A stretch of 64,000 nt of DNA from Gelidibacter gilvus. GTDB lineage: Bacteria; Bacteroidota; Bacteroidia; Flavobacteriales; Flavobacteriaceae. The position numbers and the translations under genes are program-made. This document shows positions 1 through 64,000 of the stretch, piece after piece (within the stretch, counting starts at the first letter, position 1; each line of letters begins with the position of its first letter). The notes under the pieces are model-generated. The model was given only the letters and a program-made list of their open reading frames with translations, had not been told where the DNA came from and searched no databases. Where the stretch lies: assembly GCF_004115975.1 (NCBI RefSeq), contig NZ_SDDZ01000001.1, positions 620,001 to 684,000 of the forward strand, read 5' to 3'.

Positions 1-2021
1 CCGATTTTGACCTTGATTTCTCATGGAAAGACAGAGATGATATCACCGATTTTATTTTCAACCGATTTAAAAATACCGCTTTGATTGCCGTGTACAACAC
101 CTTTAAGTTTAAAGCTTCCGTGCGGGAATTGGGGAAAGTGTTTGGTTTGCCAAAATCGGAAATGGACATGCTCACCAGAGGGAAATACCATATTAATCAA
201 TTGGACAACCTCTCGCAACTCGTTATTAAATACAGTACGTATATTCAAGGTTTTCCTAATTATTTAGGCATTCATGCCGGTGGTATTATTATTTCGGAAA
301 AACCCATTCATTACTATGGCGCTACTTTTATGCCGCCAAAAGGTTACGCTACCACTCAATTTGATATGGTCGTGGCGGAAGATATCGGTCTGTACAAATT
401 TGACATTTTAAGCCAGCGCGGCCTTGGTAAAATCAAGGAAGCCACAGAGATTGTTGCCTATAACCATCCCGAAAAACCACCAATCGACATCCATAATATC
501 CAACGGTTCAAACAAGATGCACGCATCAAATATTTACTTAAAAACGCTAAAGCCATCGGCTGTTTTTATGTAGAATCACCAGCCATGCGCATGTTGATGC
601 GCAAATTGCAAGTGGATAGTTATTTGGGCTTGGTGGCGGCAAGTTCCGTAATTCGTCCTGGCGTTGCCAAAAGTGGCATGATGCGGGAATATATTCTGCG
701 GCATCGCGATCCAGATCGCCGAAAGGATGCACCCAAAGTCTTGCTCGATCTCATGCCAGAAACCTTTGGCGTGATGGTCTATCAAGAAGACGTTATAAAA
801 GTAGCACACTATTTTGGCGGCCTCACGCTTGGAGAAGCAGATATGTTGCGTCGTGGCATGTCCGGAAAATTCCGATCGCGTGATGAGTTCATGAAAGTGA
901 AACAACAATTTTTTGACAATTGTAAAAAATCAGGAAAACCCGATGATTTGGTTGAAGATATTTGGCGACAGATTGAAAGTTTTGCCGGGTATGCGTTTGC
1001 AAAAGGCCATTCGGCGTCCTACGCGGTGGAAAGTTACCAAAGTTTGTTTTTGAAAGCCTATTTTCCACTGGAATATATGGTGGCAACCATTAATAATTTT
1101 GGCGGATTTTACAGCACAGAACTCTATGTCCATGAAGCGCGAATGGATGGTGGCATCATAGAAGCACCATGCATCAACACGAGTTTTACGCAAACCGTCA
1201 TTCATGGCAAAACCATTTACCTCGGATTTATGTTCCTGCAATCCTTGGAATCTAAAACCATCAAACGCATCGTGAAAGAACGCCAGACACATGGAGATTT
1301 TTCAAGTTTGGATGACTTTATTGAACGGATTCCGATCTCCATAGAACAGATTTCAATTTTGATAAAAATCAATGCCTTCCGATTTACAGGAAACAACAAA
1401 CGCGAACTGCTCTGGGAAGCGCATTTGAAAATCAGTAAACACGTGGCGCAAGAACAGGTTGTCACACTTTTTAAAACTGAACGTATCCATTATAAAACGC
1501 CCGAATTGCCGAGTACAGCCTTAGAAAATGCTTTTGACGAAATTGAGTTGTTGGGATTTCCACTTTGCAATCCGTTTCATCTCTTGGAAAAACGTTCTGT
1601 AAATCCATTGCGAGCAAAAGATTTGCAATCCTTGGAAGGAAAGACGGTCACCATTGAAGGTTACCTCATCACCGCCAAAAACACCAAGACGACCAGCGGT
1701 AAAATCATGCATTTTGGAAATTTTTTAGATCGTGATGGCGATTTTGTAGACACCGTTCATTTTCCACCGGTGGCAGCGAGATTTCCATTTAGAGGTAAAG
1801 GTATTTACAGCATTACGGGCAAAGTGATGATTGAATTCGACTGCGTAACTATTGAAGTGAGCAGCATGGAGCACTTGGCGGTAATTGAAGATCCGAGGTA
1901 TAAAAGCCCATCCCCTAAATCCCCTTCCCGAGAGGAAGAGGACTTTCAGGACGGAATGATGCCGAGAGGGAGACTAAAATCTAAAAGATCGCATATTTAT
2001 ACGGTCGCTTCCGATAGGTAG
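1..2021 (+). CDS. dnaE: DNA polymerase III alpha subunit, DnaE family (5' partial)
   Basis: Catalytic subunit of a C-family DNA polymerase. The open frame runs back to the window edge (first whole codon at position 3), so the gene starts upstream; an in-frame TTG at 81 is not the start. The first visible residues, DFDLDFSW, are the catalytic Asp-x-Asp palm motif. The third catalytic Asp is probably in YKFDILSQRGLGKI. The fingers/helix-hairpin region and a C-terminal OB-like segment (KTVTIEGYLITAKN) follow; the PHP domain lies outside the window. A Y-family polymerase lies 0.9 kb downstream, a pairing often seen in flavobacterial translesion loci, so this may be a second, mutagenesis-related DnaE rather than the replicative enzyme (inference). 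The tail contains SPSPKSPSREEEDFQDGMM, which looks like repeat-derived sequence read in frame. Confidence 0.9.
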   Translation, partial: DFDLDFSWKDRDDITDFIFNRFKNTALIAVYNTFKFKASVRELGKVFGLPKSEMDMLTRGKYHINQLDNLSQLVIKYSTYIQGFPNYLGIHAGGIIISEKPIHYYGATFMPPKGYATTQFDMVVAEDIGLYKFDILSQRGLGKIKEATEIVAYNHPEKPPIDIHNIQRFKQDARIKYLLKNAKAIGCFYVESPAMRMLMRKLQVDSYLGLVAASSVIRPGVAKSGMMREYILRHRDPDRRKDAPKVLLDLMPETFGVMVYQEDVIKVAHYFGGLTLGEADMLRRGMSGKFRSRDEFMKVKQQFFDNCKKSGKPDDLVEDIWRQIESFAGYAFAKGHSASYAVESYQSLFLKAYFPLEYMVATINNFGGFYSTELYVHEARMDGGIIEAPCINTSFTQTVIHGKTIYLGFMFLQSLESKTIKRIVKERQTHGDFSSLDDFIERIPISIEQISILIKINAFRFTGNNKRELLWEAHLKISKHVAQEQVVTLFKTERIHYKTPELPSTALENAFDEIELLGFPLCNPFHLLEKRSVNPLRAKDLQSLEGKTVTIEGYLITAKNTKTTSGKIMHFGNFLDRDGDFVDTVHFPPVAARFPFRGKGIYSITGKVMIEFDCVTIEVSSMEHLAVIEDPRYKSPSPKSPSREEEDFQDGMMPRGRLKSKRSHIYTVASDR

Positions 2022-2120
2022 ATAAGTCGAGACCTATAAAACCATTAAAAATACGTATAAATATATTAAATAATATACGTGCATTTGTTTTTTTGCTATC
2101 TTTATAAAAAACGACAAGTT

Positions 2121-2372
2121 ATGAGTACGAAATTGACATTGACAATCGAAAAGAAAGTCATAGAAAAGGCAAAAAAATATGCAAAAGAGAAAAATCGTAG
2201 TCTATCCGATATTATTGAAAATTATCTCAAAATATTAACCATGGAAGAACGTCAACAAAGCGAGAAAACTCTTCATCCAATTGTAGAATCCCTAAAAGGC
2301 TCTTTTAAAACATCTAAAAAAATAGATTACAAGAAAGAATTAGTGAAACGATTAGAAGAAAAATACTTATAA
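2121..2372 (+). CDS. Antitoxin of a PIN-type toxin-antitoxin pair (DUF6364/RHH-like)
   Basis: An 83-residue basic protein starting MSTKLTLTIEKKVIEKAKKY. The short beta strand followed by two helices (YAKEKNRSLSDIIENYL) is typical of ribbon-helix-helix antitoxins of the DUF6364 type. The ATG at 2121 is preferred over an upstream GTG at 2079, because the RHH strand begins at this Met and a TATCTTTA promoter-like element lies at 2097-2104. The stop codon is one base before the PIN toxin ATG, so the two are co-transcribed and probably translationally coupled. Antitoxins of this kind bind the operator and neutralise the nuclease. The pair sits between two DNA polymerase genes and looks like an insertion there. 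Confidence 0.75.
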   Translation: MSTKLTLTIEKKVIEKAKKYAKEKNRSLSDIIENYLKILTMEERQQSEKTLHPIVESLKGSFKTSKKIDYKKELVKRLEEKYL

Positions 2373-2373
2373 A

Positions 2374-2796
2374 ATGGATCATGTACTTATAGACACCGAT
2401 GTCATATTGGATTTTTTCTTTGATCGAGAACCCTATTCCGAATATGCCGCAAAGGTTTTGAGCTTATGTGAAGAACAAAAAATAAAAGGATTTATAACTC
2501 CTGTAGCAATTTCAAATATTTATTATTTATTGAGAAAAATTGGGAAGCATGAGATAATTATTGAAAGATTAAAACAGCTTCTAACCATTATCGACATTGC
2601 TGAGATGGATAAAACAGTTGTCTTAAATGCGCTAAATTCTCAATTCAAGGATTTTGAAGATGCTTTACAAAATTTTTCTGCTATAGGAAAAGGAAAAATC
2701 AAAGTCATTTTGACAAGGAATATAAAAGATTTTAAAAAAAGCACATTAGCCATAATGACCCCTGAAATGTATTTGAAAGGCAACTCTAACACCTAG
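2374..2796 (+). CDS. PIN-domain toxin (VapC-like ribonuclease)
   Basis: A 140-residue PIN-domain protein. It begins MDHVLIDTDVILDFFFDREPY, with the first acidic metal ligand in LIDTDVILD. More acidic residues follow in the middle (FKDFEDALQ) and near the end (LTRNIKDFKKS), matching the usual D/E-D/E-D layout of Mg-dependent PIN ribonucleases. It directly follows the RHH antitoxin gene with a one-base gap. Such toxins cleave tRNA, rRNA or mRNA; the target cannot be predicted here. Confidence 0.82.
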   Translation: MDHVLIDTDVILDFFFDREPYSEYAAKVLSLCEEQKIKGFITPVAISNIYYLLRKIGKHEIIIERLKQLLTIIDIAEMDKTVVLNALNSQFKDFEDALQNFSAIGKGKIKVILTRNIKDFKKSTLAIMTPEMYLKGNSNT

Positions 2797-2909
2797 TAAA
2801 ATAATGTATCTAAAAAACGTTATTCATTAATGAGTCGAAAACAAATCTTGATTTTCTTTCGCAAAAACACCCTTCTTCTAAAAACAGTCTTAATTCTTTT
2901 AAAAAAAAA

Positions 2910-4127
2910 ATGACCCACCAACGCTCCATAGTCCACATGGATTTAGATACTTTTTTCGTGTCCTGCGAACGCCTGCTCGACAGTCGCCTGATTGGAAAAC
3001 CTGTTCTTATTGGCGGCACGAGTGATAGAGGCGTTGTGGCATCCTGTAGTTACGAGGCACGGAAATTTGGCATCCATTCCGCGATGCCCATGCGCATGGC
3101 AAAACAATTATGTCCCGAAGCCATCATTCTTCGTGGGGATGCCGGTACTTACACCAAGTTTTCCCAAAATGTTACGGAGGTCATCAAAGACAGCGTGCCT
3201 CTTTATGAAAAAACATCGGTTGATGAGTTTTATATTGACTTGACGGGGATGGACAAGTTTTTCGGGTGCCACAAATTGGCATCTGAATTGCGCCAACGCA
3301 TCATCAAAGAAACCGGATTGCCTATTTCGTTTGGATTGTCGCTCAATAAAACCGTTTCCAAAATTGCCACTGGAGAAGCAAAACCCAATAATGAAATCCG
3401 TATTCTCTCAGGTGATGAAAAACCATTTTTGGCACCGTTATCCGTTAATAAAATCCCGATGGTTGGCGATGTCACTTATAAATCTTTATGCGATTTGGGG
3501 ATCAAACAAATCCGGACCGTTCAGGAAATGCCCATGGAACTCATGTACAAAGTGCTTGGAAAAAACGGCTTGAGCATTTGGAACAAAGCCAACGGCATTG
3601 ACCCTTCTCCAGTGATTCAATATCAAGAACGCAAATCCATATCCACAGAACGCACTTTCAATAAAGACACCACAGATGTGACCAGATTGAAAGGTATTAT
3701 CATTGCGATGGCTGAAAACCTAGCCTATCAATTACGACGCGGCAATAAGTTATCGGCATGTATCACCTTTAAAATCCGCTATTCTGATTTTCAGACCTAT
3801 ACACAGCAGCAACGCATTCCGTATAGTGCCATGGACCATAACATCATTCCTGTAGTGCTCGATTTGTTTGAAAAACTTTATAACCGCCGACTTTTAGTAC
3901 GACTGATTGGGGTTAAATTCAGCCATTTGGTAGAAGGCGGGCATCAGGTCAATTTGTTTGACGACGACACCAAATATCTCAACTTAAACACCGCTATTGA
4001 TAAAATGCGCGAACGTTATGGCGACAGGGCGGTGGTCAGTGCTGCCGGAATGGAAGCCCGAACCATCGGCAGGTGGAATCCGTTTAATGGCGAACCGCCG
4101 CCGTTGTTGCCGCATCGGAAGTCCTAA
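2910..4127 (+). CDS. dinB: DNA polymerase IV / Y-family translesion polymerase
   Basis: A 405-residue Y-family polymerase that copies past damaged bases. The palm metal ligands are visible: D11 in HMDLDTFFVSCE, and D105/E106 in SVDEFYIDLTG. A helix-hairpin-helix region (VNKIPMVGDVTYKSL) and little finger follow. Near the C-terminus, QVNLFDD resembles the sliding-clamp-binding motif (QxxLF). The start at 2910 places MTHQRSIVHMD at the usual distance from the first motif. A polyA stretch, not a clear Shine-Dalgarno, precedes it. It lies downstream of dnaE and the toxin-antitoxin pair on the same strand. Confidence 0.95.
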   Translation: MTHQRSIVHMDLDTFFVSCERLLDSRLIGKPVLIGGTSDRGVVASCSYEARKFGIHSAMPMRMAKQLCPEAIILRGDAGTYTKFSQNVTEVIKDSVPLYEKTSVDEFYIDLTGMDKFFGCHKLASELRQRIIKETGLPISFGLSLNKTVSKIATGEAKPNNEIRILSGDEKPFLAPLSVNKIPMVGDVTYKSLCDLGIKQIRTVQEMPMELMYKVLGKNGLSIWNKANGIDPSPVIQYQERKSISTERTFNKDTTDVTRLKGIIIAMAENLAYQLRRGNKLSACITFKIRYSDFQTYTQQQRIPYSAMDHNIIPVVLDLFEKLYNRRLLVRLIGVKFSHLVEGGHQVNLFDDDTKYLNLNTAIDKMRERYGDRAVVSAAGMEARTIGRWNPFNGEPPPLLPHRKS

Positions 4128-4196
4128 TTGAGTTTCAGGTTTAAAGTTTAAAGTTTGTGCATTGAGCATGCCTGAATAAGGTTGCCTTTTTTCTGG

Positions 4197-4310
4197 TTAA
4201 TAGTTTATCTTATATTTCGGTTTATGCTGATCGGTTAAGCTATCAACATATGTTTCAAATTCTGTCGGTTTCATTTTATTTAATGAACCATGAGGTCTTT
4301 CATTATTCGA
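4197..4310 (-). pseudogene. C-terminal remnant of an IS3-family transposase
   Basis: Read on the minus strand, this stretch encodes SNNERPHGSLNKMKPTEFE and continues to a stop at 4197. YNNxRPHxxLxxxTPxE is the conserved C-terminal end of the DDE integrase domain of IS3-family transposases. No upstream part of the transposase is present; homology stops near 4310, where a 32-bp direct repeat starts. It is a dead relic of an insertion between dinB and the SCO1 gene. Confidence 0.75.
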
Positions 4311-4612
4311 TATTCAAAGTTTAGAAAAGAAGTTTCTTAAGGTTTCTTGTTTAGAGTTAGGAGTAAGTAGAGGGGAGTTTTCGCAAAAATCTGCGGGAAA
4401 TGATTAAGATTTCAAAAGCGAAGAGTGGATAGTTAATAGAGGACAGTGGATAGTCCGGATGGGAATTTTATGTCTTTGGGGTAGCTTTGTGTCTCCCTTG
4501 CCTCGCCGATAGGCAGGTTTGTGAACCTCTGTGTCATAGCTTTTAAAGAGTAGTCCGGGAATTCTAACTTCAACATTCGGTATTCAAAGTTTAGAAAAGA
4601 AGTTTCTTAAGG
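4311..4612. repeat. Pair of 32-bp direct repeats bounding 240 bp of non-coding sequence
   Basis: The same 32 bases occur at 4311-4342 and 4581-4612, starting TATTCAAAGTTTAGAAAAGA. The first copy abuts the transposase remnant. They could be scars of an insertion or deletion event or a dispersed genomic repeat. The sequence between them has no convincing reading frame. Confidence 0.8.
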
Positions 4613-4628
4613 GTTCTGTTACTGATCT

Positions 4629-4718
4629 TAAATCCTATAATCTTAATCAAAAATCCTCAATCGTTAATCGTTAATCAAAAATCAGTAATCGTTAATCGTT
4701 AATCAAAACTCCTCAATT
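4629..4718. repeat. Degenerate short tandem repeat (AATCGTTAATC units)
   Basis: About 90 bases of overlapping AATCGTTAATC / AATCAAAAATC units immediately downstream of the SCO1 gene. It looks like slippage-prone spacer sequence; no function is visible. Confidence 0.7.
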
Positions 4719-4728
4719 TCCCTCCGTT

Positions 4729-5397
4729 CTATCCTTCACCCTTCAACACCTTAATATCCTTCAATAACTTTTCGATATCATCAGGTTTGGTGCCATCATA
4801 ATAACCGCGGATTTGTCGCTTTTTGTCAATGAGCATGAAGTTTTCTGTGTGGATCATATCATATTCATCGCCATTACCATCTGTTTTGACTGCCAAATAG
4901 CTTTTTCTGGCCAGTTCATAGATTTGTTTTTTATCACCGGTAACTAAGTTCCATTTCTTGTCATTCACACCTTTTTCAACGGCATAGCGCTTTAATTGCG
5001 CTACATCATCAATTTGTGGCGTCACGGAATAGGAGAGCAGCATCACATCTTCATCCGTTTGTGTGGCATTCTGGATTTGAACCATATGGTCCGTCATGAT
5101 TGGGCAAATGGTTTGACAGGTTGTAAAAAAGAAATCGGCGACATAAATTTTATCTTCGTAGTTCTTCTGGGTTACGGTTTCACCATTTTGATTGACCAGG
5201 CTAAAATCGGCAATCTTATGATATTTACTTTGGTACTGAATGGTGCTGTCCACCATTTCATAATTCACCATGGAAGGCTGGTAAATGGGAAGCACCTTTT
5301 TAGGTTGCAGTACCTTGTACATGATGGTCATGATGATTGCAGATAAGCAGAAAAAAAAGATGGCAAAAAATTTATATTCTCTAAAAAAAGATAACAT
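4729..5397 (-). CDS. SCO1/SenC-family copper chaperone / thiol-disulfide protein
   Basis: A 222-residue membrane-anchored protein with an N-terminal hydrophobic helix (about residues 9-27) and a thioredoxin-like periplasmic domain. The metal/redox motif FTTCQTICPI supplies C94 and C98, and H183 in DMIHTENF is the third copper ligand of SCO proteins. The family delivers copper to the CuA site of cytochrome oxidase or keeps its cysteines reduced. The start at 5397 (MLSFFREYKFF) is preferred over an upstream start at 5460, because it begins the anchor helix and a TACTTTTG -7 element lies at 5436-5443 on the same strand. It is divergent from the M1 peptidase gene. Confidence 0.88.
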   Translation of the reverse strand: MLSFFREYKFFAIFFFCLSAIIMTIMYKVLQPKKVLPIYQPSMVNYEMVDSTIQYQSKYHKIADFSLVNQNGETVTQKNYEDKIYVADFFFTTCQTICPIMTDHMVQIQNATQTDEDVMLLSYSVTPQIDDVAQLKRYAVEKGVNDKKWNLVTGDKKQIYELARKSYLAVKTDGNGDEYDMIHTENFMLIDKKRQIRGYYDGTKPDDIEKLLKDIKVLKGEG

Positions 5398-5435
5398 TTT
5401 TAATGATTTTGAGGATGTTGTGTGTGATTTGTTTA

Positions 5436-5443
5436 CAAAAGTA
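5436..5443 (-). promoter_or_regulatory. Bacteroidota -7 promoter element for the SCO1-like gene
   Basis: On the minus strand this reads TACTTTTG, matching the TAnnTTTG -7 consensus. It lies about 40 bases upstream of the preferred ATG. No good -33 TTTG is seen at 19 bases. Confidence 0.5.
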
Positions 5444-5491
5444 CAACAGATAAGAATCAAAAGGGGTATTTTTAATCTTAAAATTTGGGAT

Positions 5492-7423
5492 ATGAGAAAC
5501 AGTATAAGTCTTCTTTTTTTATTTATTTTTTCATCATTATACGCTCAAGATCATCAAATGAATGAGATAAGAGAAGCAGAGTTGAAATCCGCTTTAAACC
5601 GAATGCAATTCCGTCCCAACGCCAATACAGGCAATTATGATGTAAAATATCACCGATTGGAGCTTGAGGTAGATCCTGCAGTAGCCTATATAAACGGCCA
5701 GGTGACCACTTATTTTGAGGCGACATCCAATTTAAACCAAATCGTCTTTGATTTGACTACCAATATGACGGTGTCGCAAGTTTCACAACGTGGAAATCCG
5801 TTGCTGTTTTCTCAAAACAGTACTGATGAAGTGGTCATTACGCTTTCACAAGAACAACATATTGGTGTTTTGGATTCCTTGACCATCACCTATTCCGGGA
5901 ACCCTGTAAGCTCCGGATTTGGTTCCTTTGAGGTCAATACTCATGCAGGAAAGCCAGTTCTATGGACACTTTCTGAACCTTACGGCGCAAAAGGATGGTG
6001 GCCATGTAAGCAAGACCTTATAGATAAAATCGATAGCATTGATGTGTATATTACTTCCCCTTTAGCCAATGCTGATGGCGATGCGTATGTGGCAGTTTCC
6101 AATGGTTTGGAACAATCACAAGTGATACATGCCAACAGTAAAACCACTCATTTTAGACATAATTATCCCATTCCAGCCTATCTGGTGGCAATTGCCGTTA
6201 CTAATTATGCGGTGTACTCTGACACCGTTTCCAATAGCGGCAACCCCTTTGAGATTATAAATTACGTTTACCCAGAACAATTGGCAGTCGTACAAGCCCA
6301 AACTCCGGTAACTTTGGATATCATGAATCTCTACAGTACTCTTTTTGGCGAATATCCTTATGCCGATGAAAAATACGGCCATGCCCAATTTGGATGGGGT
6401 GGCGGGATGGAGCATACCACGGTTTCCTTTATGGGAAGTTTTGGACGGAATTTAATTGCACACGAACTCGGCCATCAATGGTTTGGAAATAAAGTGACCT
6501 GCGGCAGTTGGAAAGACGTTTGGCTCAATGAAGGATTCGCAACTTATATGTCTGGCCTTGTAGTAGAAAATTTAGATGGTGCTATTCCGTTTAAAAATTG
6601 GAAACAGCAAATGGTTACGTCCGTTACGAATGCTCCTGCTGGCGCAGTTTATTTGACTGATGCGGATACGTTGAGTGTCAACCGAATTTTTAATCAGCGT
6701 TTGTCTTATAATAAAGGCGCGATGGTTTTGCACATGCTCAGAAAAAAGTTGGGAGACACGGATTTCTTTCAAGGCCTGAGGAATTATTTAAACCATCCAG
6801 ATCATGCCTATGGGTACGCCAAATCTGAAGATTTTATCAGGATCATGGAAAGCACCATTGGTGAGGATTTATCTGAGTTTTTTGGAGATTGGCTTTACGG
6901 GGAAGGTTATCCTAGTTTCAACTTGGAATGGGCACAAGCTTCTCCTACAGAAATAGAATTTAATTTAGAACAAATTCAGAGCCATGCATCCGTCTCCTTT
7001 TTTGAAGTGCAATTACCCATACGATTGGTTGGCACAGCTGGAGAAACTCTCGATCTGATTTTAGATCAAACGGTCGATTTAGAAAGTTTCACCCATCCCG
7101 TTAATTTCACAGTTGCTGAGGTATTGATCAATCCTGAGTTTGATATTATATCAAAGAACAATACCGTTGTTCTAAGCACGGATGAGCGTCCTAGGGACAT
7201 GGAAATTGTTTTCTATCCCAATCCAGTTTCAGAAACGCTCCATATTAAAAAACCGGAGCTCCTAACCGTGGATCGAATTCGGATTTATAATACACTCGGT
7301 CAACTTATTTACACATCGGTTTGGAATCCAAGTATTGATGTGTCTATGCTATCTACAGGCCTATTTTTTGTGGAACTCCAAACAAACAAGGGCAGCATTA
7401 ATAAATCGCTGTTAAAAAACTAG
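5492..7423 (+). CDS. Secreted M1-family zinc aminopeptidase with T9SS sorting domain
   Basis: A 643-residue M1 (gluzincin) aminopeptidase releasing N-terminal amino acids from peptides. The signal peptide is MRNSISLLFLFIFSSLYAQ. The substrate motif is GGGMEHTT, a GxMEN variant. The zinc site is HELGHQWFGN (from residue 324), with the second Glu in LNEGFATYM. The last 80 residues (IVFYPNPVSETLHI to SINKSLLKN) form a type A C-terminal sorting domain, so the enzyme is exported through the type IX secretion system and probably released or anchored at the surface. The ATG at 5492 is chosen because it starts the signal peptide; the frame is open to 5285, overlapping the divergent gene. Confidence 0.93.
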   Translation: MRNSISLLFLFIFSSLYAQDHQMNEIREAELKSALNRMQFRPNANTGNYDVKYHRLELEVDPAVAYINGQVTTYFEATSNLNQIVFDLTTNMTVSQVSQRGNPLLFSQNSTDEVVITLSQEQHIGVLDSLTITYSGNPVSSGFGSFEVNTHAGKPVLWTLSEPYGAKGWWPCKQDLIDKIDSIDVYITSPLANADGDAYVAVSNGLEQSQVIHANSKTTHFRHNYPIPAYLVAIAVTNYAVYSDTVSNSGNPFEIINYVYPEQLAVVQAQTPVTLDIMNLYSTLFGEYPYADEKYGHAQFGWGGGMEHTTVSFMGSFGRNLIAHELGHQWFGNKVTCGSWKDVWLNEGFATYMSGLVVENLDGAIPFKNWKQQMVTSVTNAPAGAVYLTDADTLSVNRIFNQRLSYNKGAMVLHMLRKKLGDTDFFQGLRNYLNHPDHAYGYAKSEDFIRIMESTIGEDLSEFFGDWLYGEGYPSFNLEWAQASPTEIEFNLEQIQSHASVSFFEVQLPIRLVGTAGETLDLILDQTVDLESFTHPVNFTVAEVLINPEFDIISKNNTVVLSTDERPRDMEIVFYPNPVSETLHIKKPELLTVDRIRIYNTLGQLIYTSVWNPSIDVSMLSTGLFFVELQTNKGSINKSLLKN

Positions 7424-7464
7424 CTAATAGAATCGGATTAGTTTTCTAAATGGGCTTAAAAGAC

Positions 7465-7472
7465 TACTTTTG
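7465..7472 (+). promoter_or_regulatory. Bacteroidota -7 promoter element for rseP
   Basis: TACTTTTG lies 29 bases before the chosen ATG at 7502. This supports that start over an in-frame GTG at 7472 inside the element. Confidence 0.5.
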
Positions 7473-7501
7473 TGCCTTATAATTTTTTTGAAAAGAGATC
7501 A

Positions 7502-8845
7502 ATGGAGTTTGTAATTAAAGTTTCTCAATTTTTATTGAGTTTGTCCCTGCTTATCGTGTTGCACGAGCTAGGGCATTTTATACCCGCACGATTATTCAAG
7601 ACCCGCGTAGAGAAATTCTATTTGTTTTTTGATATCAAGTATAGTTTGTTTAAGAAAAAAATAGGCGACACCGTCTATGGTATTGGTTGGTTGCCGCTTG
7701 GTGGCTATGTCAAAATAGCTGGAATGATTGATGAAAGCATGGATAAGGAACAAATGGCTCTGCCACCACAACCTTGGGAGTTCCGTTCTAAACCGGCTTG
7801 GCAACGTTTAATAATCATGTTGGGTGGCGTCACCGTCAATTTTATTTTGGCCTATTTAATTTACGTGTTTATGTCTTTTGGATATGGAGACACTGATATT
7901 GCCACGGCGAGCATAAAAGATGGCTATCTAGTAGACAATCCATTGCTTACGGATTTAGGTTTCCAGACCGGTGATCACATTGTACAGATTAACGATACAA
8001 AAGTGGTCAACGAATCGGAGGTCAGGGCAAATTTAATTGGCGCCAAAGAAATTACGGTTAAGCGTGATGGTGAGGAAAAAACCATAGCCTTACCTGAAGA
8101 TTTTTTAGGGCAACTTTCAACCAGTAAAAACCGAAGGCTATTTGAATTGCGACTGCCTTTTTTGGTGTCCAAAGTCAGTGATACTTCCTTAAACAAGTCA
8201 GCCGATTTAAAGAAAGGAGATCTTATCAAGACCGTTGAAGGCCAATCTGTAGAGTATTTTGATCAGGTTCAAAACGTATTGCAATCTTTTAAGGGACAAA
8301 CGGTGTCAGCGGAAATCTTAAGAGATGGCCAGGCGAAACAGATCAATCTCCAAGTTGACGAAAACGGATTGTTGGGCATTGAGACCGGTGGCGTGCCTTT
8401 TAATACATATGCCGAATTAGGTTATTTTGATATCGTTAAGAAAGACTATACGCTTGGCGAAAGCTTTGTGGTTGGCTATGATAAATTTACCAGTCAGATA
8501 ACAGGCTATTTTACGCAGTTAAAATTAATTTTCAGTCCAAGTACGGGCGCTTATAAAGGTGTAGGTGGGTTTAAAGCCATTTATGATGTGTTCCCAAGTG
8601 TTTGGAGCTGGGAATATTTTTGGGGCATTACAGCCTTCCTTTCCATTATGCTGGCGGTGCTGAATTTATTGCCAATTCCGGCTTTAGATGGCGGTCATGT
8701 CATGTTTTTACTGTACGAAATTGTTTCTGGACGCAAGCCAAGTGAAAAGTTTTTAGAGCGTGCCCAAGTGATTGGATTCATGATTATCATCATGTTAGTA
8801 TTGTTTGCCAATGGGAATGATATTTTTAAAGCATTAACTGATTAA
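7502..8845 (+). CDS. rseP: RIP metalloprotease RseP (site-2 protease family)
   Basis: A 447-residue polytopic intramembrane zinc protease that cleaves membrane-bound anti-sigma factors and signal-peptide remnants. The first helix carries HELGH (H21, E22, H25). The third ligand is in NLLPIPALDGGHV near the C-terminus. Two PDZ-like segments lie between (around LGFQTGDHIVQINDTKV and LKKGDLIKTVEGQSV). Length and topology match the family. An alternative GTG start at 7472 would add MPYNFFEKRS. In this phylum RseP-type proteases may act on FecR-type anti-sigma factors such as the one at 46.8 kb (family knowledge; no direct link here). Confidence 0.93.
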   Translation: MEFVIKVSQFLLSLSLLIVLHELGHFIPARLFKTRVEKFYLFFDIKYSLFKKKIGDTVYGIGWLPLGGYVKIAGMIDESMDKEQMALPPQPWEFRSKPAWQRLIIMLGGVTVNFILAYLIYVFMSFGYGDTDIATASIKDGYLVDNPLLTDLGFQTGDHIVQINDTKVVNESEVRANLIGAKEITVKRDGEEKTIALPEDFLGQLSTSKNRRLFELRLPFLVSKVSDTSLNKSADLKKGDLIKTVEGQSVEYFDQVQNVLQSFKGQTVSAEILRDGQAKQINLQVDENGLLGIETGGVPFNTYAELGYFDIVKKDYTLGESFVVGYDKFTSQITGYFTQLKLIFSPSTGAYKGVGGFKAIYDVFPSVWSWEYFWGITAFLSIMLAVLNLLPIPALDGGHVMFLLYEIVSGRKPSEKFLERAQVIGFMIIIMLVLFANGNDIFKALTD

Positions 8846-8861
8846 AAATATTTCAAAATAG

Positions 8862-8892
8862 TTTGCGGAAGTTAAAAATAGCAATATATTTG
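8862..8892 (+). promoter_or_regulatory. Promoter of tRNA-Asn
   Basis: TTTG (8862-8865), 19 bases, then TATATTTG (8885-8892): a textbook Bacteroidota sigma-A promoter, about 120 bases before the mature tRNA. Confidence 0.75.
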
Positions 8893-9013
8893 CATCCTCA
8901 AAATAAGGTATTATATCTTATTCCTTAGTGCGACAAACGCTTCGGAAAACGTTCTTTAAACAACAAGCAATATTCTGGATGATCAGATAGCTTAAAAACA
9001 TATAAATTAACCT

Positions 9014-9087
9014 TCCTCTTTAGCTCAGTTGGTTAGAGCATCTGACTGTTAATCAGAGGGTCCTTGGTTCGAGCCCAAGAAGAGGAG
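9014..9087 (+). tRNA. tRNA-Asn (anticodon GTT)
   Basis: A 74-base cloverleaf. Acceptor TCCTCTT pairs with AAGAGGA and the discriminator is G. The D-arm is AGCTCAGTTGGTTAGAGC, the anticodon loop CTGTTAA has anticodon GTT, and the T-arm is CTTGG-TTCGAGC-CCAAG. CCA is not encoded. The 3' half is the attachment site of the mobile element that begins here; since integration its 3' end and terminator come from the element. Three truncated copies of the 3' end lie downstream at 24993, 25548 and 33778. Confidence 0.97.
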
Positions 9088-9088
9088 C
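9044..9088. repeat. attL: 45-bp repeat in the tRNA-Asn 3' half
   Basis: Identical to 24993-25037, from GACTGTTAATCAGAGGG in the anticodon arm through the T-arm and acceptor. It is the left attachment site of element A; the tRNA stays intact. Confidence 0.88.
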
Positions 9089-9098
9089 GTAATTGGAC

Positions 9099-9135
9099 AA
9101 AGCCATTCAAGAAATTGAGTGGCTTTTGTTTTTTG
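9099..9135 (+). terminator. Rho-independent terminator supplied by element A after tRNA-Asn
   Basis: AAAGCCA...TGGCTTTT stem followed by GTTTTTTG. It differs in sequence from the GCCGTTAC/GTAGCGGC terminator behind the other three tRNA 3' copies, so it belongs to the left end of the element. Confidence 0.6.
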
Positions 9136-9138
9136 TAT

Positions 9139-9160
9139 AGGTCAAACATAGGTCAAACAT
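9139..9160. promoter_or_regulatory. Left tandem 11-bp repeat: candidate integrase arm or regulator site
   Basis: Two perfect head-to-tail AGGTCAAACAT units, 50 bases inside the left attachment site. The same 22 bases recur at 24858-24879 near the right end, in the same orientation. They also lie just upstream of a TATATTTG -7 element (9164-9171) of the first gene, so binding there could repress it. Confidence 0.6.
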
Positions 9161-9180
9161 TTTTATATTTGCTTAGCTGA

Positions 9181-10050
9181 ATGACTAAAATATCTCCACA
9201 TACTATACTTGATTATTTTAAAGAACTTCTAAAGTTCAATAAACTCCCCTTTTTAAAAGATACTGCTATTGAAGAGATTAAAATTAAATATTCAGAATAT
9301 GTAGATTCTGTTGATAAAGAAAAGGGTATAATCAAGTACTTTAAATTATTTTATAACCAAAGTACAAATGATTCTATAGAGGGTTTAGTTACATATGATT
9401 TTTATAAAGAACATAAGTTGGAGCTTTTAGAAAAAATCAAGGATGCAATTAGTTCCATTGATGAATTAATATATCAAAAATCAGAAAGAGAAGAATCCTA
9501 TAATGCTCTACTGAAAAATATAAGTAAAGAACTTCATTACCTCTTTATAAAGGCAGATAAAGTATACCCAACATATCCTGAATTGAAAAGAGCTATAAAG
9601 TCAATAGAAAGTCATTTATTGCTTAGATATCAAATTCAACCATTTTCAAAAGTAGTTATAAATGAAAAGCAATCTTATTTTGGAGTTAAGGATGCTGTTT
9701 CTGAAAAGTTATTTCAAGATTTATATGACCTTTCGGATAGGCTTGAATTGATAGAGTATGATGTTGTAGATGAAAGAACCTTTTTGGATGTTTTTCTCAG
9801 AAACCCAAGTGATAAAAGTGTAGTTATTCAGTTTAGTTGTAACAATGGATTGGCTATAACATTTTTAGAATCTTTAAGACCTTTTTTTACTTCCCTAAAT
9901 CCAAAGACAATAGAAAAATCTCAAAGATTCTTAACCAAACAAGGACTGGTTTTGACAGAGAGTAACTACAACACAAGTAAAAAAAGACTTAAAGACAGCG
10001 AAAAGCTAAAAAGTTTAAAACTGGAACTACAACAGATTTTAGATCTATAG
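9181..10050 (+). CDS. Hypothetical protein, first gene of element A
   Basis: A 289-residue soluble, Lys/Glu-rich, mostly helical protein without signal peptide or membrane segment. No family is recognised. A central stretch (KELHYLFIKADKVYPTYPEL) and a C-terminal Lys-rich helix (KKRLKDSEKLKSLKLELQQI) are the only notable features. A TATATTTG element 10 bases before the ATG implies a very short leader. It is first after attL and precedes the excisionase-like and rep genes, so a role in element maintenance or control is possible from position only. Confidence 0.6.
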   Translation: MTKISPHTILDYFKELLKFNKLPFLKDTAIEEIKIKYSEYVDSVDKEKGIIKYFKLFYNQSTNDSIEGLVTYDFYKEHKLELLEKIKDAISSIDELIYQKSEREESYNALLKNISKELHYLFIKADKVYPTYPELKRAIKSIESHLLLRYQIQPFSKVVINEKQSYFGVKDAVSEKLFQDLYDLSDRLELIEYDVVDERTFLDVFLRNPSDKSVVIQFSCNNGLAITFLESLRPFFTSLNPKTIEKSQRFLTKQGLVLTESNYNTSKKRLKDSEKLKSLKLELQQILDL

Positions 10051-10054
10051 TAAT

Positions 10055-10149
10055 CTTACACTTCATCTTACACCCTCCTTACACATCAAAATATTAGAGT
10101 AATCTTCCACCTTACTTTGTGTAATTATTAATCAGAATGTGCGCACATT
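10055..10149. promoter_or_regulatory. Short iterons and palindrome upstream of the xis/rep genes
   Basis: CTTACAC occurs at 10055-10061, 10067-10073 and 10078-10084, about one helical turn apart. A perfect 14-bp palindrome, AATGTGCGCACATT, lies at 10136-10149, 17 bases before the HTH gene. Repeats plus palindrome next to a rep gene suggest an operator or replication/excision control site; which one cannot be told from sequence. Confidence 0.5.
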
Positions 10150-10166
10150 CCTAAATCTTATAGATT

Positions 10167-10484
10167 ATGGAAAACATTCAAGGAATAGTTTTTACACAAG
10201 AACAAATACAACAGATACAAGAAATTTGGGCTGATATTTTAAAGCCTTTAAAAGATTTTATGACAGTAGAGGAATTAGCTGATTATTTACAGCTTTCTAA
10301 ATCTGCCATTTATAAAATCACAAGTAGGAGAGAGATACCACATTACAATCCAGGAGGTAAAAAAATTTACTTCAAAAGAACTGAAGTTGATGCATGGATT
10401 GAAATGGGAAGAGTAGCTCCAGATTGTGAAATATTAGAAAAACTTCATCTACCTCTTAACTCAAAACTAAATGGGTCATGGTAG
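10167..10484 (+). CDS. Excisionase-like helix-turn-helix protein (HTH_17 type)
   Basis: A 105-residue protein with a MerR/excisionase-type winged HTH: MTVEELADYLQLSKSAIYKI, then a wing ending GGKKIYFKRTEVDAWIE. Such proteins bend DNA at attachment sites to direct excision or act as repressors. Its gene overlaps the rep gene by seven bases (ATGGTAG), so the two are translationally coupled. The palindrome at 10136-10149 is a plausible binding site. Confidence 0.78.
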   Translation: MENIQGIVFTQEQIQQIQEIWADILKPLKDFMTVEELADYLQLSKSAIYKITSRREIPHYNPGGKKIYFKRTEVDAWIEMGRVAPDCEILEKLHLPLNSKLNGSW

Positions 10485-11368
10485 ACTATCTAAGACTATT
10501 TTGGAGAGACAAAGTGATGCTTGAACACTTCGTGTGTCAAGAGGAGAACTTTACTGAACTTGATACCATTTATGGTTATCACACGGGTGAAATTAAATAC
10601 CCTTATAGAACACGTTTTAATGAAATGGAGGTTAAAATTACTTCTAAGTATGCTTACGTGTTTAATTCAATTCATAAGTCATACAATAATATACATTTAG
10701 GAGTAACTCATAATTATAATGATTTTTCTTACTCTGCAATATGTGAGATGATAGAACATATTAATCAAAAATTGACTGATATAACTAATGCAAACCTTAC
10801 GCAATTTGAATTTGGATTTAATTTAAGTACACCAATACCAGCCGAAGAAATTATTACAAATAATGTTTTGATGCATAAGGCAAAAGCACCTAATCACAAT
10901 AGATTATTTAATGGAAGGGGTAAGCTAAAGCAATTTGACCATCATAATTATGTTGTGAAAATCTATGACAAGGCAAAGCAGTATAATTTATCTCAAAATC
11001 TGTTGAGATTTGAAATTAGATTTCAGAAGGCAGTAGAATTTCAGCAGTTTGGCATATTTAAATTGGATCATTTAAAAGACAAATACAAACTGAGGCTATT
11101 ATTCTTACATCTAATGAAAAGGTTTGATGAACTAATTATAGTAGACCATATTGATGAAACTCAAATAGCTACTTCAGATTTAAATAGACTAATGATTTAT
11201 AATAATCCCTACTATTGGGAAACCACTATAAATAGGTACTCTGGAACAACTAAAATGAGGCATCTTAGAGATTATAACATCTTGCTTGGTAAATATGACC
11301 TTCTCAAAACTAAAAGATATTTGAGACAACTTTTATGGGATAAATATCTACAACTTATAAATTTTTAA
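10478..11368 (+). CDS. Phage/plasmid-type replication initiation protein (Rep)
   Basis: A 296-residue protein resembling replication initiators of filamentous phages and small mobile elements (gene II/Rep_trans-like). The signature is VVKIYDKAKQYNL followed by LLRFEIRFQKAVEFQQFG, where such proteins have a conserved KxYDK...ELRFExR core. Tyr and His residues that could serve nicking are present (for example HHNYVVKIYDK), but the active site cannot be fixed without alignment. It overlaps the excisionase-like gene. An element with its own Rep could replicate after excision, probably by a rolling-circle mechanism (inference). Confidence 0.62.
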   Translation: MVDYLRLFWRDKVMLEHFVCQEENFTELDTIYGYHTGEIKYPYRTRFNEMEVKITSKYAYVFNSIHKSYNNIHLGVTHNYNDFSYSAICEMIEHINQKLTDITNANLTQFEFGFNLSTPIPAEEIITNNVLMHKAKAPNHNRLFNGRGKLKQFDHHNYVVKIYDKAKQYNLSQNLLRFEIRFQKAVEFQQFGIFKLDHLKDKYKLRLLFLHLMKRFDELIIVDHIDETQIATSDLNRLMIYNNPYYWETTINRYSGTTKMRHLRDYNILLGKYDLLKTKRYLRQLLWDKYLQLINF

Positions 11369-11436
11369 TCAAAGAGTAAGGTATTCTCCACTTTCTATAT
11401 GGGGAATTCATAACTCTCAATAAAATCAAAAAAATT

Positions 11437-12681
11437 ATGGCAAGTATCAAAATACTATTAAGAAAAAAACCAAATATTCAAGGAGAGTGTCCTATAGTTA
11501 TGCGCATTGTAAAGGACAGAAAATCCAAATTAATAAGCTTAGGAATAGCTACACCTTTAGCGGATTGGGATGATAAAGCAAATAAATTTAAAAGAAGTCA
11601 TCCAAATTGGAACCAAAGGAATAGAATTATATTAGAACTTGAGCAAAAGGCTCTCAAGATTATTGATGACTTTATGGCAACTGATACTGACTTTACCTTA
11701 GAACAGTTTGAAGAGCAAATGAAAGGCGTCAGAAAGAATAATATGACAGTTTCCCAATTTTGGAATCATAAGATTGAGGAATTAATTCAAGTGGGCAGAA
11801 CTGGGAATGCCAGAGCTCATAAAGATACATATACTTCATTTTTTAAGTTCCATAAGAGTAAATCATTAAAATTCCATCAAATTACACCTGATTTACTCTT
11901 CAGATATGAAACATATTTGAGAACTAATGGTAATCAGGATGGAGGTATTGGTGTAAAGATGCGAGAACTAAGAGCATTGTTTAATGAGGCAATAGAACGT
12001 GGAATTACGAATGAAAAATATTATCCATTTAAAATTTATAAGGTGTCCAAACTAAAGAGTAATAATATTAAAAAAGCTCTAAGTAGAGAGCAAATTAAGC
12101 TAATGGAGAATCTTGATACAGAGCAACATCCTCATTTAATGGATACTCAGAATTATATGGTATTCAGTTATTACACAGGGGGTATGAACTTTGTAGATAT
12201 GATGAAACTTAAATGGTCAAACATTGAGGAAGATAGAATTCTATATAAAAGGTCAAAAACTAAAGGAAGGTTTTCAGTTAAAATAATGCCACCTGTTAAA
12301 AAAGTAATTGATTTTTATAGAAAAAAGGTCAGAAAGACTGAATATGTGTTTCCTATTCTTTTAAGTGATGAACTTACACCAATTCAAATTGAAAATAGAA
12401 AGTTAAAAACCTTGAAAAAATTTAACAAGCAATTAAAGGAGATTGCCTCAATACAAGGAATAAATTCTAATGTAACTAGTTATACCATCAGACATAGTTT
12501 TGCAACGAATTTAAAGTATGCTGGAATTTCAATGGATGTAATTGGAGAAACAATGGGACATCAAAATGTTAATGTAACAAGGGCTTACTTAAAGGAATTT
12601 GAAAATGAGGTTCTGGATAGTGCAATGGAGAAATTATTAGAAGAGGATACTGAAGAGTATGCTTACAGAATAGCTAACTAA
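11437..12681 (+). CDS. int: Tyrosine recombinase / integrase of element A
   Basis: A 414-residue site-specific recombinase with the Bacteroidota layout: arm-binding N-terminus (MASIKILLRKKPNIQGECPI), SAM-like core-binding domain (about 100-190) and catalytic domain (about 215-390). Visible catalytic residues are Lys in KRSKTKG, R352 in YTIRHSFAT, H375 in MGHQNVNVT and nucleophile Y384 in TRAYLKEF. The first catalytic Arg is replaced by Asn (N251 in GGMNFVDMMKL), recalling IntDOT-type integrases, which also lack it. It most likely catalyses recombination between the tRNA-Asn repeats. It lies 2.4 kb inside the left end rather than adjacent to it. Confidence 0.93.
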   Translation: MASIKILLRKKPNIQGECPIVMRIVKDRKSKLISLGIATPLADWDDKANKFKRSHPNWNQRNRIILELEQKALKIIDDFMATDTDFTLEQFEEQMKGVRKNNMTVSQFWNHKIEELIQVGRTGNARAHKDTYTSFFKFHKSKSLKFHQITPDLLFRYETYLRTNGNQDGGIGVKMRELRALFNEAIERGITNEKYYPFKIYKVSKLKSNNIKKALSREQIKLMENLDTEQHPHLMDTQNYMVFSYYTGGMNFVDMMKLKWSNIEEDRILYKRSKTKGRFSVKIMPPVKKVIDFYRKKVRKTEYVFPILLSDELTPIQIENRKLKTLKKFNKQLKEIASIQGINSNVTSYTIRHSFATNLKYAGISMDVIGETMGHQNVNVTRAYLKEFENEVLDSAMEKLLEEDTEEYAYRIAN

Positions 12682-12770
12682 ATTCCAATCAATATGATTT
12701 GGTTCTGAAGCTTTCACAAAAGTTTCCCCTCCTCTTAATAATCTCCTACCCCTTCAAAATTATATAATTT

Positions 12771-12953
12771 AGCAACGCAGGAGCTCTGGACGAGGAAGTC
12801 TGCAAAGAGCTTAATCTTTTGTACTGAAAGCTACACAAAGTTAAGGGTTTGAAAAATAGCATACAAGTCCAAAAGAAAGATTAAGGCTAATAGCTATTTC
12901 TTGAAAATCATAAAAAAAAGAAAGCATTTTACTACTTCAGTAAGATGCTTTTT
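12771..12953 (+). ncRNA. Candidate structured non-coding RNA between int and the ATPase gene
   Basis: This gene-free stretch shows RNA-like pairing. A 10-bp perfect helix joins 12810-12819 (CTTAATCTTT) to 12876-12885 (AAAGATTAAG), extended by two pairs past a one-base bulge. An upstream hairpin can form from AGCTC/GAGCT and GAC/GTC around GAGGAA, though its last bases compete with the long helix. It ends in a strong terminator (12921-12953). A palindromic AT box with TAATTTAG, near the -7 consensus, lies directly before it. It could be a regulatory or counter-transcript RNA of the element, or a leader of the next gene. No known RNA family is recognised. Confidence 0.4.
12921..12953 (+). terminator. 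Rho-independent terminator
   Basis: AAAGCATTTTACT pairs with AGTAAGATGCTTT (one G-U) around a short loop, followed by a short T run. It separates the candidate RNA from the downstream ATPase gene. Confidence 0.7.
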
Positions 12954-12995
12954 CAGTTTAAACTAATTACATATTAACCTTAAAATTTATAAATA

Positions 12996-13865
12996 ATGAA
13001 ATTAAGACAATCAGAACGTAAAAGAGCTAAGATAAAATTAGCTCTACAAGGAAGTGCTGGAAGTGGTAAAACATATTCCAGTTTAATGTTGGCACAAGGA
13101 CTTACAAATAAAGACTTAACCAAGGTAGCTATAATAGATACTGAAAATGGTTCAGCAGATTTGTATGCCCACTTAGGTCAGTATAATGTGCTCACCTTAG
13201 AGCCACCATTTACACCAGAAAAGTACATTCAAGCAATTGATGTGTGTTTAAGAGCCAACATGGAGGTGATTATATTAGACTCTATATCTCAAGTATGGGA
13301 TGAATTATTGGATTTTCACTCCAAATTGCCAGGTAATAGTTTTACCAATTGGAACAAAGTAACTCCAAGGCAAAAAGCTTTCATGGACAAGATACTTCAA
13401 GCTCCTGCTCATATTATTGCAACCATGAGAACCAAACAGGATTACGTGCTTCAACAAAAAGATGGAAAGTATATACCTGAAAAAGTTGGGCTTAAGGCAA
13501 TTCAAAGAGATGGTGTAGATTATGAGTTTACTATAGTGTTTGATATAGATATCAAACATTTTGCTGTAGCAAGTAAGGACAGGACAAATCTGTTTTCTGG
13601 TAAACCTGAATTTACAATTAACACCTCAACAGGAAGAAAAATCTTGGATTGGTGCAATAGTGGTTCTAATCTGGAAGAAGCCAGAGAAAGGATTAAAGAG
13701 TGCAAAGAATTGGAGTCCTTAAGACAGCTTTATGCCCATTATGGTAATTGGCGTGAAGAACTTGAATATGATTTCAAGATTCAAAAAGATACCATTGTAT
13801 CAAAACAATCATTGTTAAACCCTAAAACATTTAGTACAAATGGAACTACAAGTCATAATGCCTAG
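12996..13865 (+). CDS. AAA/RecA-like ATPase, Sak4-type phage recombination protein
   Basis: A 289-residue P-loop ATPase. Walker A is GSAGSGKT (residues 19-26), Walker B VIILDSISQVWDE, and there is a sensor-like ATMRTKQDY. The layout matches the small RecA/AAA_24 family that includes phage Sak4 single-strand annealing proteins. These load on ssDNA and promote annealing during phage or element replication. It overlaps the following DUF3871 gene by 26 bases, so the two form an operon. Confidence 0.75.
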   Translation: MKLRQSERKRAKIKLALQGSAGSGKTYSSLMLAQGLTNKDLTKVAIIDTENGSADLYAHLGQYNVLTLEPPFTPEKYIQAIDVCLRANMEVIILDSISQVWDELLDFHSKLPGNSFTNWNKVTPRQKAFMDKILQAPAHIIATMRTKQDYVLQQKDGKYIPEKVGLKAIQRDGVDYEFTIVFDIDIKHFAVASKDRTNLFSGKPEFTINTSTGRKILDWCNSGSNLEEARERIKECKELESLRQLYAHYGNWREELEYDFKIQKDTIVSKQSLLNPKTFSTNGTTSHNA

Positions 13866-14862
13866 GCAAGAATTACAATTAAATCAAGTATCTCTAGGGG
13901 AAAGAAAGGATAGAGTTTTAAATATACCTCAGAAGCCTCTATTCAAGCTTAAACCATTTATTGAAGCTAATACTATTGATATAGAGATACAGCATCTAAA
14001 ACAGGATTGTGTCATTCCAGTTTTCTCAAAAGATAATGAGAGGACAATAGCACATCAGGAGTTTATAGAGATAGCTCAAGAATGTGCACAAGAGGTATTT
14101 CCTAATCACATTTTTGATGCTCCAGAAATTAGAGTAAGTCATCAGATTAAGGGTAGAACACCTTCTGCCATCAATAAGTCTGTGAAGGAGCTTTTGGACC
14201 ATGAGAAGACCATCTATTATGAAAGGATGGCATTTATAATGCGTATTCCAAGTATAACAGAAACTATTAATGGTAATGAGATTGCTCTGACCATTGGAGG
14301 GGTAAGGGCTTATAATCAAGAGAACTTATACTCAAAAAAGTCTTTTGAAAAGTTCAAGTTCTTTATAGGTTTTCAAAACTTGGTATGTTGTAATATGTGT
14401 GTTTCAAGTGATGGGTATGTGGAGGACTTGCGTGCTGATAGTTATAGTGGGATGAGGGCAAAACTATTAGAGGTTTTATATGCTTATCAAGCTGAAAACC
14501 ATTTCAATAGTTTAAAGCAGTTATCATATGAAAATCTAACAGAACATCAGTTTGCCCAGCTCATTGGAAAATCAAGGCTTTATAATTACTTACCTAAGAA
14601 GGATAAACTTGAAATTCCAGAATTGCTACTTAATGATGGGCAGATTACAACTGTTGCCAAGGACTATTACCATGATGAAAGCTTTTGTAGAAATGAAAAT
14701 GGAGATATTAATCTATGGAGTGTTTTTAACCTGTTTACACAAGCCAATAAGAGTTCTTATATAGATACCTTCTTGGATAGAAATGTCAACGCATTTGAGT
14801 TCTCAAGTGGGTTGGCTAAGACTCTCAATGGTGGTGGAGACTATCATTGGTTTTTGAGTTGA
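13840..14862 (+). CDS. DUF3871-family protein
   Basis: A 340-residue protein with the features I associate with DUF3871: IPVFSKDNERTIAHQEF, RVSHQIKGRTPSAINK, YYERMAFIMRIPSI, LTIGGVRAYNQENLYSKK and FIGFQNLVCCNMCVSSDG. The family recurs in mobile elements of Bacteroidota. It resembles phage DUF932-type proteins, whose function is unknown but which travel with DNA-processing genes. The start may be 13840 or the in-frame ATG at 13858. Overlap with the Sak4-like gene supports a shared replication or recombination role. Confidence 0.75.
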   Translation: MELQVIMPRQELQLNQVSLGERKDRVLNIPQKPLFKLKPFIEANTIDIEIQHLKQDCVIPVFSKDNERTIAHQEFIEIAQECAQEVFPNHIFDAPEIRVSHQIKGRTPSAINKSVKELLDHEKTIYYERMAFIMRIPSITETINGNEIALTIGGVRAYNQENLYSKKSFEKFKFFIGFQNLVCCNMCVSSDGYVEDLRADSYSGMRAKLLEVLYAYQAENHFNSLKQLSYENLTEHQFAQLIGKSRLYNYLPKKDKLEIPELLLNDGQITTVAKDYYHDESFCRNENGDINLWSVFNLFTQANKSSYIDTFLDRNVNAFEFSSGLAKTLNGGGDYHWFLS

Positions 14863-14868
14863 GTAGTG

Positions 14869-14904
14869 CCCAGCCTCTATTTAGTTAGGGGTTGGGTTTT
14901 TTTT
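14869..14904 (+). terminator. Terminator of the ATPase-DUF3871 operon
   Basis: CCCAGCC pairs with GGTTGGG (one G-U), followed by eight T residues, a few bases after the DUF3871 stop. Confidence 0.75.
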
Positions 14905-15066
14905 ATTATCAATAATAGAAATTAAGGTAATCCATACAACTCCTCCTACTAAATAGTACCGGTTGCTCGTTAACCATGAAATTATAATGTCTCTAAAAAG
15001 GTAGTCAATAATGATGCATAATATCAGGGATACTGCTAATAGGATTAGAGGTTTTTTGTGGTTAAG
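14881..15066 (-). pseudogene. Small membrane-protein reading frame without a start codon
   Basis: The minus strand encodes about 60 codons beginning LNHKKPLILLAVSLILC and ending in a stop at 14881-14883, with two hydrophobic segments. A stop lies directly upstream and there is no ATG, GTG or TTG, so it appears broken or 5'-degenerate. It overlaps the end of the next upstream membrane remnant, as operon genes do. Its 3' end overlaps the terminator of the facing gene. Confidence 0.45.
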
Positions 15067-15374
15067 TTAATGGCTTTAAGTGCTTTTTCAAAAAATACAA
15101 TTAGGATTCCATAAATTATAAAAGTGCCAACAATAATTCTTATTAGGCTTAAGAAAACAGATTCAATTTCATCACTATAGAGAGATATGAAATAATAGAG
15201 AGCATAAATTATTGAACCATAAACTATAATTGCTAAAATTGATACTGCCCCATCTTTCTCACTCTCATCTAATCCAATAGTTAGCCATTTTTTTGTTAAT
15301 AGAAAAAGATAATAAGATACAAGCGACGCAACAAATAGGAAGAATAGAAAAGATAGGATGCTAATATTGAACCA
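15045..15374 (-). pseudogene. Remnant of a multi-helix membrane-protein gene with frameshifts
   Basis: The minus strand encodes 110 codons with three clear hydrophobic helices (SILSFLFFLFVASLVSYYLF, AVSILAIIVYGSIIYALYYF, IRIIVGTFIIYGILIVFF). A stop precedes it and there is no start codon. Upstream sequence continues in a second frame (LEFLIGFNLFSDYFEKVGS), which also meets a stop near 15440. This is the pattern of a frameshifted gene. The rest of the gap, to 15742, shows no gene. Confidence 0.5.
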
Positions 15375-15742
15375 ACTTTTTCAAAATAATCACTGAAAAG
15401 GTTAAACCCAATTAAAAATTCTAAATTTAATCAAATAAACCTACTGCAATTGAAATTCCATCCAATATTTACTATAAATTTGGATGTCAAGGTAGTTTAC
15501 CTCAAAGATGGTTTCATCATTAAGATAAACTAATTGATTAAATTATAAAAAATTTGAAATTAGATTATATTGCTAACTCAATTAAGGCGTTAAAAATGTG
15601 GATATACTGACTAATTTGGGTCTTATCCGTATATTTAGCTTGTTATCAATAAGTTAGCGACAAGACGAAAATAAAAAAGATATGATTAAAAGAATAAACT
15701 TGAGAAAACATACGAATTGTATCAACAATTAAAATTTTAATT

Positions 15743-16315
15743 ATGAGTAGATATTTATTTGAATCACCACATTTAATTTTAATTTTATTTCTTTTTACCT
15801 TATCATGTAATAATAATGATAATGGTTTTGAAGATATTGATAATGAAAGTAGTAGTGAAGATATTGTTAATGATGAAGACAATAATAAATTAGACGACAT
15901 AGAAGGTTTATGGAAAGAATATTCTACGAAGGAAGAACTTTATTCAACGCAAAGCTATAATTTAACATTTTCTCAAACAATTTATACTTCACAAACAGGT
16001 AATTATACCTTGTTTCAAATTAATAGCGATAGTACTTTTTCAAAAAAATATGTAAAAAGAAATGAAACTCACCCTTTGATTAGGACAGGGTCTTTTAAAA
16101 TAGAAAAAACACATGGCAATAATTATATACGCTTACATTATCCAGATTCAGTAAATTTAGATTTTTATAAATATGAAGCATCTTCTTACGCATATAAGTT
16201 TCTTGATAAGTCAAAAAGCAGATTAGAATTAAGTACTAATATGACAAGATCTGAACACTCTGATAAGAGGTATATTACAAAAATATACGCCCGCCAAAAA
16301 CAAATTCCAGATTAA
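15743..16315 (+). CDS. Hypothetical lipoprotein (element A cargo)
   Basis: A 190-residue protein with a lipoprotein signal: a hydrophobic stretch (LILILFLFT) ending in a lipobox LSC. A low-complexity acidic Asp/Asn/Glu linker (about residues 25-55) follows, then a beta-rich domain (KEYSTKEELYSTQSYNLTFS onward) resembling the small lipocalin-like domains of many Bacteroidota lipoproteins. After the lipobox Cys comes NNN, with acidic residues nearby, a context associated with surface export in this phylum. No family is assigned. It is co-oriented with the caspase-like gene. Confidence 0.6.
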   Translation: MSRYLFESPHLILILFLFTLSCNNNDNGFEDIDNESSSEDIVNDEDNNKLDDIEGLWKEYSTKEELYSTQSYNLTFSQTIYTSQTGNYTLFQINSDSTFSKKYVKRNETHPLIRTGSFKIEKTHGNNYIRLHYPDSVNLDFYKYEASSYAYKFLDKSKSRLELSTNMTRSEHSDKRYITKIYARQKQIPD

Positions 16316-16485
16316 AACATCGTTACTATGGAAGTTTAAAACATAATATAGAAGGCAGTTTCCAATGTACGAGTGTATAAAAAGTAGCTCATACACAGAG
16401 GTTTGTAATTATTAAAAAACTTAATATACTATTTTTTTATACGCATTGTTGTGAGCAATTTTACCAATCAACTTCAAGAAAATAT

Positions 16486-17202
16486 ATGAAGAGAAAAGTT
16501 TTTATTATTGTTGGACATCCACATAATAACGAGCAAAGAGATAGTTTTGAGAAATTTTCTAATTATTATCGGATTTTCTTCAATGATATATCTGGTGGAG
16601 CATATGAAAATGAAGAAATCGTTATTTTTAATCAGCCAACAGTAGAAATTTTAAAATCTGAAATTAACAGTTCAAACGAAGATTTCGGAATTATTATTTT
16701 GATTGGTCACGGAGCAACAAAGGAGAATAATCAGTTATTTCAAATAAATAAAATCGAAATTATTAAAGCTGGTCAACTTGATTTTAATTTTAAAAAACAA
16801 ATTATAATTCTTGAGAGTTGTCGAGATGAAATTACAGATATTCAAACTGTTGATTTATCTGATAAAACCCCTAAATTTCGTGATGGAGGAACTTACACAA
16901 ATCCAATAAGTCGAGAAAAATCTAAAGATTTATATTTCGAACAACTTAATAAATGCGAAGACGGATTGGTAATTTGTCTTGCTTGCAGTCGTAATGAAAG
17001 TGCTTCAAACTTTTATTATTCGAGTACCTTACTACAAATTGGAAAAAACTGGCATTTAAATCGAGCAAATCACTCTCAAATATTAAAAATAAATGAATTA
17101 ATGTTTTTAACAACAATCCAAGTATCAAACAAAACTCAAAATATACAAAATCCAGAAATGTTAGGAATTAAGGAATTTCCATTCGTAGTTAGTAAGTTCT
17201 AA
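16486..17202 (+). CDS. Caspase-like (peptidase clan CD) protein
   Basis: A 238-residue protein with caspase-fold features. Strand-plus-His motif FGIIILIGHGATKENN provides the candidate catalytic His (H75). Strand-plus-Cys motif KQIIILESCRDE provides the candidate nucleophile (C112), spaced as in bacterial caspase-like peptidases. A third strand, LVICLACSRNESA, matches the following core strand. There is no separate effector or sensor domain, unlike many defence caspases. It lies convergent to the TIR/membrane/restriction operon, 60 bases from its end. Bacterial caspase-like proteins often act in suicidal antiphage defence; a link to the neighbours is inference. Confidence 0.58.
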   Translation: MKRKVFIIVGHPHNNEQRDSFEKFSNYYRIFFNDISGGAYENEEIVIFNQPTVEILKSEINSSNEDFGIIILIGHGATKENNQLFQINKIEIIKAGQLDFNFKKQIIILESCRDEITDIQTVDLSDKTPKFRDGGTYTNPISREKSKDLYFEQLNKCEDGLVICLACSRNESASNFYYSSTLLQIGKNWHLNRANHSQILKINELMFLTTIQVSNKTQNIQNPEMLGIKEFPFVVSKF

Positions 17203-17262
17203 TGACAATATTGTTTGTCCAATTTTTTCTTTCATAAATTATCGTTTTTAATGTGGGGGAAT

Positions 17263-17694
17263 CTAATTTGCATTTAAAATAAAGTAGCTGACAACTAAAC
17301 TAAGATTGATTATTATATAAAATGGTGTTATAGAAGATTTGAATAAAACTTTCCAATAATTATAATTGCCACCTGTATATAATTTTGGATTCATTTCAAA
17401 TAGTTTTTTCGTTTTAATATCCTTTTCAGGAGTCAAATTACATATGTCATTATAAATACCTCTAAATTTCCTTTCTAACTGAAGATAATAGGCATCAAAG
17501 AACCAGAAGGTGGTTACTATTGGGATAGGGATTACAATCAATATAATTTTAGGATTGGTTGCATAAATAGCCAGAAAAGCAGCCAAAATTGTAATCATCA
17601 TTCCTTTCAATTGAAATGAAATTGTATTCATTCTGATTATAGTAGTTTGAACAAACTCTCTATGTTGCATAGAATAAGAGTTAAGGTCTGTCAT
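17263..17694 (-). CDS. Three-helix membrane protein paired with the TIR gene
   Basis: A 143-residue protein with an amphipathic N-terminus (SYSMQHREFVQTTIIRMNTI), a helical hairpin of two adjacent membrane segments (about 30-45 and 50-67, FQLKGMMITILAAFLAIYA and IILIVIPIPIVTTFWFF), a cytosolic stretch and a C-terminal helix (about 117-139). The hairpin recalls SLATT-like small membrane effectors, but I cannot assign the family. Its ATG lies one base beyond the TIR stop, so it is translationally coupled. A pore-forming or membrane-disrupting role downstream of TIR signalling is a reasonable hypothesis. Confidence 0.65.
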   Translation of the reverse strand: MTDLNSYSMQHREFVQTTIIRMNTISFQLKGMMITILAAFLAIYATNPKIILIVIPIPIVTTFWFFDAYYLQLERKFRGIYNDICNLTPEKDIKTKKLFEMNPKLYTGGNYNYWKVLFKSSITPFYIIINLSLVVSYFILNAN

Positions 17695-17695
17695 T

Positions 17696-18484
17696 TTAAG
17701 TAACTTTTTTAATTATGTATAATATATCCAATGGATGTGAATTTCTATTTTCCTCTTTTATATTTAGCTCTAGCCATGTTTTTAAATCTTCACTAGATAA
17801 ATCTTTCAAGTGAGATGTATCACTTTCATAATTAATTTCAAAATTCTCATTTAAATTATAAGCTTTAGTTAAAGAATGAGAAAGATGTATTGTTTTTCTT
17901 CTTGAAAAATCCTTATTCTGTCTTAGAATTTTTGATAGAAATATTTCACTGTAAATCCAGGGCGATTCAGTTTCATGGATAGCTTTTTTAATAGAAATGG
18001 AATTGATTGTTTCGAAAAACATTAGACATTCTGTCTTGTCCATCATTTCCGAAATGGCATTTATGAGCATCATGTGAGCATGACTTGTAGTAACATTTCT
18101 TTTTTCATAAGAATACGTTTTATTTATTTTATCATAACAATATTCATTGTCAATATCTCTCAAAAGGTCATTGACATTTCCCCAAATGATTGAATCAATA
18201 AAGACTTTTAAACCAAATTTATTTTTTACCCATCCAGCAAAATGTTTGGCTTTTTCCAAATCTTTATGAGAATGAGACAGGAATATATCACATTCAATTT
18301 GAGGAAACCATTCGTTTTGAGTAGCGCTCCCATCAATTATTTCACCCTTTTTGAATTTGAGTGATAGGCTTTCTTTGATTTTAGTTTTGTAAGAACTAGT
18401 CATTTGCTTACCAGCTGTCTTGTCAATGGATGACATATAAATGTTATCAAAGGAATTTTGATTTATTTTGAATCGGCTGTACAT
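17696..18484 (-). CDS. TIR-domain protein (TIR_2-like)
   Basis: A 262-residue protein with a TIR domain at about residues 64-185. The first strand and BB-loop region are CDIFLSHSHKDLEKAKHFAG and FGLKVFIDSIIWG. The helix with the catalytic Glu of NADase TIRs appears as SPWIYSE (E180). The middle insertion, TSHAHMMLINAISEMMDKTE, is typical of a bacterial TIR subtype. Bacterial TIRs hydrolyse NAD or make cyclic ADP-ribose-type signals in immunity. No sensor domain is fused. The gene starts 5 bases after the type IIG enzyme stop and ends one base before the membrane-protein start, giving a tight three-gene operon. Confidence 0.78.
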   Translation of the reverse strand: MYSRFKINQNSFDNIYMSSIDKTAGKQMTSSYKTKIKESLSLKFKKGEIIDGSATQNEWFPQIECDIFLSHSHKDLEKAKHFAGWVKNKFGLKVFIDSIIWGNVNDLLRDIDNEYCYDKINKTYSYEKRNVTTSHAHMMLINAISEMMDKTECLMFFETINSISIKKAIHETESPWIYSEIFLSKILRQNKDFSRRKTIHLSHSLTKAYNLNENFEINYESDTSHLKDLSSEDLKTWLELNIKEENRNSHPLDILYIIKKVT

Positions 18485-18489
18485 ATTAA

Positions 18490-21400
18490 TTAAATGTTTT
18501 CTACTATTTCTATTTCATCATCAGTTAACCCATAAAGCTCATAAACCATTTGGTCTATTTCTTTATCAGTTAAGGTAATTTGGTTTTGAAGCTGTTGTGC
18601 TTTTTCCTGTTCAGCTAAAAAATAATCTTCCCACTGTGCTTCTTCACTTAATGATAGTGTTACTTTCTTTTTTTTAAGCTCCTTAATGAATTCGGAGTAA
18701 GTTAGTTCATGCCAATTTTCTAGCTTTTTAGATAGCTTGTCTAATTCTTCAAACTTTCTTTGAAGTGTTCTAATGAGTTTTTGAGAAGTCTCCTGTAAGT
18801 CTTTATTCAAAGAAAGCATTCTTTCTGCTTTTTCAATAAAAGGTTGTTGAGCTGAAAAGTTGATTTTTTTAATAGGAAACTTTCTTAAATCATTGAGAAT
18901 AATTTTAGGGAATAGTTTCCTAACAGATTTAGCTGTGTTCTTCATAAAATAATATGATAATAAACTACTATTTAGAAGACTTAATATGTATTTTAATGAA
19001 ATGTCAGAATTTTCTTTTTCAACTATCCCAATATTACTTCTGTTATATAGATATAATTTATCTGAATAAGTAGATACTATACACTTAGGGTATTTACCAG
19101 TTATCTCCCTAACTATAATTTTTTCACCTTCAAATAAATTAAATGTTCTTGGAGCAGCTAAATTTTCACCATATCTAAGGTATGTTCCAGACCAATTCGT
19201 ATAATACCTTCCTACATCTTTGCCTTCCAGATATTCATGTGTATTTTCATCAAACTTAAAGGAATAATCATATGGTCTATTTTTAACATCTTCAGCTGTT
19301 TGTTTAGGCTCTCCTTTGTTTTTCTCATAGGCTTGAAGCCCTGCCTTTATCTCAACTAAATCATCTAATGGAATAGTTTCAGAAATCACTTTTGAGTTGA
19401 TAAATTCAGTTTCATCATCTAAGAATACTTTAAACTCAAATCCATCATTGTACTTAAAGTCTACCTGATTTTTTATATGAGACAAATAGAATTCAGTGCC
19501 ATTATTTAGATATATTTCCAATGAGTTTTTAGATTTAACAATTTCTTTATTAGCAAGTAATATTACAGTTTCCACACTAGCGCTTTCAAAAGAATAACCT
19601 TCTAAATTAATTATTTGATATAAATTACATGTATCTAATAAATACTTTCTAAGCCCTTCACCTGAGTAAACCATCATCCAGGCATTTGGAATAATTAAAC
19701 CATATACACCATTCTTTTTTAATATTTGTACTGTTTTCTCAATGAAGAGTAAATATGTGTTGATTTGATATTTTGCTGATAGGTATTTTTTGACATACAG
19801 GTCTTTTTCCTCTTGACTAAAGTTGTCTCTTGCAAATACATAAGGAGGATTACCAATTACAACATCAAATCCCCCTTTTTCAAATATATGGGGGAATTCT
19901 TCTTGCCAATTAAAAGCACTATCTCCTGCTACACTAACATCATCAATTAAGGAGTTGCCACATTTTATATTATCACTTAAATCATTTAGCTTTCTATTGG
20001 GTTGAGCTGTTCTTAACCATAGAGATAATTTTGCTATCTGTACAGATTCTTCATTTAGGTCAACCCCAAAAAGGTTGTTTTCTAAAATGCTATTTTCAAC
20101 ATCACTTAATACAAAGGCATCTTTGTTATACTTGGCAGAGAGTTCATCAATGTATCTGTGTTCATTGATTAGAAAGTCGAGTGCTTGGTTTAGGAATGCT
20201 CCAGAACCACATGCAGGGTCACATATAGTTAGTTGTAATAGCCAATCTTTATAAAGGCTGAGATTATCCAATCTTTTCCTACTTCTTTGCTTTGCTGGTT
20301 GGTAGGCTTCATCTGTAATGTCAAGTTCTACTTTCTTTTCCTCACAAAGTTTTCCAATTGTGTTTTCAACTATGTATTTGGTGATGTATTTGGGAGTATA
20401 AAACACACCATCTTTCTTTCTTTTTGTGTCTGCCTTATTAATAGTCTTTCCTTCTAATTGGGCTGTGATTTCATCCAATTCATTTAAGGAATTCTCAAAA
20501 ATATGACCAAGGATATTTACATCTACTTCACTTTCAAAATCATACTCTGAAAGCTGATAGGAATGTTTGTATAGAAGGTCATCATCTATTTGAATGGTAT
20601 CCAAGACCTCATCTGGTTTAAAGAGCCCGCCATTATATGGAAAAACATTATATTGCTTTCCTTTAAACCCAGTGTTCAGATACCCAAAGTATTTTTTAAA
20701 CCTGTCATACAATGGTGTATAAGCATCAAGTTCTTTTAACTGTTTCCATTGTTTAAGAATTACTCTAACAGAATTGGGAGGTAACAGATTTCTATCTTCT
20801 GCAAAGAATAAAAACAAAAATCTATCTAAAAGTTTTTGAGATTTTTTGAAAAGCTCCAGTGGCTCAAACTGTGGGTTTAAGACACATAGATTTTGGAATA
20901 ATTCTCTTTTAAATAGGGAGTAGTCTTTATAGAGTTGTTTAGTGATTAATTCTTCCTGACTTAATGATTCTTCTTTGAGTTTCTTAGGAATGTTATTCTT
21001 TATATTCTCATAACCTAAACACAAATAGAGCAATTTGAATTCTTGCTCAGAAATTGTAAACAAGTTGAACTCTATATGTTCAATGGCATTATCTATATAG
21101 AACCTTAACTTTTCAAAGTTAGAAGTTATAACGTATACACATCCTGCTTGGTTATTTTTATACCCAAAAGCTTGGTCCTCTACTTTGCCTAAATCTGTTG
21201 TGTTAGTACCTTTTAGTTCAATTACCCCAATAACCTTGTCTTTAACAAGTATGCCACCATCAGCCTTCTTGCTGTCTTTTACATTTTTGAGCTCTGTGGT
21301 AAGGTTAAAATTAGGTTGTGGATTCAAAGTATAACCCAATATCTTCACAAAGAGCTCTCTTAAAAAACCTTCTTGAAACTGCTCTTCTTTACTATTTCGA

Positions 21401-21522
21401 ATATTTTCCTGTATCTCTAGGTTATGGAAATAAGCTTTAAATAATTCCCATTTTGACTCTATTTCTACTTTATCCTGAGATTGGAGATACTTTGTTACAA
21501 CTGTATTTTGGAATAATGGCAT
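18490..21522 (-). CDS. Type IIG restriction-modification enzyme (Eco57I-like)
   Basis: A 1010-residue single-chain restriction-methylation enzyme. The N-terminal PD-(D/E)xK nuclease site is ADGG...VIELKGT (D88, E102, K104). A helical connector follows, then an adenine methyltransferase with SAM motif DPACGSGAFL (about 434) and catalytic NPPY (about 556). A C-terminal target-recognition and coiled-coil region ends in TYSEFIKELKKKKVTLSLSE. Both activities appear intact, so it should methylate and cut at its own site. It leads the operon with the TIR and membrane genes, so all three are probably expressed together. Confidence 0.9.
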   Translation of the reverse strand: MPLFQNTVVTKYLQSQDKVEIESKWELFKAYFHNLEIQENIRNSKEEQFQEGFLRELFVKILGYTLNPQPNFNLTTELKNVKDSKKADGGILVKDKVIGVIELKGTNTTDLGKVEDQAFGYKNNQAGCVYVITSNFEKLRFYIDNAIEHIEFNLFTISEQEFKLLYLCLGYENIKNNIPKKLKEESLSQEELITKQLYKDYSLFKRELFQNLCVLNPQFEPLELFKKSQKLLDRFLFLFFAEDRNLLPPNSVRVILKQWKQLKELDAYTPLYDRFKKYFGYLNTGFKGKQYNVFPYNGGLFKPDEVLDTIQIDDDLLYKHSYQLSEYDFESEVDVNILGHIFENSLNELDEITAQLEGKTINKADTKRKKDGVFYTPKYITKYIVENTIGKLCEEKKVELDITDEAYQPAKQRSRKRLDNLSLYKDWLLQLTICDPACGSGAFLNQALDFLINEHRYIDELSAKYNKDAFVLSDVENSILENNLFGVDLNEESVQIAKLSLWLRTAQPNRKLNDLSDNIKCGNSLIDDVSVAGDSAFNWQEEFPHIFEKGGFDVVIGNPPYVFARDNFSQEEKDLYVKKYLSAKYQINTYLLFIEKTVQILKKNGVYGLIIPNAWMMVYSGEGLRKYLLDTCNLYQIINLEGYSFESASVETVILLANKEIVKSKNSLEIYLNNGTEFYLSHIKNQVDFKYNDGFEFKVFLDDETEFINSKVISETIPLDDLVEIKAGLQAYEKNKGEPKQTAEDVKNRPYDYSFKFDENTHEYLEGKDVGRYYTNWSGTYLRYGENLAAPRTFNLFEGEKIIVREITGKYPKCIVSTYSDKLYLYNRSNIGIVEKENSDISLKYILSLLNSSLLSYYFMKNTAKSVRKLFPKIILNDLRKFPIKKINFSAQQPFIEKAERMLSLNKDLQETSQKLIRTLQRKFEELDKLSKKLENWHELTYSEFIKELKKKKVTLSLSEEAQWEDYFLAEQEKAQQLQNQITLTDKEIDQMVYELYGLTDDEIEIVENI

Positions 21523-21817
21523 TAATGAGTGTTTAGTTTGGACTCTAAATATACAAATGCCAAATGATTAAAGCTAAACATAATAAACTATAGAAAATTT
21601 CTATTAAAAAATTTCTGACATGGCAATATCACCCCCACGCACTCCTCCTCAAGATATACCCCCACTTATTCTTGGCGGGAAAATCTCCCCCGAGCCTATT
21701 TTAAAGAAATTTATTTTTTTGCGCACAGATTAGATTCAAGTTGATAGCTGTAATCTTTTCCTGCGTAGAGATTGATTTCTTAAGTGGGTTCTTATCTCAA
21801 CTCAAAAATTATATTTT

Positions 21818-22213
21818 ATGGTACGTATTATTAACTACAAAGAAAGAAAAGTAGAAGATGGTAGAATCTTCTTTGTTCTTGAACTACAAGGTGGTGTTGA
21901 AATGGTAAAAAGCCAACAGACCAACCAGTTTTATGCAACAGCTAAGAAAGCATTCATTACTTCAACATTTGATGAAGAAACCTGTATGGCTTTAGTTGGA
22001 ACTTCAATGCCTGGAAAGATTGAAAAAGAAGAATGTGAGCCCTTTGAATACACAGTTAAAGAGACTGGGGAGGTGATAGTCCTTAATCACAGATATGTGT
22101 ATATGCCAGAAGCTCAATCTTCTTCTGCTGAGGACAGAGCTATTCAAAACCTCTTTGCAGGAGAGCGTAGCTTTTCTCAAAATGGAGTTTATAAAGGAGA
22201 GCTTGTTGATTAA
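21818..22213 (+). CDS. Conserved mobile-element hypothetical protein, upstream of radC-like gene
   Basis: A 131-residue soluble protein (MVRIINYKERKVEDGRIFFVLELQGG...). A beta-rich N-terminus and acidic C-terminus suggest an OB-like fold, but no family is assigned. It is followed by an inverted-repeat structure and then the RadC-like gene on the same strand. The 295 bases before it, between it and the divergent restriction gene, contain a C-rich run and a likely promoter region but no gene. Confidence 0.6.
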   Translation: MVRIINYKERKVEDGRIFFVLELQGGVEMVKSQQTNQFYATAKKAFITSTFDEETCMALVGTSMPGKIEKEECEPFEYTVKETGEVIVLNHRYVYMPEAQSSSAEDRAIQNLFAGERSFSQNGVYKGELVD

Positions 22214-22217
22214 TTAA

Positions 22218-22276
22218 AAACACGTCCTGAATTGTTTTGTTACTTATATAGTATGACTGCAAAACGGGACGTGTTT
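22218..22276. repeat. Two-tier inverted repeat between the 131-aa gene and radC-like gene
   Basis: Outer arms AAACACGTCC (22218-22227) and GGGACGTGTTT (22266-22276) are complementary. Inside them GTTTTG pairs with CAAAAC across a 20-base loop. A 59-base, two-step stem-loop without a T tract is not a simple terminator. In an element with a Rep protein it could be a nick site or single-strand origin, or an mRNA structure controlling the RadC-like gene. Confidence 0.6.
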
Positions 22277-22289
22277 AAATTGGAGTATT

Positions 22290-22724
22290 ATGAAAGTATC
22301 AGAAATTAGAGTTTCGTATTCCAATGAGAATCCTGTCAAAGTGAAAATACAGGACAGTAATAGTGTCTATGAATTAGTAAAATATCATTGGGATTACAAT
22401 TTAATTGAACTTCAGGAGGAAGTGAAAGTTGTCCTACTTAACAGAGCCAATGTGGTCATTGGGATTTACGAACTTTCAAGAGGTGGACTTACAGCCAGTG
22501 TAGTGGATATAAAACTTATTTTAAGTGTGGCATTAAAAGCCCTTGCTTCAAGTATAGTGTTAATCCATAATCACCCCAGTGGGAACTTAAAAGCAAGTGA
22601 AGCTGATAAGAGTATTACCACAAAGTTAAAGCAGGCTTGTGATATAGTAGATATAAGTTTACTTGACCATTTAATTATTTCAAAAGATGGTTATTTAAGC
22701 TTTAAGGATGAGGGATTGCTATGA
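22290..22724 (+). CDS. RadC-like JAB/MPN-domain protein
   Basis: A 144-residue protein with the JAMM metal motif HNHPSGNLKASEAD (H93, H95, S103, D106), an upstream Glu in the first helix and strand, and the closing LLDHLIIS strand of the RadC family. Short RadC-like proteins of this type are common on mobile elements in Bacteroidota. The old link to DNA repair is unproven; the JAMM fold suggests a metallo-hydrolase. A weak inverted repeat (ACCTTACA/TGTAAGGT, 22724-22775) overlaps the stop codon. Confidence 0.88.
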   Translation: MKVSEIRVSYSNENPVKVKIQDSNSVYELVKYHWDYNLIELQEEVKVVLLNRANVVIGIYELSRGGLTASVVDIKLILSVALKALASSIVLIHNHPSGNLKASEADKSITTKLKQACDIVDISLLDHLIISKDGYLSFKDEGLL

Positions 22725-23016
22725 CCTTACATTTTGGTGTTGTTACTATAGAGTACCCATGCCATTTTGTAAGGTTAACCCTTACCTCATTCTTAATATG
22801 GTAGTAATTTTTAAAATGCATCTACATGTGAGTGAGACCTTATTTCACATTTCAAGGGCTCTAGGGATTTAGAAATTATAATGGAGATATAATATTATAG
22901 CCAAATTGTGATGTTTTGGGTGCTTAAATTAAGGTTATGTCATTAGTTACATTTGATATATTCTTAAACCTAGAGATATAGCAGGTTTACAACTCTAACT
23001 CATTAATAGCTAAATG

Positions 23017-23265
23017 TTACTCTTCTGAAATATCTAAAAGTTCAGAAAGTGAGATTTCAAGAGCTTCAGCTATTCTGTGTAAATTGTATAATGTAGGGTT
23101 GGTTCTGCCAGATTCAAGTCTTGATACATTGGTAGTATCAAAAACACCCTCAATCTTACCAGCTAAGTCAACTTGTGTAAAGCCTCTTTCTTCACGTAAT
23201 TTTTGAATTCGTGCTCCAACAATTTTTTGTAAATCTGACTTTTCCAATCTTGGCATATTTGACAA
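23017..23265 (-). CDS. XRE-family helix-turn-helix regulator
   Basis: An 82-residue Cro/C1-type HTH protein. The DNA-binding core is IQKLREERGFTQVDLAGKIE through TNVSRLESGRTNPTLYNLHR, followed by a short C-terminal helix. It is divergent from the membrane-protein gene at 23328, sharing a 62-base promoter region, so it probably controls itself and that operon. It could be the element's maintenance repressor or a local switch for the two-gene module next to it. Confidence 0.88.
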   Translation of the reverse strand: MSNMPRLEKSDLQKIVGARIQKLREERGFTQVDLAGKIEGVFDTTNVSRLESGRTNPTLYNLHRIAEALEISLSELLDISEE

Positions 23266-23327
23266 GTCAAGGAAAGGTTTATATTTACTTTGTTTAATGC
23301 CATATATGGCAACATTGAATTATTTAT

Positions 23328-24173
23328 ATGTCAAGGAAATTTAATCCAGCCAATATTACAGAGGCACAAAAAGAAGATATTATATCTGCTACAAACAATT
23401 ATGCAGATAGTATTAAAAGAGATTTAGATAAAGAACCTTCTTTTAAGGACATGATTAAAGACTCTATTCAAGGGAATGGAAAAGAGAAAGTATATGATGT
23501 ATTCAACTCTTTAAAATACATGTGGGAATTATCAGGTAGAGATATATCTAAAGCTGATGAAGTTTATAATGAGTATTTTATTCTGAGAGAGGACTATTCT
23601 AAAGTGATTTATGTTGATGAAATAAACCATCCTAAAGTAAGTCATCAGAATGCAATGGAAATGTTTAAAAAAGCCAACAATAATATCGGGAATAAGCAGA
23701 TTGAAGAGAAACCTGATGTTGAGGTTGAGCTTCAATCTATTGAGTATTTAGGAATCATTTTGATGTGTATTTTGGTTCTATATTTTATAATTGAATCTAT
23801 ATTTCGCATGTTCTCAGATGGCAGAGTGTTTTATTTCTGGGGATATTATAATGAAGTTTACAAATTGTCAGGAATGCTATTGGTATTTTCATTTTTTGGA
23901 TTGAATCATTATTATTCTAAGTCCAAAGAATTAAAACAAGTAATTGATGATTTATGGCAAATAATCTTAAAGTTTAAAACACTTATATCAGGCTTACTTG
24001 AACTAAAAACTGTTCAGAATGCCCTTATAATATTAGTAGGAATTTTAGGATTAATGGTTGTAGCTTCTCTTATTATGGGAGGTATTTATGCTCTCATAGA
24101 GTATTGGTATCTTGTTGTGGGAGGAATAATTTTGTTTTTCATTTATGCCAAATATAAATCAATTAAAAAATGA
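23328..24173 (+). CDS. Hypothetical multi-helix membrane protein
   Basis: A 281-residue protein. The N-terminal half (about 1-140) is soluble, charged and helical. The C-terminal half has about four membrane helices (IEYLGIILMCILVLYFII, MLLVFSFFGLNHYY, ALIILVGILGLMVVASLIMG and YWYLVVGGIILFFIYAKY). No family is recognised. It is divergent from the XRE regulator and 6 bases before the next gene. Soluble sensor plus membrane domain under an XRE repressor resembles the layout of membrane-acting defence or immunity genes, but this is only a layout argument. Confidence 0.62.
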   Translation: MSRKFNPANITEAQKEDIISATNNYADSIKRDLDKEPSFKDMIKDSIQGNGKEKVYDVFNSLKYMWELSGRDISKADEVYNEYFILREDYSKVIYVDEINHPKVSHQNAMEMFKKANNNIGNKQIEEKPDVEVELQSIEYLGIILMCILVLYFIIESIFRMFSDGRVFYFWGYYNEVYKLSGMLLVFSFFGLNHYYSKSKELKQVIDDLWQIILKFKTLISGLLELKTVQNALIILVGILGLMVVASLIMGGIYALIEYWYLVVGGIILFFIYAKYKSIKK

Positions 24174-24179
24174 GTATTA

Positions 24180-24713
24180 ATGATAAGTGAGTTAGGAAAT
24201 GAAATATTAGATAGCAAGAGTAGACCAAGTTATAGTATTCAAGATGTGAATTCGTGGCTAAAGAAATATGAAACTGACTTTTATAAGGCTATTTCTGAGT
24301 CTGAATGTGGTAAGTGGAGCAAATGGGTAAAAGACAATTCAACTCCTGTGTTCCCATGTGCCTGTCCTATTAGGGAGCCAGACTGTATTTTTATTGAGCT
24401 ATATCATCAACTTTTAGAGATTTCAGAATTAAATAGGAGAGAGGAGTTTTATGCAGAACAGTTGATTAGGTTCTCTAGTCATAAACTAAAGAATGAATCT
24501 GTAATAGAATGGGTGAGAGACAATAGGTCTTATTTTAAAGAAATCAGATATAAATTGGAGTTTGATTCTGTTGGTATAGTAGTAGATGTGAGAGTAAGTA
24601 ATCATGATGACCCATATAAAGTTATATTAATTAAGATAGATAAAAATGATTTTATGCATGCCATAGAATTCAAGAGGATTTTTGAGGAAATGGAATATTT
24701 GGACTTTATATAA
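24180..24713 (+). CDS. Hypothetical protein, last gene of element A
   Basis: A 177-residue soluble protein with a Cys cluster (CACPIREPDC, and an earlier ESECGKWSKW) that may bind metal, and a beta-rich C-terminus. No family is recognised. It follows the membrane-protein gene by 6 bases, so they are co-transcribed under the divergent XRE regulator. The 280 bases between its stop and the right attachment site hold the second pair of 11-bp repeats and a small AT-rich stem (24951-24968), but no gene. Confidence 0.58.
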   Translation: MISELGNEILDSKSRPSYSIQDVNSWLKKYETDFYKAISESECGKWSKWVKDNSTPVFPCACPIREPDCIFIELYHQLLEISELNRREEFYAEQLIRFSSHKLKNESVIEWVRDNRSYFKEIRYKLEFDSVGIVVDVRVSNHDDPYKVILIKIDKNDFMHAIEFKRIFEEMEYLDFI

Positions 24714-24857
24714 AGTTTATCCTTCCCATTATAATGCATAGAGATATATCAGATGCGTTACTATGTTTAACAATTTGAACCACCTTAAAAATGAGGTTTT
24801 TAAATTTCAATACTTACAGAAGTATTTGTTAGGATGAATAAGAGTTTTAATTTAACC

Positions 24858-24879
24858 AGGTCAAACATAGGTCAAACAT
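24858..24879. promoter_or_regulatory. Right tandem 11-bp repeat: candidate integrase arm or regulator site
   Basis: Two AGGTCAAACAT units, identical in sequence, spacing and orientation to 9139-9160. It sits 113 bases inside the right attachment site. A 22-bp identity at both ends of the element, outside any gene, is best explained as binding sites for integrase, excisionase or another element protein. Confidence 0.6.
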
Positions 24880-24992
24880 TTAGGTATAATAGATGCAATT
24901 AAATAAAATCAAATGAAAATGAATTAAGTGTATTGCGCTGAAAATCAGCTTATATGTTAATATAAGTTAGAATATGCAAAACCAATAGAACC

Positions 24993-25076
24993 GACTGTTA
25001 ATCAGAGGGTCCTTGGTTCGAGCCCAAGAAGAGGAGCAAACAAAGCCGTTACGTAAGTAGCGGCTTTTTTGTTTTT
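24993..25076. repeat. attR of element A: second tRNA-Asn 3' copy with terminator
   Basis: 24993-25037 matches the tRNA 3' half exactly. It continues with AAACAAAGCCGTTACGTAAG and a GCCGTTAC/GTAGCGGC stem plus T tract. From 25013 to 25076 it is shared with the copies at 25548 and 33778. The right junction of element A is also the left junction of element B. Confidence 0.88.
25042..25070 (+). terminator. Terminator within tRNA 3' repeat, copy 2
   Basis: GCCGTTAC and GTAGCGGC form an 8-bp stem with a GTAA loop, followed by TTTTTTG. Probably the original tRNA-Asn terminator, or a copy carried by an element. Confidence 0.75.
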
Positions 25077-25205
25077 GGTAATTTCAGTCTTTTAGTGGCT
25101 CTTGATCGAGTTCTGAAAGCTTTTGGGATTGGTTCGGGTTTAGGAACAAGGTGGTGGATGAAAGAAGTACTATGAAATAATGTTTTCTTGTTTTATATTC
25201 ACTAT

Positions 25206-25505
25206 ATGAATCACTGTTGTTACATATTATATTCTAAAAAACTCAATCGTTATTATATTGGTTACAGTTCTGATTTAGACATTCGTCTTGTTTTTCATGA
25301 AAAATCAGAACCCAGGAAGTTTACTTACAATGCCAGTGATTGGAAACTTTATTATAAAATAGATTGTAAAAGTAAAAGTCAAGGCGAGTCAATTGAAGGT
25401 CATATTAAAAGAATGAAAAGTAGAATTTATATTGAGAACTTGATAAAGTATCCAGAGATTACTACTAAGTTGTTGGAGAAATATAAAGATATTAATATAA
25501 TATAG
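25206..25505 (+). CDS. GIY-YIG nuclease-domain protein
   Basis: A 99-residue stand-alone GIY-YIG domain: CCYILYSKKLNRYYIGYSSD supplies the paired YIL...YIG motif, LDIRLVFH the conserved Arg region, and SIEGHIKRMKSRIYIENLI the later Glu-containing helix. The start at 25206 (MNHCCYILYS) is chosen over 25188 because the domain begins there. UvrC/YhbQ-like single-domain proteins of this size are common in Bacteroidota and usually of unknown role. It is the only gene in the small cassette between two tRNA-derived repeats. Confidence 0.82.
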   Translation: MNHCCYILYSKKLNRYYIGYSSDLDIRLVFHEKSEPRKFTYNASDWKLYYKIDCKSKSQGESIEGHIKRMKSRIYIENLIKYPEITTKLLEKYKDINII

Positions 25506-25547
25506 CCATTTTTGATGACCGTTAAACGAGTCCCGAAAGCTTTCGGG

Positions 25548-25611
25548 ATTGGTTCGAGCCCAAGAAGAGGAGCAAACAAAGCCGTTACGTAAGTAGCGGC
25601 TTTTTTGTTTT
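25548..25611. repeat. Third tRNA-Asn 3' copy with terminator (B/C junction)
   Basis: A 64-base copy identical to 25013-25076. It holds the T-arm and acceptor 3' end, then the terminator stem (25577-25605). It is preceded by a palindrome, CCCGAAAGCTTTCGGG (25531-25546), not found before the other copies. Confidence 0.85.
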
Positions 25612-25947
25612 TAATAGTTTCGATGGGTTACAGCAGTACTCAAGGTATTTAATCCAATGGCAATTTGTTAACTTATCTGTTGAGAGCGGCTGAAAAGGGA
25701 TCCAATTAATGGTCCACTTTTGTTTTAAAGGGACTCATCTAACCTTATGGCATTCCAAAAAAAGAATCTGTCGAATCTTTTGGTAACGACGCAACTTTTA
25801 TTAATGGATTCCGTCCTTAAGTCGTTCTCCGACCTTTTGTATTGCACCCTGCTATGTCCTTTATTTACCTTTGCAGGAAATGATCCAAGGGGTTTATTAG
25901 GGAATGAGTAGGGGTCGTTATGGGTGTAATACGAAACGAATACGTTG

Positions 25948-26002
25948 TAAGCACGCTTTAAGCACGCTATAAGTATGCTATAAGCACGTTATAAGTATGC
26001 TG
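25948..26002. repeat. Five tandem 11-bp repeats (TAAGCACGCTA type)
   Basis: Five consecutive 11-base units: TAAGCACGCTT, TAAGCACGCTA, TAAGTATGCTA, TAAGCACGTTA, TAAGTATGCTG. Variation is C/T and G/A at fixed positions, and the unit is one helical turn, which suits cooperative protein binding. It lies in the gene-free left part of element C. Candidate iterons or operator. Confidence 0.75.
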
Positions 26003-26011
26003 TATGATTCG

Positions 26012-26094
26012 TCCTAAAATATCTATACAGTTTACTAATTAAATCCTATTATAGTTATACAAAAGTAGTTGATAGTCCTAAAATAACTATACTG
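26012..26094. repeat. Three 19-bp motifs spaced exactly 32 bp
   Basis: TCCTAAAATATCTATACAG (26012), TCCTATTATAGTTATACAA (26044) and TCCTAAAATAACTATACTG (26076) share TCCTAnnATAnnTATAC. The 32-bp period puts them on the same DNA face. They directly follow the 11-bp repeat array, about 340 bases upstream of the methyltransferase operon, and look like regulator-binding sites. Confidence 0.65.
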
Positions 26095-26171
26095 TTGTTT
26101 TTTCATGTTCTTCAGGGTTTTGGTTATGAATTGCTTTCAGAATTGTATTTTAGTGGACTAATCTCAGCAAG

Positions 26172-26321
26172 ATGGTTATAATTCTGACTCTATTTCCTAT
26201 TGCGGAATATGAATCAGTTGCAGAAGCTTCAAGGCAAACAGGGATATCTAAATCCTGTATTAGCAAAGTATGCAGAGGTGAACGAAAACAGTCAGGTGGT
26301 TATATTTGGAAGTACATTTAG
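26172..26321 (+). CDS. Small NUMOD-like DNA-binding protein or homing-endonuclease fragment
   Basis: A 49-residue frame, MVIILTLFPIAEYESVAEAS continuing through RQTGISKSCISKVCRGERKQ to GGYIWKYI. This is the NUMOD-type HTH repeat normally found at the C-terminus of GIY-YIG and HNH homing endonucleases (SIxEAAxxTGxSxxxIxxxCxGxxKxxGGxxW). No nuclease part is present upstream, so it is probably a fragment; the GIY-YIG gene 0.7 kb upstream belongs to another cassette. An independent small DNA-binding protein is also possible. Confidence 0.6.
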   Translation: MVIILTLFPIAEYESVAEASRQTGISKSCISKVCRGERKQSGGYIWKYI

Positions 26322-26434
26322 AACTAAAGGAGGTAGCAGATATGTTGCCTCTTTTTTTTAGTAGAATGGAGACTTTTCCATTAAAAGATTTCTATTTTTA
26401 ACTGCTGTTTAATTTTATTCAACATTATAGAGAA

Positions 26435-27091
26435 ATGATGCCGTCAACAAATAATATACAAGTCAAATCAAAAAAAAGGGTTTCAGACCATGGTGAGGTA
26501 TTTACTTCTGAAAGAGAGGTTAATGATATGCTTGACTTGGTTAAACAAGAAACACAACGTATCGACTCACGTTTTCTTGAGCCTGCTTGTGGTTCAGGAA
26601 ATTTTCTAGTTGAAGTTCTTAACAGAAAACTTCGAGTAGTGGAAAGTATTTTTAGAAGGAGCCAATTAGAATATGAGCGTAATTCAGTTTTAGCAATCTC
26701 AAGTATTTATGGTGTTGATATTCTAAATGATAATGTAAAAGAGTGTAGAGAACGTCTTTTCGAAATATTTGACTCCAAATACTCCAAGTTATATAGAAAA
26801 AAATGTACTGAACAGTGTCGCCAATCAATCAAATTTATATTAAGTAAAAATATAATGCTAGGTGATGCGCTATATTACACAAACCCTGAAACAAACGAAC
26901 CAATTGTTTTTTCTGAATGGACTTTTATTACTGGAAGTTTATTGAAAAGACGAGATTTCAGATACCGCTTTCTAGTTGATAAATCAAATTCAAGTGACCA
27001 TGTGAATGACCTTGGAGATTTTTCGGTTATAGATGAGCCTATACAAGAGTTTCCAGTTACCCATTTTCTAAAAATTGCAGAATATGCTTAA
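26435..27091 (+). CDS. Methyltransferase-like subunit M1 (SAM motif only)
   Basis: A 218-residue protein with the adenine-methyltransferase SAM motif FLEPACGSGNFLVEVL (about 48-63) and the preceding HGEVFTSEREVNDML, but no NPPY catalytic motif. This matches a known short subunit M family that sits before an Eco57I-type methyltransferase and a helicase nuclease. It may be a structural or SAM-binding partner of the next protein. It overlaps that gene by 17 bases in another frame, so they are coupled. The 820 bases before it hold repeats and the NUMOD fragment. Confidence 0.75.
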   Translation: MMPSTNNIQVKSKKRVSDHGEVFTSEREVNDMLDLVKQETQRIDSRFLEPACGSGNFLVEVLNRKLRVVESIFRRSQLEYERNSVLAISSIYGVDILNDNVKECRERLFEIFDSKYSKLYRKKCTEQCRQSIKFILSKNIMLGDALYYTNPETNEPIVFSEWTFITGSLLKRRDFRYRFLVDKSNSSDHVNDLGDFSVIDEPIQEFPVTHFLKIAEYA

Positions 27092-28604
27092 GATAAATTA
27101 TAATCCTGATGTGCTTTCTTGTCTTGCTAATTTAAGCAACGATGAAGTTTTTACACCTCCAAAGTTAGTGAACGAAATTTTAGATTCAATACCTAGAGAA
27201 TTATTTGAAAATAAAGAAATAACCTTTTTAGACCCTGTTTCAAAAACGGGTGTTTTTTTAAGAGAGATTGCGAAAAGACTAATGATAGGTTTAGAAAAAA
27301 CTATTCCTGATAAACAAGAACGGATTAATCACATCTTTAAAAACCAGTTATATGGTATTGCTGTTACAGAACTAACCTCTTTGTTGTCTCGTAGAAGTAT
27401 GTATTGTTCTAAATATGCTAATGGAAAATATTCTATTTGTGAAACTTTTGATAATGAAGAAGGAAACTTAAAATTTGATTACACTCAGCATACATGGGAA
27501 AATGGAAAATGTACCTACTGTAATGCTAGTGAAGAGGTATATTCAAGAAAAGACGATTTAGAAACCTATGCTTATCAGTTTATACATACTGATAAGCCTG
27601 AAAATATTTTCAATATGAAATTTGACGTTATAATTGGTAATCCACCATATCAATTGAGTGATGGCGGACATGGTAGAAGCGCGAGTCCTATTTATCACAA
27701 ATTTATAGAACAAGCTAAAAAGCTTAACCCACGTTATCTAACAATGATTATTCCTGCGCGCTGGTATGCTGGTGGTAAAGGTTTAGATGATTTTAGAAAT
27801 GGAATGTTAAATGATGATAGAATTAGAAAATTAGTTGATTTTGAAAACTCATCTGATGTGTTTCCTGGAGTTGATATAGCAGGAGGTATTTGTTATTTTT
27901 TATGGGAAAGAGATAATAAAGGTTTATGTGAAATAACGAATCTTTATGATGGCGTAAAAGTTACTTCAGAAAGAGCTTTGAATGAATTTGATGTTTTTAT
28001 TAGACACAGTCAAGCTGTTCCTGTAATAAGAAAAGTACTTAAAATAGAAAATGCGAAACACAATTTAAACAAAGTTGTTTCTCCAAGAAAACCTTTTTCA
28101 TTACCAACTAATTATAAGCCTACTAAAAAAGGAATAAAGTGTCATTTCACTCAAAAGTTAGGTTTACAATATGCCAATCCAGCTGATGTTACAGATAGAT
28201 TTAAAATTAGGCAAAAATGGAAACTCTTAATACCAAGAGCACCAATAGCAGGACAAACAGATTTTTCTAAACCAGTTGGTTTTTATTATGATGGCAATAC
28301 ACGAATTGCAAAACCTGATGAAATTTGTACAGAGTCTTGGTTAGTGGCTTGTGCATTTTCAACTAAAGAAGAGGTTGTATCATTTAAATCTTATTTATTC
28401 ACTAAAATAGTTCGTTTTCTTTTGCTTCAAACTGTTGTTTCTCAGGATATTCCAAGAGATAAATTTGTTTTTATACCACATTTAGAAAAATATGATATGG
28501 AGTTTACTGATGAAATTTTGCGAGAAAGATGGGATATAACTGATGAAGAATGGGCATTTATTGATTCTAAAATAAAAGCTACAGAATTAATAAATAATAA
28601 ATGA
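27075..28604 (+). CDS. Eco57I-type adenine methyltransferase subunit M2
   Basis: A 509-residue methyltransferase. The SAM motif is altered, FLDPVSKTGVFL (51-62), instead of DPACGSG. The catalytic motif is intact, VIIGNPPYQLSDGG (N189-Y192). A Cys pair (GKCTYCNASEE) may bind zinc. The C-terminal half, with SPRKPFSLPTNYKP and IPRAPIAGQTDFSK, is probably the target-recognition region. M1 carries a canonical SAM motif without NPPY, and M2 carries NPPY with a modified motif I, so the two may form one active enzyme (inference). It sits 4 bases before the helicase gene. Confidence 0.83.
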   Translation: MQNMLKINYNPDVLSCLANLSNDEVFTPPKLVNEILDSIPRELFENKEITFLDPVSKTGVFLREIAKRLMIGLEKTIPDKQERINHIFKNQLYGIAVTELTSLLSRRSMYCSKYANGKYSICETFDNEEGNLKFDYTQHTWENGKCTYCNASEEVYSRKDDLETYAYQFIHTDKPENIFNMKFDVIIGNPPYQLSDGGHGRSASPIYHKFIEQAKKLNPRYLTMIIPARWYAGGKGLDDFRNGMLNDDRIRKLVDFENSSDVFPGVDIAGGICYFLWERDNKGLCEITNLYDGVKVTSERALNEFDVFIRHSQAVPVIRKVLKIENAKHNLNKVVSPRKPFSLPTNYKPTKKGIKCHFTQKLGLQYANPADVTDRFKIRQKWKLLIPRAPIAGQTDFSKPVGFYYDGNTRIAKPDEICTESWLVACAFSTKEEVVSFKSYLFTKIVRFLLLQTVVSQDIPRDKFVFIPHLEKYDMEFTDEILRERWDITDEEWAFIDSKIKATELINNK

Positions 28605-28608
28605 TAAT

Positions 28609-31116
28609 ATGAGTAAAGAGTTTTTCCCACAACGCCCGAAATCGAAACCGGTTATTTATGCCTATGAGTTACCTAATGATATTACTCGGGAAGGTCAATT
28701 AAAAATAGGAGACACGAATAGGTCAGCGAAAGAACGTATTAAAGAACAAATTGGTGCTACCCGTTCGCAGTTTAATATTGTTTATGAGGAATCTGCTGTT
28801 TATAAAAATGGTAATTCTTTTCGTGATCATGAAATACACAGATACTTGCGCAAAAAAGGGATAAAAAACCCAGATGGTGAATGGTTCAAATGCTCGTTAA
28901 AAGATGTTAAAGCTGCAATAATTTCTGTTAAAAGAGGTGAATTAAATGAAGAAAACAGATCGCTTGATTTTAAAATGCGCCCTGAGCAAGAAGAAGCTGT
29001 AAATAAAACAATTCAATATTTCAAAAATTATAAGAAGGAAAATCACAATAGTACTCCTCATTTTTTATGGAATGCCAAAATGCGTTTTGGTAAGACCTTT
29101 TCTACTTATCAACTGGCAAAAAAACAAAATTGGTCAAAGGTTTTAGTTTTGACATTTAAGCCAGCTGTCCAAAGTTCTTGGAAAGAAGATCTAATGTCTC
29201 ATGTAGATTTTGAAGGTTGGCAATTTATATCAAAAGACGGTTTAACCTATGAAGAGGCGGATAAAAACAGACCGTTTGTTTGTTTTGGTTCTTTTCAAGA
29301 TTATTTAGGCAAAAACACAACTACAGGTGGTATAAAAACGCGCAATGAATGGGTACATGCTACGCATTGGGATTGTGTGGTTTTTGATGAGTATCACTAT
29401 GGTGCTTGGAATGACAACGCTAAAGGACTGTTTAATGAATTATATGAAGATGGAAAAGATGAAGATTTGAAATATGTAGATAAGATTGAAAATTTTGACG
29501 AAGATATTATTCCAATTACAACAGAATCATTTTTATATTTATCTGGTACACCTTTTAAAGCATTAAGTTCAGGTGAATTTATTGAAGAAGAAATTTTCAA
29601 TTGGACATATTCTGATGAGCAAAAGGCAAAGGAGGAGTGGAAGGGTGAAAATAACCCTTATGCCACTTTACCAAGAATGGTAATGCTAACCTATCAACTA
29701 CCCGATTCAATTAGAGAAATAGCTTTAGGAGGTGAGTATAATGAATTTGATTTAAATACCTTTTTTACCGCAGTTGGTGAAAAGGAGAATGCTAAATTCA
29801 ATTTAGAAAGTGATGTTCAAAAATGGTTAGATTTAATTAGAGGAGGCTTTAGGGAAACCACTTTAGATAATTTAAAGCAAGGAACTCAAAAACCACCAAT
29901 GCCATTTTCTGACATAAGGTTACTAAATGTTTTGACACATACTTTTTGGTTTTTACCATCAGTCGCATCATGTCATGCAATGAAAAATTTAATGTCTCAA
30001 AAGCAAAATAACTTTTATCATGATTTCGAAATAATTGTTGCAGCAGGAGCAAGTGCTGGTATAGGTGTTAATGCCTTAACACCAGTTTTAGAAGCAATGG
30101 ATAACCCTTTAGAATCCAAAACAATAACTCTGTCCTGCGGTAAATTAACAACAGGAGTTTCTGTAAAGCCGTGGTCAGGAATTTTTATGTTACGTAATTC
30201 ATCAAGTCCAGAAACTTACTTTCAAGCGGCATTTAGAGTGCAAACACCATGGACAATTAAAAATCCTGATAGCATGTCTCCTAATGAAGAGGAGATTATG
30301 AAAGAGGAATGCTACGTCTTTGATTTTGCTCCAAACAGGGCGTTAAGTCAAATAGCTGATTATGCATGTCGTCTAAATATAAATGAATCGAATCCAGAAA
30401 AAAATGTTGCTGAATTTATTCATTTCTTACCTGTTTTAGCTTATGATGGTAGTTCTATGAGACAAGTTGATGCAGCAGGTGTCTTAGATATTGCAATGAG
30501 TGGTACAACAGCTACATTGTTGGCAAGACGATGGGAAAGTGCATTATTAGTAAATGTAGACAATAATACGTTAGCTCGCTTAATGGCAAATCAAGATGCT
30601 CTTGATGCGTTGCTAAATATTGAGGGATTTAGAAATTTAAATCAAGATATTGAGACAATAATTAATAAATCTGAATCAGTAAAAAAAGCAAAAAAAGAAG
30701 CCAATGATAAAGAATTAACTAAAAAAGAAAAACAAGCATTATCAGAAGAAGAAAAAGAGTATAAAAGTTTAAGAAAACAAATTCAAGAAAAACTTATAAA
30801 GTTTGCGACTCGTATTCCCATATTTATGTATTTAACTGACTATAGGGAGCGTAGTCTGAAAGACGTAATTACTCAATTAGAACCTGGACTATTTAAAAAA
30901 GTAACAGGCTTGGATGTTAAAGATTTTGAATTGCTTGTGAGTATTGGAGTGTTTAATAGCTCTTTGATGAATGATGCTGTTTTTAAATTCAAAAGATATG
31001 AAGATGCAAGTCTCGAATACATAGGTATTAATAAACATGAAGGAGAGGATGTTGGAGGTTATGATACTGTTATAACTAGAGAGGATTATAATCAAGTTTT
31101 TGTCAATAAGCAGTAG
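28609..31116 (+). CDS. GIY-YIG (T5orf172-like)/superfamily 2 helicase fusion: restriction subunit
   Basis: An 835-residue fusion. The N-terminus (about 13-105) looks like a T5orf172/Mug113 GIY-YIG domain (VIYAYELPND, LKIGDTNRSAKERIKEQIG, DHEIHRYLRKKG, EWFKC). A DEAD-like helicase follows, with Walker A NAKMRFGKT (155-163), DEYH in VVFDEYHYG (about 259), SGTPF, and later motifs GKLTTGVSVKPW and QAAFRVQTPW. A charged coiled region lies near 690-730. Nuclease plus translocase after a methyltransferase pair fits an ATP-dependent restriction system. The helicase would track on DNA and the GIY-YIG domain cut. Confidence 0.78.
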   Translation: MSKEFFPQRPKSKPVIYAYELPNDITREGQLKIGDTNRSAKERIKEQIGATRSQFNIVYEESAVYKNGNSFRDHEIHRYLRKKGIKNPDGEWFKCSLKDVKAAIISVKRGELNEENRSLDFKMRPEQEEAVNKTIQYFKNYKKENHNSTPHFLWNAKMRFGKTFSTYQLAKKQNWSKVLVLTFKPAVQSSWKEDLMSHVDFEGWQFISKDGLTYEEADKNRPFVCFGSFQDYLGKNTTTGGIKTRNEWVHATHWDCVVFDEYHYGAWNDNAKGLFNELYEDGKDEDLKYVDKIENFDEDIIPITTESFLYLSGTPFKALSSGEFIEEEIFNWTYSDEQKAKEEWKGENNPYATLPRMVMLTYQLPDSIREIALGGEYNEFDLNTFFTAVGEKENAKFNLESDVQKWLDLIRGGFRETTLDNLKQGTQKPPMPFSDIRLLNVLTHTFWFLPSVASCHAMKNLMSQKQNNFYHDFEIIVAAGASAGIGVNALTPVLEAMDNPLESKTITLSCGKLTTGVSVKPWSGIFMLRNSSSPETYFQAAFRVQTPWTIKNPDSMSPNEEEIMKEECYVFDFAPNRALSQIADYACRLNINESNPEKNVAEFIHFLPVLAYDGSSMRQVDAAGVLDIAMSGTTATLLARRWESALLVNVDNNTLARLMANQDALDALLNIEGFRNLNQDIETIINKSESVKKAKKEANDKELTKKEKQALSEEEKEYKSLRKQIQEKLIKFATRIPIFMYLTDYRERSLKDVITQLEPGLFKKVTGLDVKDFELLVSIGVFNSSLMNDAVFKFKRYEDASLEYIGINKHEGEDVGGYDTVITREDYNQVFVNKQ

Positions 31117-31134
31117 GATCTAAATATCTCTATA

Positions 31135-33636
31135 ATGAAAGCAAACGAACTACCCATTACCAATTTCTTACAAGCGCCAAATGTGCAGTTTGTAATACCT
31201 GTATATCAGCGAAATTATGATTGGACTAATAATGAATGTAAAGAATTAATAAATGATATTATTGCTGTTGAAAAACACGATAGAGGCACGCATTTTATTG
31301 GAAGTATTGTATTCATTCATGAAGGAACATATAGCACCAGTGAAGTTAAAGAATTAGTGATTATTGATGGTCAACAGCGCCTTACCACTATCAATATTAT
31401 ATATGTAGCGCTCTACCGTTTTGCGAGAGAAAACAGTATGCAAAATGAAGCTGACATGTTGTTCAACATGTTCTTAACTAATCAATATGTACAGCACGAA
31501 TCCAACAAGCTTAAGTTAAAGCAAACTGATACCAACTCATTAGCTTTTAAAGCTATAATGAATGGTACAGAAAATGAATTTAACCATTACTCGAATGTTA
31601 TTGAGAACTTCAATTACTTTAAGAGTATAATCACAAAGGATGATTTTCATGTTATTTTAAATGGATTAAAGCGCTTAATATTTGTTGAGATTTCCTTAGA
31701 ACGAGGCAAGGACGACCCACAGAGAATCTTTGAAAGTTTAAATTCCACTGGCTTAGATTTATCACAATCGGATTTAATTAGAAATTTTATTTTAATGGAT
31801 TTAGATCCTAAGAGCCAAAACAAGATTTTTGAACAAATCTGGAATCCTATTGAAGAAAATGCGAGGGATCTTGTAAGACAGAAGTCTGTGGTATCAGATT
31901 ACATTAGAGATTACTTGACCTTACGTAATAAAAAGATTCCTAATAAAAACAAAGTGTATTTGGAATTCAAAAAGCTTTATAGTGATAAAGACGAATCCTA
32001 TATGCAAGAGTTAGAGAATATTAAATCTTTATCTGTGCATTATAAGAAGTTTATTAATCCATCTTCCGTACACGACCATAACATTCGTAGAGAGTTAGAA
32101 TATATTTCACGTCTTGAGATTAATGTGGCATTTCCTTTTCTGCTACAGGTATTTGAAGATGCGGAAAATGGCTTGATCACCAATAGTGACTTAATCAAAA
32201 TATTAAAACTGATCCAAACTTATACTTGGAGGAGGTTTGTTGTAGGCTTGCCAACTAACGCTCTGAATAAAATTTTTATGACCTTGTATTCAGAAGTGGA
32301 TACTGAAGACTATTACAATTCTATAGCCTTGGCTTTGGTTACAAAACGTGGTAGTGCTAAATTTCCAACGGATGAGGACTTAAAGAGTGCTCTAAAAGAT
32401 AAAGACTTGTATAATATTCAGTCTAAAAATAGGAATTACATGTTTGAGATGTTGGAGAATTTCAATAATAGAGAACATGTGGATACTTCAAATGAACATA
32501 TAACTATAGAGCATATTTTCCCTCAAACGCCTCATGAGGATTGGAATAAGGACTTACTGCCAGATGACTTTTTCATGTTTAAGGAAAAGTATCTCAATAC
32601 CATTGCTAATCTTACACTTTCTGGAAACAATGGAGCGCTTGGCAACAGGAGTTTTATAGATAAGAAAACTATGAACAGGCAAGGAGAGGAACAAGGTTAT
32701 GATTTTAGCCGCCTGTGGTTAAATGATTACTTAAAAACGATAGATAATTGGACTATAGAAAACTATAATGAGCGTTTTAATTTGATTTATAATCGTTTTC
32801 TAAACATTTGTAAATATCCTGATGTCATTGCGCCAGTCTCAGAAAACACAGAAGAGACTTTGTTTAGTGCGGAAGCTCCTACCTATAAAAAATTAGAGTA
32901 TTTTATTTTTGAAAATACTAAGGTGGACGAAGAAATTATAGCTCGAATGTATTTCTATGTGATTGAGAAATTATATGATAAAAATCCTCAACTATTACTA
33001 GAGGCTAAGGAGATTTTAAAAATCACAAGAAATGAATCTGACTTTAGGGATGCACAAAGATTGCAGAGTGGTTATTTTGTAGAATCAAATATCGGTAGTG
33101 ATGCAAAATTTAATATACTTAAAAAACTTCTAACATTATTCGAGCTAGAAGATGAGTTAATTATTAAATATGGAGATAGCCATAATATTGGTGGATCTGC
33201 ACCTCGTTTTAGTGTGCGTAAAGAATTTTGGAAACAACTGCTTCCATTACTACATGATACTGAGATATTTAGCAATGTAAATCCCTCAAAGGATTCATGG
33301 TTAAGTGCTGGGGCTGGTGTCTCTGGAGTAAATTATACATTCGCTGTAACAGGTAATTATGCTAGGATTGAATTAAGTATTATCACCTCAAGTAAAGAAA
33401 CCAACAAAAAATACTTCAGAACTTTGTATAATCAAAAGGATTCAATTGAGACTGCTTTTGGAAATCAGCTAGAGTGGGAAGAATTGCCCGATAATAAAAT
33501 GAGCCGTATCAAATATGAGCTTAAAGGTGTCAATTTATTTGATAGGGCTGATTGGGAGAGAATGATTGAGTTCTTAGTAACATACTTGCCTAAATTTGAA
33601 TTGGCATTACAACCCACAATTCAAATATTAAGGTAG
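31135..33636 (+). CDS. GmrSD-like type IV restriction protein (DUF262-DUF1524-DUF4268)
   Basis: An 833-residue protein. N-terminal DUF262 has VIPVYQRNYDW and IIDGQQRLTTIN, an NTP-using ParB-like fold. The middle DUF1524 HNH motif is HITIEHIFPQTP (about 455), with the later NLTLSGNNGALGNRSF. The C-terminal portion (about 690-833) looks like DUF4268 (ARIELSIITSSKETNKKYF). GmrSD enzymes cut DNA carrying modified bases such as glucosylated hydroxymethylcytosine. It starts 18 bases after the helicase gene, so the operon couples modification-blocked and modification-dependent restriction. Confidence 0.83.
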   Translation: MKANELPITNFLQAPNVQFVIPVYQRNYDWTNNECKELINDIIAVEKHDRGTHFIGSIVFIHEGTYSTSEVKELVIIDGQQRLTTINIIYVALYRFARENSMQNEADMLFNMFLTNQYVQHESNKLKLKQTDTNSLAFKAIMNGTENEFNHYSNVIENFNYFKSIITKDDFHVILNGLKRLIFVEISLERGKDDPQRIFESLNSTGLDLSQSDLIRNFILMDLDPKSQNKIFEQIWNPIEENARDLVRQKSVVSDYIRDYLTLRNKKIPNKNKVYLEFKKLYSDKDESYMQELENIKSLSVHYKKFINPSSVHDHNIRRELEYISRLEINVAFPFLLQVFEDAENGLITNSDLIKILKLIQTYTWRRFVVGLPTNALNKIFMTLYSEVDTEDYYNSIALALVTKRGSAKFPTDEDLKSALKDKDLYNIQSKNRNYMFEMLENFNNREHVDTSNEHITIEHIFPQTPHEDWNKDLLPDDFFMFKEKYLNTIANLTLSGNNGALGNRSFIDKKTMNRQGEEQGYDFSRLWLNDYLKTIDNWTIENYNERFNLIYNRFLNICKYPDVIAPVSENTEETLFSAEAPTYKKLEYFIFENTKVDEEIIARMYFYVIEKLYDKNPQLLLEAKEILKITRNESDFRDAQRLQSGYFVESNIGSDAKFNILKKLLTLFELEDELIIKYGDSHNIGGSAPRFSVRKEFWKQLLPLLHDTEIFSNVNPSKDSWLSAGAGVSGVNYTFAVTGNYARIELSIITSSKETNKKYFRTLYNQKDSIETAFGNQLEWEELPDNKMSRIKYELKGVNLFDRADWERMIEFLVTYLPKFELALQPTIQILR

Positions 33637-33777
33637 AAAGTTCATTATTTGCATGTTTAGATAATTAATTAACAGCTATTTTAACATACAAAAAATCAAC
33701 ACATAATATAATAAGGCATACAATTCGGATGGACTAGATAAAGGGATAAATACGTGTAAGTCAAGTAATAACCTTCC

Positions 33778-33841
33778 TTGGTTCGAGCCCAAGAAGAGGA
33801 CCAAACAAAGCCGTTACGAAAGTAGCGGCTTTTTTGTTTTT
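33778..33841. repeat. Fourth tRNA-Asn 3' copy with terminator (right end of array)
   Basis: 64 bases matching 25013-25076 with two differences (acceptor end GAGGACC and ACGAAAG in the terminator loop). The stem 33807-33835 and T tract are intact. Sequence after it (GTAGGTTTCGATTGG) resembles that after copy 3, suggesting this is the ancestral chromosomal flank of the tRNA gene. Confidence 0.85.
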
Positions 33842-33873
33842 GTAGGTTTCGATTGGATGACAACACTTTAAAA

Positions 33874-33988
33874 GGATTAATCCTAAATAATGTGTTTGTG
33901 CAAAAATTGTTGGTATCAAGTCAAAAATTTATGTGAATTTTAATGCTTGCAAACATTGTTGGTGGAAAACACCAACAATGGCATAAAT
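33874..33988. repeat. 115-bp repeat, copy 1, with perfect 10-bp hairpin
   Basis: Begins GGATTAATCCTAAATA, ends GGCATAAAT, and carries a perfect hairpin at 33955-33979 (ATTGTTGGTG, GAAAA loop, CACCAACAAT). Copy 2 is at 34007-34121. No coding frame. Confidence 0.75.
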
Positions 33989-34006
33989 GTCTAGTTTTCT
34001 GAGTTC

Positions 34007-34121
34007 GGATTAATCCTAAATATGGTGTTCACTCAAAAATTGTTGAGATCAAGAGAAAAGTTATGTGAACTTTAATGCTTAGTAATTATTGTTGGTGGAA
34101 AACACCAACAATGGCATAAAT
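34007..34121. repeat. 115-bp repeat, copy 2, with identical hairpin
   Basis: Same length and order as copy 1. The hairpin at 34088-34112 is base-for-base identical while spacer sequence between landmarks has diverged, so the hairpin seems to be the conserved part. Confidence 0.75.
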
Positions 34122-34210
34122 CAACTTAACGTTGTGATCCCGTTAACTATCTGGAAAAAACTAAAATTTCAAATCTGAACTTCAGTATATTGCATAGATA
34201 AATTACTACT

Positions 34211-34435
34211 ATGAAATTAAACTTATTATCATGTGATTCCCAAAGGCCAGATAGAAGAGCGATAGCCCAATGTATTGTAGGAATTTCAATAGATGTTAGT
34301 GAATCTTTGGCAAATGAACTTACAGATATACTTTTAGAAGGCGATGCTGTAGAAATTGAGGTTAATGATAAAGATAGTGGTTCTGCCTTAAGATCTTTAC
34401 GGAAATTAGATATTGACTACGAATTTATAGAATGA
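34211..34435 (+). CDS. Small acidic hypothetical protein
   Basis: A 74-residue protein. Its C-terminal two thirds (ESLANELTDILLEGDAVEIE to SALRSLRKLDIDYEFIE) has a helix-strand-helix-strand pattern reminiscent of the L7/L12 C-terminal or ClpS-like fold. No firm family. It stands alone between the 115-bp repeats and a gene-poor stretch (34436-34696) where I see nothing. Confidence 0.5.
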   Translation: MKLNLLSCDSQRPDRRAIAQCIVGISIDVSESLANELTDILLEGDAVEIEVNDKDSGSALRSLRKLDIDYEFIE

Positions 34436-34696
34436 ATAAATTCTTAGGATCTTAAATAACTTTAATGTTAACCAATCTATCGTATTTATAACTGCCTTTA
34501 TGCGTTCCTGTCCTCCGTCTTTAATAATATTAAATATTCACCACCTGCAGAAAAGGGGTGCAATGCTGCATAATACCACTTACATCAAGTGTTGATTTTA
34601 TTTGGATTTCCATGATTTGGTTATGACAATTTAATCGGACTGTTTGAGATCGTTTTACTTTATCTTAAATCATGGATAAAAAATAATGTGATAAAC

Positions 34697-34837
34697 AAAA
34701 AAAAGCCCTGATTTTCATCAGAGCTTTCTTGAATTAAGTAAAAAAACCCCTTGAAGTACATAATATATATTATGCTGAAACAGCTACCTTATTTTTTTTG
34801 TAATCGCTTGTCGTACAGTCAAAACGTTCTTTGAAGA
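34697..34837 (-). pseudogene. Duplicated 3' end of an araC-family gene
   Basis: About 140 bases closely matching 49294-49435, the 3' end and terminator of the AraC gene at 49367. It encodes FKERFDCTTSDYKKNKVAVS and a stop at 34770 on the minus strand; homology is lost upstream of FKERFDC. It is a dead fragment. The two copies bracket the polysaccharide locus. The terminator stem (34704-34725, AGCTCTGAT/ATCAGGGCT, then T tract on the minus strand) is preserved. Confidence 0.8.
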
Positions 34838-35086
34838 GTTTTATTTATATGTTTGGATTCTGAAAGCAATTCACAATAAGGATTATTCCGTTGTGAAAAC
34901 ATTCAAGGTGGTATTTAAGTATATCACCTTTTTCATTTTAAATACTTGAGTACTTTTTGTTAGCCTCTATTTTATATGATATTGCCCCTTAAATAATGTC
35001 CTATTGGAATTTTGCTTACTAGATCTTTCGTTTGGTTTTTTTCGGAGTGCGATTTAATATAAGGGATTATAAAATACAAGTTACAG

Positions 35087-35116
35087 AAAAGCCATACGTT
35101 TGGGTATGGCTTTTTT
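35087..35116. terminator. Terminator hairpin after the lyase gene
   Basis: AAAAGCCATAC, loop, GTATGGCTTTTTT: a perfect stem usable in both directions, 23 bases beyond the minus-strand lyase stop. Confidence 0.7.
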
Positions 35117-35138
35117 CTATCAAAGATGAAAAATAAGG

Positions 35139-37757
35139 TTATTTCGCAACCTTTTTAGTGTCATATTTTTCTAGCCAATACAATAGGTAGGGGATATTGT
35201 TTGCGTGGGTCCATCCAAAAACGCGAAGCCCCATATTCAACTCCCAAATCGCAGCTCTATCAGAGTCTTCCGGAAGTCTTGAAATTTCCAATAAAGCATC
35301 GCTAAACTCTTTTTGAGTGGTTTTATTCGTTATGGAAATAGGCAGTTTAGATACTTTTAAGACTTCAGCTCTTTTCTGGGCTTCATTAAAATAGGCTTTA
35401 TTCCCACTCAATTCATACCCGAGAATGAGTGGATAGATGGTAGCTAAGTAAGATTCCATTTTGTGGTTCAGTGGTGGTACGTTTTTAACATATCTGGCAT
35501 GGTCAATGAGCGCCTTCTTCACTTCTTCGCTACCAGTTAATTGGTAATATTTGTACAAGCCTTGAGCTACATAGGTTTGCGAATAGCCATAACGGTCTAA
35601 TAAAATATTCCCGCCTTGTTCTTTTTGAAGGTCCAACAATATTCGTACACGATCATCAAGTTCATTCTTATATTTTTCCAATTTGGTAGCGTCATATAGT
35701 TCCATCAAATTAAGAACAGATAAATACAACCTTCTTCCGCGTAAATCGTGATCGCCCCAGATTCTCTTTATATAAGTGTCTCCAGTCATTTTGGCAACTT
35801 CCAAGGCTCTTTGGTCTCCTGTTATATAATACGAGGCAATCCACCCTTGAATCCAAACATGGGCGCTTAGGATGGCGTTCCAATGCTCGCTTGCGTGCCT
35901 GAGACCAACGCCTAAATAGGGCGTGGATTCTGGTTCGTCTAGATAGTTCCAAAAATCAATGGACTCATTGACTTCTCCTAAGTAGGTTCGTTTTTTAGGC
36001 CAATGGATATTATCGACATCCATGGTATGCTTACTCATGCTTTCAGCCATGTGATAGTATTTAGGATTGCCTGTTCGCATAAAATTTGTCCATAAACTAA
36101 AATCGGCGGTAGGCTCATTGTTAGTCCACATATGCCATTGATCATTGAAATAATAGGTTTTCATATCGCCATAATTAAACATGCCGTACCACGATTCCCA
36201 TTCTTGATTAAAGGCCATCCAATCGAACTTGTATTGTAGAGCATTTTCAAATTCTGGAAATTTAGTACTGTAAGGCGCCATGTTTCCATAAACTTTGGAG
36301 TCGGTATACCATTTTGGGCTTGCATGCGCAATAGGAGGATCTAAAACATAATCCATCGTATTTTCAATGACGTCGATTTTCTCTGCAGTATGAAAGAAAT
36401 AAATAAACTCTGTTGTTTTTGAAATTCCTTGAGCGAAGTTTGCTAACATTTCACTGTCTATTTTTGTGTTTGCCCGTTCAAAACTCATCGGGTCAATACT
36501 GGCAGGCCATATATATGCATTAACCGAGTTTCTGGTAGGATCAATTTCTAATTCTTTAGGATATTCTTGAAGAAAGTTTTTAATACCCACACTAATTCCT
36601 TTTGATCGATCTGAAACATCAATCCAACCTTTTGCTCTTTCTGCATTTACGAGAGGAGATTCACCCTTGAAAATCGTTGCAGAAAATCCTTTTTCTTTTT
36701 CCATGGACGTGGAGGTTTCCATAGCCTTCTTTTGTTGAGGACCTATTTGTAAAACTCCCATTTTCATATTGGCAAGTGGCGCATTAAAGGCATCGTATGC
36801 TTGGGTGGTATGTAAATCCCTGTCGGTATTGGTTGATGTAGAAAACTGAACCTCTTTATCTAAATGGTAATTAAAAGTTAAACCACATCCAGCAATTTGA
36901 TCATTAGGTTGGGTCCAGCCTATGTCATCAGTTGAAGCTTCTGAAATAATGTTTTTATTTTGAGTGGCAATATTGGCATATTCACCTTCTTGAATTTTAT
37001 GTTTATCTGGTACACCTGTATAAGTAAGCGTGTGCATTACTTTAATGTAACTCTTTCCCGCATAGGCGTGAATTCTTATTGTGAAAGGCGAATCGTTATT
37101 GTCACCTTGATTATATTTATATGTGCCCTCTATTCTAAATATGGTATGTAAAGGTCCGGAGCCTTTTTCTCTGAAAACTTCATTGACAATGGCTTTTGAA
37201 AGATCAATTCCAGAATCGTCTAAAATATCCAGAAAAGTACCTCTGTAGTTTTCCGGTGCAGAAGCAATCAATTCATCATTTGAGTACTCTTTGTCACCGT
37301 TTTTATCTATATATACTTCATCTAAAAATCCATGTCCTTTCTTATTAATATTAAACTTTAAGGTCCCAGTATTTACTGAAATACCTCCAGTAGGTCTCAT
37401 ATTGTTTGTAGAAACAATTCGGTTCTCTGGTTCCATAGGATAGATGCCTTCACCATATTCCAAAGTATAATCAGATGCTTCATCTGCAAAAAAGAAAACC
37501 CAAATCCATTTAATACTGTTGTCTGCCGGTTCCCATGTTGTGACTTCTGTAGTTTGTGATAGAATTTCTTTCCCTTTACTATTTAACATTCTAACATTAT
37601 CAACTGAAAACAATTCACCTTTCGGGAACGGAATTCCTAAGGTTATCGGAGCTCCCTTTTTATTGTTTTCAATTTTTATAGGTATTTGTTTTTGGATTGC
37701 CGCACTAAGATTAAATGTTATGATTAGTGCTAACAACAATAATATTCTATTTTTCAT
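35139..37757 (-). CDS. PcRGLX/YetA-like exo-rhamnogalacturonan lyase family protein
   Basis: An 872-residue secreted protein with signal peptide MKNRILLLLALIITFNLSAA. The order fits the PcRGLX/YetA family (CAZy PL26-like): an N-terminal RIFT barrel (KGAPITLGIPFPKGEL, IKWIWVFFF), a central beta-sandwich (SVGIKNFLQEYPKEL, YIWPASIDPMSFER), and a C-terminal alpha/alpha toroid (WTNFMRTGNPKYYHMAES, ASEHWNAILSAHVWIQGW). Family members release unsaturated galacturonosyl-rhamnose from rhamnogalacturonan. Similarity is recognised by pattern only, so the substrate is provisional. It is the last gene of the SusC/SusD operon, following the ROK kinase. Confidence 0.7.
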   Translation of the reverse strand: MKNRILLLLALIITFNLSAAIQKQIPIKIENNKKGAPITLGIPFPKGELFSVDNVRMLNSKGKEILSQTTEVTTWEPADNSIKWIWVFFFADEASDYTLEYGEGIYPMEPENRIVSTNNMRPTGGISVNTGTLKFNINKKGHGFLDEVYIDKNGDKEYSNDELIASAPENYRGTFLDILDDSGIDLSKAIVNEVFREKGSGPLHTIFRIEGTYKYNQGDNNDSPFTIRIHAYAGKSYIKVMHTLTYTGVPDKHKIQEGEYANIATQNKNIISEASTDDIGWTQPNDQIAGCGLTFNYHLDKEVQFSTSTNTDRDLHTTQAYDAFNAPLANMKMGVLQIGPQQKKAMETSTSMEKEKGFSATIFKGESPLVNAERAKGWIDVSDRSKGISVGIKNFLQEYPKELEIDPTRNSVNAYIWPASIDPMSFERANTKIDSEMLANFAQGISKTTEFIYFFHTAEKIDVIENTMDYVLDPPIAHASPKWYTDSKVYGNMAPYSTKFPEFENALQYKFDWMAFNQEWESWYGMFNYGDMKTYYFNDQWHMWTNNEPTADFSLWTNFMRTGNPKYYHMAESMSKHTMDVDNIHWPKKRTYLGEVNESIDFWNYLDEPESTPYLGVGLRHASEHWNAILSAHVWIQGWIASYYITGDQRALEVAKMTGDTYIKRIWGDHDLRGRRLYLSVLNLMELYDATKLEKYKNELDDRVRILLDLQKEQGGNILLDRYGYSQTYVAQGLYKYYQLTGSEEVKKALIDHARYVKNVPPLNHKMESYLATIYPLILGYELSGNKAYFNEAQKRAEVLKVSKLPISITNKTTQKEFSDALLEISRLPEDSDRAAIWELNMGLRVFGWTHANNIPYLLYWLEKYDTKKVAK

Positions 37758-37764
37758 ATGCTAT

Positions 37765-38619
37765 TTATATCGTATTATTATTTGATTTTTGGATGCACAA
37801 AGACGCTGCACCTAATATTGCCGATCCTTTTGTAGTGGATACTTCAATTACTAAATTTTCGATTTGTTTTTGATAAGCAAAAGAATTTAAGCTTTCAAAC
37901 ATTGAGTCTTTAAAATAAGGATAGGCCTTACTAATAGAGCCTCCTAAAATAATGGCTTCTGGAGCGAACAAATACAGGATATATATAAGGGTTTCACCCA
38001 AATGCTTTCCATATTCTTTAAAAGCTTCCAATGCTAATTTTTGTCCTTTTCGTGCATTTGTTGCCACATCTTTAGCGGTTGAATTATAATGTTGGGAAAA
38101 GAAGAAACTTCCAGCATAGTTTTCGATAATACTATCTTTATAGGGCAGCATTCCTATTTCGCCAGCCCCACAAAGCACACCGTTATAAAGCGCTCTATTG
38201 ATAATGATGCCCATCCCAACACCTGTGCCCAATGAAAGTCCTATAACATTGGCGTACTTCTTGGCTTCACCATAAGTAAATTCTCCTAAAGCGAAACAAT
38301 TGGCATCATTGTTTATAAAAACCGGGAGATTGAATTCTTTTTCAAGTATTTTTTTTAACGGAATTTCCTTCCAAGCGGGAATGTTTTGCACGTCATACAC
38401 AATTCCATTGACAGGATCTACTACTGCAGGAACGCCAACCCCAATGGCGTCAACTTTTGAGCTCAGATTCTGGCGTATAATTTGTATCAAATTTTTCAGA
38501 GTGACATCGGCAGTTGCAGTGCTGTCGACTGAAATCTGAGCTTCATTTTTAATGGAATTACCTTGAATTGTTCCAACATTAATTGTCGTTCCTCCAATAT
38601 CTACACCTAATATGTCCAT
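37765..38619 (-). CDS. ROK-family sugar kinase
   Basis: A 284-residue ROK protein that phosphorylates a hexose or amino sugar in the cytosol. The ATP loop is DIGGTTINVGTI, the catalytic region INNDANCFALGE, and GLSLGTGVGMGI the phosphate motif. The usual zinc-binding CxCGxxGCxE motif is absent (GAGEIGMLPYKDSIIENYAG instead), as in a subgroup of Bacteroidota ROK kinases. No HTH is present, so it is an enzyme rather than a repressor. It lies between the permease and lyase genes and probably traps the sugar released by the locus. Confidence 0.87.
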   Translation of the reverse strand: MDILGVDIGGTTINVGTIQGNSIKNEAQISVDSTATADVTLKNLIQIIRQNLSSKVDAIGVGVPAVVDPVNGIVYDVQNIPAWKEIPLKKILEKEFNLPVFINNDANCFALGEFTYGEAKKYANVIGLSLGTGVGMGIIINRALYNGVLCGAGEIGMLPYKDSIIENYAGSFFFSQHYNSTAKDVATNARKGQKLALEAFKEYGKHLGETLIYILYLFAPEAIILGGSISKAYPYFKDSMFESLNSFAYQKQIENLVIEVSTTKGSAILGAASLCIQKSNNNTI

Positions 38620-38629
38620 AATCCCTATT

Positions 38630-39892
38630 TTAATTGCTTTTCTTAAGGTTAATGGTTTTGTTATTTACTAAAGGCTTGGCCCAGAATCCAATAGATAGAA
38701 TGAACAGTAAAGGAATGATAAGGAAAAACAATGCTGCTCTTAAACTTATAAGTTCACCCAACCAACCAACGATAAAAGGAACAATAGCACCGCCAGCTAT
38801 CCCAGTACATAAAATTCCTGATAGAGATCCGTGGTGACTGGTAACAGAATTAAGTGCCAAAGAGAAAATAATGGACCACATCACTGAGATAAAAAACCCA
38901 ATTAGAGGAAAAGCTATTAATGCTACATTAAGAGAGCCAGTAATAGCTACTATAACTGTAACGATGGTAATTGCAGTCGCCAAAATAAGGAGCTTTCTAC
39001 TATCCATAACTTTTAAAAGCAATAGCCCTAAAAGACAGCCTATAGTGAGCATTGCCCAGAAATATGAAACTGTATCTGCACCAATGGTTTGTGCGTCAAC
39101 ATTATGATACTCCAATAAGAATTGAGAGATCCAGCTGCCTATACCTTGCTCAGTACCTACATAACAGAAGATTCCTAAAAAATAAAGTATGGTCCACTTA
39201 TTTTTCAAAAGACTCATATAAGAGCTTTTATCTCCAGCTCTTTCATCTTCATTTTTTTCAACTTGTGGGTACTTAATAAAAAGAACCACAATCAGCATGA
39301 TCAATGCAATAAATGAAAAGACAAAATATAAGGATACCCAAGGCAAGTCTGACGGAACAAAGTCTCTCAATAATCCAGCAACGGATTGTGAATTTGAACT
39401 GACATCACTTACTAAATACTTATATAAATAAGGACTTGCAAAAGACGCCAAACCAAATACCAGTTGTGCCAATACCGAATTGAATGCAAAATGTTCTTCG
39501 CCTCCAGCAACTCTAAGCATTGGGTTAATAACAACTTGGAGGACCGCCATACAACATCCCAAACTAAATAAGGTGATGGTAAAAGTGATATAGCTCGGGT
39601 TGATCGCAAACAAAAATGAAGCGAGGGTCATTACAAAAAATGACGCTACCAATAAGGTTTTATTGCCATATTTTTCTGATAGAAAACCAGCAGGAATGGA
39701 CATTACGCCATAAGCAATAAAAAATGAAAATGGGAGTAAGCCAGTTAGAGTTAGGCTTAAATCAAAACTCTGTTTAACATCTACAATTATAGAGTTAAGA
39801 ATATTTGTTATAAAAGAAATTACAAAGAAAACTAACATTACTAATAATATGATATGGTAGAATCTCTTTGTTGCTTTGTCTTGGTTCGTCAT
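38630..39892 (-). CDS. Sugar MFS permease (FucP-like)
   Basis: A 420-residue transporter with twelve predicted membrane helices and the fucose/glucose-galactose permease layout: SFFIAYGVMSIPAGFLSEKYG for helix 2 and its loop, and VLQVVINPMLRVAGGEEHFAF for the conserved NPxxxxxG-like helix 4 motif. It probably imports the sugar freed in the periplasm by proton symport. It is in a run with the PIG-L deacetylases and the ROK kinase, so uptake and phosphorylation are co-encoded. Confidence 0.88.
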   Translation of the reverse strand: MTNQDKATKRFYHIILLVMLVFFVISFITNILNSIIVDVKQSFDLSLTLTGLLPFSFFIAYGVMSIPAGFLSEKYGNKTLLVASFFVMTLASFLFAINPSYITFTITLFSLGCCMAVLQVVINPMLRVAGGEEHFAFNSVLAQLVFGLASFASPYLYKYLVSDVSSNSQSVAGLLRDFVPSDLPWVSLYFVFSFIALIMLIVVLFIKYPQVEKNEDERAGDKSSYMSLLKNKWTILYFLGIFCYVGTEQGIGSWISQFLLEYHNVDAQTIGADTVSYFWAMLTIGCLLGLLLLKVMDSRKLLILATAITIVTVIVAITGSLNVALIAFPLIGFFISVMWSIIFSLALNSVTSHHGSLSGILCTGIAGGAIVPFIVGWLGELISLRAALFFLIIPLLFILSIGFWAKPLVNNKTINLKKSN

Positions 39893-39943
39893 GTTCAGTT
39901 ATTAATTTTAGTTGGATAGTTAGGTGTTAATGTTGTAGTGCTT

Positions 39944-40834
39944 TTATTGCTTTAGCATTGGAAAGAAGTGTTTAATTTCTTCTTCAGTAGGCTGTTTGCC
40001 ATACTCACAGATTTCAAAGAACTCTACGTTTTTTACTTTGGACGTATCGGCATTTGGATACCACTTTTTTAAAGCCTCTAAGCCGGTCTTATCTAGTGGT
40101 CTTCCCTTCAGAAAAACATTCTTCATCCATTCTAAACGTTCGTTTTCTCCTTTAGGAATCGTATTCATATCCATTCCCATAACCCATGGCATCCATTCAA
40201 ATACTTGTGACTCATGTGCTGCAAAGGCTCTTTGCTTTTGTTCCATAACATCATCTATAACCACAGCGATGTCTTTAGAAAAAGGATAGGGTTTTTGAAA
40301 GTTATCTTGCATATACAAAAAGATTGGATTCTTTTTTAACGGTGGTGTATCTGGTGCGACATTTGGAACAATAACTAAGTAGGCAGCGTCTTGAACCGCA
40401 ATCCCGGCATTTCTATGATCCGGATGATAATCATTAGGTCGTAGTCCAAGAACAATATCTGCATCCCACTCTCTAATGGCTCTAATGACTTGATGCCTGA
40501 CCGCTAAGGTTGGAAATAATTCGGCGTCATGGTTATCTAAAACCTGATACTCAATGCCTAATATTTCTCCAGCTTTTTGAGCTTCCGCTCGTCTTCTTTT
40601 TCCTAATACGCCACCTCCCATATCTTGATGCCCAGCATCACCATTGGTAAGCGCAAGAAATTTGACCTTGTGACCAAGTTTAGCATATAATGCCGCTGTT
40701 CCACCAACACCAAAATCACAATCGTCAGGGTGAGCCCCAATGGCAATAATTCTTAACGGTGCATTCGTTTTCTCTTGAGCAAAGGTGTGAAGGCTCATAA
40801 AAAGGGTGAATAATAAAAATGCTATTTTTTTCAT
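39944..40834 (-). CDS. Secreted PIG-L/LmbE-family deacetylase, copy 1
   Basis: A 296-residue metallo-deacetylase with a signal peptide (MKKIAFLLFTLFMSLHTFAQ). The zinc motif is AIGAHPDDCDFG (H35, D37, D38), and the third ligand is in DYHPDHR. TNGDAGHQDMGGG and RRAEAQKAGEILG complete the family pattern. PIG-L enzymes remove N-acetyl groups from GlcNAc-type residues. It lies 12 bases from a paralogue of the same length, clearly a tandem duplication. The product would be deacetylated sugar in the periplasm. Confidence 0.88.
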   Translation of the reverse strand: MKKIAFLLFTLFMSLHTFAQEKTNAPLRIIAIGAHPDDCDFGVGGTAALYAKLGHKVKFLALTNGDAGHQDMGGGVLGKRRRAEAQKAGEILGIEYQVLDNHDAELFPTLAVRHQVIRAIREWDADIVLGLRPNDYHPDHRNAGIAVQDAAYLVIVPNVAPDTPPLKKNPIFLYMQDNFQKPYPFSKDIAVVIDDVMEQKQRAFAAHESQVFEWMPWVMGMDMNTIPKGENERLEWMKNVFLKGRPLDKTGLEALKKWYPNADTSKVKNVEFFEICEYGKQPTEEEIKHFFPMLKQ

Positions 40835-40845
40835 CGTGTTATATT

Positions 40846-41739
40846 TTAGTTATTTAACATTGGGAAAAGCCGTCTGATGTCTTCGTAAGTAGGTTGTTTT
40901 CCGTATTCGCACACTTCAAAAGATTCCACATGTTTGGCCTTATTTGCTTTTTCTGATCCGTACCATTTCGTTAAAGACGCTCTCGCATTATCAGAAACCG
41001 GCCTGCTCCAACCTTTAATGAGAAATTCTCTTTTTTCCTTTTCACTTTTAGGAACTTCTGATAGTCTTCCTGCAGTCCAAGGTAACCATTCGTAAAACTG
41101 GGATGGGTGTGCATCCAAAGCATCCATTTTTTGATCAAAAACACTGGTAATATCAACAGTGATATCTGCTTTAAATGGCGTTGGTTTTTGAAAATGATCC
41201 TGTAGGTAGAGAAAAACTGGATTCTTTTTTAAAGGTGGCGTATCTGGCGTGACATTAGGAACGATAACCAAATAAGCTGCATCTTGAACCAAAACGCCAG
41301 TATATCTATGGTCTGGATGATAATCTACAGGTCTATGTGTAAGTACCACATCGGCATTCCATTGTCTTATTTCTCTAATAATTTGATGTCTGACTTCAAG
41401 GGTTGGGAACAGTTCGCCATCATGATTATCCAGTACGGTATATTCTATCCCTAATCTCTTTCCTGCTTCCTGTGCCTCAGCGCGTCTAATTCTTGCAAGA
41501 TGACCACCTCCTTTTTCATAATGGCCTGCATCGCCGTTGGTGACGGATACAAATTTAACTCGGTGTCCCATCTGGGCAAACAGTGCCGCTGTTCCACCCA
41601 TTTTATTGTCACAATCATCGGGATGCGCTCCAAATACAATAATATTTAGCGGCTCATTCACTTTTTCTTGTGCAGTGGTGGTTGTAAGGCTAAAAATAAA
41701 GCACGATGAAACCATCAATTGAATAATTTTATTTTTCAA
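40846..41739 (-). CDS. Secreted PIG-L/LmbE-family deacetylase, copy 2
   Basis: A 297-residue paralogue of the neighbouring deacetylase with a signal peptide ending TTTAQ. It has zinc motif VFGAHPDDCDNKMGG, second motif VDYHPDHRYTG, and the same RRAEAQEAG helix. It diverges most in the C-terminal third (LSEVPKSEKEKREFLIKGWS), so substrate range may differ. It is the first enzyme after SusD in the operon. Confidence 0.88.
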   Translation of the reverse strand: MKNKIIQLMVSSCFIFSLTTTTAQEKVNEPLNIIVFGAHPDDCDNKMGGTAALFAQMGHRVKFVSVTNGDAGHYEKGGGHLARIRRAEAQEAGKRLGIEYTVLDNHDGELFPTLEVRHQIIREIRQWNADVVLTHRPVDYHPDHRYTGVLVQDAAYLVIVPNVTPDTPPLKKNPVFLYLQDHFQKPTPFKADITVDITSVFDQKMDALDAHPSQFYEWLPWTAGRLSEVPKSEKEKREFLIKGWSRPVSDNARASLTKWYGSEKANKAKHVESFEVCEYGKQPTYEDIRRLFPMLNN

Positions 41740-41822
41740 AATCTAAAATTTAGAGGTTAAATTAAGATGTCAATAAAAATTAGTCACACACAATAGTCGT
41801 GTGTGACCAATTCCAATGGCGT

Positions 41823-43217
41823 TTAGTTTGTGTTTTGAACAAAACTTGTATTAATATCCATTTCTCTTTGTGGTATGAAGAATAAGCTTCTAACCGAAGA
41901 TTCTGCAATGAATGGTTCTGCTTCGTGAATTTTTTTAGCCGCTACCCCAAATCTTTTTAAATCTGGCCATCTATGGTTCTCAAAAGCTAATTCTACTTGT
42001 CTTTCATGAAGCAACTTTTCAGCAAAAGTACCAGGAGTAGATGCGTCAATATCTGCCAAACCTGCTCTTGTTCTTACTTCATTAATTAAATCGTAAGCTT
42101 CAGGAGATTCGCCTAAAGCTTCAGCAAGCATTAAAAGTACATCTGCATATCTGAATACTACAAAGTTATTGTCTGCATCATTTTCAGTTGGTGGATCACT
42201 CCAGTATTTTTTGATATACTTAGCTACCACCGTGGCGCCTGCAGCATTGACATAGGTGGTTCCTAAAGAAGGGTCCAATCTCAAATCGCCTGGAGCGTAG
42301 GCCGCTACCAATGCGTCTGTTGGTCTGTTTCTACCAAAACCTTGACCTGTCTGTAAAAATGCGTTAGGAGAAAAATCGTTAGTAAATGAACTACCTTGAC
42401 CTATCCCACCACTCATAAATTCGACTTCAAAAATAGATTCCTTGTTATTTTCGTTGGCCTGTCCCCATAGATTAGAATAATCACTCACTAATTCATAGCC
42501 ATAGGACGTTATAATCCGTCTTAAGGCTACTTCAGCTTCGGATTTTTTGTTGAGCGTCAATAAAACCTTTGCCAATAAAGTTGCAGCTGCACCTTTAGTA
42601 GCTCTACCTTTATCTCCAACAGAATAAGAAACTGATAAATTACTTTCAGCTAATGCTAAATCTGCGCTTATCTGAGTTAAAACTGTTGTCGCATCCACTT
42701 GAGTTAATTCATCTCCTACAGTAAATGGTGTTAATTGCAATGGGATATTTCCATAAGCTACGGCTAGGTGATAATACATAAGCGATCTTAAAAATAAGGC
42801 TTCGCCAATAATTCTATTCTTAACATCCGCATTCATTTGTATGCCATCAATGCGATCTAAGATGACGTTACAATTTGCAATAACAGCGTAAGAACCCATC
42901 CATGCAGCAGTAATCTGTTCATTTAAAGGGTCTTCCGTGAATGCATTAATTTCAGCATATACTCTTGCTAAACCGGTAGCATCTGGACCTTGATCGGTGT
43001 TGTCACTTCTCATTTCAAACATTGTCCAATAGCCTCGTCCATAGACACCGTTGTCTTGTAGACCAGCATAACTGGCGTTAATAGCTGAAATGAAGTCGTT
43101 TTCGGTGTTATAAAAGTCTGCCTCGTTTCGGTTAGAAATAGGTGCTAAGTCAGTAAAATCACTACTGCAAGAACTTAAGACTACCATTGATAGAAATACT
43201 ATAATTATATTTTTCAT
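41823..43217 (-). CDS. SusD/RagB-family surface glycan-binding lipoprotein
   Basis: A 464-residue outer-membrane lipoprotein with signal and lipobox VVLSSCSSDF. The SusD fold is recognised from the N-terminal DFYNTENDFISAINASYAGLQ and the C-terminal VFRYADVLLMLAEALGE and LLHERQVELAFENHRWPDLKR. It binds oligosaccharide and forms a lid on the SusC pore. It follows susC by 17 bases and precedes the deacetylases. Confidence 0.94.
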   Translation of the reverse strand: MKNIIIVFLSMVVLSSCSSDFTDLAPISNRNEADFYNTENDFISAINASYAGLQDNGVYGRGYWTMFEMRSDNTDQGPDATGLARVYAEINAFTEDPLNEQITAAWMGSYAVIANCNVILDRIDGIQMNADVKNRIIGEALFLRSLMYYHLAVAYGNIPLQLTPFTVGDELTQVDATTVLTQISADLALAESNLSVSYSVGDKGRATKGAAATLLAKVLLTLNKKSEAEVALRRIITSYGYELVSDYSNLWGQANENNKESIFEVEFMSGGIGQGSSFTNDFSPNAFLQTGQGFGRNRPTDALVAAYAPGDLRLDPSLGTTYVNAAGATVVAKYIKKYWSDPPTENDADNNFVVFRYADVLLMLAEALGESPEAYDLINEVRTRAGLADIDASTPGTFAEKLLHERQVELAFENHRWPDLKRFGVAAKKIHEAEPFIAESSVRSLFFIPQREMDINTSFVQNTN

Positions 43218-43234
43218 TTTATTTCGTTTTTAAG

Positions 43235-46200
43235 TTAGAAATTAAGATTCAGTCCCACAGTAAATGACTTTGTCAATGGATAAGCTCCATAATCTTCACC
43301 AGGAGTTAAACTACTATTTGGGCTTGCACTTACTTCTGGATTGTATCCTAAATAGTCCGTTTTAGTGAATAAGTTGGTACCAGTCATATAAACTCTCAGT
43401 CTGCTAATGCTTGCTCCAAAAAGATCCTTAGCCGGTAAAGTATAACCAAGCGTCATGTTTCTTAATCGCACGAAAGATCCGTCTTCTACCTGAAAAGAGG
43501 AAGGTCTTTGGTTATTTCCGTGATTTCCTGAAAGCCTGTCAGCTCTATGAGTTTTTCCGTCTCCAGGTTCGGCTTCAGATTTCCATCTATTATTGAAAAT
43601 CGCGTATGAATTGAAGTTTGCCTCACCATTTTTCAAGTGTCTGCTAGTTAAATTTAAAATTTCATTGCCTTGAACTCCTTGAATTAGGAAGCTGAAATCA
43701 AGTCCTTTATAACCAAATCTGTTTGTCATCCCCCAAGTGTAATCTGGAAAATAACTCCCTGTTACCGTTCTATCGGCCGGTGTGATTTTTCCATCACCAT
43801 TGATATCTTTAAACTTTAAGTCTCCAGGCGCAGGATTCGGCGCTTGGGTATCTACAGGAGAATTTGCGATATCTTGTGTGTTTTGATAAATGCCGTCAAC
43901 AACGTAGCCATAATAACTTCCTATTGGATCCCCTACACGAGTAATATGCCTGATTCCTGCCTGTCCTGAAGAAAAGATAGGTTCACCTTTGGAGTTAAGG
44001 GACAATACTTCGTTTTTATTTGTGGAGAAGTTAATATCTGTGTCCCAAGTAAATTCCCCTACAATATTTCTGCTTTTTATAGCCAATTCAAATCCTTCAT
44101 TCTTTACCTCACCAATATTCTGTAAGGTGGTTTGAAAACCTGAAACGCCCGAAATACCAACATTTAAAAGTAAATCTGAAGTAATTGTTCGGTAATAATC
44201 TGCCAATAGGAATATTCTGTTATTTATTAGACCTAGTTCTAATCCGACGTTTGTTTGTTGAGATTTTTCCCAAGTTAAATTTGGATTAGGAATAGTTGAT
44301 TGTATCAAACCGTTTATTTCATTGCCGCTAATGTTATAGTTGTTTGGTGAGAGTAGACCAATGGCACCATAGTTAGGAATTTCAAAATTTCCTGTTTCTC
44401 CCCAACTGAATCTAAACTTTAACTCTGAAATTGATTCTACAGATTGCATAAACTCCTCCTCAGTAACTCTCCAGCCGACAGAAAATGATGGAAAATATCC
44501 TGTTTGATTGTCCTTCCCAAAACGAGAAGACTTATCAGATCTAAAGGTTCCTGTAAATAAGTATTTATCATCATAACTATAATTCAATCTAAACAAGGCA
44601 GAAACTAAAGACCATTGCTCTTTAATTGAATTCCCTGCATATACTTGGCCTCCACTAATAGTGTGCACCAAATCATCTGGAAAATTATCTGCCATCACTT
44701 GCTTTATTCCAATATTATCTTTTTGAGCAGTATATCCTGCAATAGCATTAAAATAGTGGACATCAATTTCTTTTTCCCAATTCAAGGTGTTTTCCCAAAG
44801 CCAATTAACTTCTGTTGAAGAAGAGGCCTGAGCATACGATACACCTTCTGTGGCTTCTCGAAAAAGAAGTGTGTTGGCTCTATAAAAATCTCTATTATAA
44901 ACATTGATATAAGTACCTCCAAAAGTTCTGAATGTTAATTCAGGCATTATTTTATAGGATAAGCCTAAAGACGCTCTTGTTTGAAATTGAAATAACTTGT
45001 CGTCAATGGCATCCATAATTGCCAATGGATTACTTGCCGAAGTGGTACCGCCACCTAAGTGAGATTGATTGTCTGTTTGGTTATATGAACCATCCTCATT
45101 ATAAGGTTTAACCGTTGGTGAATGAACCAAGGCCGAATAAACGATACCTGGAGGAGTTGCAAAATAAGGTGCAGATCCTGGCTGTCTTTTGTTTTCAGTA
45201 ATGGTTGGTGCAATTCTTAAATCCAAATTAAGTTTTTCACTTACTTGAGAATTTAAATTAAGCATCAAGTTATATCTTTCAAAATTGGACTGAGGAATAA
45301 TACCGTCTTGTTTAAAATAGCCCGTAGAAGCATGGTAGCTGGTTTTATTCATTAAAGGAGAGGCGTAAGAAAAATTATAACTTTGTGCATTTCCCGTTCT
45401 AAAAACTAAATCTTGCCAATCTGTATCTGTGCCATCCCAATTAATAAAAGAAATAGGCATTTCGTAATTCGCATTTCCTCTATCTCCCGGTCCAATTGGA
45501 TCGTTCGCAGATGCTCCCGGCTTATCTTGCAGGTAAGCATTGTTTCTAGCGTCTCTTGTATAGTCAATCAATTCTTGAGCATTCATTAAATCCACTTTAT
45601 TGGCAACGTTTTGAGTGCTGTAAAAAGAATCAAAGGAAAAAACACCCTCATCAGAAGATGTTCCGCTTTTTGTGGTAATTAAAACCACACCATTACCACC
45701 TCGAGAGCCATAAATAGCAGCTGCCGAAGCATCCTTTAAGATTTCTATAGAGGCAATGTCGTTAGGGTTAATAGTTGCCAGTGGGTTTACTGGAGGGGCT
45801 TGAAAATTACCACCTCTTTTAGCCAAATCGCCTTGAATTCCTATTGTTGTTAGGTTCTTTGAAATAGGAATACCATCTACAACAAATAATGGATCATTAC
45901 CAGCTGATATGGAGCCTGAACCACGAATCCGTATGTTTGGGCTTGAACCTGGCTCGCCAGATGTTTCTTGGACCTGAACACCTGCAACCTGACCAATAAT
46001 GGCATTCTCTGCACTTATTACAGGAATATTTACGATGCTTTGTGGCGATATCGACGAAACCGCACCTGTAACTCTTTTCTTAGATAAAGTACCATAACCA
46101 ACAACTACAATCTCGTCCAATGCTGCCGCATCTGGAACCAAGGTAATGGTTATGTTCGATTTTCCTTCAACAGAAATATTTTGAGTTTTATAACCAACAT

Positions 46201-46747
46201 AGGATACTATGATTTCTGTGCTGTTGGATATGTCCACTTCAAAGTTACCATCAAAATCAGAAACCACGCCTACGCCGGTACCCTTTACTTGAACAGTTGC
46301 TCCTATTAAAGGCATTCCAGATTCATCTAAAATAGTTCCTTTAAGCCTATTCTGAATTTTGATATTGGTCTTCTCTGTTATATTTTCAGAATCGAGTGTA
46401 CTGGCAGTTTTTCTTGTAACTACAATTTGATTAGAAGTGATTGCATAATTCAAATTTGAGTTTTTAGAAAGTTCTTTTAGCAATTCTGATAAATGAACTT
46501 CATTAGTGACAAGATTTACTTTCTGGTGGGTCTCAATATCTGATGTTTCATAAAAGAACATGTACCCTACAGAATCTGAAATAGTCTTAAAGACATTTTT
46601 TAAAGGTTCGTTTTTGATGTTAACAGACACAATCTCATTCTGTGCGCATAACATGTTTGCATTTACATTTACGCAAAAAAGCAGTGAAAAGAATAGAGAG
46701 GCTCTCGTCAAGTTTTTTGCTCTTGGTGTTGTAATTATTTGCGTCAT
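43235..46747 (-). CDS. SusC/RagA TonB-dependent receptor with STN domain
   Basis: A 1170-residue outer-membrane transporter. After the signal peptide there is an STN (secretin/TonB N-terminal) domain (about 45-110), a carboxypeptidase-regulatory-like domain (LKGTILDESGMPLIGATVQV), a plug (VVVGYGTLSKKRVTGAVSSI, GNDPLFVVDGIP, ASAAAIYGSRGGNGVVLITT) and a 22-strand barrel ending GLNLNF. The STN domain signals to FecR, whose gene lies directly upstream, so substrate binding here should switch on the ECF sigma factor. It imports oligosaccharides with energy from TonB. Confidence 0.95.
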   Translation of the reverse strand: MTQIITTPRAKNLTRASLFFSLLFCVNVNANMLCAQNEIVSVNIKNEPLKNVFKTISDSVGYMFFYETSDIETHQKVNLVTNEVHLSELLKELSKNSNLNYAITSNQIVVTRKTASTLDSENITEKTNIKIQNRLKGTILDESGMPLIGATVQVKGTGVGVVSDFDGNFEVDISNSTEIIVSYVGYKTQNISVEGKSNITITLVPDAAALDEIVVVGYGTLSKKRVTGAVSSISPQSIVNIPVISAENAIIGQVAGVQVQETSGEPGSSPNIRIRGSGSISAGNDPLFVVDGIPISKNLTTIGIQGDLAKRGGNFQAPPVNPLATINPNDIASIEILKDASAAAIYGSRGGNGVVLITTKSGTSSDEGVFSFDSFYSTQNVANKVDLMNAQELIDYTRDARNNAYLQDKPGASANDPIGPGDRGNANYEMPISFINWDGTDTDWQDLVFRTGNAQSYNFSYASPLMNKTSYHASTGYFKQDGIIPQSNFERYNLMLNLNSQVSEKLNLDLRIAPTITENKRQPGSAPYFATPPGIVYSALVHSPTVKPYNEDGSYNQTDNQSHLGGGTTSASNPLAIMDAIDDKLFQFQTRASLGLSYKIMPELTFRTFGGTYINVYNRDFYRANTLLFREATEGVSYAQASSSTEVNWLWENTLNWEKEIDVHYFNAIAGYTAQKDNIGIKQVMADNFPDDLVHTISGGQVYAGNSIKEQWSLVSALFRLNYSYDDKYLFTGTFRSDKSSRFGKDNQTGYFPSFSVGWRVTEEEFMQSVESISELKFRFSWGETGNFEIPNYGAIGLLSPNNYNISGNEINGLIQSTIPNPNLTWEKSQQTNVGLELGLINNRIFLLADYYRTITSDLLLNVGISGVSGFQTTLQNIGEVKNEGFELAIKSRNIVGEFTWDTDINFSTNKNEVLSLNSKGEPIFSSGQAGIRHITRVGDPIGSYYGYVVDGIYQNTQDIANSPVDTQAPNPAPGDLKFKDINGDGKITPADRTVTGSYFPDYTWGMTNRFGYKGLDFSFLIQGVQGNEILNLTSRHLKNGEANFNSYAIFNNRWKSEAEPGDGKTHRADRLSGNHGNNQRPSSFQVEDGSFVRLRNMTLGYTLPAKDLFGASISRLRVYMTGTNLFTKTDYLGYNPEVSASPNSSLTPGEDYGAYPLTKSFTVGLNLNF

Positions 46748-46812
46748 ACTTTTTATAAATTTTGAGTTTAGTTATTGATTAGCTTACTGATGATAATTAA
46801 TTTACTTCATAA

Positions 46813-47991
46813 TTATTGAGGGTTTTTAGGGTTATTTATCGTAATCGTCTCGCATTTTCTTTGGAAAGAAAAGTTAGTATGGGTCTTAATCGTATTTAAG
46901 ATTTTTTCAATACTATCATTTTTAAAAGTTCCGTTATATCTTAAATTTTTAATGTCATGGAAATTATTTATAATCTTAACATTATAGTGACGTTCGAGAG
47001 TTTTTTGAATAGTCTCAAACTTGTCGTTTTCGAAAGTTAATATGCCTTCTTTCCAAGAAATATATTTCTGGATATTTACGGTGGTAATCTCAATAGCTTC
47101 CGAATTATTAGAGAGTGAGGCCTTTTGGGATGGGATCATCATCTGATAGTCTACTTTACCTTTTATGGAGGAATTTGATTTTACCCCAATTGAACCTTCA
47201 ACTAAAACTATTTCTGTCTTATCATCTTCTGAATAACAGGACACATTGAACTCCGTACCGTGAACCTTGGTAATGCTATTTTTAGAGTTCACAGTAAAAG
47301 AGGAATTCGACGCTTTGGAGACTTTAAAAAACGCTTCACCTTCTAGAAAGACCTCTCTTGGTTCATTTTCAATAAAAACATTCGGATATTTAAGCGTACT
47401 TCCTGAATTTAATAGTATTGATGACCCATCTGACAACATCACATTAAATGTTTTTCCATAAGGAACTTTAAGGATGTTTTGAACGGGTTTGTTCTTACTG
47501 TTGGTTGACTGAGCTGCATACGTTAAAACTCCATTTTCCACAATGGCAACTTCGTAACCGGTTTTCGTCTTAATAATTTTGTCTGCATCAATATTAAAAT
47601 ACTGCTTATCACCATTAATTAGTTCTAAGGTCACCTGATCTTTCATCTCAACAAACGAAGCTACGTGGCTTTCTTTCTTTAGGAAATAAACTGTTGACAA
47701 CAAGATACCTACAAGGACAGCCGCATATTTAAAGTAAGGAACAAACCTTTTGATACTATAGTTTGATTGATGTTTGAAATTATGTATTTGCTTTAAAAAA
47801 TCATCAAAGGCAGTTTTGGTGTCACTATGGCCATACGCGATATCAGAGAGCTGCTGTGCCTTTACAAATTCTTTAAAAATCTTCTCATTTTTCTTGGAAC
47901 TTACCCAATCAATAAGCTGCTCGGTTTCTATACGTGAGGCTTCATTCGCCAAATACTTGACAATAATCTTTTTGGCATTAAATTCCTTCAT
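46813..47991 (-). CDS. FecR-family anti-sigma factor
   Basis: A 392-residue inner-membrane regulator. The cytosolic N-terminus (ANEASRIETEQLIDWVSSKK) is the sigma-binding DUF4880-like part, followed by one membrane helix (about 85-105, YAAVLVGILLSTVYFL), the periplasmic FecR domain (LKVPYGKTFNVMLSDGSSIL, EVFLEGEAFFKV) and a C-terminal DUF4974 domain (RYNGTFKNDSIEKILNTI). It holds the ECF sigma inactive until the SusC STN domain signals. It lies between the sigma and susC genes. Confidence 0.93.
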   Translation of the reverse strand: MKEFNAKKIIVKYLANEASRIETEQLIDWVSSKKNEKIFKEFVKAQQLSDIAYGHSDTKTAFDDFLKQIHNFKHQSNYSIKRFVPYFKYAAVLVGILLSTVYFLKKESHVASFVEMKDQVTLELINGDKQYFNIDADKIIKTKTGYEVAIVENGVLTYAAQSTNSKNKPVQNILKVPYGKTFNVMLSDGSSILLNSGSTLKYPNVFIENEPREVFLEGEAFFKVSKASNSSFTVNSKNSITKVHGTEFNVSCYSEDDKTEIVLVEGSIGVKSNSSIKGKVDYQMMIPSQKASLSNNSEAIEITTVNIQKYISWKEGILTFENDKFETIQKTLERHYNVKIINNFHDIKNLRYNGTFKNDSIEKILNTIKTHTNFSFQRKCETITINNPKNPQ

Positions 47992-48142
47992 ACTAATTCT
48001 TAAACAATTGTTAATCTTACCTACAAGACGGCGTTATTACTATAAACCCCCACTCTTGTTGTGAAAATATTAAGAATTATTTAATTTTTGTGTTAAAAAG
48101 TGTGAGAAAGTTATGAAATAAATGTAGAAAATGGAAGTGTCA

Positions 48143-48688
48143 TTATCTCTTAAGTCCCTGTCTAAGCCTACGTAATGCTTTAGTCATATGCCTTTCAACG
48201 GTTTTAATTGAGATGTTCAGTTCCTCAGCAATTTCTGAATATTTAAGTCCATCTTTTTTTGCAAGTAAAAACACGTTTTTACACTTTTCAGGTAATTTGT
48301 CTATCTCAGATAGCACTAACCTGATTTTTTTATCTAAATCGTCATTGGGCAAATCCACTATTTCATGAAGGGCATCATGTTTTAATTGGTCTAAAAGTTG
48401 AAGGTCTTTTTTGTTTTTTCTTTGCAGGTCTATGAAGAGGTTATAGCCAATTCTAAAAATATAATTTTTTAATGAAGAATTAATAGATAGTGATGCTCTC
48501 TTTTTCCAAACTTTGATGAACACCTGTTGTGATAAGTCTTTTGAAACCTCTATACTACCAGAAACAGTATTGAGGTACGCTCTTAACTCTGGGTAGAAGA
48601 GGTTGTAAAGATGTTTGTATGAATCTTCGTCTCCTTTTCTTAAACCTTCGATAAGTGTTTTTTCACTATTGATATCCATTTGGAACAC
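48143..48688 (-). CDS. ECF sigma factor of the polysaccharide locus
   Basis: A 181-residue sigma-70 family protein. Region 2 is LSQQVFIKVWKKRASLSINS, and region 4 is LPEKCKNVFLLAKKDGLKYS with recognition helix EIAEELNISIKTVERHMTKA. It is the FecI-like type that pairs with FecR. Start at 48688 or the in-frame ATG (MDINSEK) at 48679. It heads the operon-like series sigma, FecR, SusC, SusD and presumably activates it. Confidence 0.92.
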   Translation of the reverse strand: MFQMDINSEKTLIEGLRKGDEDSYKHLYNLFYPELRAYLNTVSGSIEVSKDLSQQVFIKVWKKRASLSINSSLKNYIFRIGYNLFIDLQRKNKKDLQLLDQLKHDALHEIVDLPNDDLDKKIRLVLSEIDKLPEKCKNVFLLAKKDGLKYSEIAEELNISIKTVERHMTKALRRLRQGLKR

Positions 48689-49293
48689 TTAATTCGATTT
48701 CATTTTAATTAGAAATAATAAAACAACTCGTAACTTAAACTCACTCTTAAAATTATTATCTATTTGACTTTCTTCAGCCTGAGATGCTAATAGTAAATGT
48801 CTAAATGGATTGTTGGTTTTGATTAGGCTCATATAATACACTTCAAAATACATACATATTTACATTGGCATAATTACTCACTGTTTAAAAGTATAATAAT
48901 TATCTTGATTTTGGATGGTATTATTAGAAAGAGAAAATTTGAGCTTAAATAAATTGGAGGGATTTAAAAGTTTTTCAAAAACTTAAGTGGAATTAATCTA
49001 GAGAGTCATTTCTTGTGCTGTTAATAGGGACATTCCAAATAGTAAACTCTGATCTCTAGGGAGTTGAAGTGTTGAATAAAGTTTAAGCGATTGTGATGCA
49101 GAATTGAGTTTAAAGTAGAAGACTCTACCTTGACTGTTGATTATCCAAATAAATAAAATCAAGGAGTCTGTTTCAAGAAATATGATATAAGGTAAGATCT
49201 CTCCGTGGTCATGTAGGAGTCTGATAAATAATTTGGCAAGCGCACAAAGAGAGCTTTCTTTTATAAAAAATCAACTTTCAAAAGATAATAAAA
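48689..49293. other. Gene-free stretch between sigma factor and AraC gene
   Basis: Six hundred AT-rich bases with no convincing reading frame or RNA gene. It must hold the promoter of the sigma gene near its left edge; I cannot place it. Confidence 0.5.
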
Positions 49294-49300
49294 ATAAAAA

Positions 49301-49322
49301 AGCCCTGATTTTCATCAGAGCT
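49301..49322 (-). terminator. Terminator of the araC-family gene
   Basis: On the minus strand AGCTCTGAT pairs with ATCAGGGCT (one G-U) around GAAA, followed by six T residues. Its duplicate lies at 34704-34725. Confidence 0.8.
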
Positions 49323-49366
49323 CTCTTGAATTAAGTACAAAAATCCCTTGAAGTACATAATATATA

Positions 49367-50395
49367 TTATGCTGAAACAGCTAACTTATTTTTTTTGTAA
49401 TCGCTTGGTGTACAGTCAAAACGTTCCTTGAAGATTTTCGAGAAATAGCTTCTGCTTGTAAATCCAACACTGTACACAATTTCTGAAATATTCAAGTCGG
49501 TATTGATGATCAGGTCTTCAGACTTGGTCAATCGCACAGAACGAATATATTCGCAAACCGTCAAGTCGTGTTGAAACTTAAAACCTTCTTGCAACTTGGC
49601 AGCAGACAAACCAACGCGATCGCTCAAGTTTTCTACTTTATGGTCTAAGTCAGGGAACTCATTGATATATTCGGTGAGTTCTGCAATAGCTTTTATTTCC
49701 ATTTTGGTTAAGGAGGTTGGCTCCATCTCCAAGTTGGCGATATCCTTATTATAGTGCTCTATTTCAAGCGCCAAAATGACGTTGACAATACCCTTGGTCA
49801 ATAATTTTCTAACCAAACCTTCTTGTTGAATGCTTTGTAATTGTTTGATACTTTCGGCTATTTTAAGGTTATAAGAACCCACGTATACATAGTCGTCCGT
49901 TTTATCGGCAATAAAAGCTTCTTTTAAACTGGTGCTCCATAAAGAGTCCTGGCTTACTTGTGTGTTGACCGAAATGAGAGTGGCCACAGTTTCAACATCC
50001 TTTTCTATAAGAATGATGTTTTGACCAGAGATGATATTGGCGACAATACTCGTCTGGAAGGCATCAATAGCGTTCGTATGATTGTTGTCAGTGTCCTCTT
50101 CTGTATTCTTATGGAACGAATGGGATATTTTTCCTTTTGAGCAATACATGAAATTGACATGAGTTGCAAGGAGTGCGTCAATAGTGATCTCTATGCGCTC
50201 ACTAGCGACGATATTAAATTCAAGTACAGATAGCCCGTCTTCCAATAGGATGGAACGGATGCTTCCGGTTGCAAAGTTATTTTTGATGTCAAGTTTATAC
50301 TCGGTTGTACTTTTTGCTAACGTACCACCAATTTTACTTTGAAGTGTATCGAAAAAAGAATTAAGATCGTTTACTTTGGATGCAATTGTTATCAT
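49367..50395 (-). CDS. AraC-family transcriptional regulator
   Basis: A 342-residue regulator with a C-terminal double HTH (about 235-335: KVENLSDRVGLSAAKLQEGF, DLNISEIVYSVGFTSRSYFS, KIFKERFDCTPSDY). The N-terminal two thirds is a ligand or partner-binding region of unknown type, with two adjacent beta/helix segments. The genes it controls are unknown. Its 3' end is duplicated on the other side of the polysaccharide locus, at 34697-34837, suggesting past recombination here. Confidence 0.88.
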   Translation of the reverse strand: MITIASKVNDLNSFFDTLQSKIGGTLAKSTTEYKLDIKNNFATGSIRSILLEDGLSVLEFNIVASERIEITIDALLATHVNFMYCSKGKISHSFHKNTEEDTDNNHTNAIDAFQTSIVANIISGQNIILIEKDVETVATLISVNTQVSQDSLWSTSLKEAFIADKTDDYVYVGSYNLKIAESIKQLQSIQQEGLVRKLLTKGIVNVILALEIEHYNKDIANLEMEPTSLTKMEIKAIAELTEYINEFPDLDHKVENLSDRVGLSAAKLQEGFKFQHDLTVCEYIRSVRLTKSEDLIINTDLNISEIVYSVGFTSRSYFSKIFKERFDCTPSDYKKNKLAVSA

Positions 50396-50436
50396 GGCGT
50401 GTTGTTTTTCTGGTTAATTAATACGGTGTTTAGATT

Positions 50437-50562
50437 CTACTTTTGACTCTGATTCGTGTCCAATACTCTTATGCGAGCATTTGTCGTAGAAAGAATGTTT
50501 TTAGGAAAAACCCGTGCTACTCTAGCATATTGTTTTTCTTGTTGTTCTGGATTGGTTTTCAT
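50437..50562 (-). CDS. Possible 41-residue small protein
   Basis: MKTNPEQQEKQYARVARVFP to a TAG at 50437, a short basic frame ending NQSQK. It sits between two small-gene positions upstream of the AraC gene. No homology is recognised; support is position and an in-frame ATG only. Confidence 0.3.
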   Translation of the reverse strand: MKTNPEQQEKQYARVARVFPKNILSTTNARIRVLDTNQSQK

Positions 50563-50602
50563 AGGGTTTTGGTTTTTTAAGGTTGTTTTTATATATCTGA
50601 TT

Positions 50603-50767
50603 TTACTTTTTTTCCAAAAATCCTGCTACTCCTAATAGAACAGCGGTTAATAATAAAAAATGAATCGAAGGTTTTAGTGCATACACAAAGTAACTTACTG
50701 CCCATGCAACTATCATGAGAATTGATACCGTGTAAAAAATCGTTTTCATTGTGAAATCATGATTCAT
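50603..50767 (-). CDS. Small membrane protein, Lmo0937/DUF5670-like
   Basis: A 54-residue protein, MNHDFTMKTIFYTVSILMIV then AWAVSYFVYALKPSIHFLLL, ending GVAGFLEKK. Two membrane helices separated by a short G/P/H turn match the small Lmo0937-type proteins (xxWxxxFxxxxxxxxIHxLLxxAxxxxL). AAGAAGG precedes the ATG at a suitable distance. Such proteins are often stress-induced; function unknown. The ATG at 50749 (MKTIF) is an alternative start. Confidence 0.65.
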   Translation of the reverse strand: MNHDFTMKTIFYTVSILMIVAWAVSYFVYALKPSIHFLLLTAVLLGVAGFLEKK

Positions 50768-50922
50768 CTTTTTACCTTCTTTTCTTCATTACAAAGATGG
50801 ACCAACATACCGTATACTTTCTTACAGCATTTTCAGAATTGATTATAGAATTCCCATAAAAGCATGAAAAATCAGCCTATATGGATCATAAATGGCTTGA
50901 AATTTAGGAAGTTAGGAAGTTG

Positions 50923-52713
50923 TTAGGATGTAATTGGAAGGTAAACTGTAAAAGTGGCGCCTTGGTTTAGATGGCTTTCTGCTATTATATACCCCTGATG
51001 GTTTTCAACAATTTTCTTGCAAATGGAGAGTCCAATGCCTGTGCCTGAGTATTCGTTTTTGTTGTGCAGTCGGCTAAACAGGGTGAAAATTTGCTCTGCA
51101 TATTCTTGGTCAAATCCAATCCCGTTGTCTTTGACCGTAATGGTATGGTAGCGGTTGTGTTTGGAGAATTTCACCTTAGGTAGATCGCTTATATCGGTTT
51201 GGGAATAACTTATGGTTATGACCGGCGCAACATTCTCACGACTATATTTTAGAGAATTGCTCATCAAATTTAGAAAGAGTTGTTTGATCTGAAATGGGAT
51301 GACTTTCATAGAAGGAATAGAATCTGATGAGATCCGTGCTCTTTTATCCGATATGATTTCTGCCAAATCATGTTTGGCGGTCTCCAATAAGATGTTGAGG
51401 TTGGAATCTTCAAAAGCTTCTTCCGATTTATTCGTCCTTGAAAATTGGAGTAAGTCGTCTATTAAGGAGCGCATCCTCCCAGAAGATGATTTGATCCGCT
51501 GGATATATACTTTTCCATTACTGGATAAATTATCTTGTTCTTTCTCTTCCAACCTTGATATAAAAGTTTGGATCTTTCGGAGTGGTTCTTGCAAATCGTG
51601 GCTGGCAACATAGTTAAATGAGGCCAACTCTTTATTATTTCGTTCCAATTCAAGGTTTCTTTCTTCAATCAAACGGTAATTTACAATTTCGTCGGTAATG
51701 TCTGCTGTAGTTCCCAATAGCTTTTTGTGGCCATCGGAATCTATTAAAACTTTCCCATAAGCCTTAAAATGTTTGATGGTACCATTCTTCTGGATGATGC
51801 GATAATGTATGAAAGGCAAATCTTCGTTCTCCATCATTTTGTTGACTTGTTCCATGAGTTTGTCCAAATCATCAGGATGCGTAAAGGCTATAAAATTTTC
51901 AAGTGTAGGTTCAAAAGATTGCGGTTCTTCACCTAATAATCGGTAGAGGTTGTCTGAATACTCAAAGGTATTGTCCTCAATATGCCAAATCCAATTGCCA
52001 TGTTTACTGATAATTTCAGATTGTGTGGTGGATTCCTTAAAAGTTTCTAAAAGCTCATTCTTTTCCTTTAAAATTTTTAAATTCTTGCTTATTTGAAGGT
52101 AGGTGAGGAGCAGAATTAAGAGTGAGATTATTAAAATATAATAGACAAACATAGGAGCATTTGAAAGGCTCCTTGAACTTCTTGCTTTTTTGGAACCCAA
52201 CAATTCATTCTCATGAGTGGTCATTTCTAGCACTTTAAATCGCACACTGTTCATGGTTTGTCTACCTTCTCTAAAAGCCGAAATAAACTCAGCCGATTCT
52301 ACCTCATTATTTTGGGCAAGTTGTAGGGTTTTTTCAAAAATCTTTAAACTATTATCAATTTTGAGTTCTAATTCGGCAATGTTTTCTTGATGCTCGGGTT
52401 GGTCTTTAGTAAGGTCCTTCAAGCGTTTTAAACTATTATCCAACTCAGATCCGCTCACCAATAAAGGTTCTAAAAACGTAGAGTCTTTAGAAATAATATA
52501 CGCGCGTTTTCCGCTCTCAGCATCTTTTAGAGCCGAGAGTAACTTCTCCAGTTCAATATGTAATTGATAAGCGTCCTGAACCTCATCAAAAGATTCTGAG
52601 AGTTCCTTAACATATTTGTACGCAAAACCTCCCATGACCAAAACAATGAACAAACTCAAACCGAAAATGATTTTTAAGAAGCGTTCAGAATTATAAAGAG
52701 ATTTGAGAAGCAT
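50923..52713 (-). CDS. Membrane sensor histidine kinase (CHASE3-PAS)
   Basis: A 596-residue kinase. The first membrane helix is at about 13-32. A periplasmic CHASE3 domain (about 40-185; LEKLLSALKDAESGKRAYII) and a second helix (about 188-206) follow. Then comes one PAS domain (about 235-345; WIWHIEDNTFEYSDNLYRLL), HisKA with H372 in VASHDLQEPLRK, and an HATPase ending ATFTVYLPITS (N box NLMSNSLKYS, G boxes DNGIGF and GTGIGL). It starts 2 bases after the response regulator stop, so they are co-transcribed. The signal is unknown. Confidence 0.92.
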   Translation of the reverse strand: MLLKSLYNSERFLKIIFGLSLFIVLVMGGFAYKYVKELSESFDEVQDAYQLHIELEKLLSALKDAESGKRAYIISKDSTFLEPLLVSGSELDNSLKRLKDLTKDQPEHQENIAELELKIDNSLKIFEKTLQLAQNNEVESAEFISAFREGRQTMNSVRFKVLEMTTHENELLGSKKARSSRSLSNAPMFVYYILIISLLILLLTYLQISKNLKILKEKNELLETFKESTTQSEIISKHGNWIWHIEDNTFEYSDNLYRLLGEEPQSFEPTLENFIAFTHPDDLDKLMEQVNKMMENEDLPFIHYRIIQKNGTIKHFKAYGKVLIDSDGHKKLLGTTADITDEIVNYRLIEERNLELERNNKELASFNYVASHDLQEPLRKIQTFISRLEEKEQDNLSSNGKVYIQRIKSSSGRMRSLIDDLLQFSRTNKSEEAFEDSNLNILLETAKHDLAEIISDKRARISSDSIPSMKVIPFQIKQLFLNLMSNSLKYSRENVAPVITISYSQTDISDLPKVKFSKHNRYHTITVKDNGIGFDQEYAEQIFTLFSRLHNKNEYSGTGIGLSICKKIVENHQGYIIAESHLNQGATFTVYLPITS

Positions 52714-52715
52714 GT

Positions 52716-53162
52716 TTATAAGCGTAATAAAAAATTATCTTTATTTAACCCACTGGTGTGGTATTGCCAATTCATGGTGACCACATCGGCCAGAATTTTC
52801 TTTAGAATCTTGAAGTCGTTAGGTTTTTTGATGTAAATATTGGCGCCATTTACAAAAGTATCCTCGATATCCTCTTCAGAGGCGGAGGTAGAATATATGG
52901 CAATGGATAAGTTTTTAAACCTTGGGTTCATTTTAATCTCTTTCAAACATTCTAACCCTGATTTCATGGGCATGTTCAAATCTAAAAAAAGAATGTTTGG
53001 TAAAATTGAATCGGATTGATTTAGGGCGTTCATGAGTTCAATACCATCCTTATAGACGTCCACTTTGGTCTGCATCTTCAATTCTTCAAAGGCATCTGTA
53101 AAAAATAGGCGATCATCTTCATCATCATCTGCCAATACTACATAAGTGTATTCTTCCCGCAT
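52716..53162 (-). CDS. Single-domain response regulator, copy 1
   Basis: A 148-residue CheY-like receiver with no output domain. The acidic pocket is ADDDEDD, the phosphoacceptor D61 in LFLDLNMPMKSG, the Thr/Ser switch in IYSTSA, and Lys in IKKPNDF. It lies between the AraC-type gene and the CHASE3 kinase. Such Rcp1-like receivers act as phosphorelay intermediates. It is a paralogue of the receiver at 57521. Confidence 0.92.
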   Translation of the reverse strand: MREEYTYVVLADDDEDDRLFFTDAFEELKMQTKVDVYKDGIELMNALNQSDSILPNILFLDLNMPMKSGLECLKEIKMNPRFKNLSIAIYSTSASEEDIEDTFVNGANIYIKKPNDFKILKKILADVVTMNWQYHTSGLNKDNFLLRL

Positions 53163-53173
53163 AGTGTTAATAA

Positions 53174-53737
53174 TTAATTCTTATTGGAACTTAACTCTCT
53201 TCTTTTAGCAATAATTCTTTGAAAGGTGGTGGGCGTAATGCCGGTTGTGTTTTTAAATTGGGTACTTAAATGTGCAACACTAGAATATTGTAATCTATAG
53301 GCAATTTCCGTTAAGGATAAGTCAGTATTGATCATCAGCGATTTTGCATGTTCAATCCTTTGAAGGATGATAAAGTTTTCAACGGAGGTGTACGTAACTT
53401 CCGAAAACAGATTTGAAAGGTAGCCATAGCTATGGCCTAATTTTTCCGATAGATAAACCGAACTTTTCACATTCATGGTCTCGTTGGCATTCAATACCAT
53501 ATCTATAATGGTGTCTTTTATTTTCTGCACCAAAATCACCTTTTGATTCTCTATTTTTTCAATGCCATAATCTTTAAGAATGGCGTTAAATGCTTTCATC
53601 TTATCATCAGGGACTTCTTCTAAAAACTCGATCTCGCCAAAATTCAACATCCGGTACTTAATACCAAGTCCGGTCAGTTTCTCTTCAATGACCTTGGTAC
53701 AGATGCGCTTAAAATCAAATTTAATAAAGATTTTCAT
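53174..53737 (-). CDS. Small AraC-family regulator in kinase operon
   Basis: A 187-residue protein. The N-terminal 75 residues (MKIFIKFDFKRICTKVIEEK, LNFGEIEFLEEVPDDKM) form a small ferredoxin-like domain. The C-terminal AraC HTH pair is NVKSSVYLSEKLGHSYGYLS and LSLTEIAYRLQYSSVAHLST followed by FKNTTGITPTTFQ. It starts the operon continuing into the receiver (11 bases apart) and CHASE3 kinase, so it may be the transcriptional output or an independent regulator. Confidence 0.87.
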   Translation of the reverse strand: MKIFIKFDFKRICTKVIEEKLTGLGIKYRMLNFGEIEFLEEVPDDKMKAFNAILKDYGIEKIENQKVILVQKIKDTIIDMVLNANETMNVKSSVYLSEKLGHSYGYLSNLFSEVTYTSVENFIILQRIEHAKSLMINTDLSLTEIAYRLQYSSVAHLSTQFKNTTGITPTTFQRIIAKRRELSSNKN

Positions 53738-53924
53738 ATCGTGCGAAATTGATTGCGAATGTAAAAAATATTTTTAAATTTAAACACCATCTTTCCCTAC
53801 TAAAACCTACTCCTATTAAGAGTTTGTGGGCGCTGTCGAATTTAAACATATTTTAGGTTTTTAAAATGTTCTCTTTATCTCAAAAGCCAAATATGATACT
53901 CTAATACCCGTTTCTAAATACAGG

Positions 53925-56900
53925 TTATTCAGCAGGCAGATAGATGTCAAACCTAGCGCCTTCATTTAACTTTCCTTTTGCGAAAATATAGCCCTCGTGA
54001 TTTTCAATGATTCGTTTAACGATGGCAAGGCCAATACCCGTTCCAGAATATTCGTCCTTACTGTGAAGGCGTTGAAATACCTCAAATATTTTCTCGTTGT
54101 AGTCGGGTTCAAAACCAATGCCGTTATCTAAATAGCTGATATGATAAAAATGGTCGTAATCTGTTAATGAACCGACGGCCAGATTACTCGCTTCTACTTT
54201 TTCGCAATTAATTTCTATGATTACAGGATGATCTGTTTTGCCGAATTTCATGGAATTGCTGATCAAGTTATGCATGATTTGTTTGAACTGTACAGGAATA
54301 GCCTGAAGTGTACAGACGTTATGAAGTTTAAGAGTCACATGATTTTCCTCAAATTCTTCACTTAAGGTTTCTTTTACATCTTCAATAATTTCTGAAAGAT
54401 CAACAGCTTCAAATGTTAGTTCTTGAACGCCGGTTCTGGAATAGGCGATTAAATCTTGAATTAGATTCTGCATCCTATAGGCCGACTTCTGCATCCGATT
54501 GAAGTATTTCTTGGCATTATCCGATAGCGATTCATATTCGGTTTCTAGAATACGGGATGAAAAAGTTTGGATTTTCCGTAAAGGTTCCTGTAAATCGTGG
54601 CTGGAGATATAAACAAAGGACTGCAATTCCTTATTTATTTTTTCAAGATCTATATTCTTTTCTTTTAATTCGTTCGTTCGTAAGTGCACCATATTTTCCA
54701 ACTCCGTGGTAAACATTTTTTGCTCTTGGATGTCGGTACTTGATCCCACCCACATTTTTATGTTCCCGTCGGGATCCTTTTGTGGGATGGCACGGCTTAA
54801 CTGCCAACGGAATTCGCCAGTATGCTTTTTAAAACGATGTTCAATCAAAAAATCCTTACCGGTACGGACCGCTTTTGACCACTGTCTGATATTTTTTTTC
54901 CAGTCGTCTGGATGCACTATCTGGATCCATCCCTCTGTATTTATTTGTTCAGGAGTCAGTCCTGAATAATCATAAACATATTGATTAAAATAGTTGAGAT
55001 TGCCCTCCGGATCTGAGGTCCAAACATGCTGTGGCATAGAGTCGGCCAAAAGCCGGAACTTTTCTTCCCGCTCCAATAATTGTTGTTGAAAAGTCCGTTC
55101 TTCAGTAATCTCCCTGACCGTTCCAAGCATGCGGTAAGGTTGCTTCTTGTCGTCATAAAACAGTTTGCCTTTGGCATCTATCCAATGTAGAGATTGGTCT
55201 TTCCAGACTACTCTTGATTGATAATGAAGAACGCCATCTACATAAGCCTTTGCAAAGGCTTTTTTCCTTATGATAAGATCCTCTGGATGGAGATGGGCAA
55301 TAATATCTTTATGGGTCAATTGTGTTTTTTCAGGAAAGCCTAAAATCTCATAGCAACGGTTAGAGGCGACAATTTCGCCAGATTTTAAATTGACATCATA
55401 AACGCCAAGTTCACTGGCTTCAATTATAAGTTTTAGTTTTTCTTCGTTTTCCTCTATCAAATGTTTAGCCTTTACAGTAGCCGTGACATCTGTAGCGACT
55501 ACCATAACTCCAGAGATGGTATTATTTTCTTTTAATGGGTGGTAAACAAAATTGTAATAGCCCGTTTCTGTCATACCATATCGGTTGATACGAATTGGGA
55601 ATTCGAATCCGTGGAATGGATTTCCGGTTTTGTAGATTTCGGCAATGATTGGTGCGATCGTTTCTTTGGCTTCAGGTAGGGTCTCAAAAAGCGGTTTCCC
55701 TACAAATTGATCTTCCGTTCGGTCTATTAATTGTAAGTAATTTTCATTTGCCATTTCTATTATATTTTCTGGTCCTCGGAAAATGACAATACCTAAGGGC
55801 GCCTGCATAACAGTATCACGGAATCTTTTTTCGCTTTCTTCTACTTTTTGTTTGGCTTCATTGAGTTCGGTCACATTGGCAGCTGTATTCATTACAGAAT
55901 GTACATGACCAGAGGCATCAAGCAATGGCGTAAAATTGTAATTGTAATAAAAAACATGCAATTCGCCGTTTATTTCGATTTCAATTCTCTGGTTTTTGGC
56001 TTGAAAGGGAATGCCGGTTGCTAAAACACTACGGATCTGATCAAATATATGTTGGCTTCCAAATTCTGGAAGGATATCGGAATACAACTTTCCTACCACA
56101 TCATGTCCTTTTCCCCAAGCTTCCATAATGGATTGATTGGCAAGCGATATCCGCATCTCTTCGCCTGCAAAAACTCCAATAGGAAAGGGCGCGCTGTTAA
56201 CCAAGGCGCGCATATTTTGCTCACTCTCTTCTACCTTTTTCCGTGCTTCCACCTGCGGCGTCACATCAACGCCAATAGCCATTATCCCATTAATTTTCCC
56301 TTCACTATCATAAAGTGCTTCAAATGAAAAATTAATATAAAACATTTGCAATTCCCCATTTGTTGAAAATGTTACCGGCATTTCAGGAGTTGAAAAACGA
56401 TTTCCGGTTTTCGCCACATCATCAACAAAGTTTTTGATGCCTTGTGACAAAAGTTCTGGCATGGCTTCAAAAATGGGTTTATTTAAGATCTGTTCTTTTG
56501 TTCTTCCCCAAATTTCTAGCGCTAGTTTATTGGCAATTTCCACGCGATAGTCAACACCTCTCATTATAGCTATGGCAACAGGAGCTTGAAGAATCATGAG
56601 TCGAAGCAGTCTTTCGCTTTCTTCAATTTTTTTTCTTTCCAATACCCTATTGGTAATGTCTTCCAGAGTGCCGGTCAATCTATAGGCAACTTTTTCTTCG
56701 TTAAACCATGCTCTGCCCTTAGCATGAACAATAATGGGTTTACTTGAATTGGGACTTAAAATGCCGTACTCTATGTCGTAACTATCGGAAGACGGATCTT
56801 TCAAGACTTTGGCAATGGCCTTGATGACGCGTTCCTTATCTTCTTCTACGATAAGATCAAGAGCGTGGTTGAGTTGAATTTGTTCTGCTTGAGGTAAGCC

Positions 56901-57512
56901 AAACCACGTTTTTAACCTTGTATTGGCAGAGAATTTATTGGTTGCAGGGTTATAATCAAAAGTGCCTAGTTGAACGGAGTTTATAACAAATTCCAGTTCG
57001 TTTTTGTTCTCTCTTAAAGCGTCTTCAGCTTTCTTTTTTTTGGTTGTTTCTATGATGGTCACCAAAATACCGCCCACTTCGCCATTAGACATTCTTATTG
57101 GGCTGTATGCAAAATCAAAATAACAGATTTCAATCTGCCCGTTTCGGTTCAATGGCAACATAAAATCTGAAAAACCTATCGGTTTTCCTTCCATGACGCC
57201 ATCAAACATTGGTTCTACCGTATCCCAAATTTCTGAGAAGGATTCCTTTGTGCTGCTCCCTAAAGCTTGAGGATGTTTGTTGTCACCTAAAATTGGACAA
57301 TAGACGTCGTTATAAATTTGGGTATAGTCCTTGCCCCATGCTATGTACATCCCAAAAGGATTGTTGAGCATAACACTTACCATAGTTTTTAAACTCTCTG
57401 GCCAGGTTTCTGGGTCGCCTAAGGGCGTTTGACGCCAGTCTTTGGCTCTTATGAATTTACCCATTTCGCCACCACCTTCCAGAAAATGATATGTTGAACT
57501 GTTAATAGACAT
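53925..57512 (-). CDS. Cytosolic multi-PAS sensor histidine kinase
   Basis: A 1195-residue kinase without membrane segments. I count about seven PAS domains in series (around 45-165, 165-295, 300-425, 430-555, 560-685, 690-815, 820-940). Several share the repeat ESExxxRxxVxxAPxxIxVxRG, so internal duplication is clear. HisKA has the phosphoacceptor His near residue 970 in ISSHDLQEPLRKIQTFSSRI, and the HATPase contains NLISNSMKFG, DNGIGF and GTGIGL. It lies 9 bases after a single-domain response regulator. Its kinase core is close to that of the CHASE3 kinase, so the loci appear duplicated. Confidence 0.93.
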   Translation of the reverse strand: MSINSSTYHFLEGGGEMGKFIRAKDWRQTPLGDPETWPESLKTMVSVMLNNPFGMYIAWGKDYTQIYNDVYCPILGDNKHPQALGSSTKESFSEIWDTVEPMFDGVMEGKPIGFSDFMLPLNRNGQIEICYFDFAYSPIRMSNGEVGGILVTIIETTKKKKAEDALRENKNELEFVINSVQLGTFDYNPATNKFSANTRLKTWFGLPQAEQIQLNHALDLIVEEDKERVIKAIAKVLKDPSSDSYDIEYGILSPNSSKPIIVHAKGRAWFNEEKVAYRLTGTLEDITNRVLERKKIEESERLLRLMILQAPVAIAIMRGVDYRVEIANKLALEIWGRTKEQILNKPIFEAMPELLSQGIKNFVDDVAKTGNRFSTPEMPVTFSTNGELQMFYINFSFEALYDSEGKINGIMAIGVDVTPQVEARKKVEESEQNMRALVNSAPFPIGVFAGEEMRISLANQSIMEAWGKGHDVVGKLYSDILPEFGSQHIFDQIRSVLATGIPFQAKNQRIEIEINGELHVFYYNYNFTPLLDASGHVHSVMNTAANVTELNEAKQKVEESEKRFRDTVMQAPLGIVIFRGPENIIEMANENYLQLIDRTEDQFVGKPLFETLPEAKETIAPIIAEIYKTGNPFHGFEFPIRINRYGMTETGYYNFVYHPLKENNTISGVMVVATDVTATVKAKHLIEENEEKLKLIIEASELGVYDVNLKSGEIVASNRCYEILGFPEKTQLTHKDIIAHLHPEDLIIRKKAFAKAYVDGVLHYQSRVVWKDQSLHWIDAKGKLFYDDKKQPYRMLGTVREITEERTFQQQLLEREEKFRLLADSMPQHVWTSDPEGNLNYFNQYVYDYSGLTPEQINTEGWIQIVHPDDWKKNIRQWSKAVRTGKDFLIEHRFKKHTGEFRWQLSRAIPQKDPDGNIKMWVGSSTDIQEQKMFTTELENMVHLRTNELKEKNIDLEKINKELQSFVYISSHDLQEPLRKIQTFSSRILETEYESLSDNAKKYFNRMQKSAYRMQNLIQDLIAYSRTGVQELTFEAVDLSEIIEDVKETLSEEFEENHVTLKLHNVCTLQAIPVQFKQIMHNLISNSMKFGKTDHPVIIEINCEKVEASNLAVGSLTDYDHFYHISYLDNGIGFEPDYNEKIFEVFQRLHSKDEYSGTGIGLAIVKRIIENHEGYIFAKGKLNEGARFDIYLPAE

Positions 57513-57520
57513 GCTTTAAC

Positions 57521-57967
57521 TTAAGGTTGAATAATAAAATTATCTCTCGAACGTGGTTGAATTGTTGTTGTACCAAATAGCGCCACTACTTTTTTAATGA
57601 CACTTTTTATACTTCCAAACTCTGCTGGCTTTTGAATGTAATGATGAGCGCCCAATTCGTATAAATCATTGACAACGGTATGGTCAAGAGAAGTAGAGTA
57701 GATAATAATAGGAATATGTGATAAGACATTGGAAGCTTTAATTTCTGCGATACATTCCATGCCCGATTTTTTTGGCATATTAAGATCCAGAAAAATCACG
57801 TTTGGCTGGGAATCGGGATCGTTTACTAAAAATTTCATGAGTTCCACCCCGTTATTTAATATGGTGAGCTCACAAACACCTGAGATTTCATCTATGGCAT
57901 CCTTAAAAAAATCACAGTCGTCAATATCATCATCTGCAAGTAAGAGGTGTAGTTTTGTGTTTTCCAT
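57521..57967 (-). CDS. Single-domain response regulator, copy 2
   Basis: A 148-residue receiver: LADDDIDD acidic pocket, D61 in IFLDLNMPKKSG, IYSTSLDHT switch, and IQKPAEF for the conserved Lys. Same length and layout as the receiver at 52716. It precedes the multi-PAS kinase, so it is likely its partner. Confidence 0.92.
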   Translation of the reverse strand: MENTKLHLLLADDDIDDCDFFKDAIDEISGVCELTILNNGVELMKFLVNDPDSQPNVIFLDLNMPKKSGMECIAEIKASNVLSHIPIIIYSTSLDHTVVNDLYELGAHHYIQKPAEFGSIKSVIKKVVALFGTTTIQPRSRDNFIIQP

Positions 57968-58503
57968 TTTATTAATATTCGAGCAAAATTGTTTTAAAAA
58001 TCGTGTGGTTTTTTTGGTTTAAGAACTTACTATTTTTTAAAAACAATAGATTTTGGTGTGCGTATTAAAACTGAAAAGTTACTTGTAAAAATAAGACAGC
58101 ACCAACGTCCGATGAAACATCCTACCTGCGGTCAATATGCAGATGTGGAAACATTACAATATTTATTTATGAAGCACTAAAGTAGTAATTAATTTGGTAT
58201 TGTGAGCTGAGATTGATTTTCGTGTATTTTTAATTTATATGATGCTACGTAATAACTATATAACAGCCTAATCGGTCTTATTACCTTGAGTCGGGTTTAG
58301 ATTACTTCATTGATTTGTCAGAATAGTGAAAGATTAGAAGGGGTTTCAAGTTCTTGGAAGATAAAACAAAGCGTAAATGGACCTATCAAAGTACTTTATC
58401 AATGGTATATAATTTTATGTTCACAATTTTGAATTTGAGTTCGTGACTTTGTTAAATGAGGCGGAATTTATGTTATTTTTAATCCACAATATAAGGTAGT
58501 GAG
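57968..58503. other. Gene-free spacer between divergent regulators
   Basis: About 535 bases containing the promoters of the response regulator (minus) and AraC gene (plus). I see no repeat, RNA or convincing gene; one short frame (58058-58195) was considered and rejected. Confidence 0.5.
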
Positions 58504-59310
58504 ATGATTAGCATAAATAATGTTGATGGTGATAAAAACAGCGATTGGCTAATTAGGCGCTATGAATCTTATCAGTTTTGTGGTCCGTCGGTATCTGATA
58601 AATTTATTCCCCGTCCGTATATCTATCTTATGTTTCATTTTAAAGACCGGCCTTTCATAACTCAAGATCTACCTATACAATTAGAATCACTATTTGTGGC
58701 GCCCATTGTTCCTGCAGCGTTCACACTGACCTTTCAGGGAGAGATGGATAGCTTGGCAGTAGCTTGCAATGCTACAGTATTTTCGCGGGTTTTTGAGGTC
58801 GATTTGTCACCCGTTTCCAAGCGAAGTATAAATTTGCCACAACCTAGCTTTTATCAGCTATGGCAAACGCTTGCAGATTTGACCACCACCGATGAGCGCA
58901 TTGCTTATTTCTCGGAGTTTATTAATGCAGTACAAAAGAGCTGTTATTGTCCAGATGCCGTGGACATGCTCTACAATAAAATTGTCGAAAAGAGCATTAC
59001 AACGCCGTTAAAGACAATTATACAAGAGTGCCATGCCAGTAAAAGTACGTTGCTCCGAAAATTTGTCAAACGTACAGGCGTGAGTCCAAAAACCCTCGCC
59101 AGAATTGTTCGATTAGATTATTTATGGGCAAAAATAAGAGATGAGCATGCCGTGGATTATCAAAGCTTGGTGTTTGATGGCAATTATTACGATCAGTCCC
59201 ATTTCATAAACGACTTCAAGGCCATTGTTGGTGAAACTCCAGGTTATTTTTTTAATCGTAATCTCAGTATTGTGAAACTATTTTCAGGGAAGACAACGGA
59301 AAATAATTGA
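58504..59310 (+). CDS. AraC-family transcriptional regulator (DUF6597-like N-terminus)
   Basis: A 268-residue regulator. An N-terminal beta domain with PRPYIYLMFHFKDRPF and FVAPIVPAAFTLTFQGEMDS is typical of regulators with a DUF6597-like sensor. The AraC HTH pair is about 160-255: TTPLKTIIQECHASKSTLLR, and YDQSHFINDFKAIVGETPGY. The target is unknown. It stands alone, upstream of the OmpA-like gene on the same strand, with 170 bases between them. Confidence 0.85.
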   Translation: MISINNVDGDKNSDWLIRRYESYQFCGPSVSDKFIPRPYIYLMFHFKDRPFITQDLPIQLESLFVAPIVPAAFTLTFQGEMDSLAVACNATVFSRVFEVDLSPVSKRSINLPQPSFYQLWQTLADLTTTDERIAYFSEFINAVQKSCYCPDAVDMLYNKIVEKSITTPLKTIIQECHASKSTLLRKFVKRTGVSPKTLARIVRLDYLWAKIRDEHAVDYQSLVFDGNYYDQSHFINDFKAIVGETPGYFFNRNLSIVKLFSGKTTENN

Positions 59311-59481
59311 GACTTTTTTCCAATCAAAGAAATTCTGTCTAGTATAACTTCATGCCTTAATAAAAATCATTTCAGCCTAATGTGCTTAGTGGCATCCGAT
59401 TTCCTTTTCCTTTCATGACAATAATTTTGGAGGATTTGGAGAACTAGCGAAATGGAATTTCAAATCCTAAAAAATAACACC

Positions 59482-60333
59482 ATGAAAAATTTGAGATTAA
59501 AATTGAGCATTCTGATTGTAATGGCCTGTGTTACAAATCCTCTTTTTGCTCAGGAAATGGACGCCGAGGGGTGTAAAGACCATCCGTTTTTCAATCGCCT
59601 TGAAAACTATTATATCGACGGCTGTAAAGAGAATTATAATGAATATGAGTTCATGATGGGCAATGACAAAACCCAAACCTTGGAAGGCAATCTCATTGAT
59701 ATTCTTTACACTTATGATGGCCCTTTCGGTCCGAATTTACCGAGCAAATTACAGGTCATCAGAAACTACGAAAATGCGGTTGCCAAAATGGGTGGGAAGA
59801 AAGTGTATTCAAGAACTACCGATGATGGTGGTTGGACGGGCGCGACATTTCATCTCCAAAAGGATGGCACCCAATATTGGTTGGGAATTTACAATTTAAT
59901 CAATAATCCGGTGGACCAGTTTACTTTAGTTCTTCTGACCATTGAAGGAATGACGCAGGAAATTACAGCCAATGAAATGTTTGAAAAAATAGATTCTGGC
60001 CTTCCGTTGGCACTTTATGTTCATTTTGAAACTGGAAAATCCACCATAAAAAGCGAATCTGAACCTATAGTTGAAGCGCTTTACCAAATGATGTATGAGA
60101 ACCCAACACTCCATATTTTAGTGGAAGGCCATACGGACAATGTGGGCAACAAAACTTCCAATCAGACCTTGTCAGAACAACGCGCTACAAGTTTAAAATC
60201 GGCTTTAGTGAATAAGGGCATCGCTCCGGATAAAATTAAAACTGTTGGCTTTGGACAGGACCAACCACTTGAGGACAACAGTACCGATGATGGAAAAGCA
60301 AAAAACAGGCGTATCGAAATTAAAAAGATATAA
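59482..60333 (+). CDS. OmpA-family outer membrane protein
   Basis: A 283-residue protein with signal peptide (MKNLRLKLSILIVMACVTNP, cleaved after FAQ). An N-terminal domain of unknown type (about 25-165, FMMGNDKTQTLEGNLIDILYTY) is followed by an OmpA peptidoglycan-binding domain (about 185-283; YVHFETGKSTIKSESEPIVE, VEGHTDNVGN, SEQRATSLKSALVNKGI, NRRIEIKKI). It tethers the outer membrane to the cell wall. The start at 59482 begins the signal peptide; an in-frame ATG at 59452 would add ten residues. Confidence 0.9.
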   Translation: MKNLRLKLSILIVMACVTNPLFAQEMDAEGCKDHPFFNRLENYYIDGCKENYNEYEFMMGNDKTQTLEGNLIDILYTYDGPFGPNLPSKLQVIRNYENAVAKMGGKKVYSRTTDDGGWTGATFHLQKDGTQYWLGIYNLINNPVDQFTLVLLTIEGMTQEITANEMFEKIDSGLPLALYVHFETGKSTIKSESEPIVEALYQMMYENPTLHILVEGHTDNVGNKTSNQTLSEQRATSLKSALVNKGIAPDKIKTVGFGQDQPLEDNSTDDGKAKNRRIEIKKI

Positions 60334-60448
60334 ATCCACTGGCCGGAATTTTATAAGAAATATTATTAGCAAAATTACTATATTAGTGTCCTGTAAATGA
60401 ACGAATTTTCTGTTTTAAAATGGATTTTCCGTTAAAAACCACCTGTTT

Positions 60449-61003
60449 ATGATTGGATATATAGTTTTGGGCGTTATTGTCCTACTTGTTTTTTTAATGG
60501 TTTCAGTGTTCAACAACTTTGCCAAAAACCGAAATGTGGTAAAGGATGCGTGGGGCAATATTGATGTGGCCCTGAAGCGCCGCTACGATTTGATCCCGAA
60601 TCTTGTGGAAACAGTAAAAGGCTATGCCACACACGAAAAAGAAACCTTGGAAAGGGTCATTCAAGCACGTAATGCGGCCATGCAAGTTCCGGATGGCGAT
60701 ATCAATGCTCAGATAAAGGCAGAAAACCAACTGCAACAAACGTTGCGCAGTATTTTTGCGCTTAGTGAAGCTTATCCCGATTTAAAGGCAAACGCCGGCT
60801 TTCTCGATTTGCAGAACAAACTCAACGAGATTGAAGAAAATCTTGAACGTAGTCGCCGTTATTATAACGGAACGGTCCGCGAGAACAATACCTATGGCGA
60901 AAGTCTTCCAGGTGCTTTGTTTGCTAGTGTCCTCAAATACCAACATTTCGACTTTTTTGAAGCCGATGCCGCTAGCCGTGAAAACGTGAAAGTGAGTTTT
61001 TAG
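60449..61003 (+). CDS. LemA family protein
   Basis: A 184-residue protein with one N-terminal membrane helix (MIGYIVLGVIVLLVFLMVSV) and an exposed alpha-helical domain. The conserved NRNVVKDAWGNIDVALKRRY, LIPNLVETVKGYATHEKETL and NLERSRRYYNGTVRENN are the LemA signature. LemA is commonly found next to DUF2207 or TPM proteins and is linked to membrane or envelope maintenance. It precedes a DUF2207 gene by 86 bases. Confidence 0.93.
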   Translation: MIGYIVLGVIVLLVFLMVSVFNNFAKNRNVVKDAWGNIDVALKRRYDLIPNLVETVKGYATHEKETLERVIQARNAAMQVPDGDINAQIKAENQLQQTLRSIFALSEAYPDLKANAGFLDLQNKLNEIEENLERSRRYYNGTVRENNTYGESLPGALFASVLKYQHFDFFEADAASRENVKVSF

Positions 61004-61089
61004 CAACTTAATTATCTTTGAATCCCCGCGGCATTTCCTTATGCTAATTTTTGAAGCGCACCATTTCTGCCTTCTTTAGACCTGTGTCA

Positions 61090-62787
61090 ATGAAACAGCT
61101 ATTCGTCTTATTTCTCGCTTTTCTAAGCCTAAATTTTGGGTATGGCCAAGATTTTACGGTCAATCATTATACGGTGGATATCACCATCCATGAAGAAGGC
61201 TATTTTGATGTGATAGAAAAATACGATTTGACTTTCGAAATGCCAAAACACGGGATTTATAGGGACATCCAAACCAAGTATGATCTTTTGACTGAAGCTG
61301 GCAACCAAGACATCCGAAAGATTGAAATTAGTGATGTTGCCGTGCCTGATCATAAGTTTAAAACACCCTTCGGATTTGAACAGAAGTTGACGGGAACTTA
61401 TCAAATAAAAATTGGAGATGCTGACAACACTGTTATGGGACCGCAACAGTATGAAATCAGATACCGTGTGCACAACGCTTTTCTATATGAAACCGATGGA
61501 GTCAAATTCTATTGGAACTTAAAACCTAGCGATTGGCAAACTACTTTTAATACTATTGAATTTAAGATCCATTTACCATCTTCAGTTGCGGTAGGCTCAG
61601 AGGATGTGTTTGTATATTCCGGTGCGGTAGGAGAAACTGCACCGAGTCAGGAAATTGAAATTACTGTAGCAAATAACCAAGTAGAAGGCAGAAGCAAACC
61701 TAACTTTAATTCCTATCAAGGGCAAAGTGTGACCATCTTAATAAATTTGCCACCAAATTCCATTGCAGAAATTAAACCGTTATGGCCTTTTTGGACGGAT
61801 TATGGTTGGGTATTTGTGTTGGCGGTGCTGCTTGGAGGTTTTTATATGACTTGGTTGCGATTTGGAAAGGATGATAAAGTGATCAGCATCACCAGTTATT
61901 TTCCACCAGCCGGCATGGATCCTGCCATGGCTGGATTCTTGATCAATGATGCCGATGATATTTCCGATCTAATTTCCTTGATTCCCTATTGGGGTTCCAA
62001 AGGGATCTTAAGAATTGAGGAGATTCCAAAAAAAGGCTGGTTTTCATCTGCGGATACCAAATTAATTGCTTTAAAACCTTTGCCCGACGACGCTTCCAGC
62101 TATGAAAAGACCATTTTTGAGGGGCTGTTTGGTAGGTCCATCATTCCAGATACTACGGAAGTTCTCATCAGTAGTTTAAAAAATAAATTCTATACCACCA
62201 TGAGCAGTGCGCGCGGTACATTAAAAAAAGCCGCCAAACCATATTATGATTCACAGGCCAGAAAGGTTCAGATTGTTACCTATGTAATGCTTGTTTTATT
62301 GGCTCTGGCCTTGGCGCCTCTGTTGTTATTTGTTTGGGGCTTTGTGGCCATGTTTGCAGTTGTTATATTAACGGTGTTCTTATTCTTTATGAACAAGCAT
62401 ATGATAAAAAAGAATGCCAAGGGGAATACTGTATTTTCTGAATTGAAAGGTTTTAAACAATTCATAAAAGTAGCCGAGCTTAATAAATTAAAAATGCTGA
62501 TTGCGGAAGACCCTTCCTATTTTGAAACGACTATGGGATATGCACTGGCCTTTGGACTGTTTGATAAATGGGCCAATAAGTTTGATGCGTTAAATATACC
62601 ACCACCACAATGGTATAGTTCAACCTCTACAATGCCTTTGACCATGAACAGTTTTTCCAATTCATTTGCAAATACGATGTCATCGGCAAAATCGACCATG
62701 GTGAGTTCACCAAGCAGTAGTGGCTCTTCTGGAGGTGGAGGTTCATCGGGAGGTGGATTTGGCGGTGGCGGTGGCGGTAGCTGGTAA
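61090..62787 (+). CDS. DUF2207 domain membrane protein with Gly-rich tail
   Basis: A 565-residue protein. A signal peptide (MKQLFVLFLAFLSLNFGYGQ) precedes the DUF2207 domain: DFTVNHYTVDITIHEEGYFD, KHGIYRDIQTKYDL, and KFYWNLKPSDWQTTF. Membrane helices lie at about 232-252 and 405-440. The C-terminus is low-complexity Ser/Gly (GSSGGGGSSGGGFGGGGGG) ending SW, as in YPTM/DUF2207 relatives. It follows LemA on the same strand, the usual genomic partner. Start 61090 is chosen because the signal peptide begins there, not at 61051. Confidence 0.9.
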   Translation: MKQLFVLFLAFLSLNFGYGQDFTVNHYTVDITIHEEGYFDVIEKYDLTFEMPKHGIYRDIQTKYDLLTEAGNQDIRKIEISDVAVPDHKFKTPFGFEQKLTGTYQIKIGDADNTVMGPQQYEIRYRVHNAFLYETDGVKFYWNLKPSDWQTTFNTIEFKIHLPSSVAVGSEDVFVYSGAVGETAPSQEIEITVANNQVEGRSKPNFNSYQGQSVTILINLPPNSIAEIKPLWPFWTDYGWVFVLAVLLGGFYMTWLRFGKDDKVISITSYFPPAGMDPAMAGFLINDADDISDLISLIPYWGSKGILRIEEIPKKGWFSSADTKLIALKPLPDDASSYEKTIFEGLFGRSIIPDTTEVLISSLKNKFYTTMSSARGTLKKAAKPYYDSQARKVQIVTYVMLVLLALALAPLLLFVWGFVAMFAVVILTVFLFFMNKHMIKKNAKGNTVFSELKGFKQFIKVAELNKLKMLIAEDPSYFETTMGYALAFGLFDKWANKFDALNIPPPQWYSSTSTMPLTMNSFSNSFANTMSSAKSTMVSSPSSSGSSGGGGSSGGGFGGGGGGSW

Positions 62788-62824
62788 GTAGGTATGATTA
62801 TTTAAAACTGTATTAGAAAGCATG

Positions 62825-62850
62825 AAAAAACCCCCTAAAAAGGAGGTTTC
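62825..62850. terminator. Convergent terminator between DUF2207 and PA2169 genes
   Basis: AAACCCCCT can pair with AGGAGGTTT (one mismatch) in an A- and T-rich context 30-40 bases after both stops. Probably serves the facing genes. Confidence 0.5.
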
Positions 62851-62880
62851 TCAAATATGATGTTCTATTTCAATTTACAA

Positions 62881-63354
62881 TTACGCAATATCTTCAAGCG
62901 TTTTTACGCGATTGAGCGTGCCTTGTATATCATCTAATTGTGACTGCAATACACTTTGCACCTTAGGTAACAAAGGTTTGTCTTTTATCGCATCGACATA
63001 TTCATCAACACTCGCTTTTTCGCCACGAATCACTTCTTCCAAAACAGCTTCATCGTCATTCCCGGCTAGAGAGCTTTTAATGTCAATCCATGCACGGTGT
63101 AAAGTTCCGGTGACACTGCCACTTTCTTTAGGAGTTTCACCTAAATCGCGCAACTCTTTGTCAATTGCCGTAGCAAAGGTGCTTCGTTGCAAGGCTTGTT
63201 GTTTTAAAAAGTTTTTTAATGCTGGATTTTTAGCATCCTGCATCGCTTTTTTATAGCCTTTTTCGGCGTCGTAATTCTTTTCTATGATACCTTGTAAAAC
63301 ATTGACGGTATCTTTATGTGTTTGTTCTCTAGCTTCTTCTAATGAGGTTTTCAT
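62881..63354 (-). CDS. PA2169-family four-helix-bundle protein (DUF2383)
   Basis: A 157-residue helical protein. HKDTVNVLQGIIEKNYDAEK, GYKKAMQDAKNPALKNFLKQ, TGTLHRAWIDIKSSL and AVLEEVIRGEKASVDEYVDA give four helices with the conserved Glu and His residues of the ferritin-like DUF2383/PA2169 family. Often stress-related and of unknown function. It faces the DUF2207 gene. Confidence 0.88.
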   Translation of the reverse strand: MKTSLEEAREQTHKDTVNVLQGIIEKNYDAEKGYKKAMQDAKNPALKNFLKQQALQRSTFATAIDKELRDLGETPKESGSVTGTLHRAWIDIKSSLAGNDDEAVLEEVIRGEKASVDEYVDAIKDKPLLPKVQSVLQSQLDDIQGTLNRVKTLEDIA

Positions 63355-63726
63355 GAGTTTATAATTTTTAAGTTCATCACTAAATTACAAAGATCAGAAC
63401 CTAAATTATCTTAAAGAAATCTTATTTGGGATAGGATTAACATTGAGGTTTTGTTTTCTTAAAGAATGTTAAAGCACCCTTTAAAATATCCAATTGAATG
63501 GTTTTTTGGAAGCTCGTAGATGATTTATTTAATTATTCATTAGGCCATTAAACATTCAAGTATGGTACAGAGCGAGCGCAAACAAGGGCATAGTCATGAC
63601 AATTTTTAAAAATGAAAAATGATTTCAATACGTCCTAAATATTAACGTTTTTAAGCTTTCCCGATGTGCTAAAAGTTAACCTCATAATGCTATTAATCAG
63701 CTAGGGAAATTTAGGGTTTATTAGTG
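63355..63726. other. Intergenic sequence without a visible gene
   Basis: Upstream region of the PA2169-like gene; the first 100 bases should hold its promoter. No coding frame, RNA or repeat is visible until the 73-bp repeats start at 63727. Confidence 0.5.
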
Positions 63727-63872
63727 AAACCCATATTCCAAAAGCCGGAGGCGCATTGGAATATGCTGGTTGAACTAATCCCGCATTCGTGCGTGATCTA
63801 AACCCATGTTCCAAAAGCCGGAGACGCATTGGAATATGCTGGTTGAACTAATCCCGCATTCGTGCGGGATCT
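63727..63872. repeat. Two 73-bp tandem repeats with internal hairpins, plus a partial third
   Basis: 63727-63799 and 63800-63872 differ at few bases. Each has arms ATTCCAA/TTGGAAT (GTTCCAA in copy 2) around CCGGAG and a stem TCCCGCA-TTCG-TGCGGGA (perfect in copy 2). A third, shortened version (AAACCC... TCGGAGCGCATTGGG) begins at 63873 with an inserted CTGCCGCCAGGCAG palindrome. Confidence 0.78.
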
Positions 63873-64000
63873 AAACCCCTGTCTGCCGCCAGGCAGGCAG
63901 AACCCAAAATCGGAGCGCATTGGGTTTTGATGATCGGCTCAAAATTTCATGAATTTCCTACCGACTACTTCTGATTGTTGGAATCTGAGGGTTTTTCTGC

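Follow-up and report, generated by a model that had tools for sequence, protein, structure and literature searches.

Three insertions of apparently different kinds at one tRNA-Asn gene of Gelidibacter gilvus, including a putative homing element that replaces the tRNA gene end

Organization of the tRNA-Asn locus

The window, the whole 64,000-nucleotide stretch of the Gelidibacter gilvus genome analysed here, contains a tRNA-Asn gene followed by three units, termed A, B and C, with repeated tRNA 3' ends at their boundaries. Features of the locus as a whole were as follows.

9014–9088, plus strand: tRNA-Asn(gtt), single ARAGORN call, putative target of all three insertions
About 25090–25136, plus strand: decayed displaced tRNA copy with degenerate palindrome (fifth copy), 79% identical to 25510–25556 over 47 bp

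The last 45 nucleotides of the tRNA (9044–9088) were repeated exactly at 24993–25037, and further exact copies of its 3' end were located at 25549–25573 (tRNA positions 51–75) and 33775–33800 (positions 48–73). A chance origin of the long copies is excluded. The fourfold recurrence in the original prediction was real, but the copies were unequal in length (45, 45, 25 and 26 nucleotides), and the last two started at 25549 and 33775. A fifth, decayed copy near 25100 was taken as a probable remnant of an earlier B-type unit. A terminator of the type 'CAAAGCCGTTACGNAAGTAGCGGC' was found 3' of all three downstream copies, and the one directly behind tRNA-Asn itself was of a different type; 25013–25076 and 25549–25612 were identical over all 64 bases. 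In searches of the whole genome, the tRNA-Asn query (E ≤ 1e-5) gave four matches in the locus and three at 80–83% in other stretches, presumably other tRNA genes, and the 111-bp repeat gave no match outside the locus at E < 8e-4, the next match being a bare palindrome. The tRNA-Asn therefore appears to be single-copy, and the repeats are confined to this locus rather than spread far from the tRNA.

The proposed division into three units was borne out, with A at 9089–25037, B at 25038–25573 and C at 25574–33802, each of a different kind. The four 3' ends could not be upheld as equivalent att sites, since the one at 25549 is preceded by a palindrome and represents a displaced end of the tRNA; given the family anatomy described below, the att-site assignment was dropped for this copy.

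Elements A and C and congeneric genomes

Element A comprised the following features.

9044–9088, plus strand: attL core, last 45 nucleotides of the tRNA, identical to 24993–25037
9089–9137, plus strand: left end with its own terminator-like hairpin, of the same type as the left end after tRNA-Asn in congeneric genomes G001, G004 and G008
9139–9162, plus strand: 24-bp direct repeat in the left end (family D13, partner at 24858–24881), putative arm site
10167–10484, plus strand: HTH_17 protein (domain match), putatively excisionase-like
11437–12681, plus strand: tyrosine recombinase (domain matches Arm-DNA-bind_5, SAM_5 and Phage_integrase)
12996–14862, plus strand: AAA_24 and DUF3871 genes, two ORFs, with homologues in elements of G003 and G006
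17263–18484, minus strand: cargo, PDC-M50A-type protein and ThsB-like TIR protein, two ORFs (PADLOC)
18490–21522, minus strand: cargo, type IIG restriction enzyme-methyltransferase (domain matches and PADLOC)
22290–22724, plus strand: RadC-like JAB protein (domain match)
24993–25037, plus strand: attR core, tRNA positions 31–75, exact repeat of the attL core

Element C comprised the following features.

25549–25612, plus strand: displaced tRNA-Asn 3' end (positions 51–75) with terminator, also the left boundary of C; aligns with the intact tRNA and C-type left end of G003
26206–26401, plus strand: remnant of a NUMOD-type ORF that is whole in the G003 element (77% DNA identity to L048 11238–11447; tblastn 1.6e-19); the L048 counterpart carries NUMOD1
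26435–28604, plus strand: methyltransferase genes, an MmeI-type fragment and an Eco57I-type gene (domain matches and PADLOC)
28609–31116, plus strand: T5orf172/GIY-YIG-ResIII helicase (domain matches and PADLOC)
31135–33636, plus strand: GmrSD-like/DUF4268 protein (domain matches and PADLOC), 91% amino acid identity to the G003 element
33775–33840, plus strand: right end (tRNA positions 48–73) with the terminator behind it (sequence match)

With an integrase gene, identical 45-bp att repeats around an intact tRNA, and relatives that lack it (G002, G003, G006 and G007, of which G003 and G006 carry other elements at the site), A is a predicted complete tyrosine-recombinase integrative element. 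The integrase was indeed restricted to this first unit, as no match was obtained among the scanned proteins of B or C. A search of the left part of C (25574–26434) gave no trace of an integrase (best E 0.76), and G003 carries a 17.7-kb relative of C at the same tRNA with its integrase present. C is called a putative decayed remnant of an integrative element because its own integrase is absent while the G003 relative has one, and on the same grounds mobility of C without help was rejected. Defence or nuclease cargo had been predicted in every unit; PADLOC matches supported the defence label for A and C and not for B, whose nuclease had no match at E ≤ 1e-3. With the matches in A and C, the region as a whole is a predicted defence island, defined as several clustered anti-phage genes.

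The eight congeneric genomes (G001–G008) all had a peptidase M50/RseP-like gene upstream followed by tRNA-Asn, and differed downstream of this same tRNA, which supports the proposed serial insertion; the whole region inserted at once was not found among them. An A-type left end followed the tRNA in G001, G004 and G008, something else in G005, and a native-type terminator in the remaining four (G002, G003, G006 and G007). In G002 and G007 the tRNA 3' end was present as a single copy over the 33 and 39 kb read, respectively. In G003 a C-type element was situated beyond the native-type terminator, and no B intervened between the tRNA and the C-type left end. From these arrangements we infer that C probably inserted first, then B, then A.

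Element B

25038–25076, plus strand: terminator left of B, identical to the terminator on the right (within the 64 identical bases 25013–25076/25549–25612)
25206–25505, plus strand: GIY-YIG nuclease ORF, 99 amino acids from ATG 25206 (Pfam GIY-YIG)
25531–25548, no strand: 18-bp palindrome TCCCGAAAGCTTTCGGGA, flanked by remains of the tRNA anticodon arm on one side and by tRNA position 51 on the other

Element B was made up of the GIY-YIG ORF, the palindrome and a fragment of displaced tRNA 3' end, with no integrase among the scanned proteins. Positions 24993–25078 were identical to the intact tRNA-Asn end and following sequence in G002. An alternative TTG start at 25188 would extend the nuclease to 105 amino acids. 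Alignments showed that the conserved Y, Y-x-G, R, E and K, which we take to be catalytic residues, were all kept, and the fold was predicted by AF2 with a mean pLDDT of 90.6. Best sequence and fold matches were UPF0213 proteins (1zg2, 1ywl) and SLX1; in the fold search only 1zg2 fell under E 0.001 (TM 0.52). B kept the conserved residues and had a fixed insertion point in a conserved gene and a displaced duplicate end, which are among the features sought for gene-end-replacing homing. Comparison across the family suggests that the nuclease may be the element's own mobility enzyme rather than a defence gene.

B-type units across Bacteroidota

Homologues of B were present in 62 of 299 genomes of the host's taxonomic family, and profile matches in 178 of 395 genomes of the phylum (own genome included in both). 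B-type elements were found at about a dozen tRNA types across Bacteroidota, in places as tandem arrays. A first set of loci was assembled from L067–L185 (n = 119) minus 15 set aside as own genome or duplicates, leaving 104; a second set of 80 loci from named genomes had 11 in common with the first. Since loci were retrieved by similarity to tRNA-linked members, the frequencies given here are not those of all GIY-YIG genes.

In the first set, a tRNA lay within 400 bp of the nuclease at 88 of 104 loci (not found at 14), on the same strand in all 82 pairs within 120 bp, and 79 of 83 pairs had a displaced tRNA copy. The palindrome [TC]CCCG..CGGG[AG] was present in 52 of 83 displaced zones, compared with 4/81 and 1/78 control zones, the strict motif being absent from the other 31; tRNA sequence flanked the palindrome on both sides in displaced copies. 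These tallies omit L096, one of the 15 set aside but in fact a distinct locus with tRNA-Phe, nuclease, displaced copy and palindrome, so the tRNA-distance, displaced-copy and palindrome counts are each one locus short on the supporting side. The named-genome set gave a tRNA within 400 bp at 63 of 80 loci (none found at 16, one at 421 bp), the same strand in 63/63, a palindrome in 54/63 and a displaced copy in 59/63. Some of the loci at which no tRNA was found were at contig ends. Among control loci, partly chosen by similarity to this tRNA locus, 3 of 29 had a tRNA within 400 bp.

On the nuclease tree the tRNA targets were clustered (29 changes, compared with a mean of 60.7 after shuffling and with 0/200 shuffles as low), and nuclease clades appear to track the tRNA targeted. 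Targeting of the tRNA-Asn 3' end is not confined to one clade, because this label requires 6 changes on the tree. The tRNA-Asn breakpoint (45/51) recurred among loci, and other isotypes had breakpoints of their own. The strict composite of tRNA-Asn anticodon strand and palindrome occurred in 5 of 299 genomes, each time 0–6 bp from a B-type GIY match; the displaced copy of the window did not match it. The window genome had 29 dispersed palindromes, and no such nuclease was found within about 1.5 kb of the 16 inspected. The B protein had no match to phage or plasmid records at E 1e-5 and none to PHROG; one of two other family members tried matched phrog_314 (homing endonuclease) at 3e-6. No description of tRNA-rebuilding GIY-YIG elements in bacteria was found in open-licence literature at the level of titles and abstract beginnings, and the family is apparently undescribed so far and widespread.

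Flanking terminators and alternative explanations

Left and right terminators were compared at 43 distinct tRNA-Asn loci, using the tRNA adjoining the nuclease and after removal of first-set loci repeated in the named set (before removal, 49 loci, 29 agreeing and 20 not). Agreement of at least 80% was found at 23 loci, including the window, 60–80% at 6 and less than 60% at 14, so that flanks did not match (<80%) at 20 of 43. Comparison of flanks with element-free genomes was made at one locus, L242, where the right terminator and following sequence matched element-free L286 and L290 and appear native, and the left did not and appears foreign; in the window both flanking terminators agree and this foreign-left, native-right pattern was not seen. 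The non-matching flanks would be consistent with gene-end replacement by homing, as known from the mORFs of fungal mitochondria.

The 23 agreeing loci, and the window exactly over 64 bp, could be explained equally well if B-type units were small transposons that duplicate a 50–100 bp target (tRNA end and terminator), with the palindrome, which sits at the junction, as the element end. We regard this as improbable in view of the 20 non-matching loci, of the different left terminator at L242, and of the displaced copies, in which tRNA sequence borders the palindrome to the left and right.

It is quite unlikely that B is just what is left of a further integrase element, with each of the four 3' ends an ordinary att site. 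Units of the integrase type do adjoin B on both sides at this tRNA, and the short 3' ends look like att cores. In many genera, however, the unit of nuclease, palindrome, tRNA 51–75 and terminator recurs at tRNA-Asn with an unchanged breakpoint, and at these loci the two tRNA ends are only some 0.4 kb apart, too close to accommodate an integrase.

Elements that share a site can move together, and arrival of the whole 24.8 kb as one composite unit, parts of which relatives then lost, would be a further explanation; it is very unlikely, as a C-type element is present in G003 and A-type left ends in G001, G004 and G008, with B absent in the stretches examined. A housekeeping role for the nuclease, as a UPF0213/SLX1-like repair enzyme adjoining tRNA genes by coincidence, is barely credible, for although UPF0213 proteins and SLX1 are its nearest solved structures, its patchy presence (62/299 genomes), tandem arrays, displaced tRNA copies and target-specific clades argue otherwise.

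Proposed mechanism

We consider it likely that three insertions of different kinds took place at one tRNA-Asn gene, and that B is a homing element replacing the tRNA gene end. The reading draws on sequence comparison, namely on the anatomy of the units, their recurrence across genera and isotypes, the target-specific clades, the partly non-matching flanks and the pre-insertion junction. The first insertion would have been C, an integrative element with a tyrosine recombinase, which later lost about 9.5 kb including the integrase, judged against the G003 relative; the second would have been the homing element B, about 0.5 kb long; and the third A, a complete tyrosine-recombinase element, into the tRNA 3' end.

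For B, the small UPF0213/SLX1-like GIY-YIG nuclease, possibly expressed from the tRNA transcript, would cut an element-free tRNA gene at a fixed internal point, in tRNA-Asn between positions 45 and 51. Repair on the donor copy would then import the donor tRNA 3' end, terminator, nuclease ORF and palindrome (in which the palindrome itself may play some part), so that the tRNA 5' part regains a full 3' end and the gene is kept whole, and the recipient's own 3' end would be displaced downstream, behind the palindrome. Tandem arrays would arise by renewed cutting of the intact tRNA or by unequal exchange, and in a mirror form the tRNA 5' end would be carried and replaced. Under this model the intact tRNA should stay cuttable, and how donors avoid self-damage is left unexplained.

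A different activity is doubtful, with some small chance of being right: the nuclease would act on DNA hairpins, cutting tRNA arms and palindromes as cruciform-like structures and swapping hairpins, and would thereby both drive tRNA-gene homing and seed the TCCCGA...TCGGGA palindromes dispersed in these genomes. It would then be the equivalent, among GIY-YIG enzymes, of RAYT/REP systems, and tRNA genes would serve it as a safe haven.

Significance

Integrases are known to use tRNA genes as docking sites. Homing of the kind proposed for B would be a second way to exploit these genes, requiring about 100 codons and neither integrase nor intron, in which the element would keep an essential tRNA working by supplying the missing half. 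Homing by gene-end replacement, described in fungal mitochondria, would then also take place on bacterial chromosomes, and it would account for the tRNA fragments and tandem nuclease ORFs found next to tRNA genes. The nucleases would be candidate site-specific enzymes of very small size, each dedicated to a single tRNA. A further caution is that a tRNA 3' end present in several copies does not always represent the att site of an integrase.

Comparison with known systems

With tRNA-borne tyrosine-recombinase elements, A shares the integrase, tRNA-end att repeats, restored tRNA and A-less relatives; A and C are ordinary in this respect, with only the terminator at the left end of note. REP palindromes with RAYTs, which are Y1 transposases, combine dispersed short palindromes with a small nuclease-like protein. 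B resembles them in both, but its enzyme is of the GIY-YIG type and the inspected dispersed TCCCGA palindromes are not beside such a nuclease; assignment of B to RAYT/REP was rejected because Pfam gives GIY-YIG only and not a Y1 transposase. SLX1 cuts branched DNA. UPF0213 and SLX1 are the best matches of the B nuclease in sequence and fold, and UPF0213 genes differ in that they are not known to be mobile.

SegB of phages T4/T6 is described as a free-standing GIY-YIG homing endonuclease near tRNA genes, which cuts inside them and is linked to tandem amplification, in the parts of PMC13096335 considered here. The same parts report no isotype preference and a motif, RAWTSGAAC, from a survey that covered viral proteins (PMC13096335); in our reading, the motif resembles the reverse complement of the tRNA T-loop. 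B is likewise free-standing, of GIY-YIG type, near tRNA genes and associated with tandem amplification. It is an element of bacterial chromosomes, whereas SegB is a phage gene in whose description, as far as considered, tRNA-end rebuilding does not feature (PMC13096335), and B-type clades are tied to particular tRNAs where SegB is reported without isotype preference. Membership of B in the SegB family was rejected, as B matched no phage record at E 1e-5 and no PHROG. In the portion of PMC1564403 considered, no passage on association with tRNA genes was found.

A close likeness exists with the mORFs of fungal mitochondria, described in the consulted portion of PMC3630166 for Glomus atp6, atp9, cox2 and nad3 and Allomyces atp6. 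In these, an endonuclease ORF (LAGLIDADG in three of the four Glomus cases) follows a gene to which it has supplied the 3' end, and the displaced native end beyond the ORF matches close relatives, the supplied end being more distant (PMC3630166). On that description, mORFs and the B family share a nuclease ORF behind a gene 3' end and a displaced gene end beyond the ORF, and in the B family too the first end would have been supplied and the displaced one would be native. mORFs concern mitochondrial protein genes, whereas the B family concerns tRNA genes on bacterial chromosomes, and carries a small UPF0213/SLX1-like nuclease; its displaced end is marked by a palindrome, and it also occurs in tandem arrays and in mirror-image forms at the tRNA 5' end.

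Architecture of the tRNA-Asn locus

The stack at tRNA-Asn is real and was built by serial insertion, and two of its three parts are ordinary. Features of the locus are:

9014-9088, tRNA-Asn gene, the sole one in the window (ARAGORN)
9089-25037, element A
24993-25037, copy of the last 45 nt of tRNA-Asn
25038-25573, element B
~25090-25136, further copy of tRNA-Asn, decayed
25549-25573, copy of tRNA-Asn positions 51-75
25574-33802, element C
33775-33800, copy of tRNA-Asn positions 48-73

The gene is apparently the genome's single tRNA-Asn gene, and just three stretches beyond this locus resembled it (80-83% identity; whole genome, E≤1e-5). Repeated tRNA 3' ends had been placed here by the original prediction, and copies were indeed found at 24993, 25549 and 33775; its assignment of an integrase to the first unit only also held, with a tyrosine recombinase in A and no integrase in C.

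Element A is an ordinary integrative element encoding, besides the recombinase, HTH, AAA_24, DUF3871, RadC, type IIG RM, ThsB-like TIR and PDC-M50A proteins. Its att cores are identical over 45 bp, both ends contain a copy of a 24-bp repeat, and the terminator-like hairpin beside the tRNA is its own.

Element C has a relative of 17.7 kb at the same tRNA in the congeneric genome G003, with an integrase. Common to the two are the left end, at 82% across 135 bp, the segment 26206-26401, at 77%, and a GmrSD-like gene (85.5% DNA and 91% protein identity); their restriction genes differ, those of C being MTases and a T5orf172-helicase. Because the common parts are in conserved order and only the G003 element has an integrase, C is best read, from sequence, as a reduced relative that would have lost ~9.5 kb including the integrase. 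Two adjoining ORFs at 27075-31116 each match a different half of the PADLOC type IIG model PDLC03626 (1359 aa) and are a predicted restriction-methylase, separated and reordered. Degenerate 11-bp tandem repeats (ACGCTATAAGC type) lie at 25942-25985 within the decayed left part of C, and a 133-bp tandem repeat with the hairpin ATTGTTGGTGGAAAACACCAACAAT lies directly right of C (33874-34121).

Element B consists of a GIY-YIG ORF (99 aa when started at ATG, 105 aa when started at a TTG further upstream) flanked by two identical 64-bp copies of the tRNA end plus terminator; 3' of the ORF follow, in order, tRNA anticodon-arm remains, an 18-bp palindrome and tRNA positions 51-75. In G003 the intact tRNA is directly joined to sequence found after B in the window, so B would have entered after C; A sits between the tRNA and B and therefore probably came last. 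Nesting thus points to insertion in the order C, then B, then A, and this order and the G003 junction without B agree with the predicted growth by serial insertion at tRNA-Asn.

The AlphaFold model of the B nuclease had a mean pLDDT of 90.6. Its top PDB matches were the UPF0213 proteins 1zg2 and 1ywl, followed by SLX1, with I-TevI weaker; 1zg2 alone fell under E 0.001 in the fold search. Alignments showed that family-conserved positions, which we take to be catalytic, are retained. Searches of PADLOC, PHROG and NCBIfam gave no match for B itself at E≤1e-3.

The same locus in the genus

Nine genomes, the window's own included, were compared. In all eight others tRNA-Asn is preceded by the same gene as in the window, a peptidase M50 of RseP-like type. 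A native-type terminator follows the tRNA in G002, G003, G006 and G007, an A-type left end in G001, G004 and G008, and other sequence in G005, where the contig stops within 1 kb. Stretches bounded by a second 3'-end copy, sized from coordinates, span ~30.5 kb (G001), 17.7 kb (G003), 39.8 kb (G004) and 24.6 kb (G006). A single 3' end was present in G002 and G007 (33 and 39 kb read); in G008 no second copy was found in ~54 kb read, despite its A-type left end. A search of the stretches retrieved from the eight genomes turned up no homologue of B. Downstream of the tRNA in G002, at a locus without A, B or C, are Cas4-, Cas2-, Cas1- and Cas3-like ORFs, judged from translations (L047, 5059-10077).

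A family of B-type units across Bacteroidota

The smallest part of the stack, B, is the entry point to a whole family of putative gene-end-replacing elements. Homologues of B (E≤1e-8) were found in 62 of 299 genomes of its family; searching the phylum with a profile of 20 members (E≤1e-12) gave matches in 178 of 395 genomes, own genome counted in both. Of 119 loci fetched, 15 were dropped (one wrongly), leaving a first set of 104, many picked from best matches and tandem copies. Ninety of these contained a tRNA, which lay within 400 bp of a nuclease match in 88 and within 120 bp in 79; among 29 control loci from the own genome, 3 had one within 400 bp. All 82 pairs within 120 bp were on the same strand. 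Beyond the ORF, a displaced partial copy of the same tRNA was present for 79 of 83 pairs, of which a few are displaced copies themselves, called odd tRNAs by ARAGORN. Units mostly sit downstream of the tRNA, whose 3' end they would replace; the others sit upstream and would replace its 5' end (Asn 1-14, Arg-cct 1-22). The breakpoint varies by tRNA and is typically at 51 for Asn, 41 for Met, 44-47 for Val, 45 for Ala, 57 for Gly and 62 for Phe, with exceptions. Tandem arrays comprised 2 to 7 units.

A named set, the best 80 loci from a scan of 384 named relatives (11 of the 80 have a 200-mer identical to one in the first set), covered Flavobacterium, Winogradskyella, Psychroflexus, Algibacter, Cytophagales and others. 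Here a tRNA lay within 400 bp in 63 loci, always on the same strand (63/63), with a palindrome in 54 and a displaced copy in 59 of them. Among the other 17, no tRNA was found in 16 and the remaining one had its tRNA 421 bp away; 7 of the 17 were near a contig end.

On a nuclease tree with many unresolved forks (81 sequences, 97 columns), tRNA identity plus side required 29 changes, compared with a shuffled mean of 60.7, and none of 200 shuffles was as low. Arg-cct 5', Phe 3' and Gly 3' each formed a single group; other targets did not, Asn 3' among them (6 changes). B clustered with seven other tRNA-Asn 3' members (support 98).

Individual arrays are as follows. In the own genome, a mirror-form second instance (L034, 1373-2176; G000:C14, ~36000) has an intact tRNA-Pro(tgg) with a tandem pair of GIY-YIG ORFs on its upstream side; in the displaced copies of the tRNA-Pro 5' end, TCACGC...GCGTGA palindromes stand in place of the arms. 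Also in the own genome, 265-bp tandem repeats (L031, 500-1800; G000:C24:465720-466739), each with a GIY-YIG ORF start and a ATTCCTGCGAAGGCAGGAAT palindrome, end in a complete GIY-YIG ORF; no tRNA was found in the 3-kb loci. Seven GIY-YIG units with a period of ~381 bp (L097, G164:C1:541800-544328) include several internal copies encoding the same protein, and five units with a period of ~315 bp occur at L142 (G587:C1).

The palindrome

The pattern [TC]CCCG-N(2-10)-CGGG[AG] occurred in 52 of 83 displaced zones, whereas control zones from the same loci gave 4 of 81 and 1 of 78. In the examples inspected, the displaced tRNA has the palindrome within, or in place of, its variable loop or one of its arms. 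A composite of tRNA-Asn anticodon strand and palindrome was found once each in 5 of 299 family genomes, always with a match to a B-type nuclease at a distance of 0-6 bp; the reversed composite was found in none of the 299, and the decayed copy in the window did not match the strict composite. TCCCGA..TCGGGA occurs at 29 places in the own genome, B included, with variable interiors (reversed pattern, 0). At 17 inspected loci (16 sites, one in two loci), these dispersed palindromes lay outside ORFs of at least 90 codons in 15, and a B-type nuclease was absent within ~1.5 kb in all 17.

Proposed direction of copying and comparison with known systems

Arrival with the donor's tRNA end would make the left terminator, adjoining the intact tRNA, foreign and the right one, adjoining the displaced end, native. 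At 43 distinct tRNA-Asn loci, left and right terminators agreed at ≥80% in 23, 60-80% in 6 and <60% in 14 (29 agreeing and 20 not, of 49, before repeated loci were left out); among 1806 comparisons across loci, 47 reached 80%. In the one comparison with element-free genomes, at L242 (from a Flavobacterium MAG), L286 and L290, both free of the element, match the locus in its right terminator and onward from there, and do not match its left terminator. L286 and L290 were taken as congeners because tRNA-Asn loci under their genus code equal named Flavobacterium ones (L117/L193, L119/L219). The window copy of B, with equal terminators, is neutral on direction.

We propose that an empty tRNA gene is probably cut by the nuclease, and that donor-templated repair would import the tRNA end that is lacking, together with a terminator, the ORF and the palindrome. 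The supplied 3' end, rejoined to the 5' part of the tRNA, would keep the essential gene functional. The palindrome may protect the displaced copy from cutting, or keep tRNA from being made there, and the shared strand suggests that the ORF is read together with the tRNA.

A literature search for tRNA-rebuilding elements in bacteria found no description, and as far as it reached the B family is undescribed; it would be gene-end-replacing homing in a new variant. In phages, PMC13096335 reports, tRNA genes are cut by the GIY-YIG homing endonuclease SegB, which also drives tandem amplification. For mORFs, fungal mitochondrial endonuclease ORFs that replace gene ends, a foreign supplied end and a native displaced end are reported in PMC3630166, and the terminator pattern at L242 is alike.
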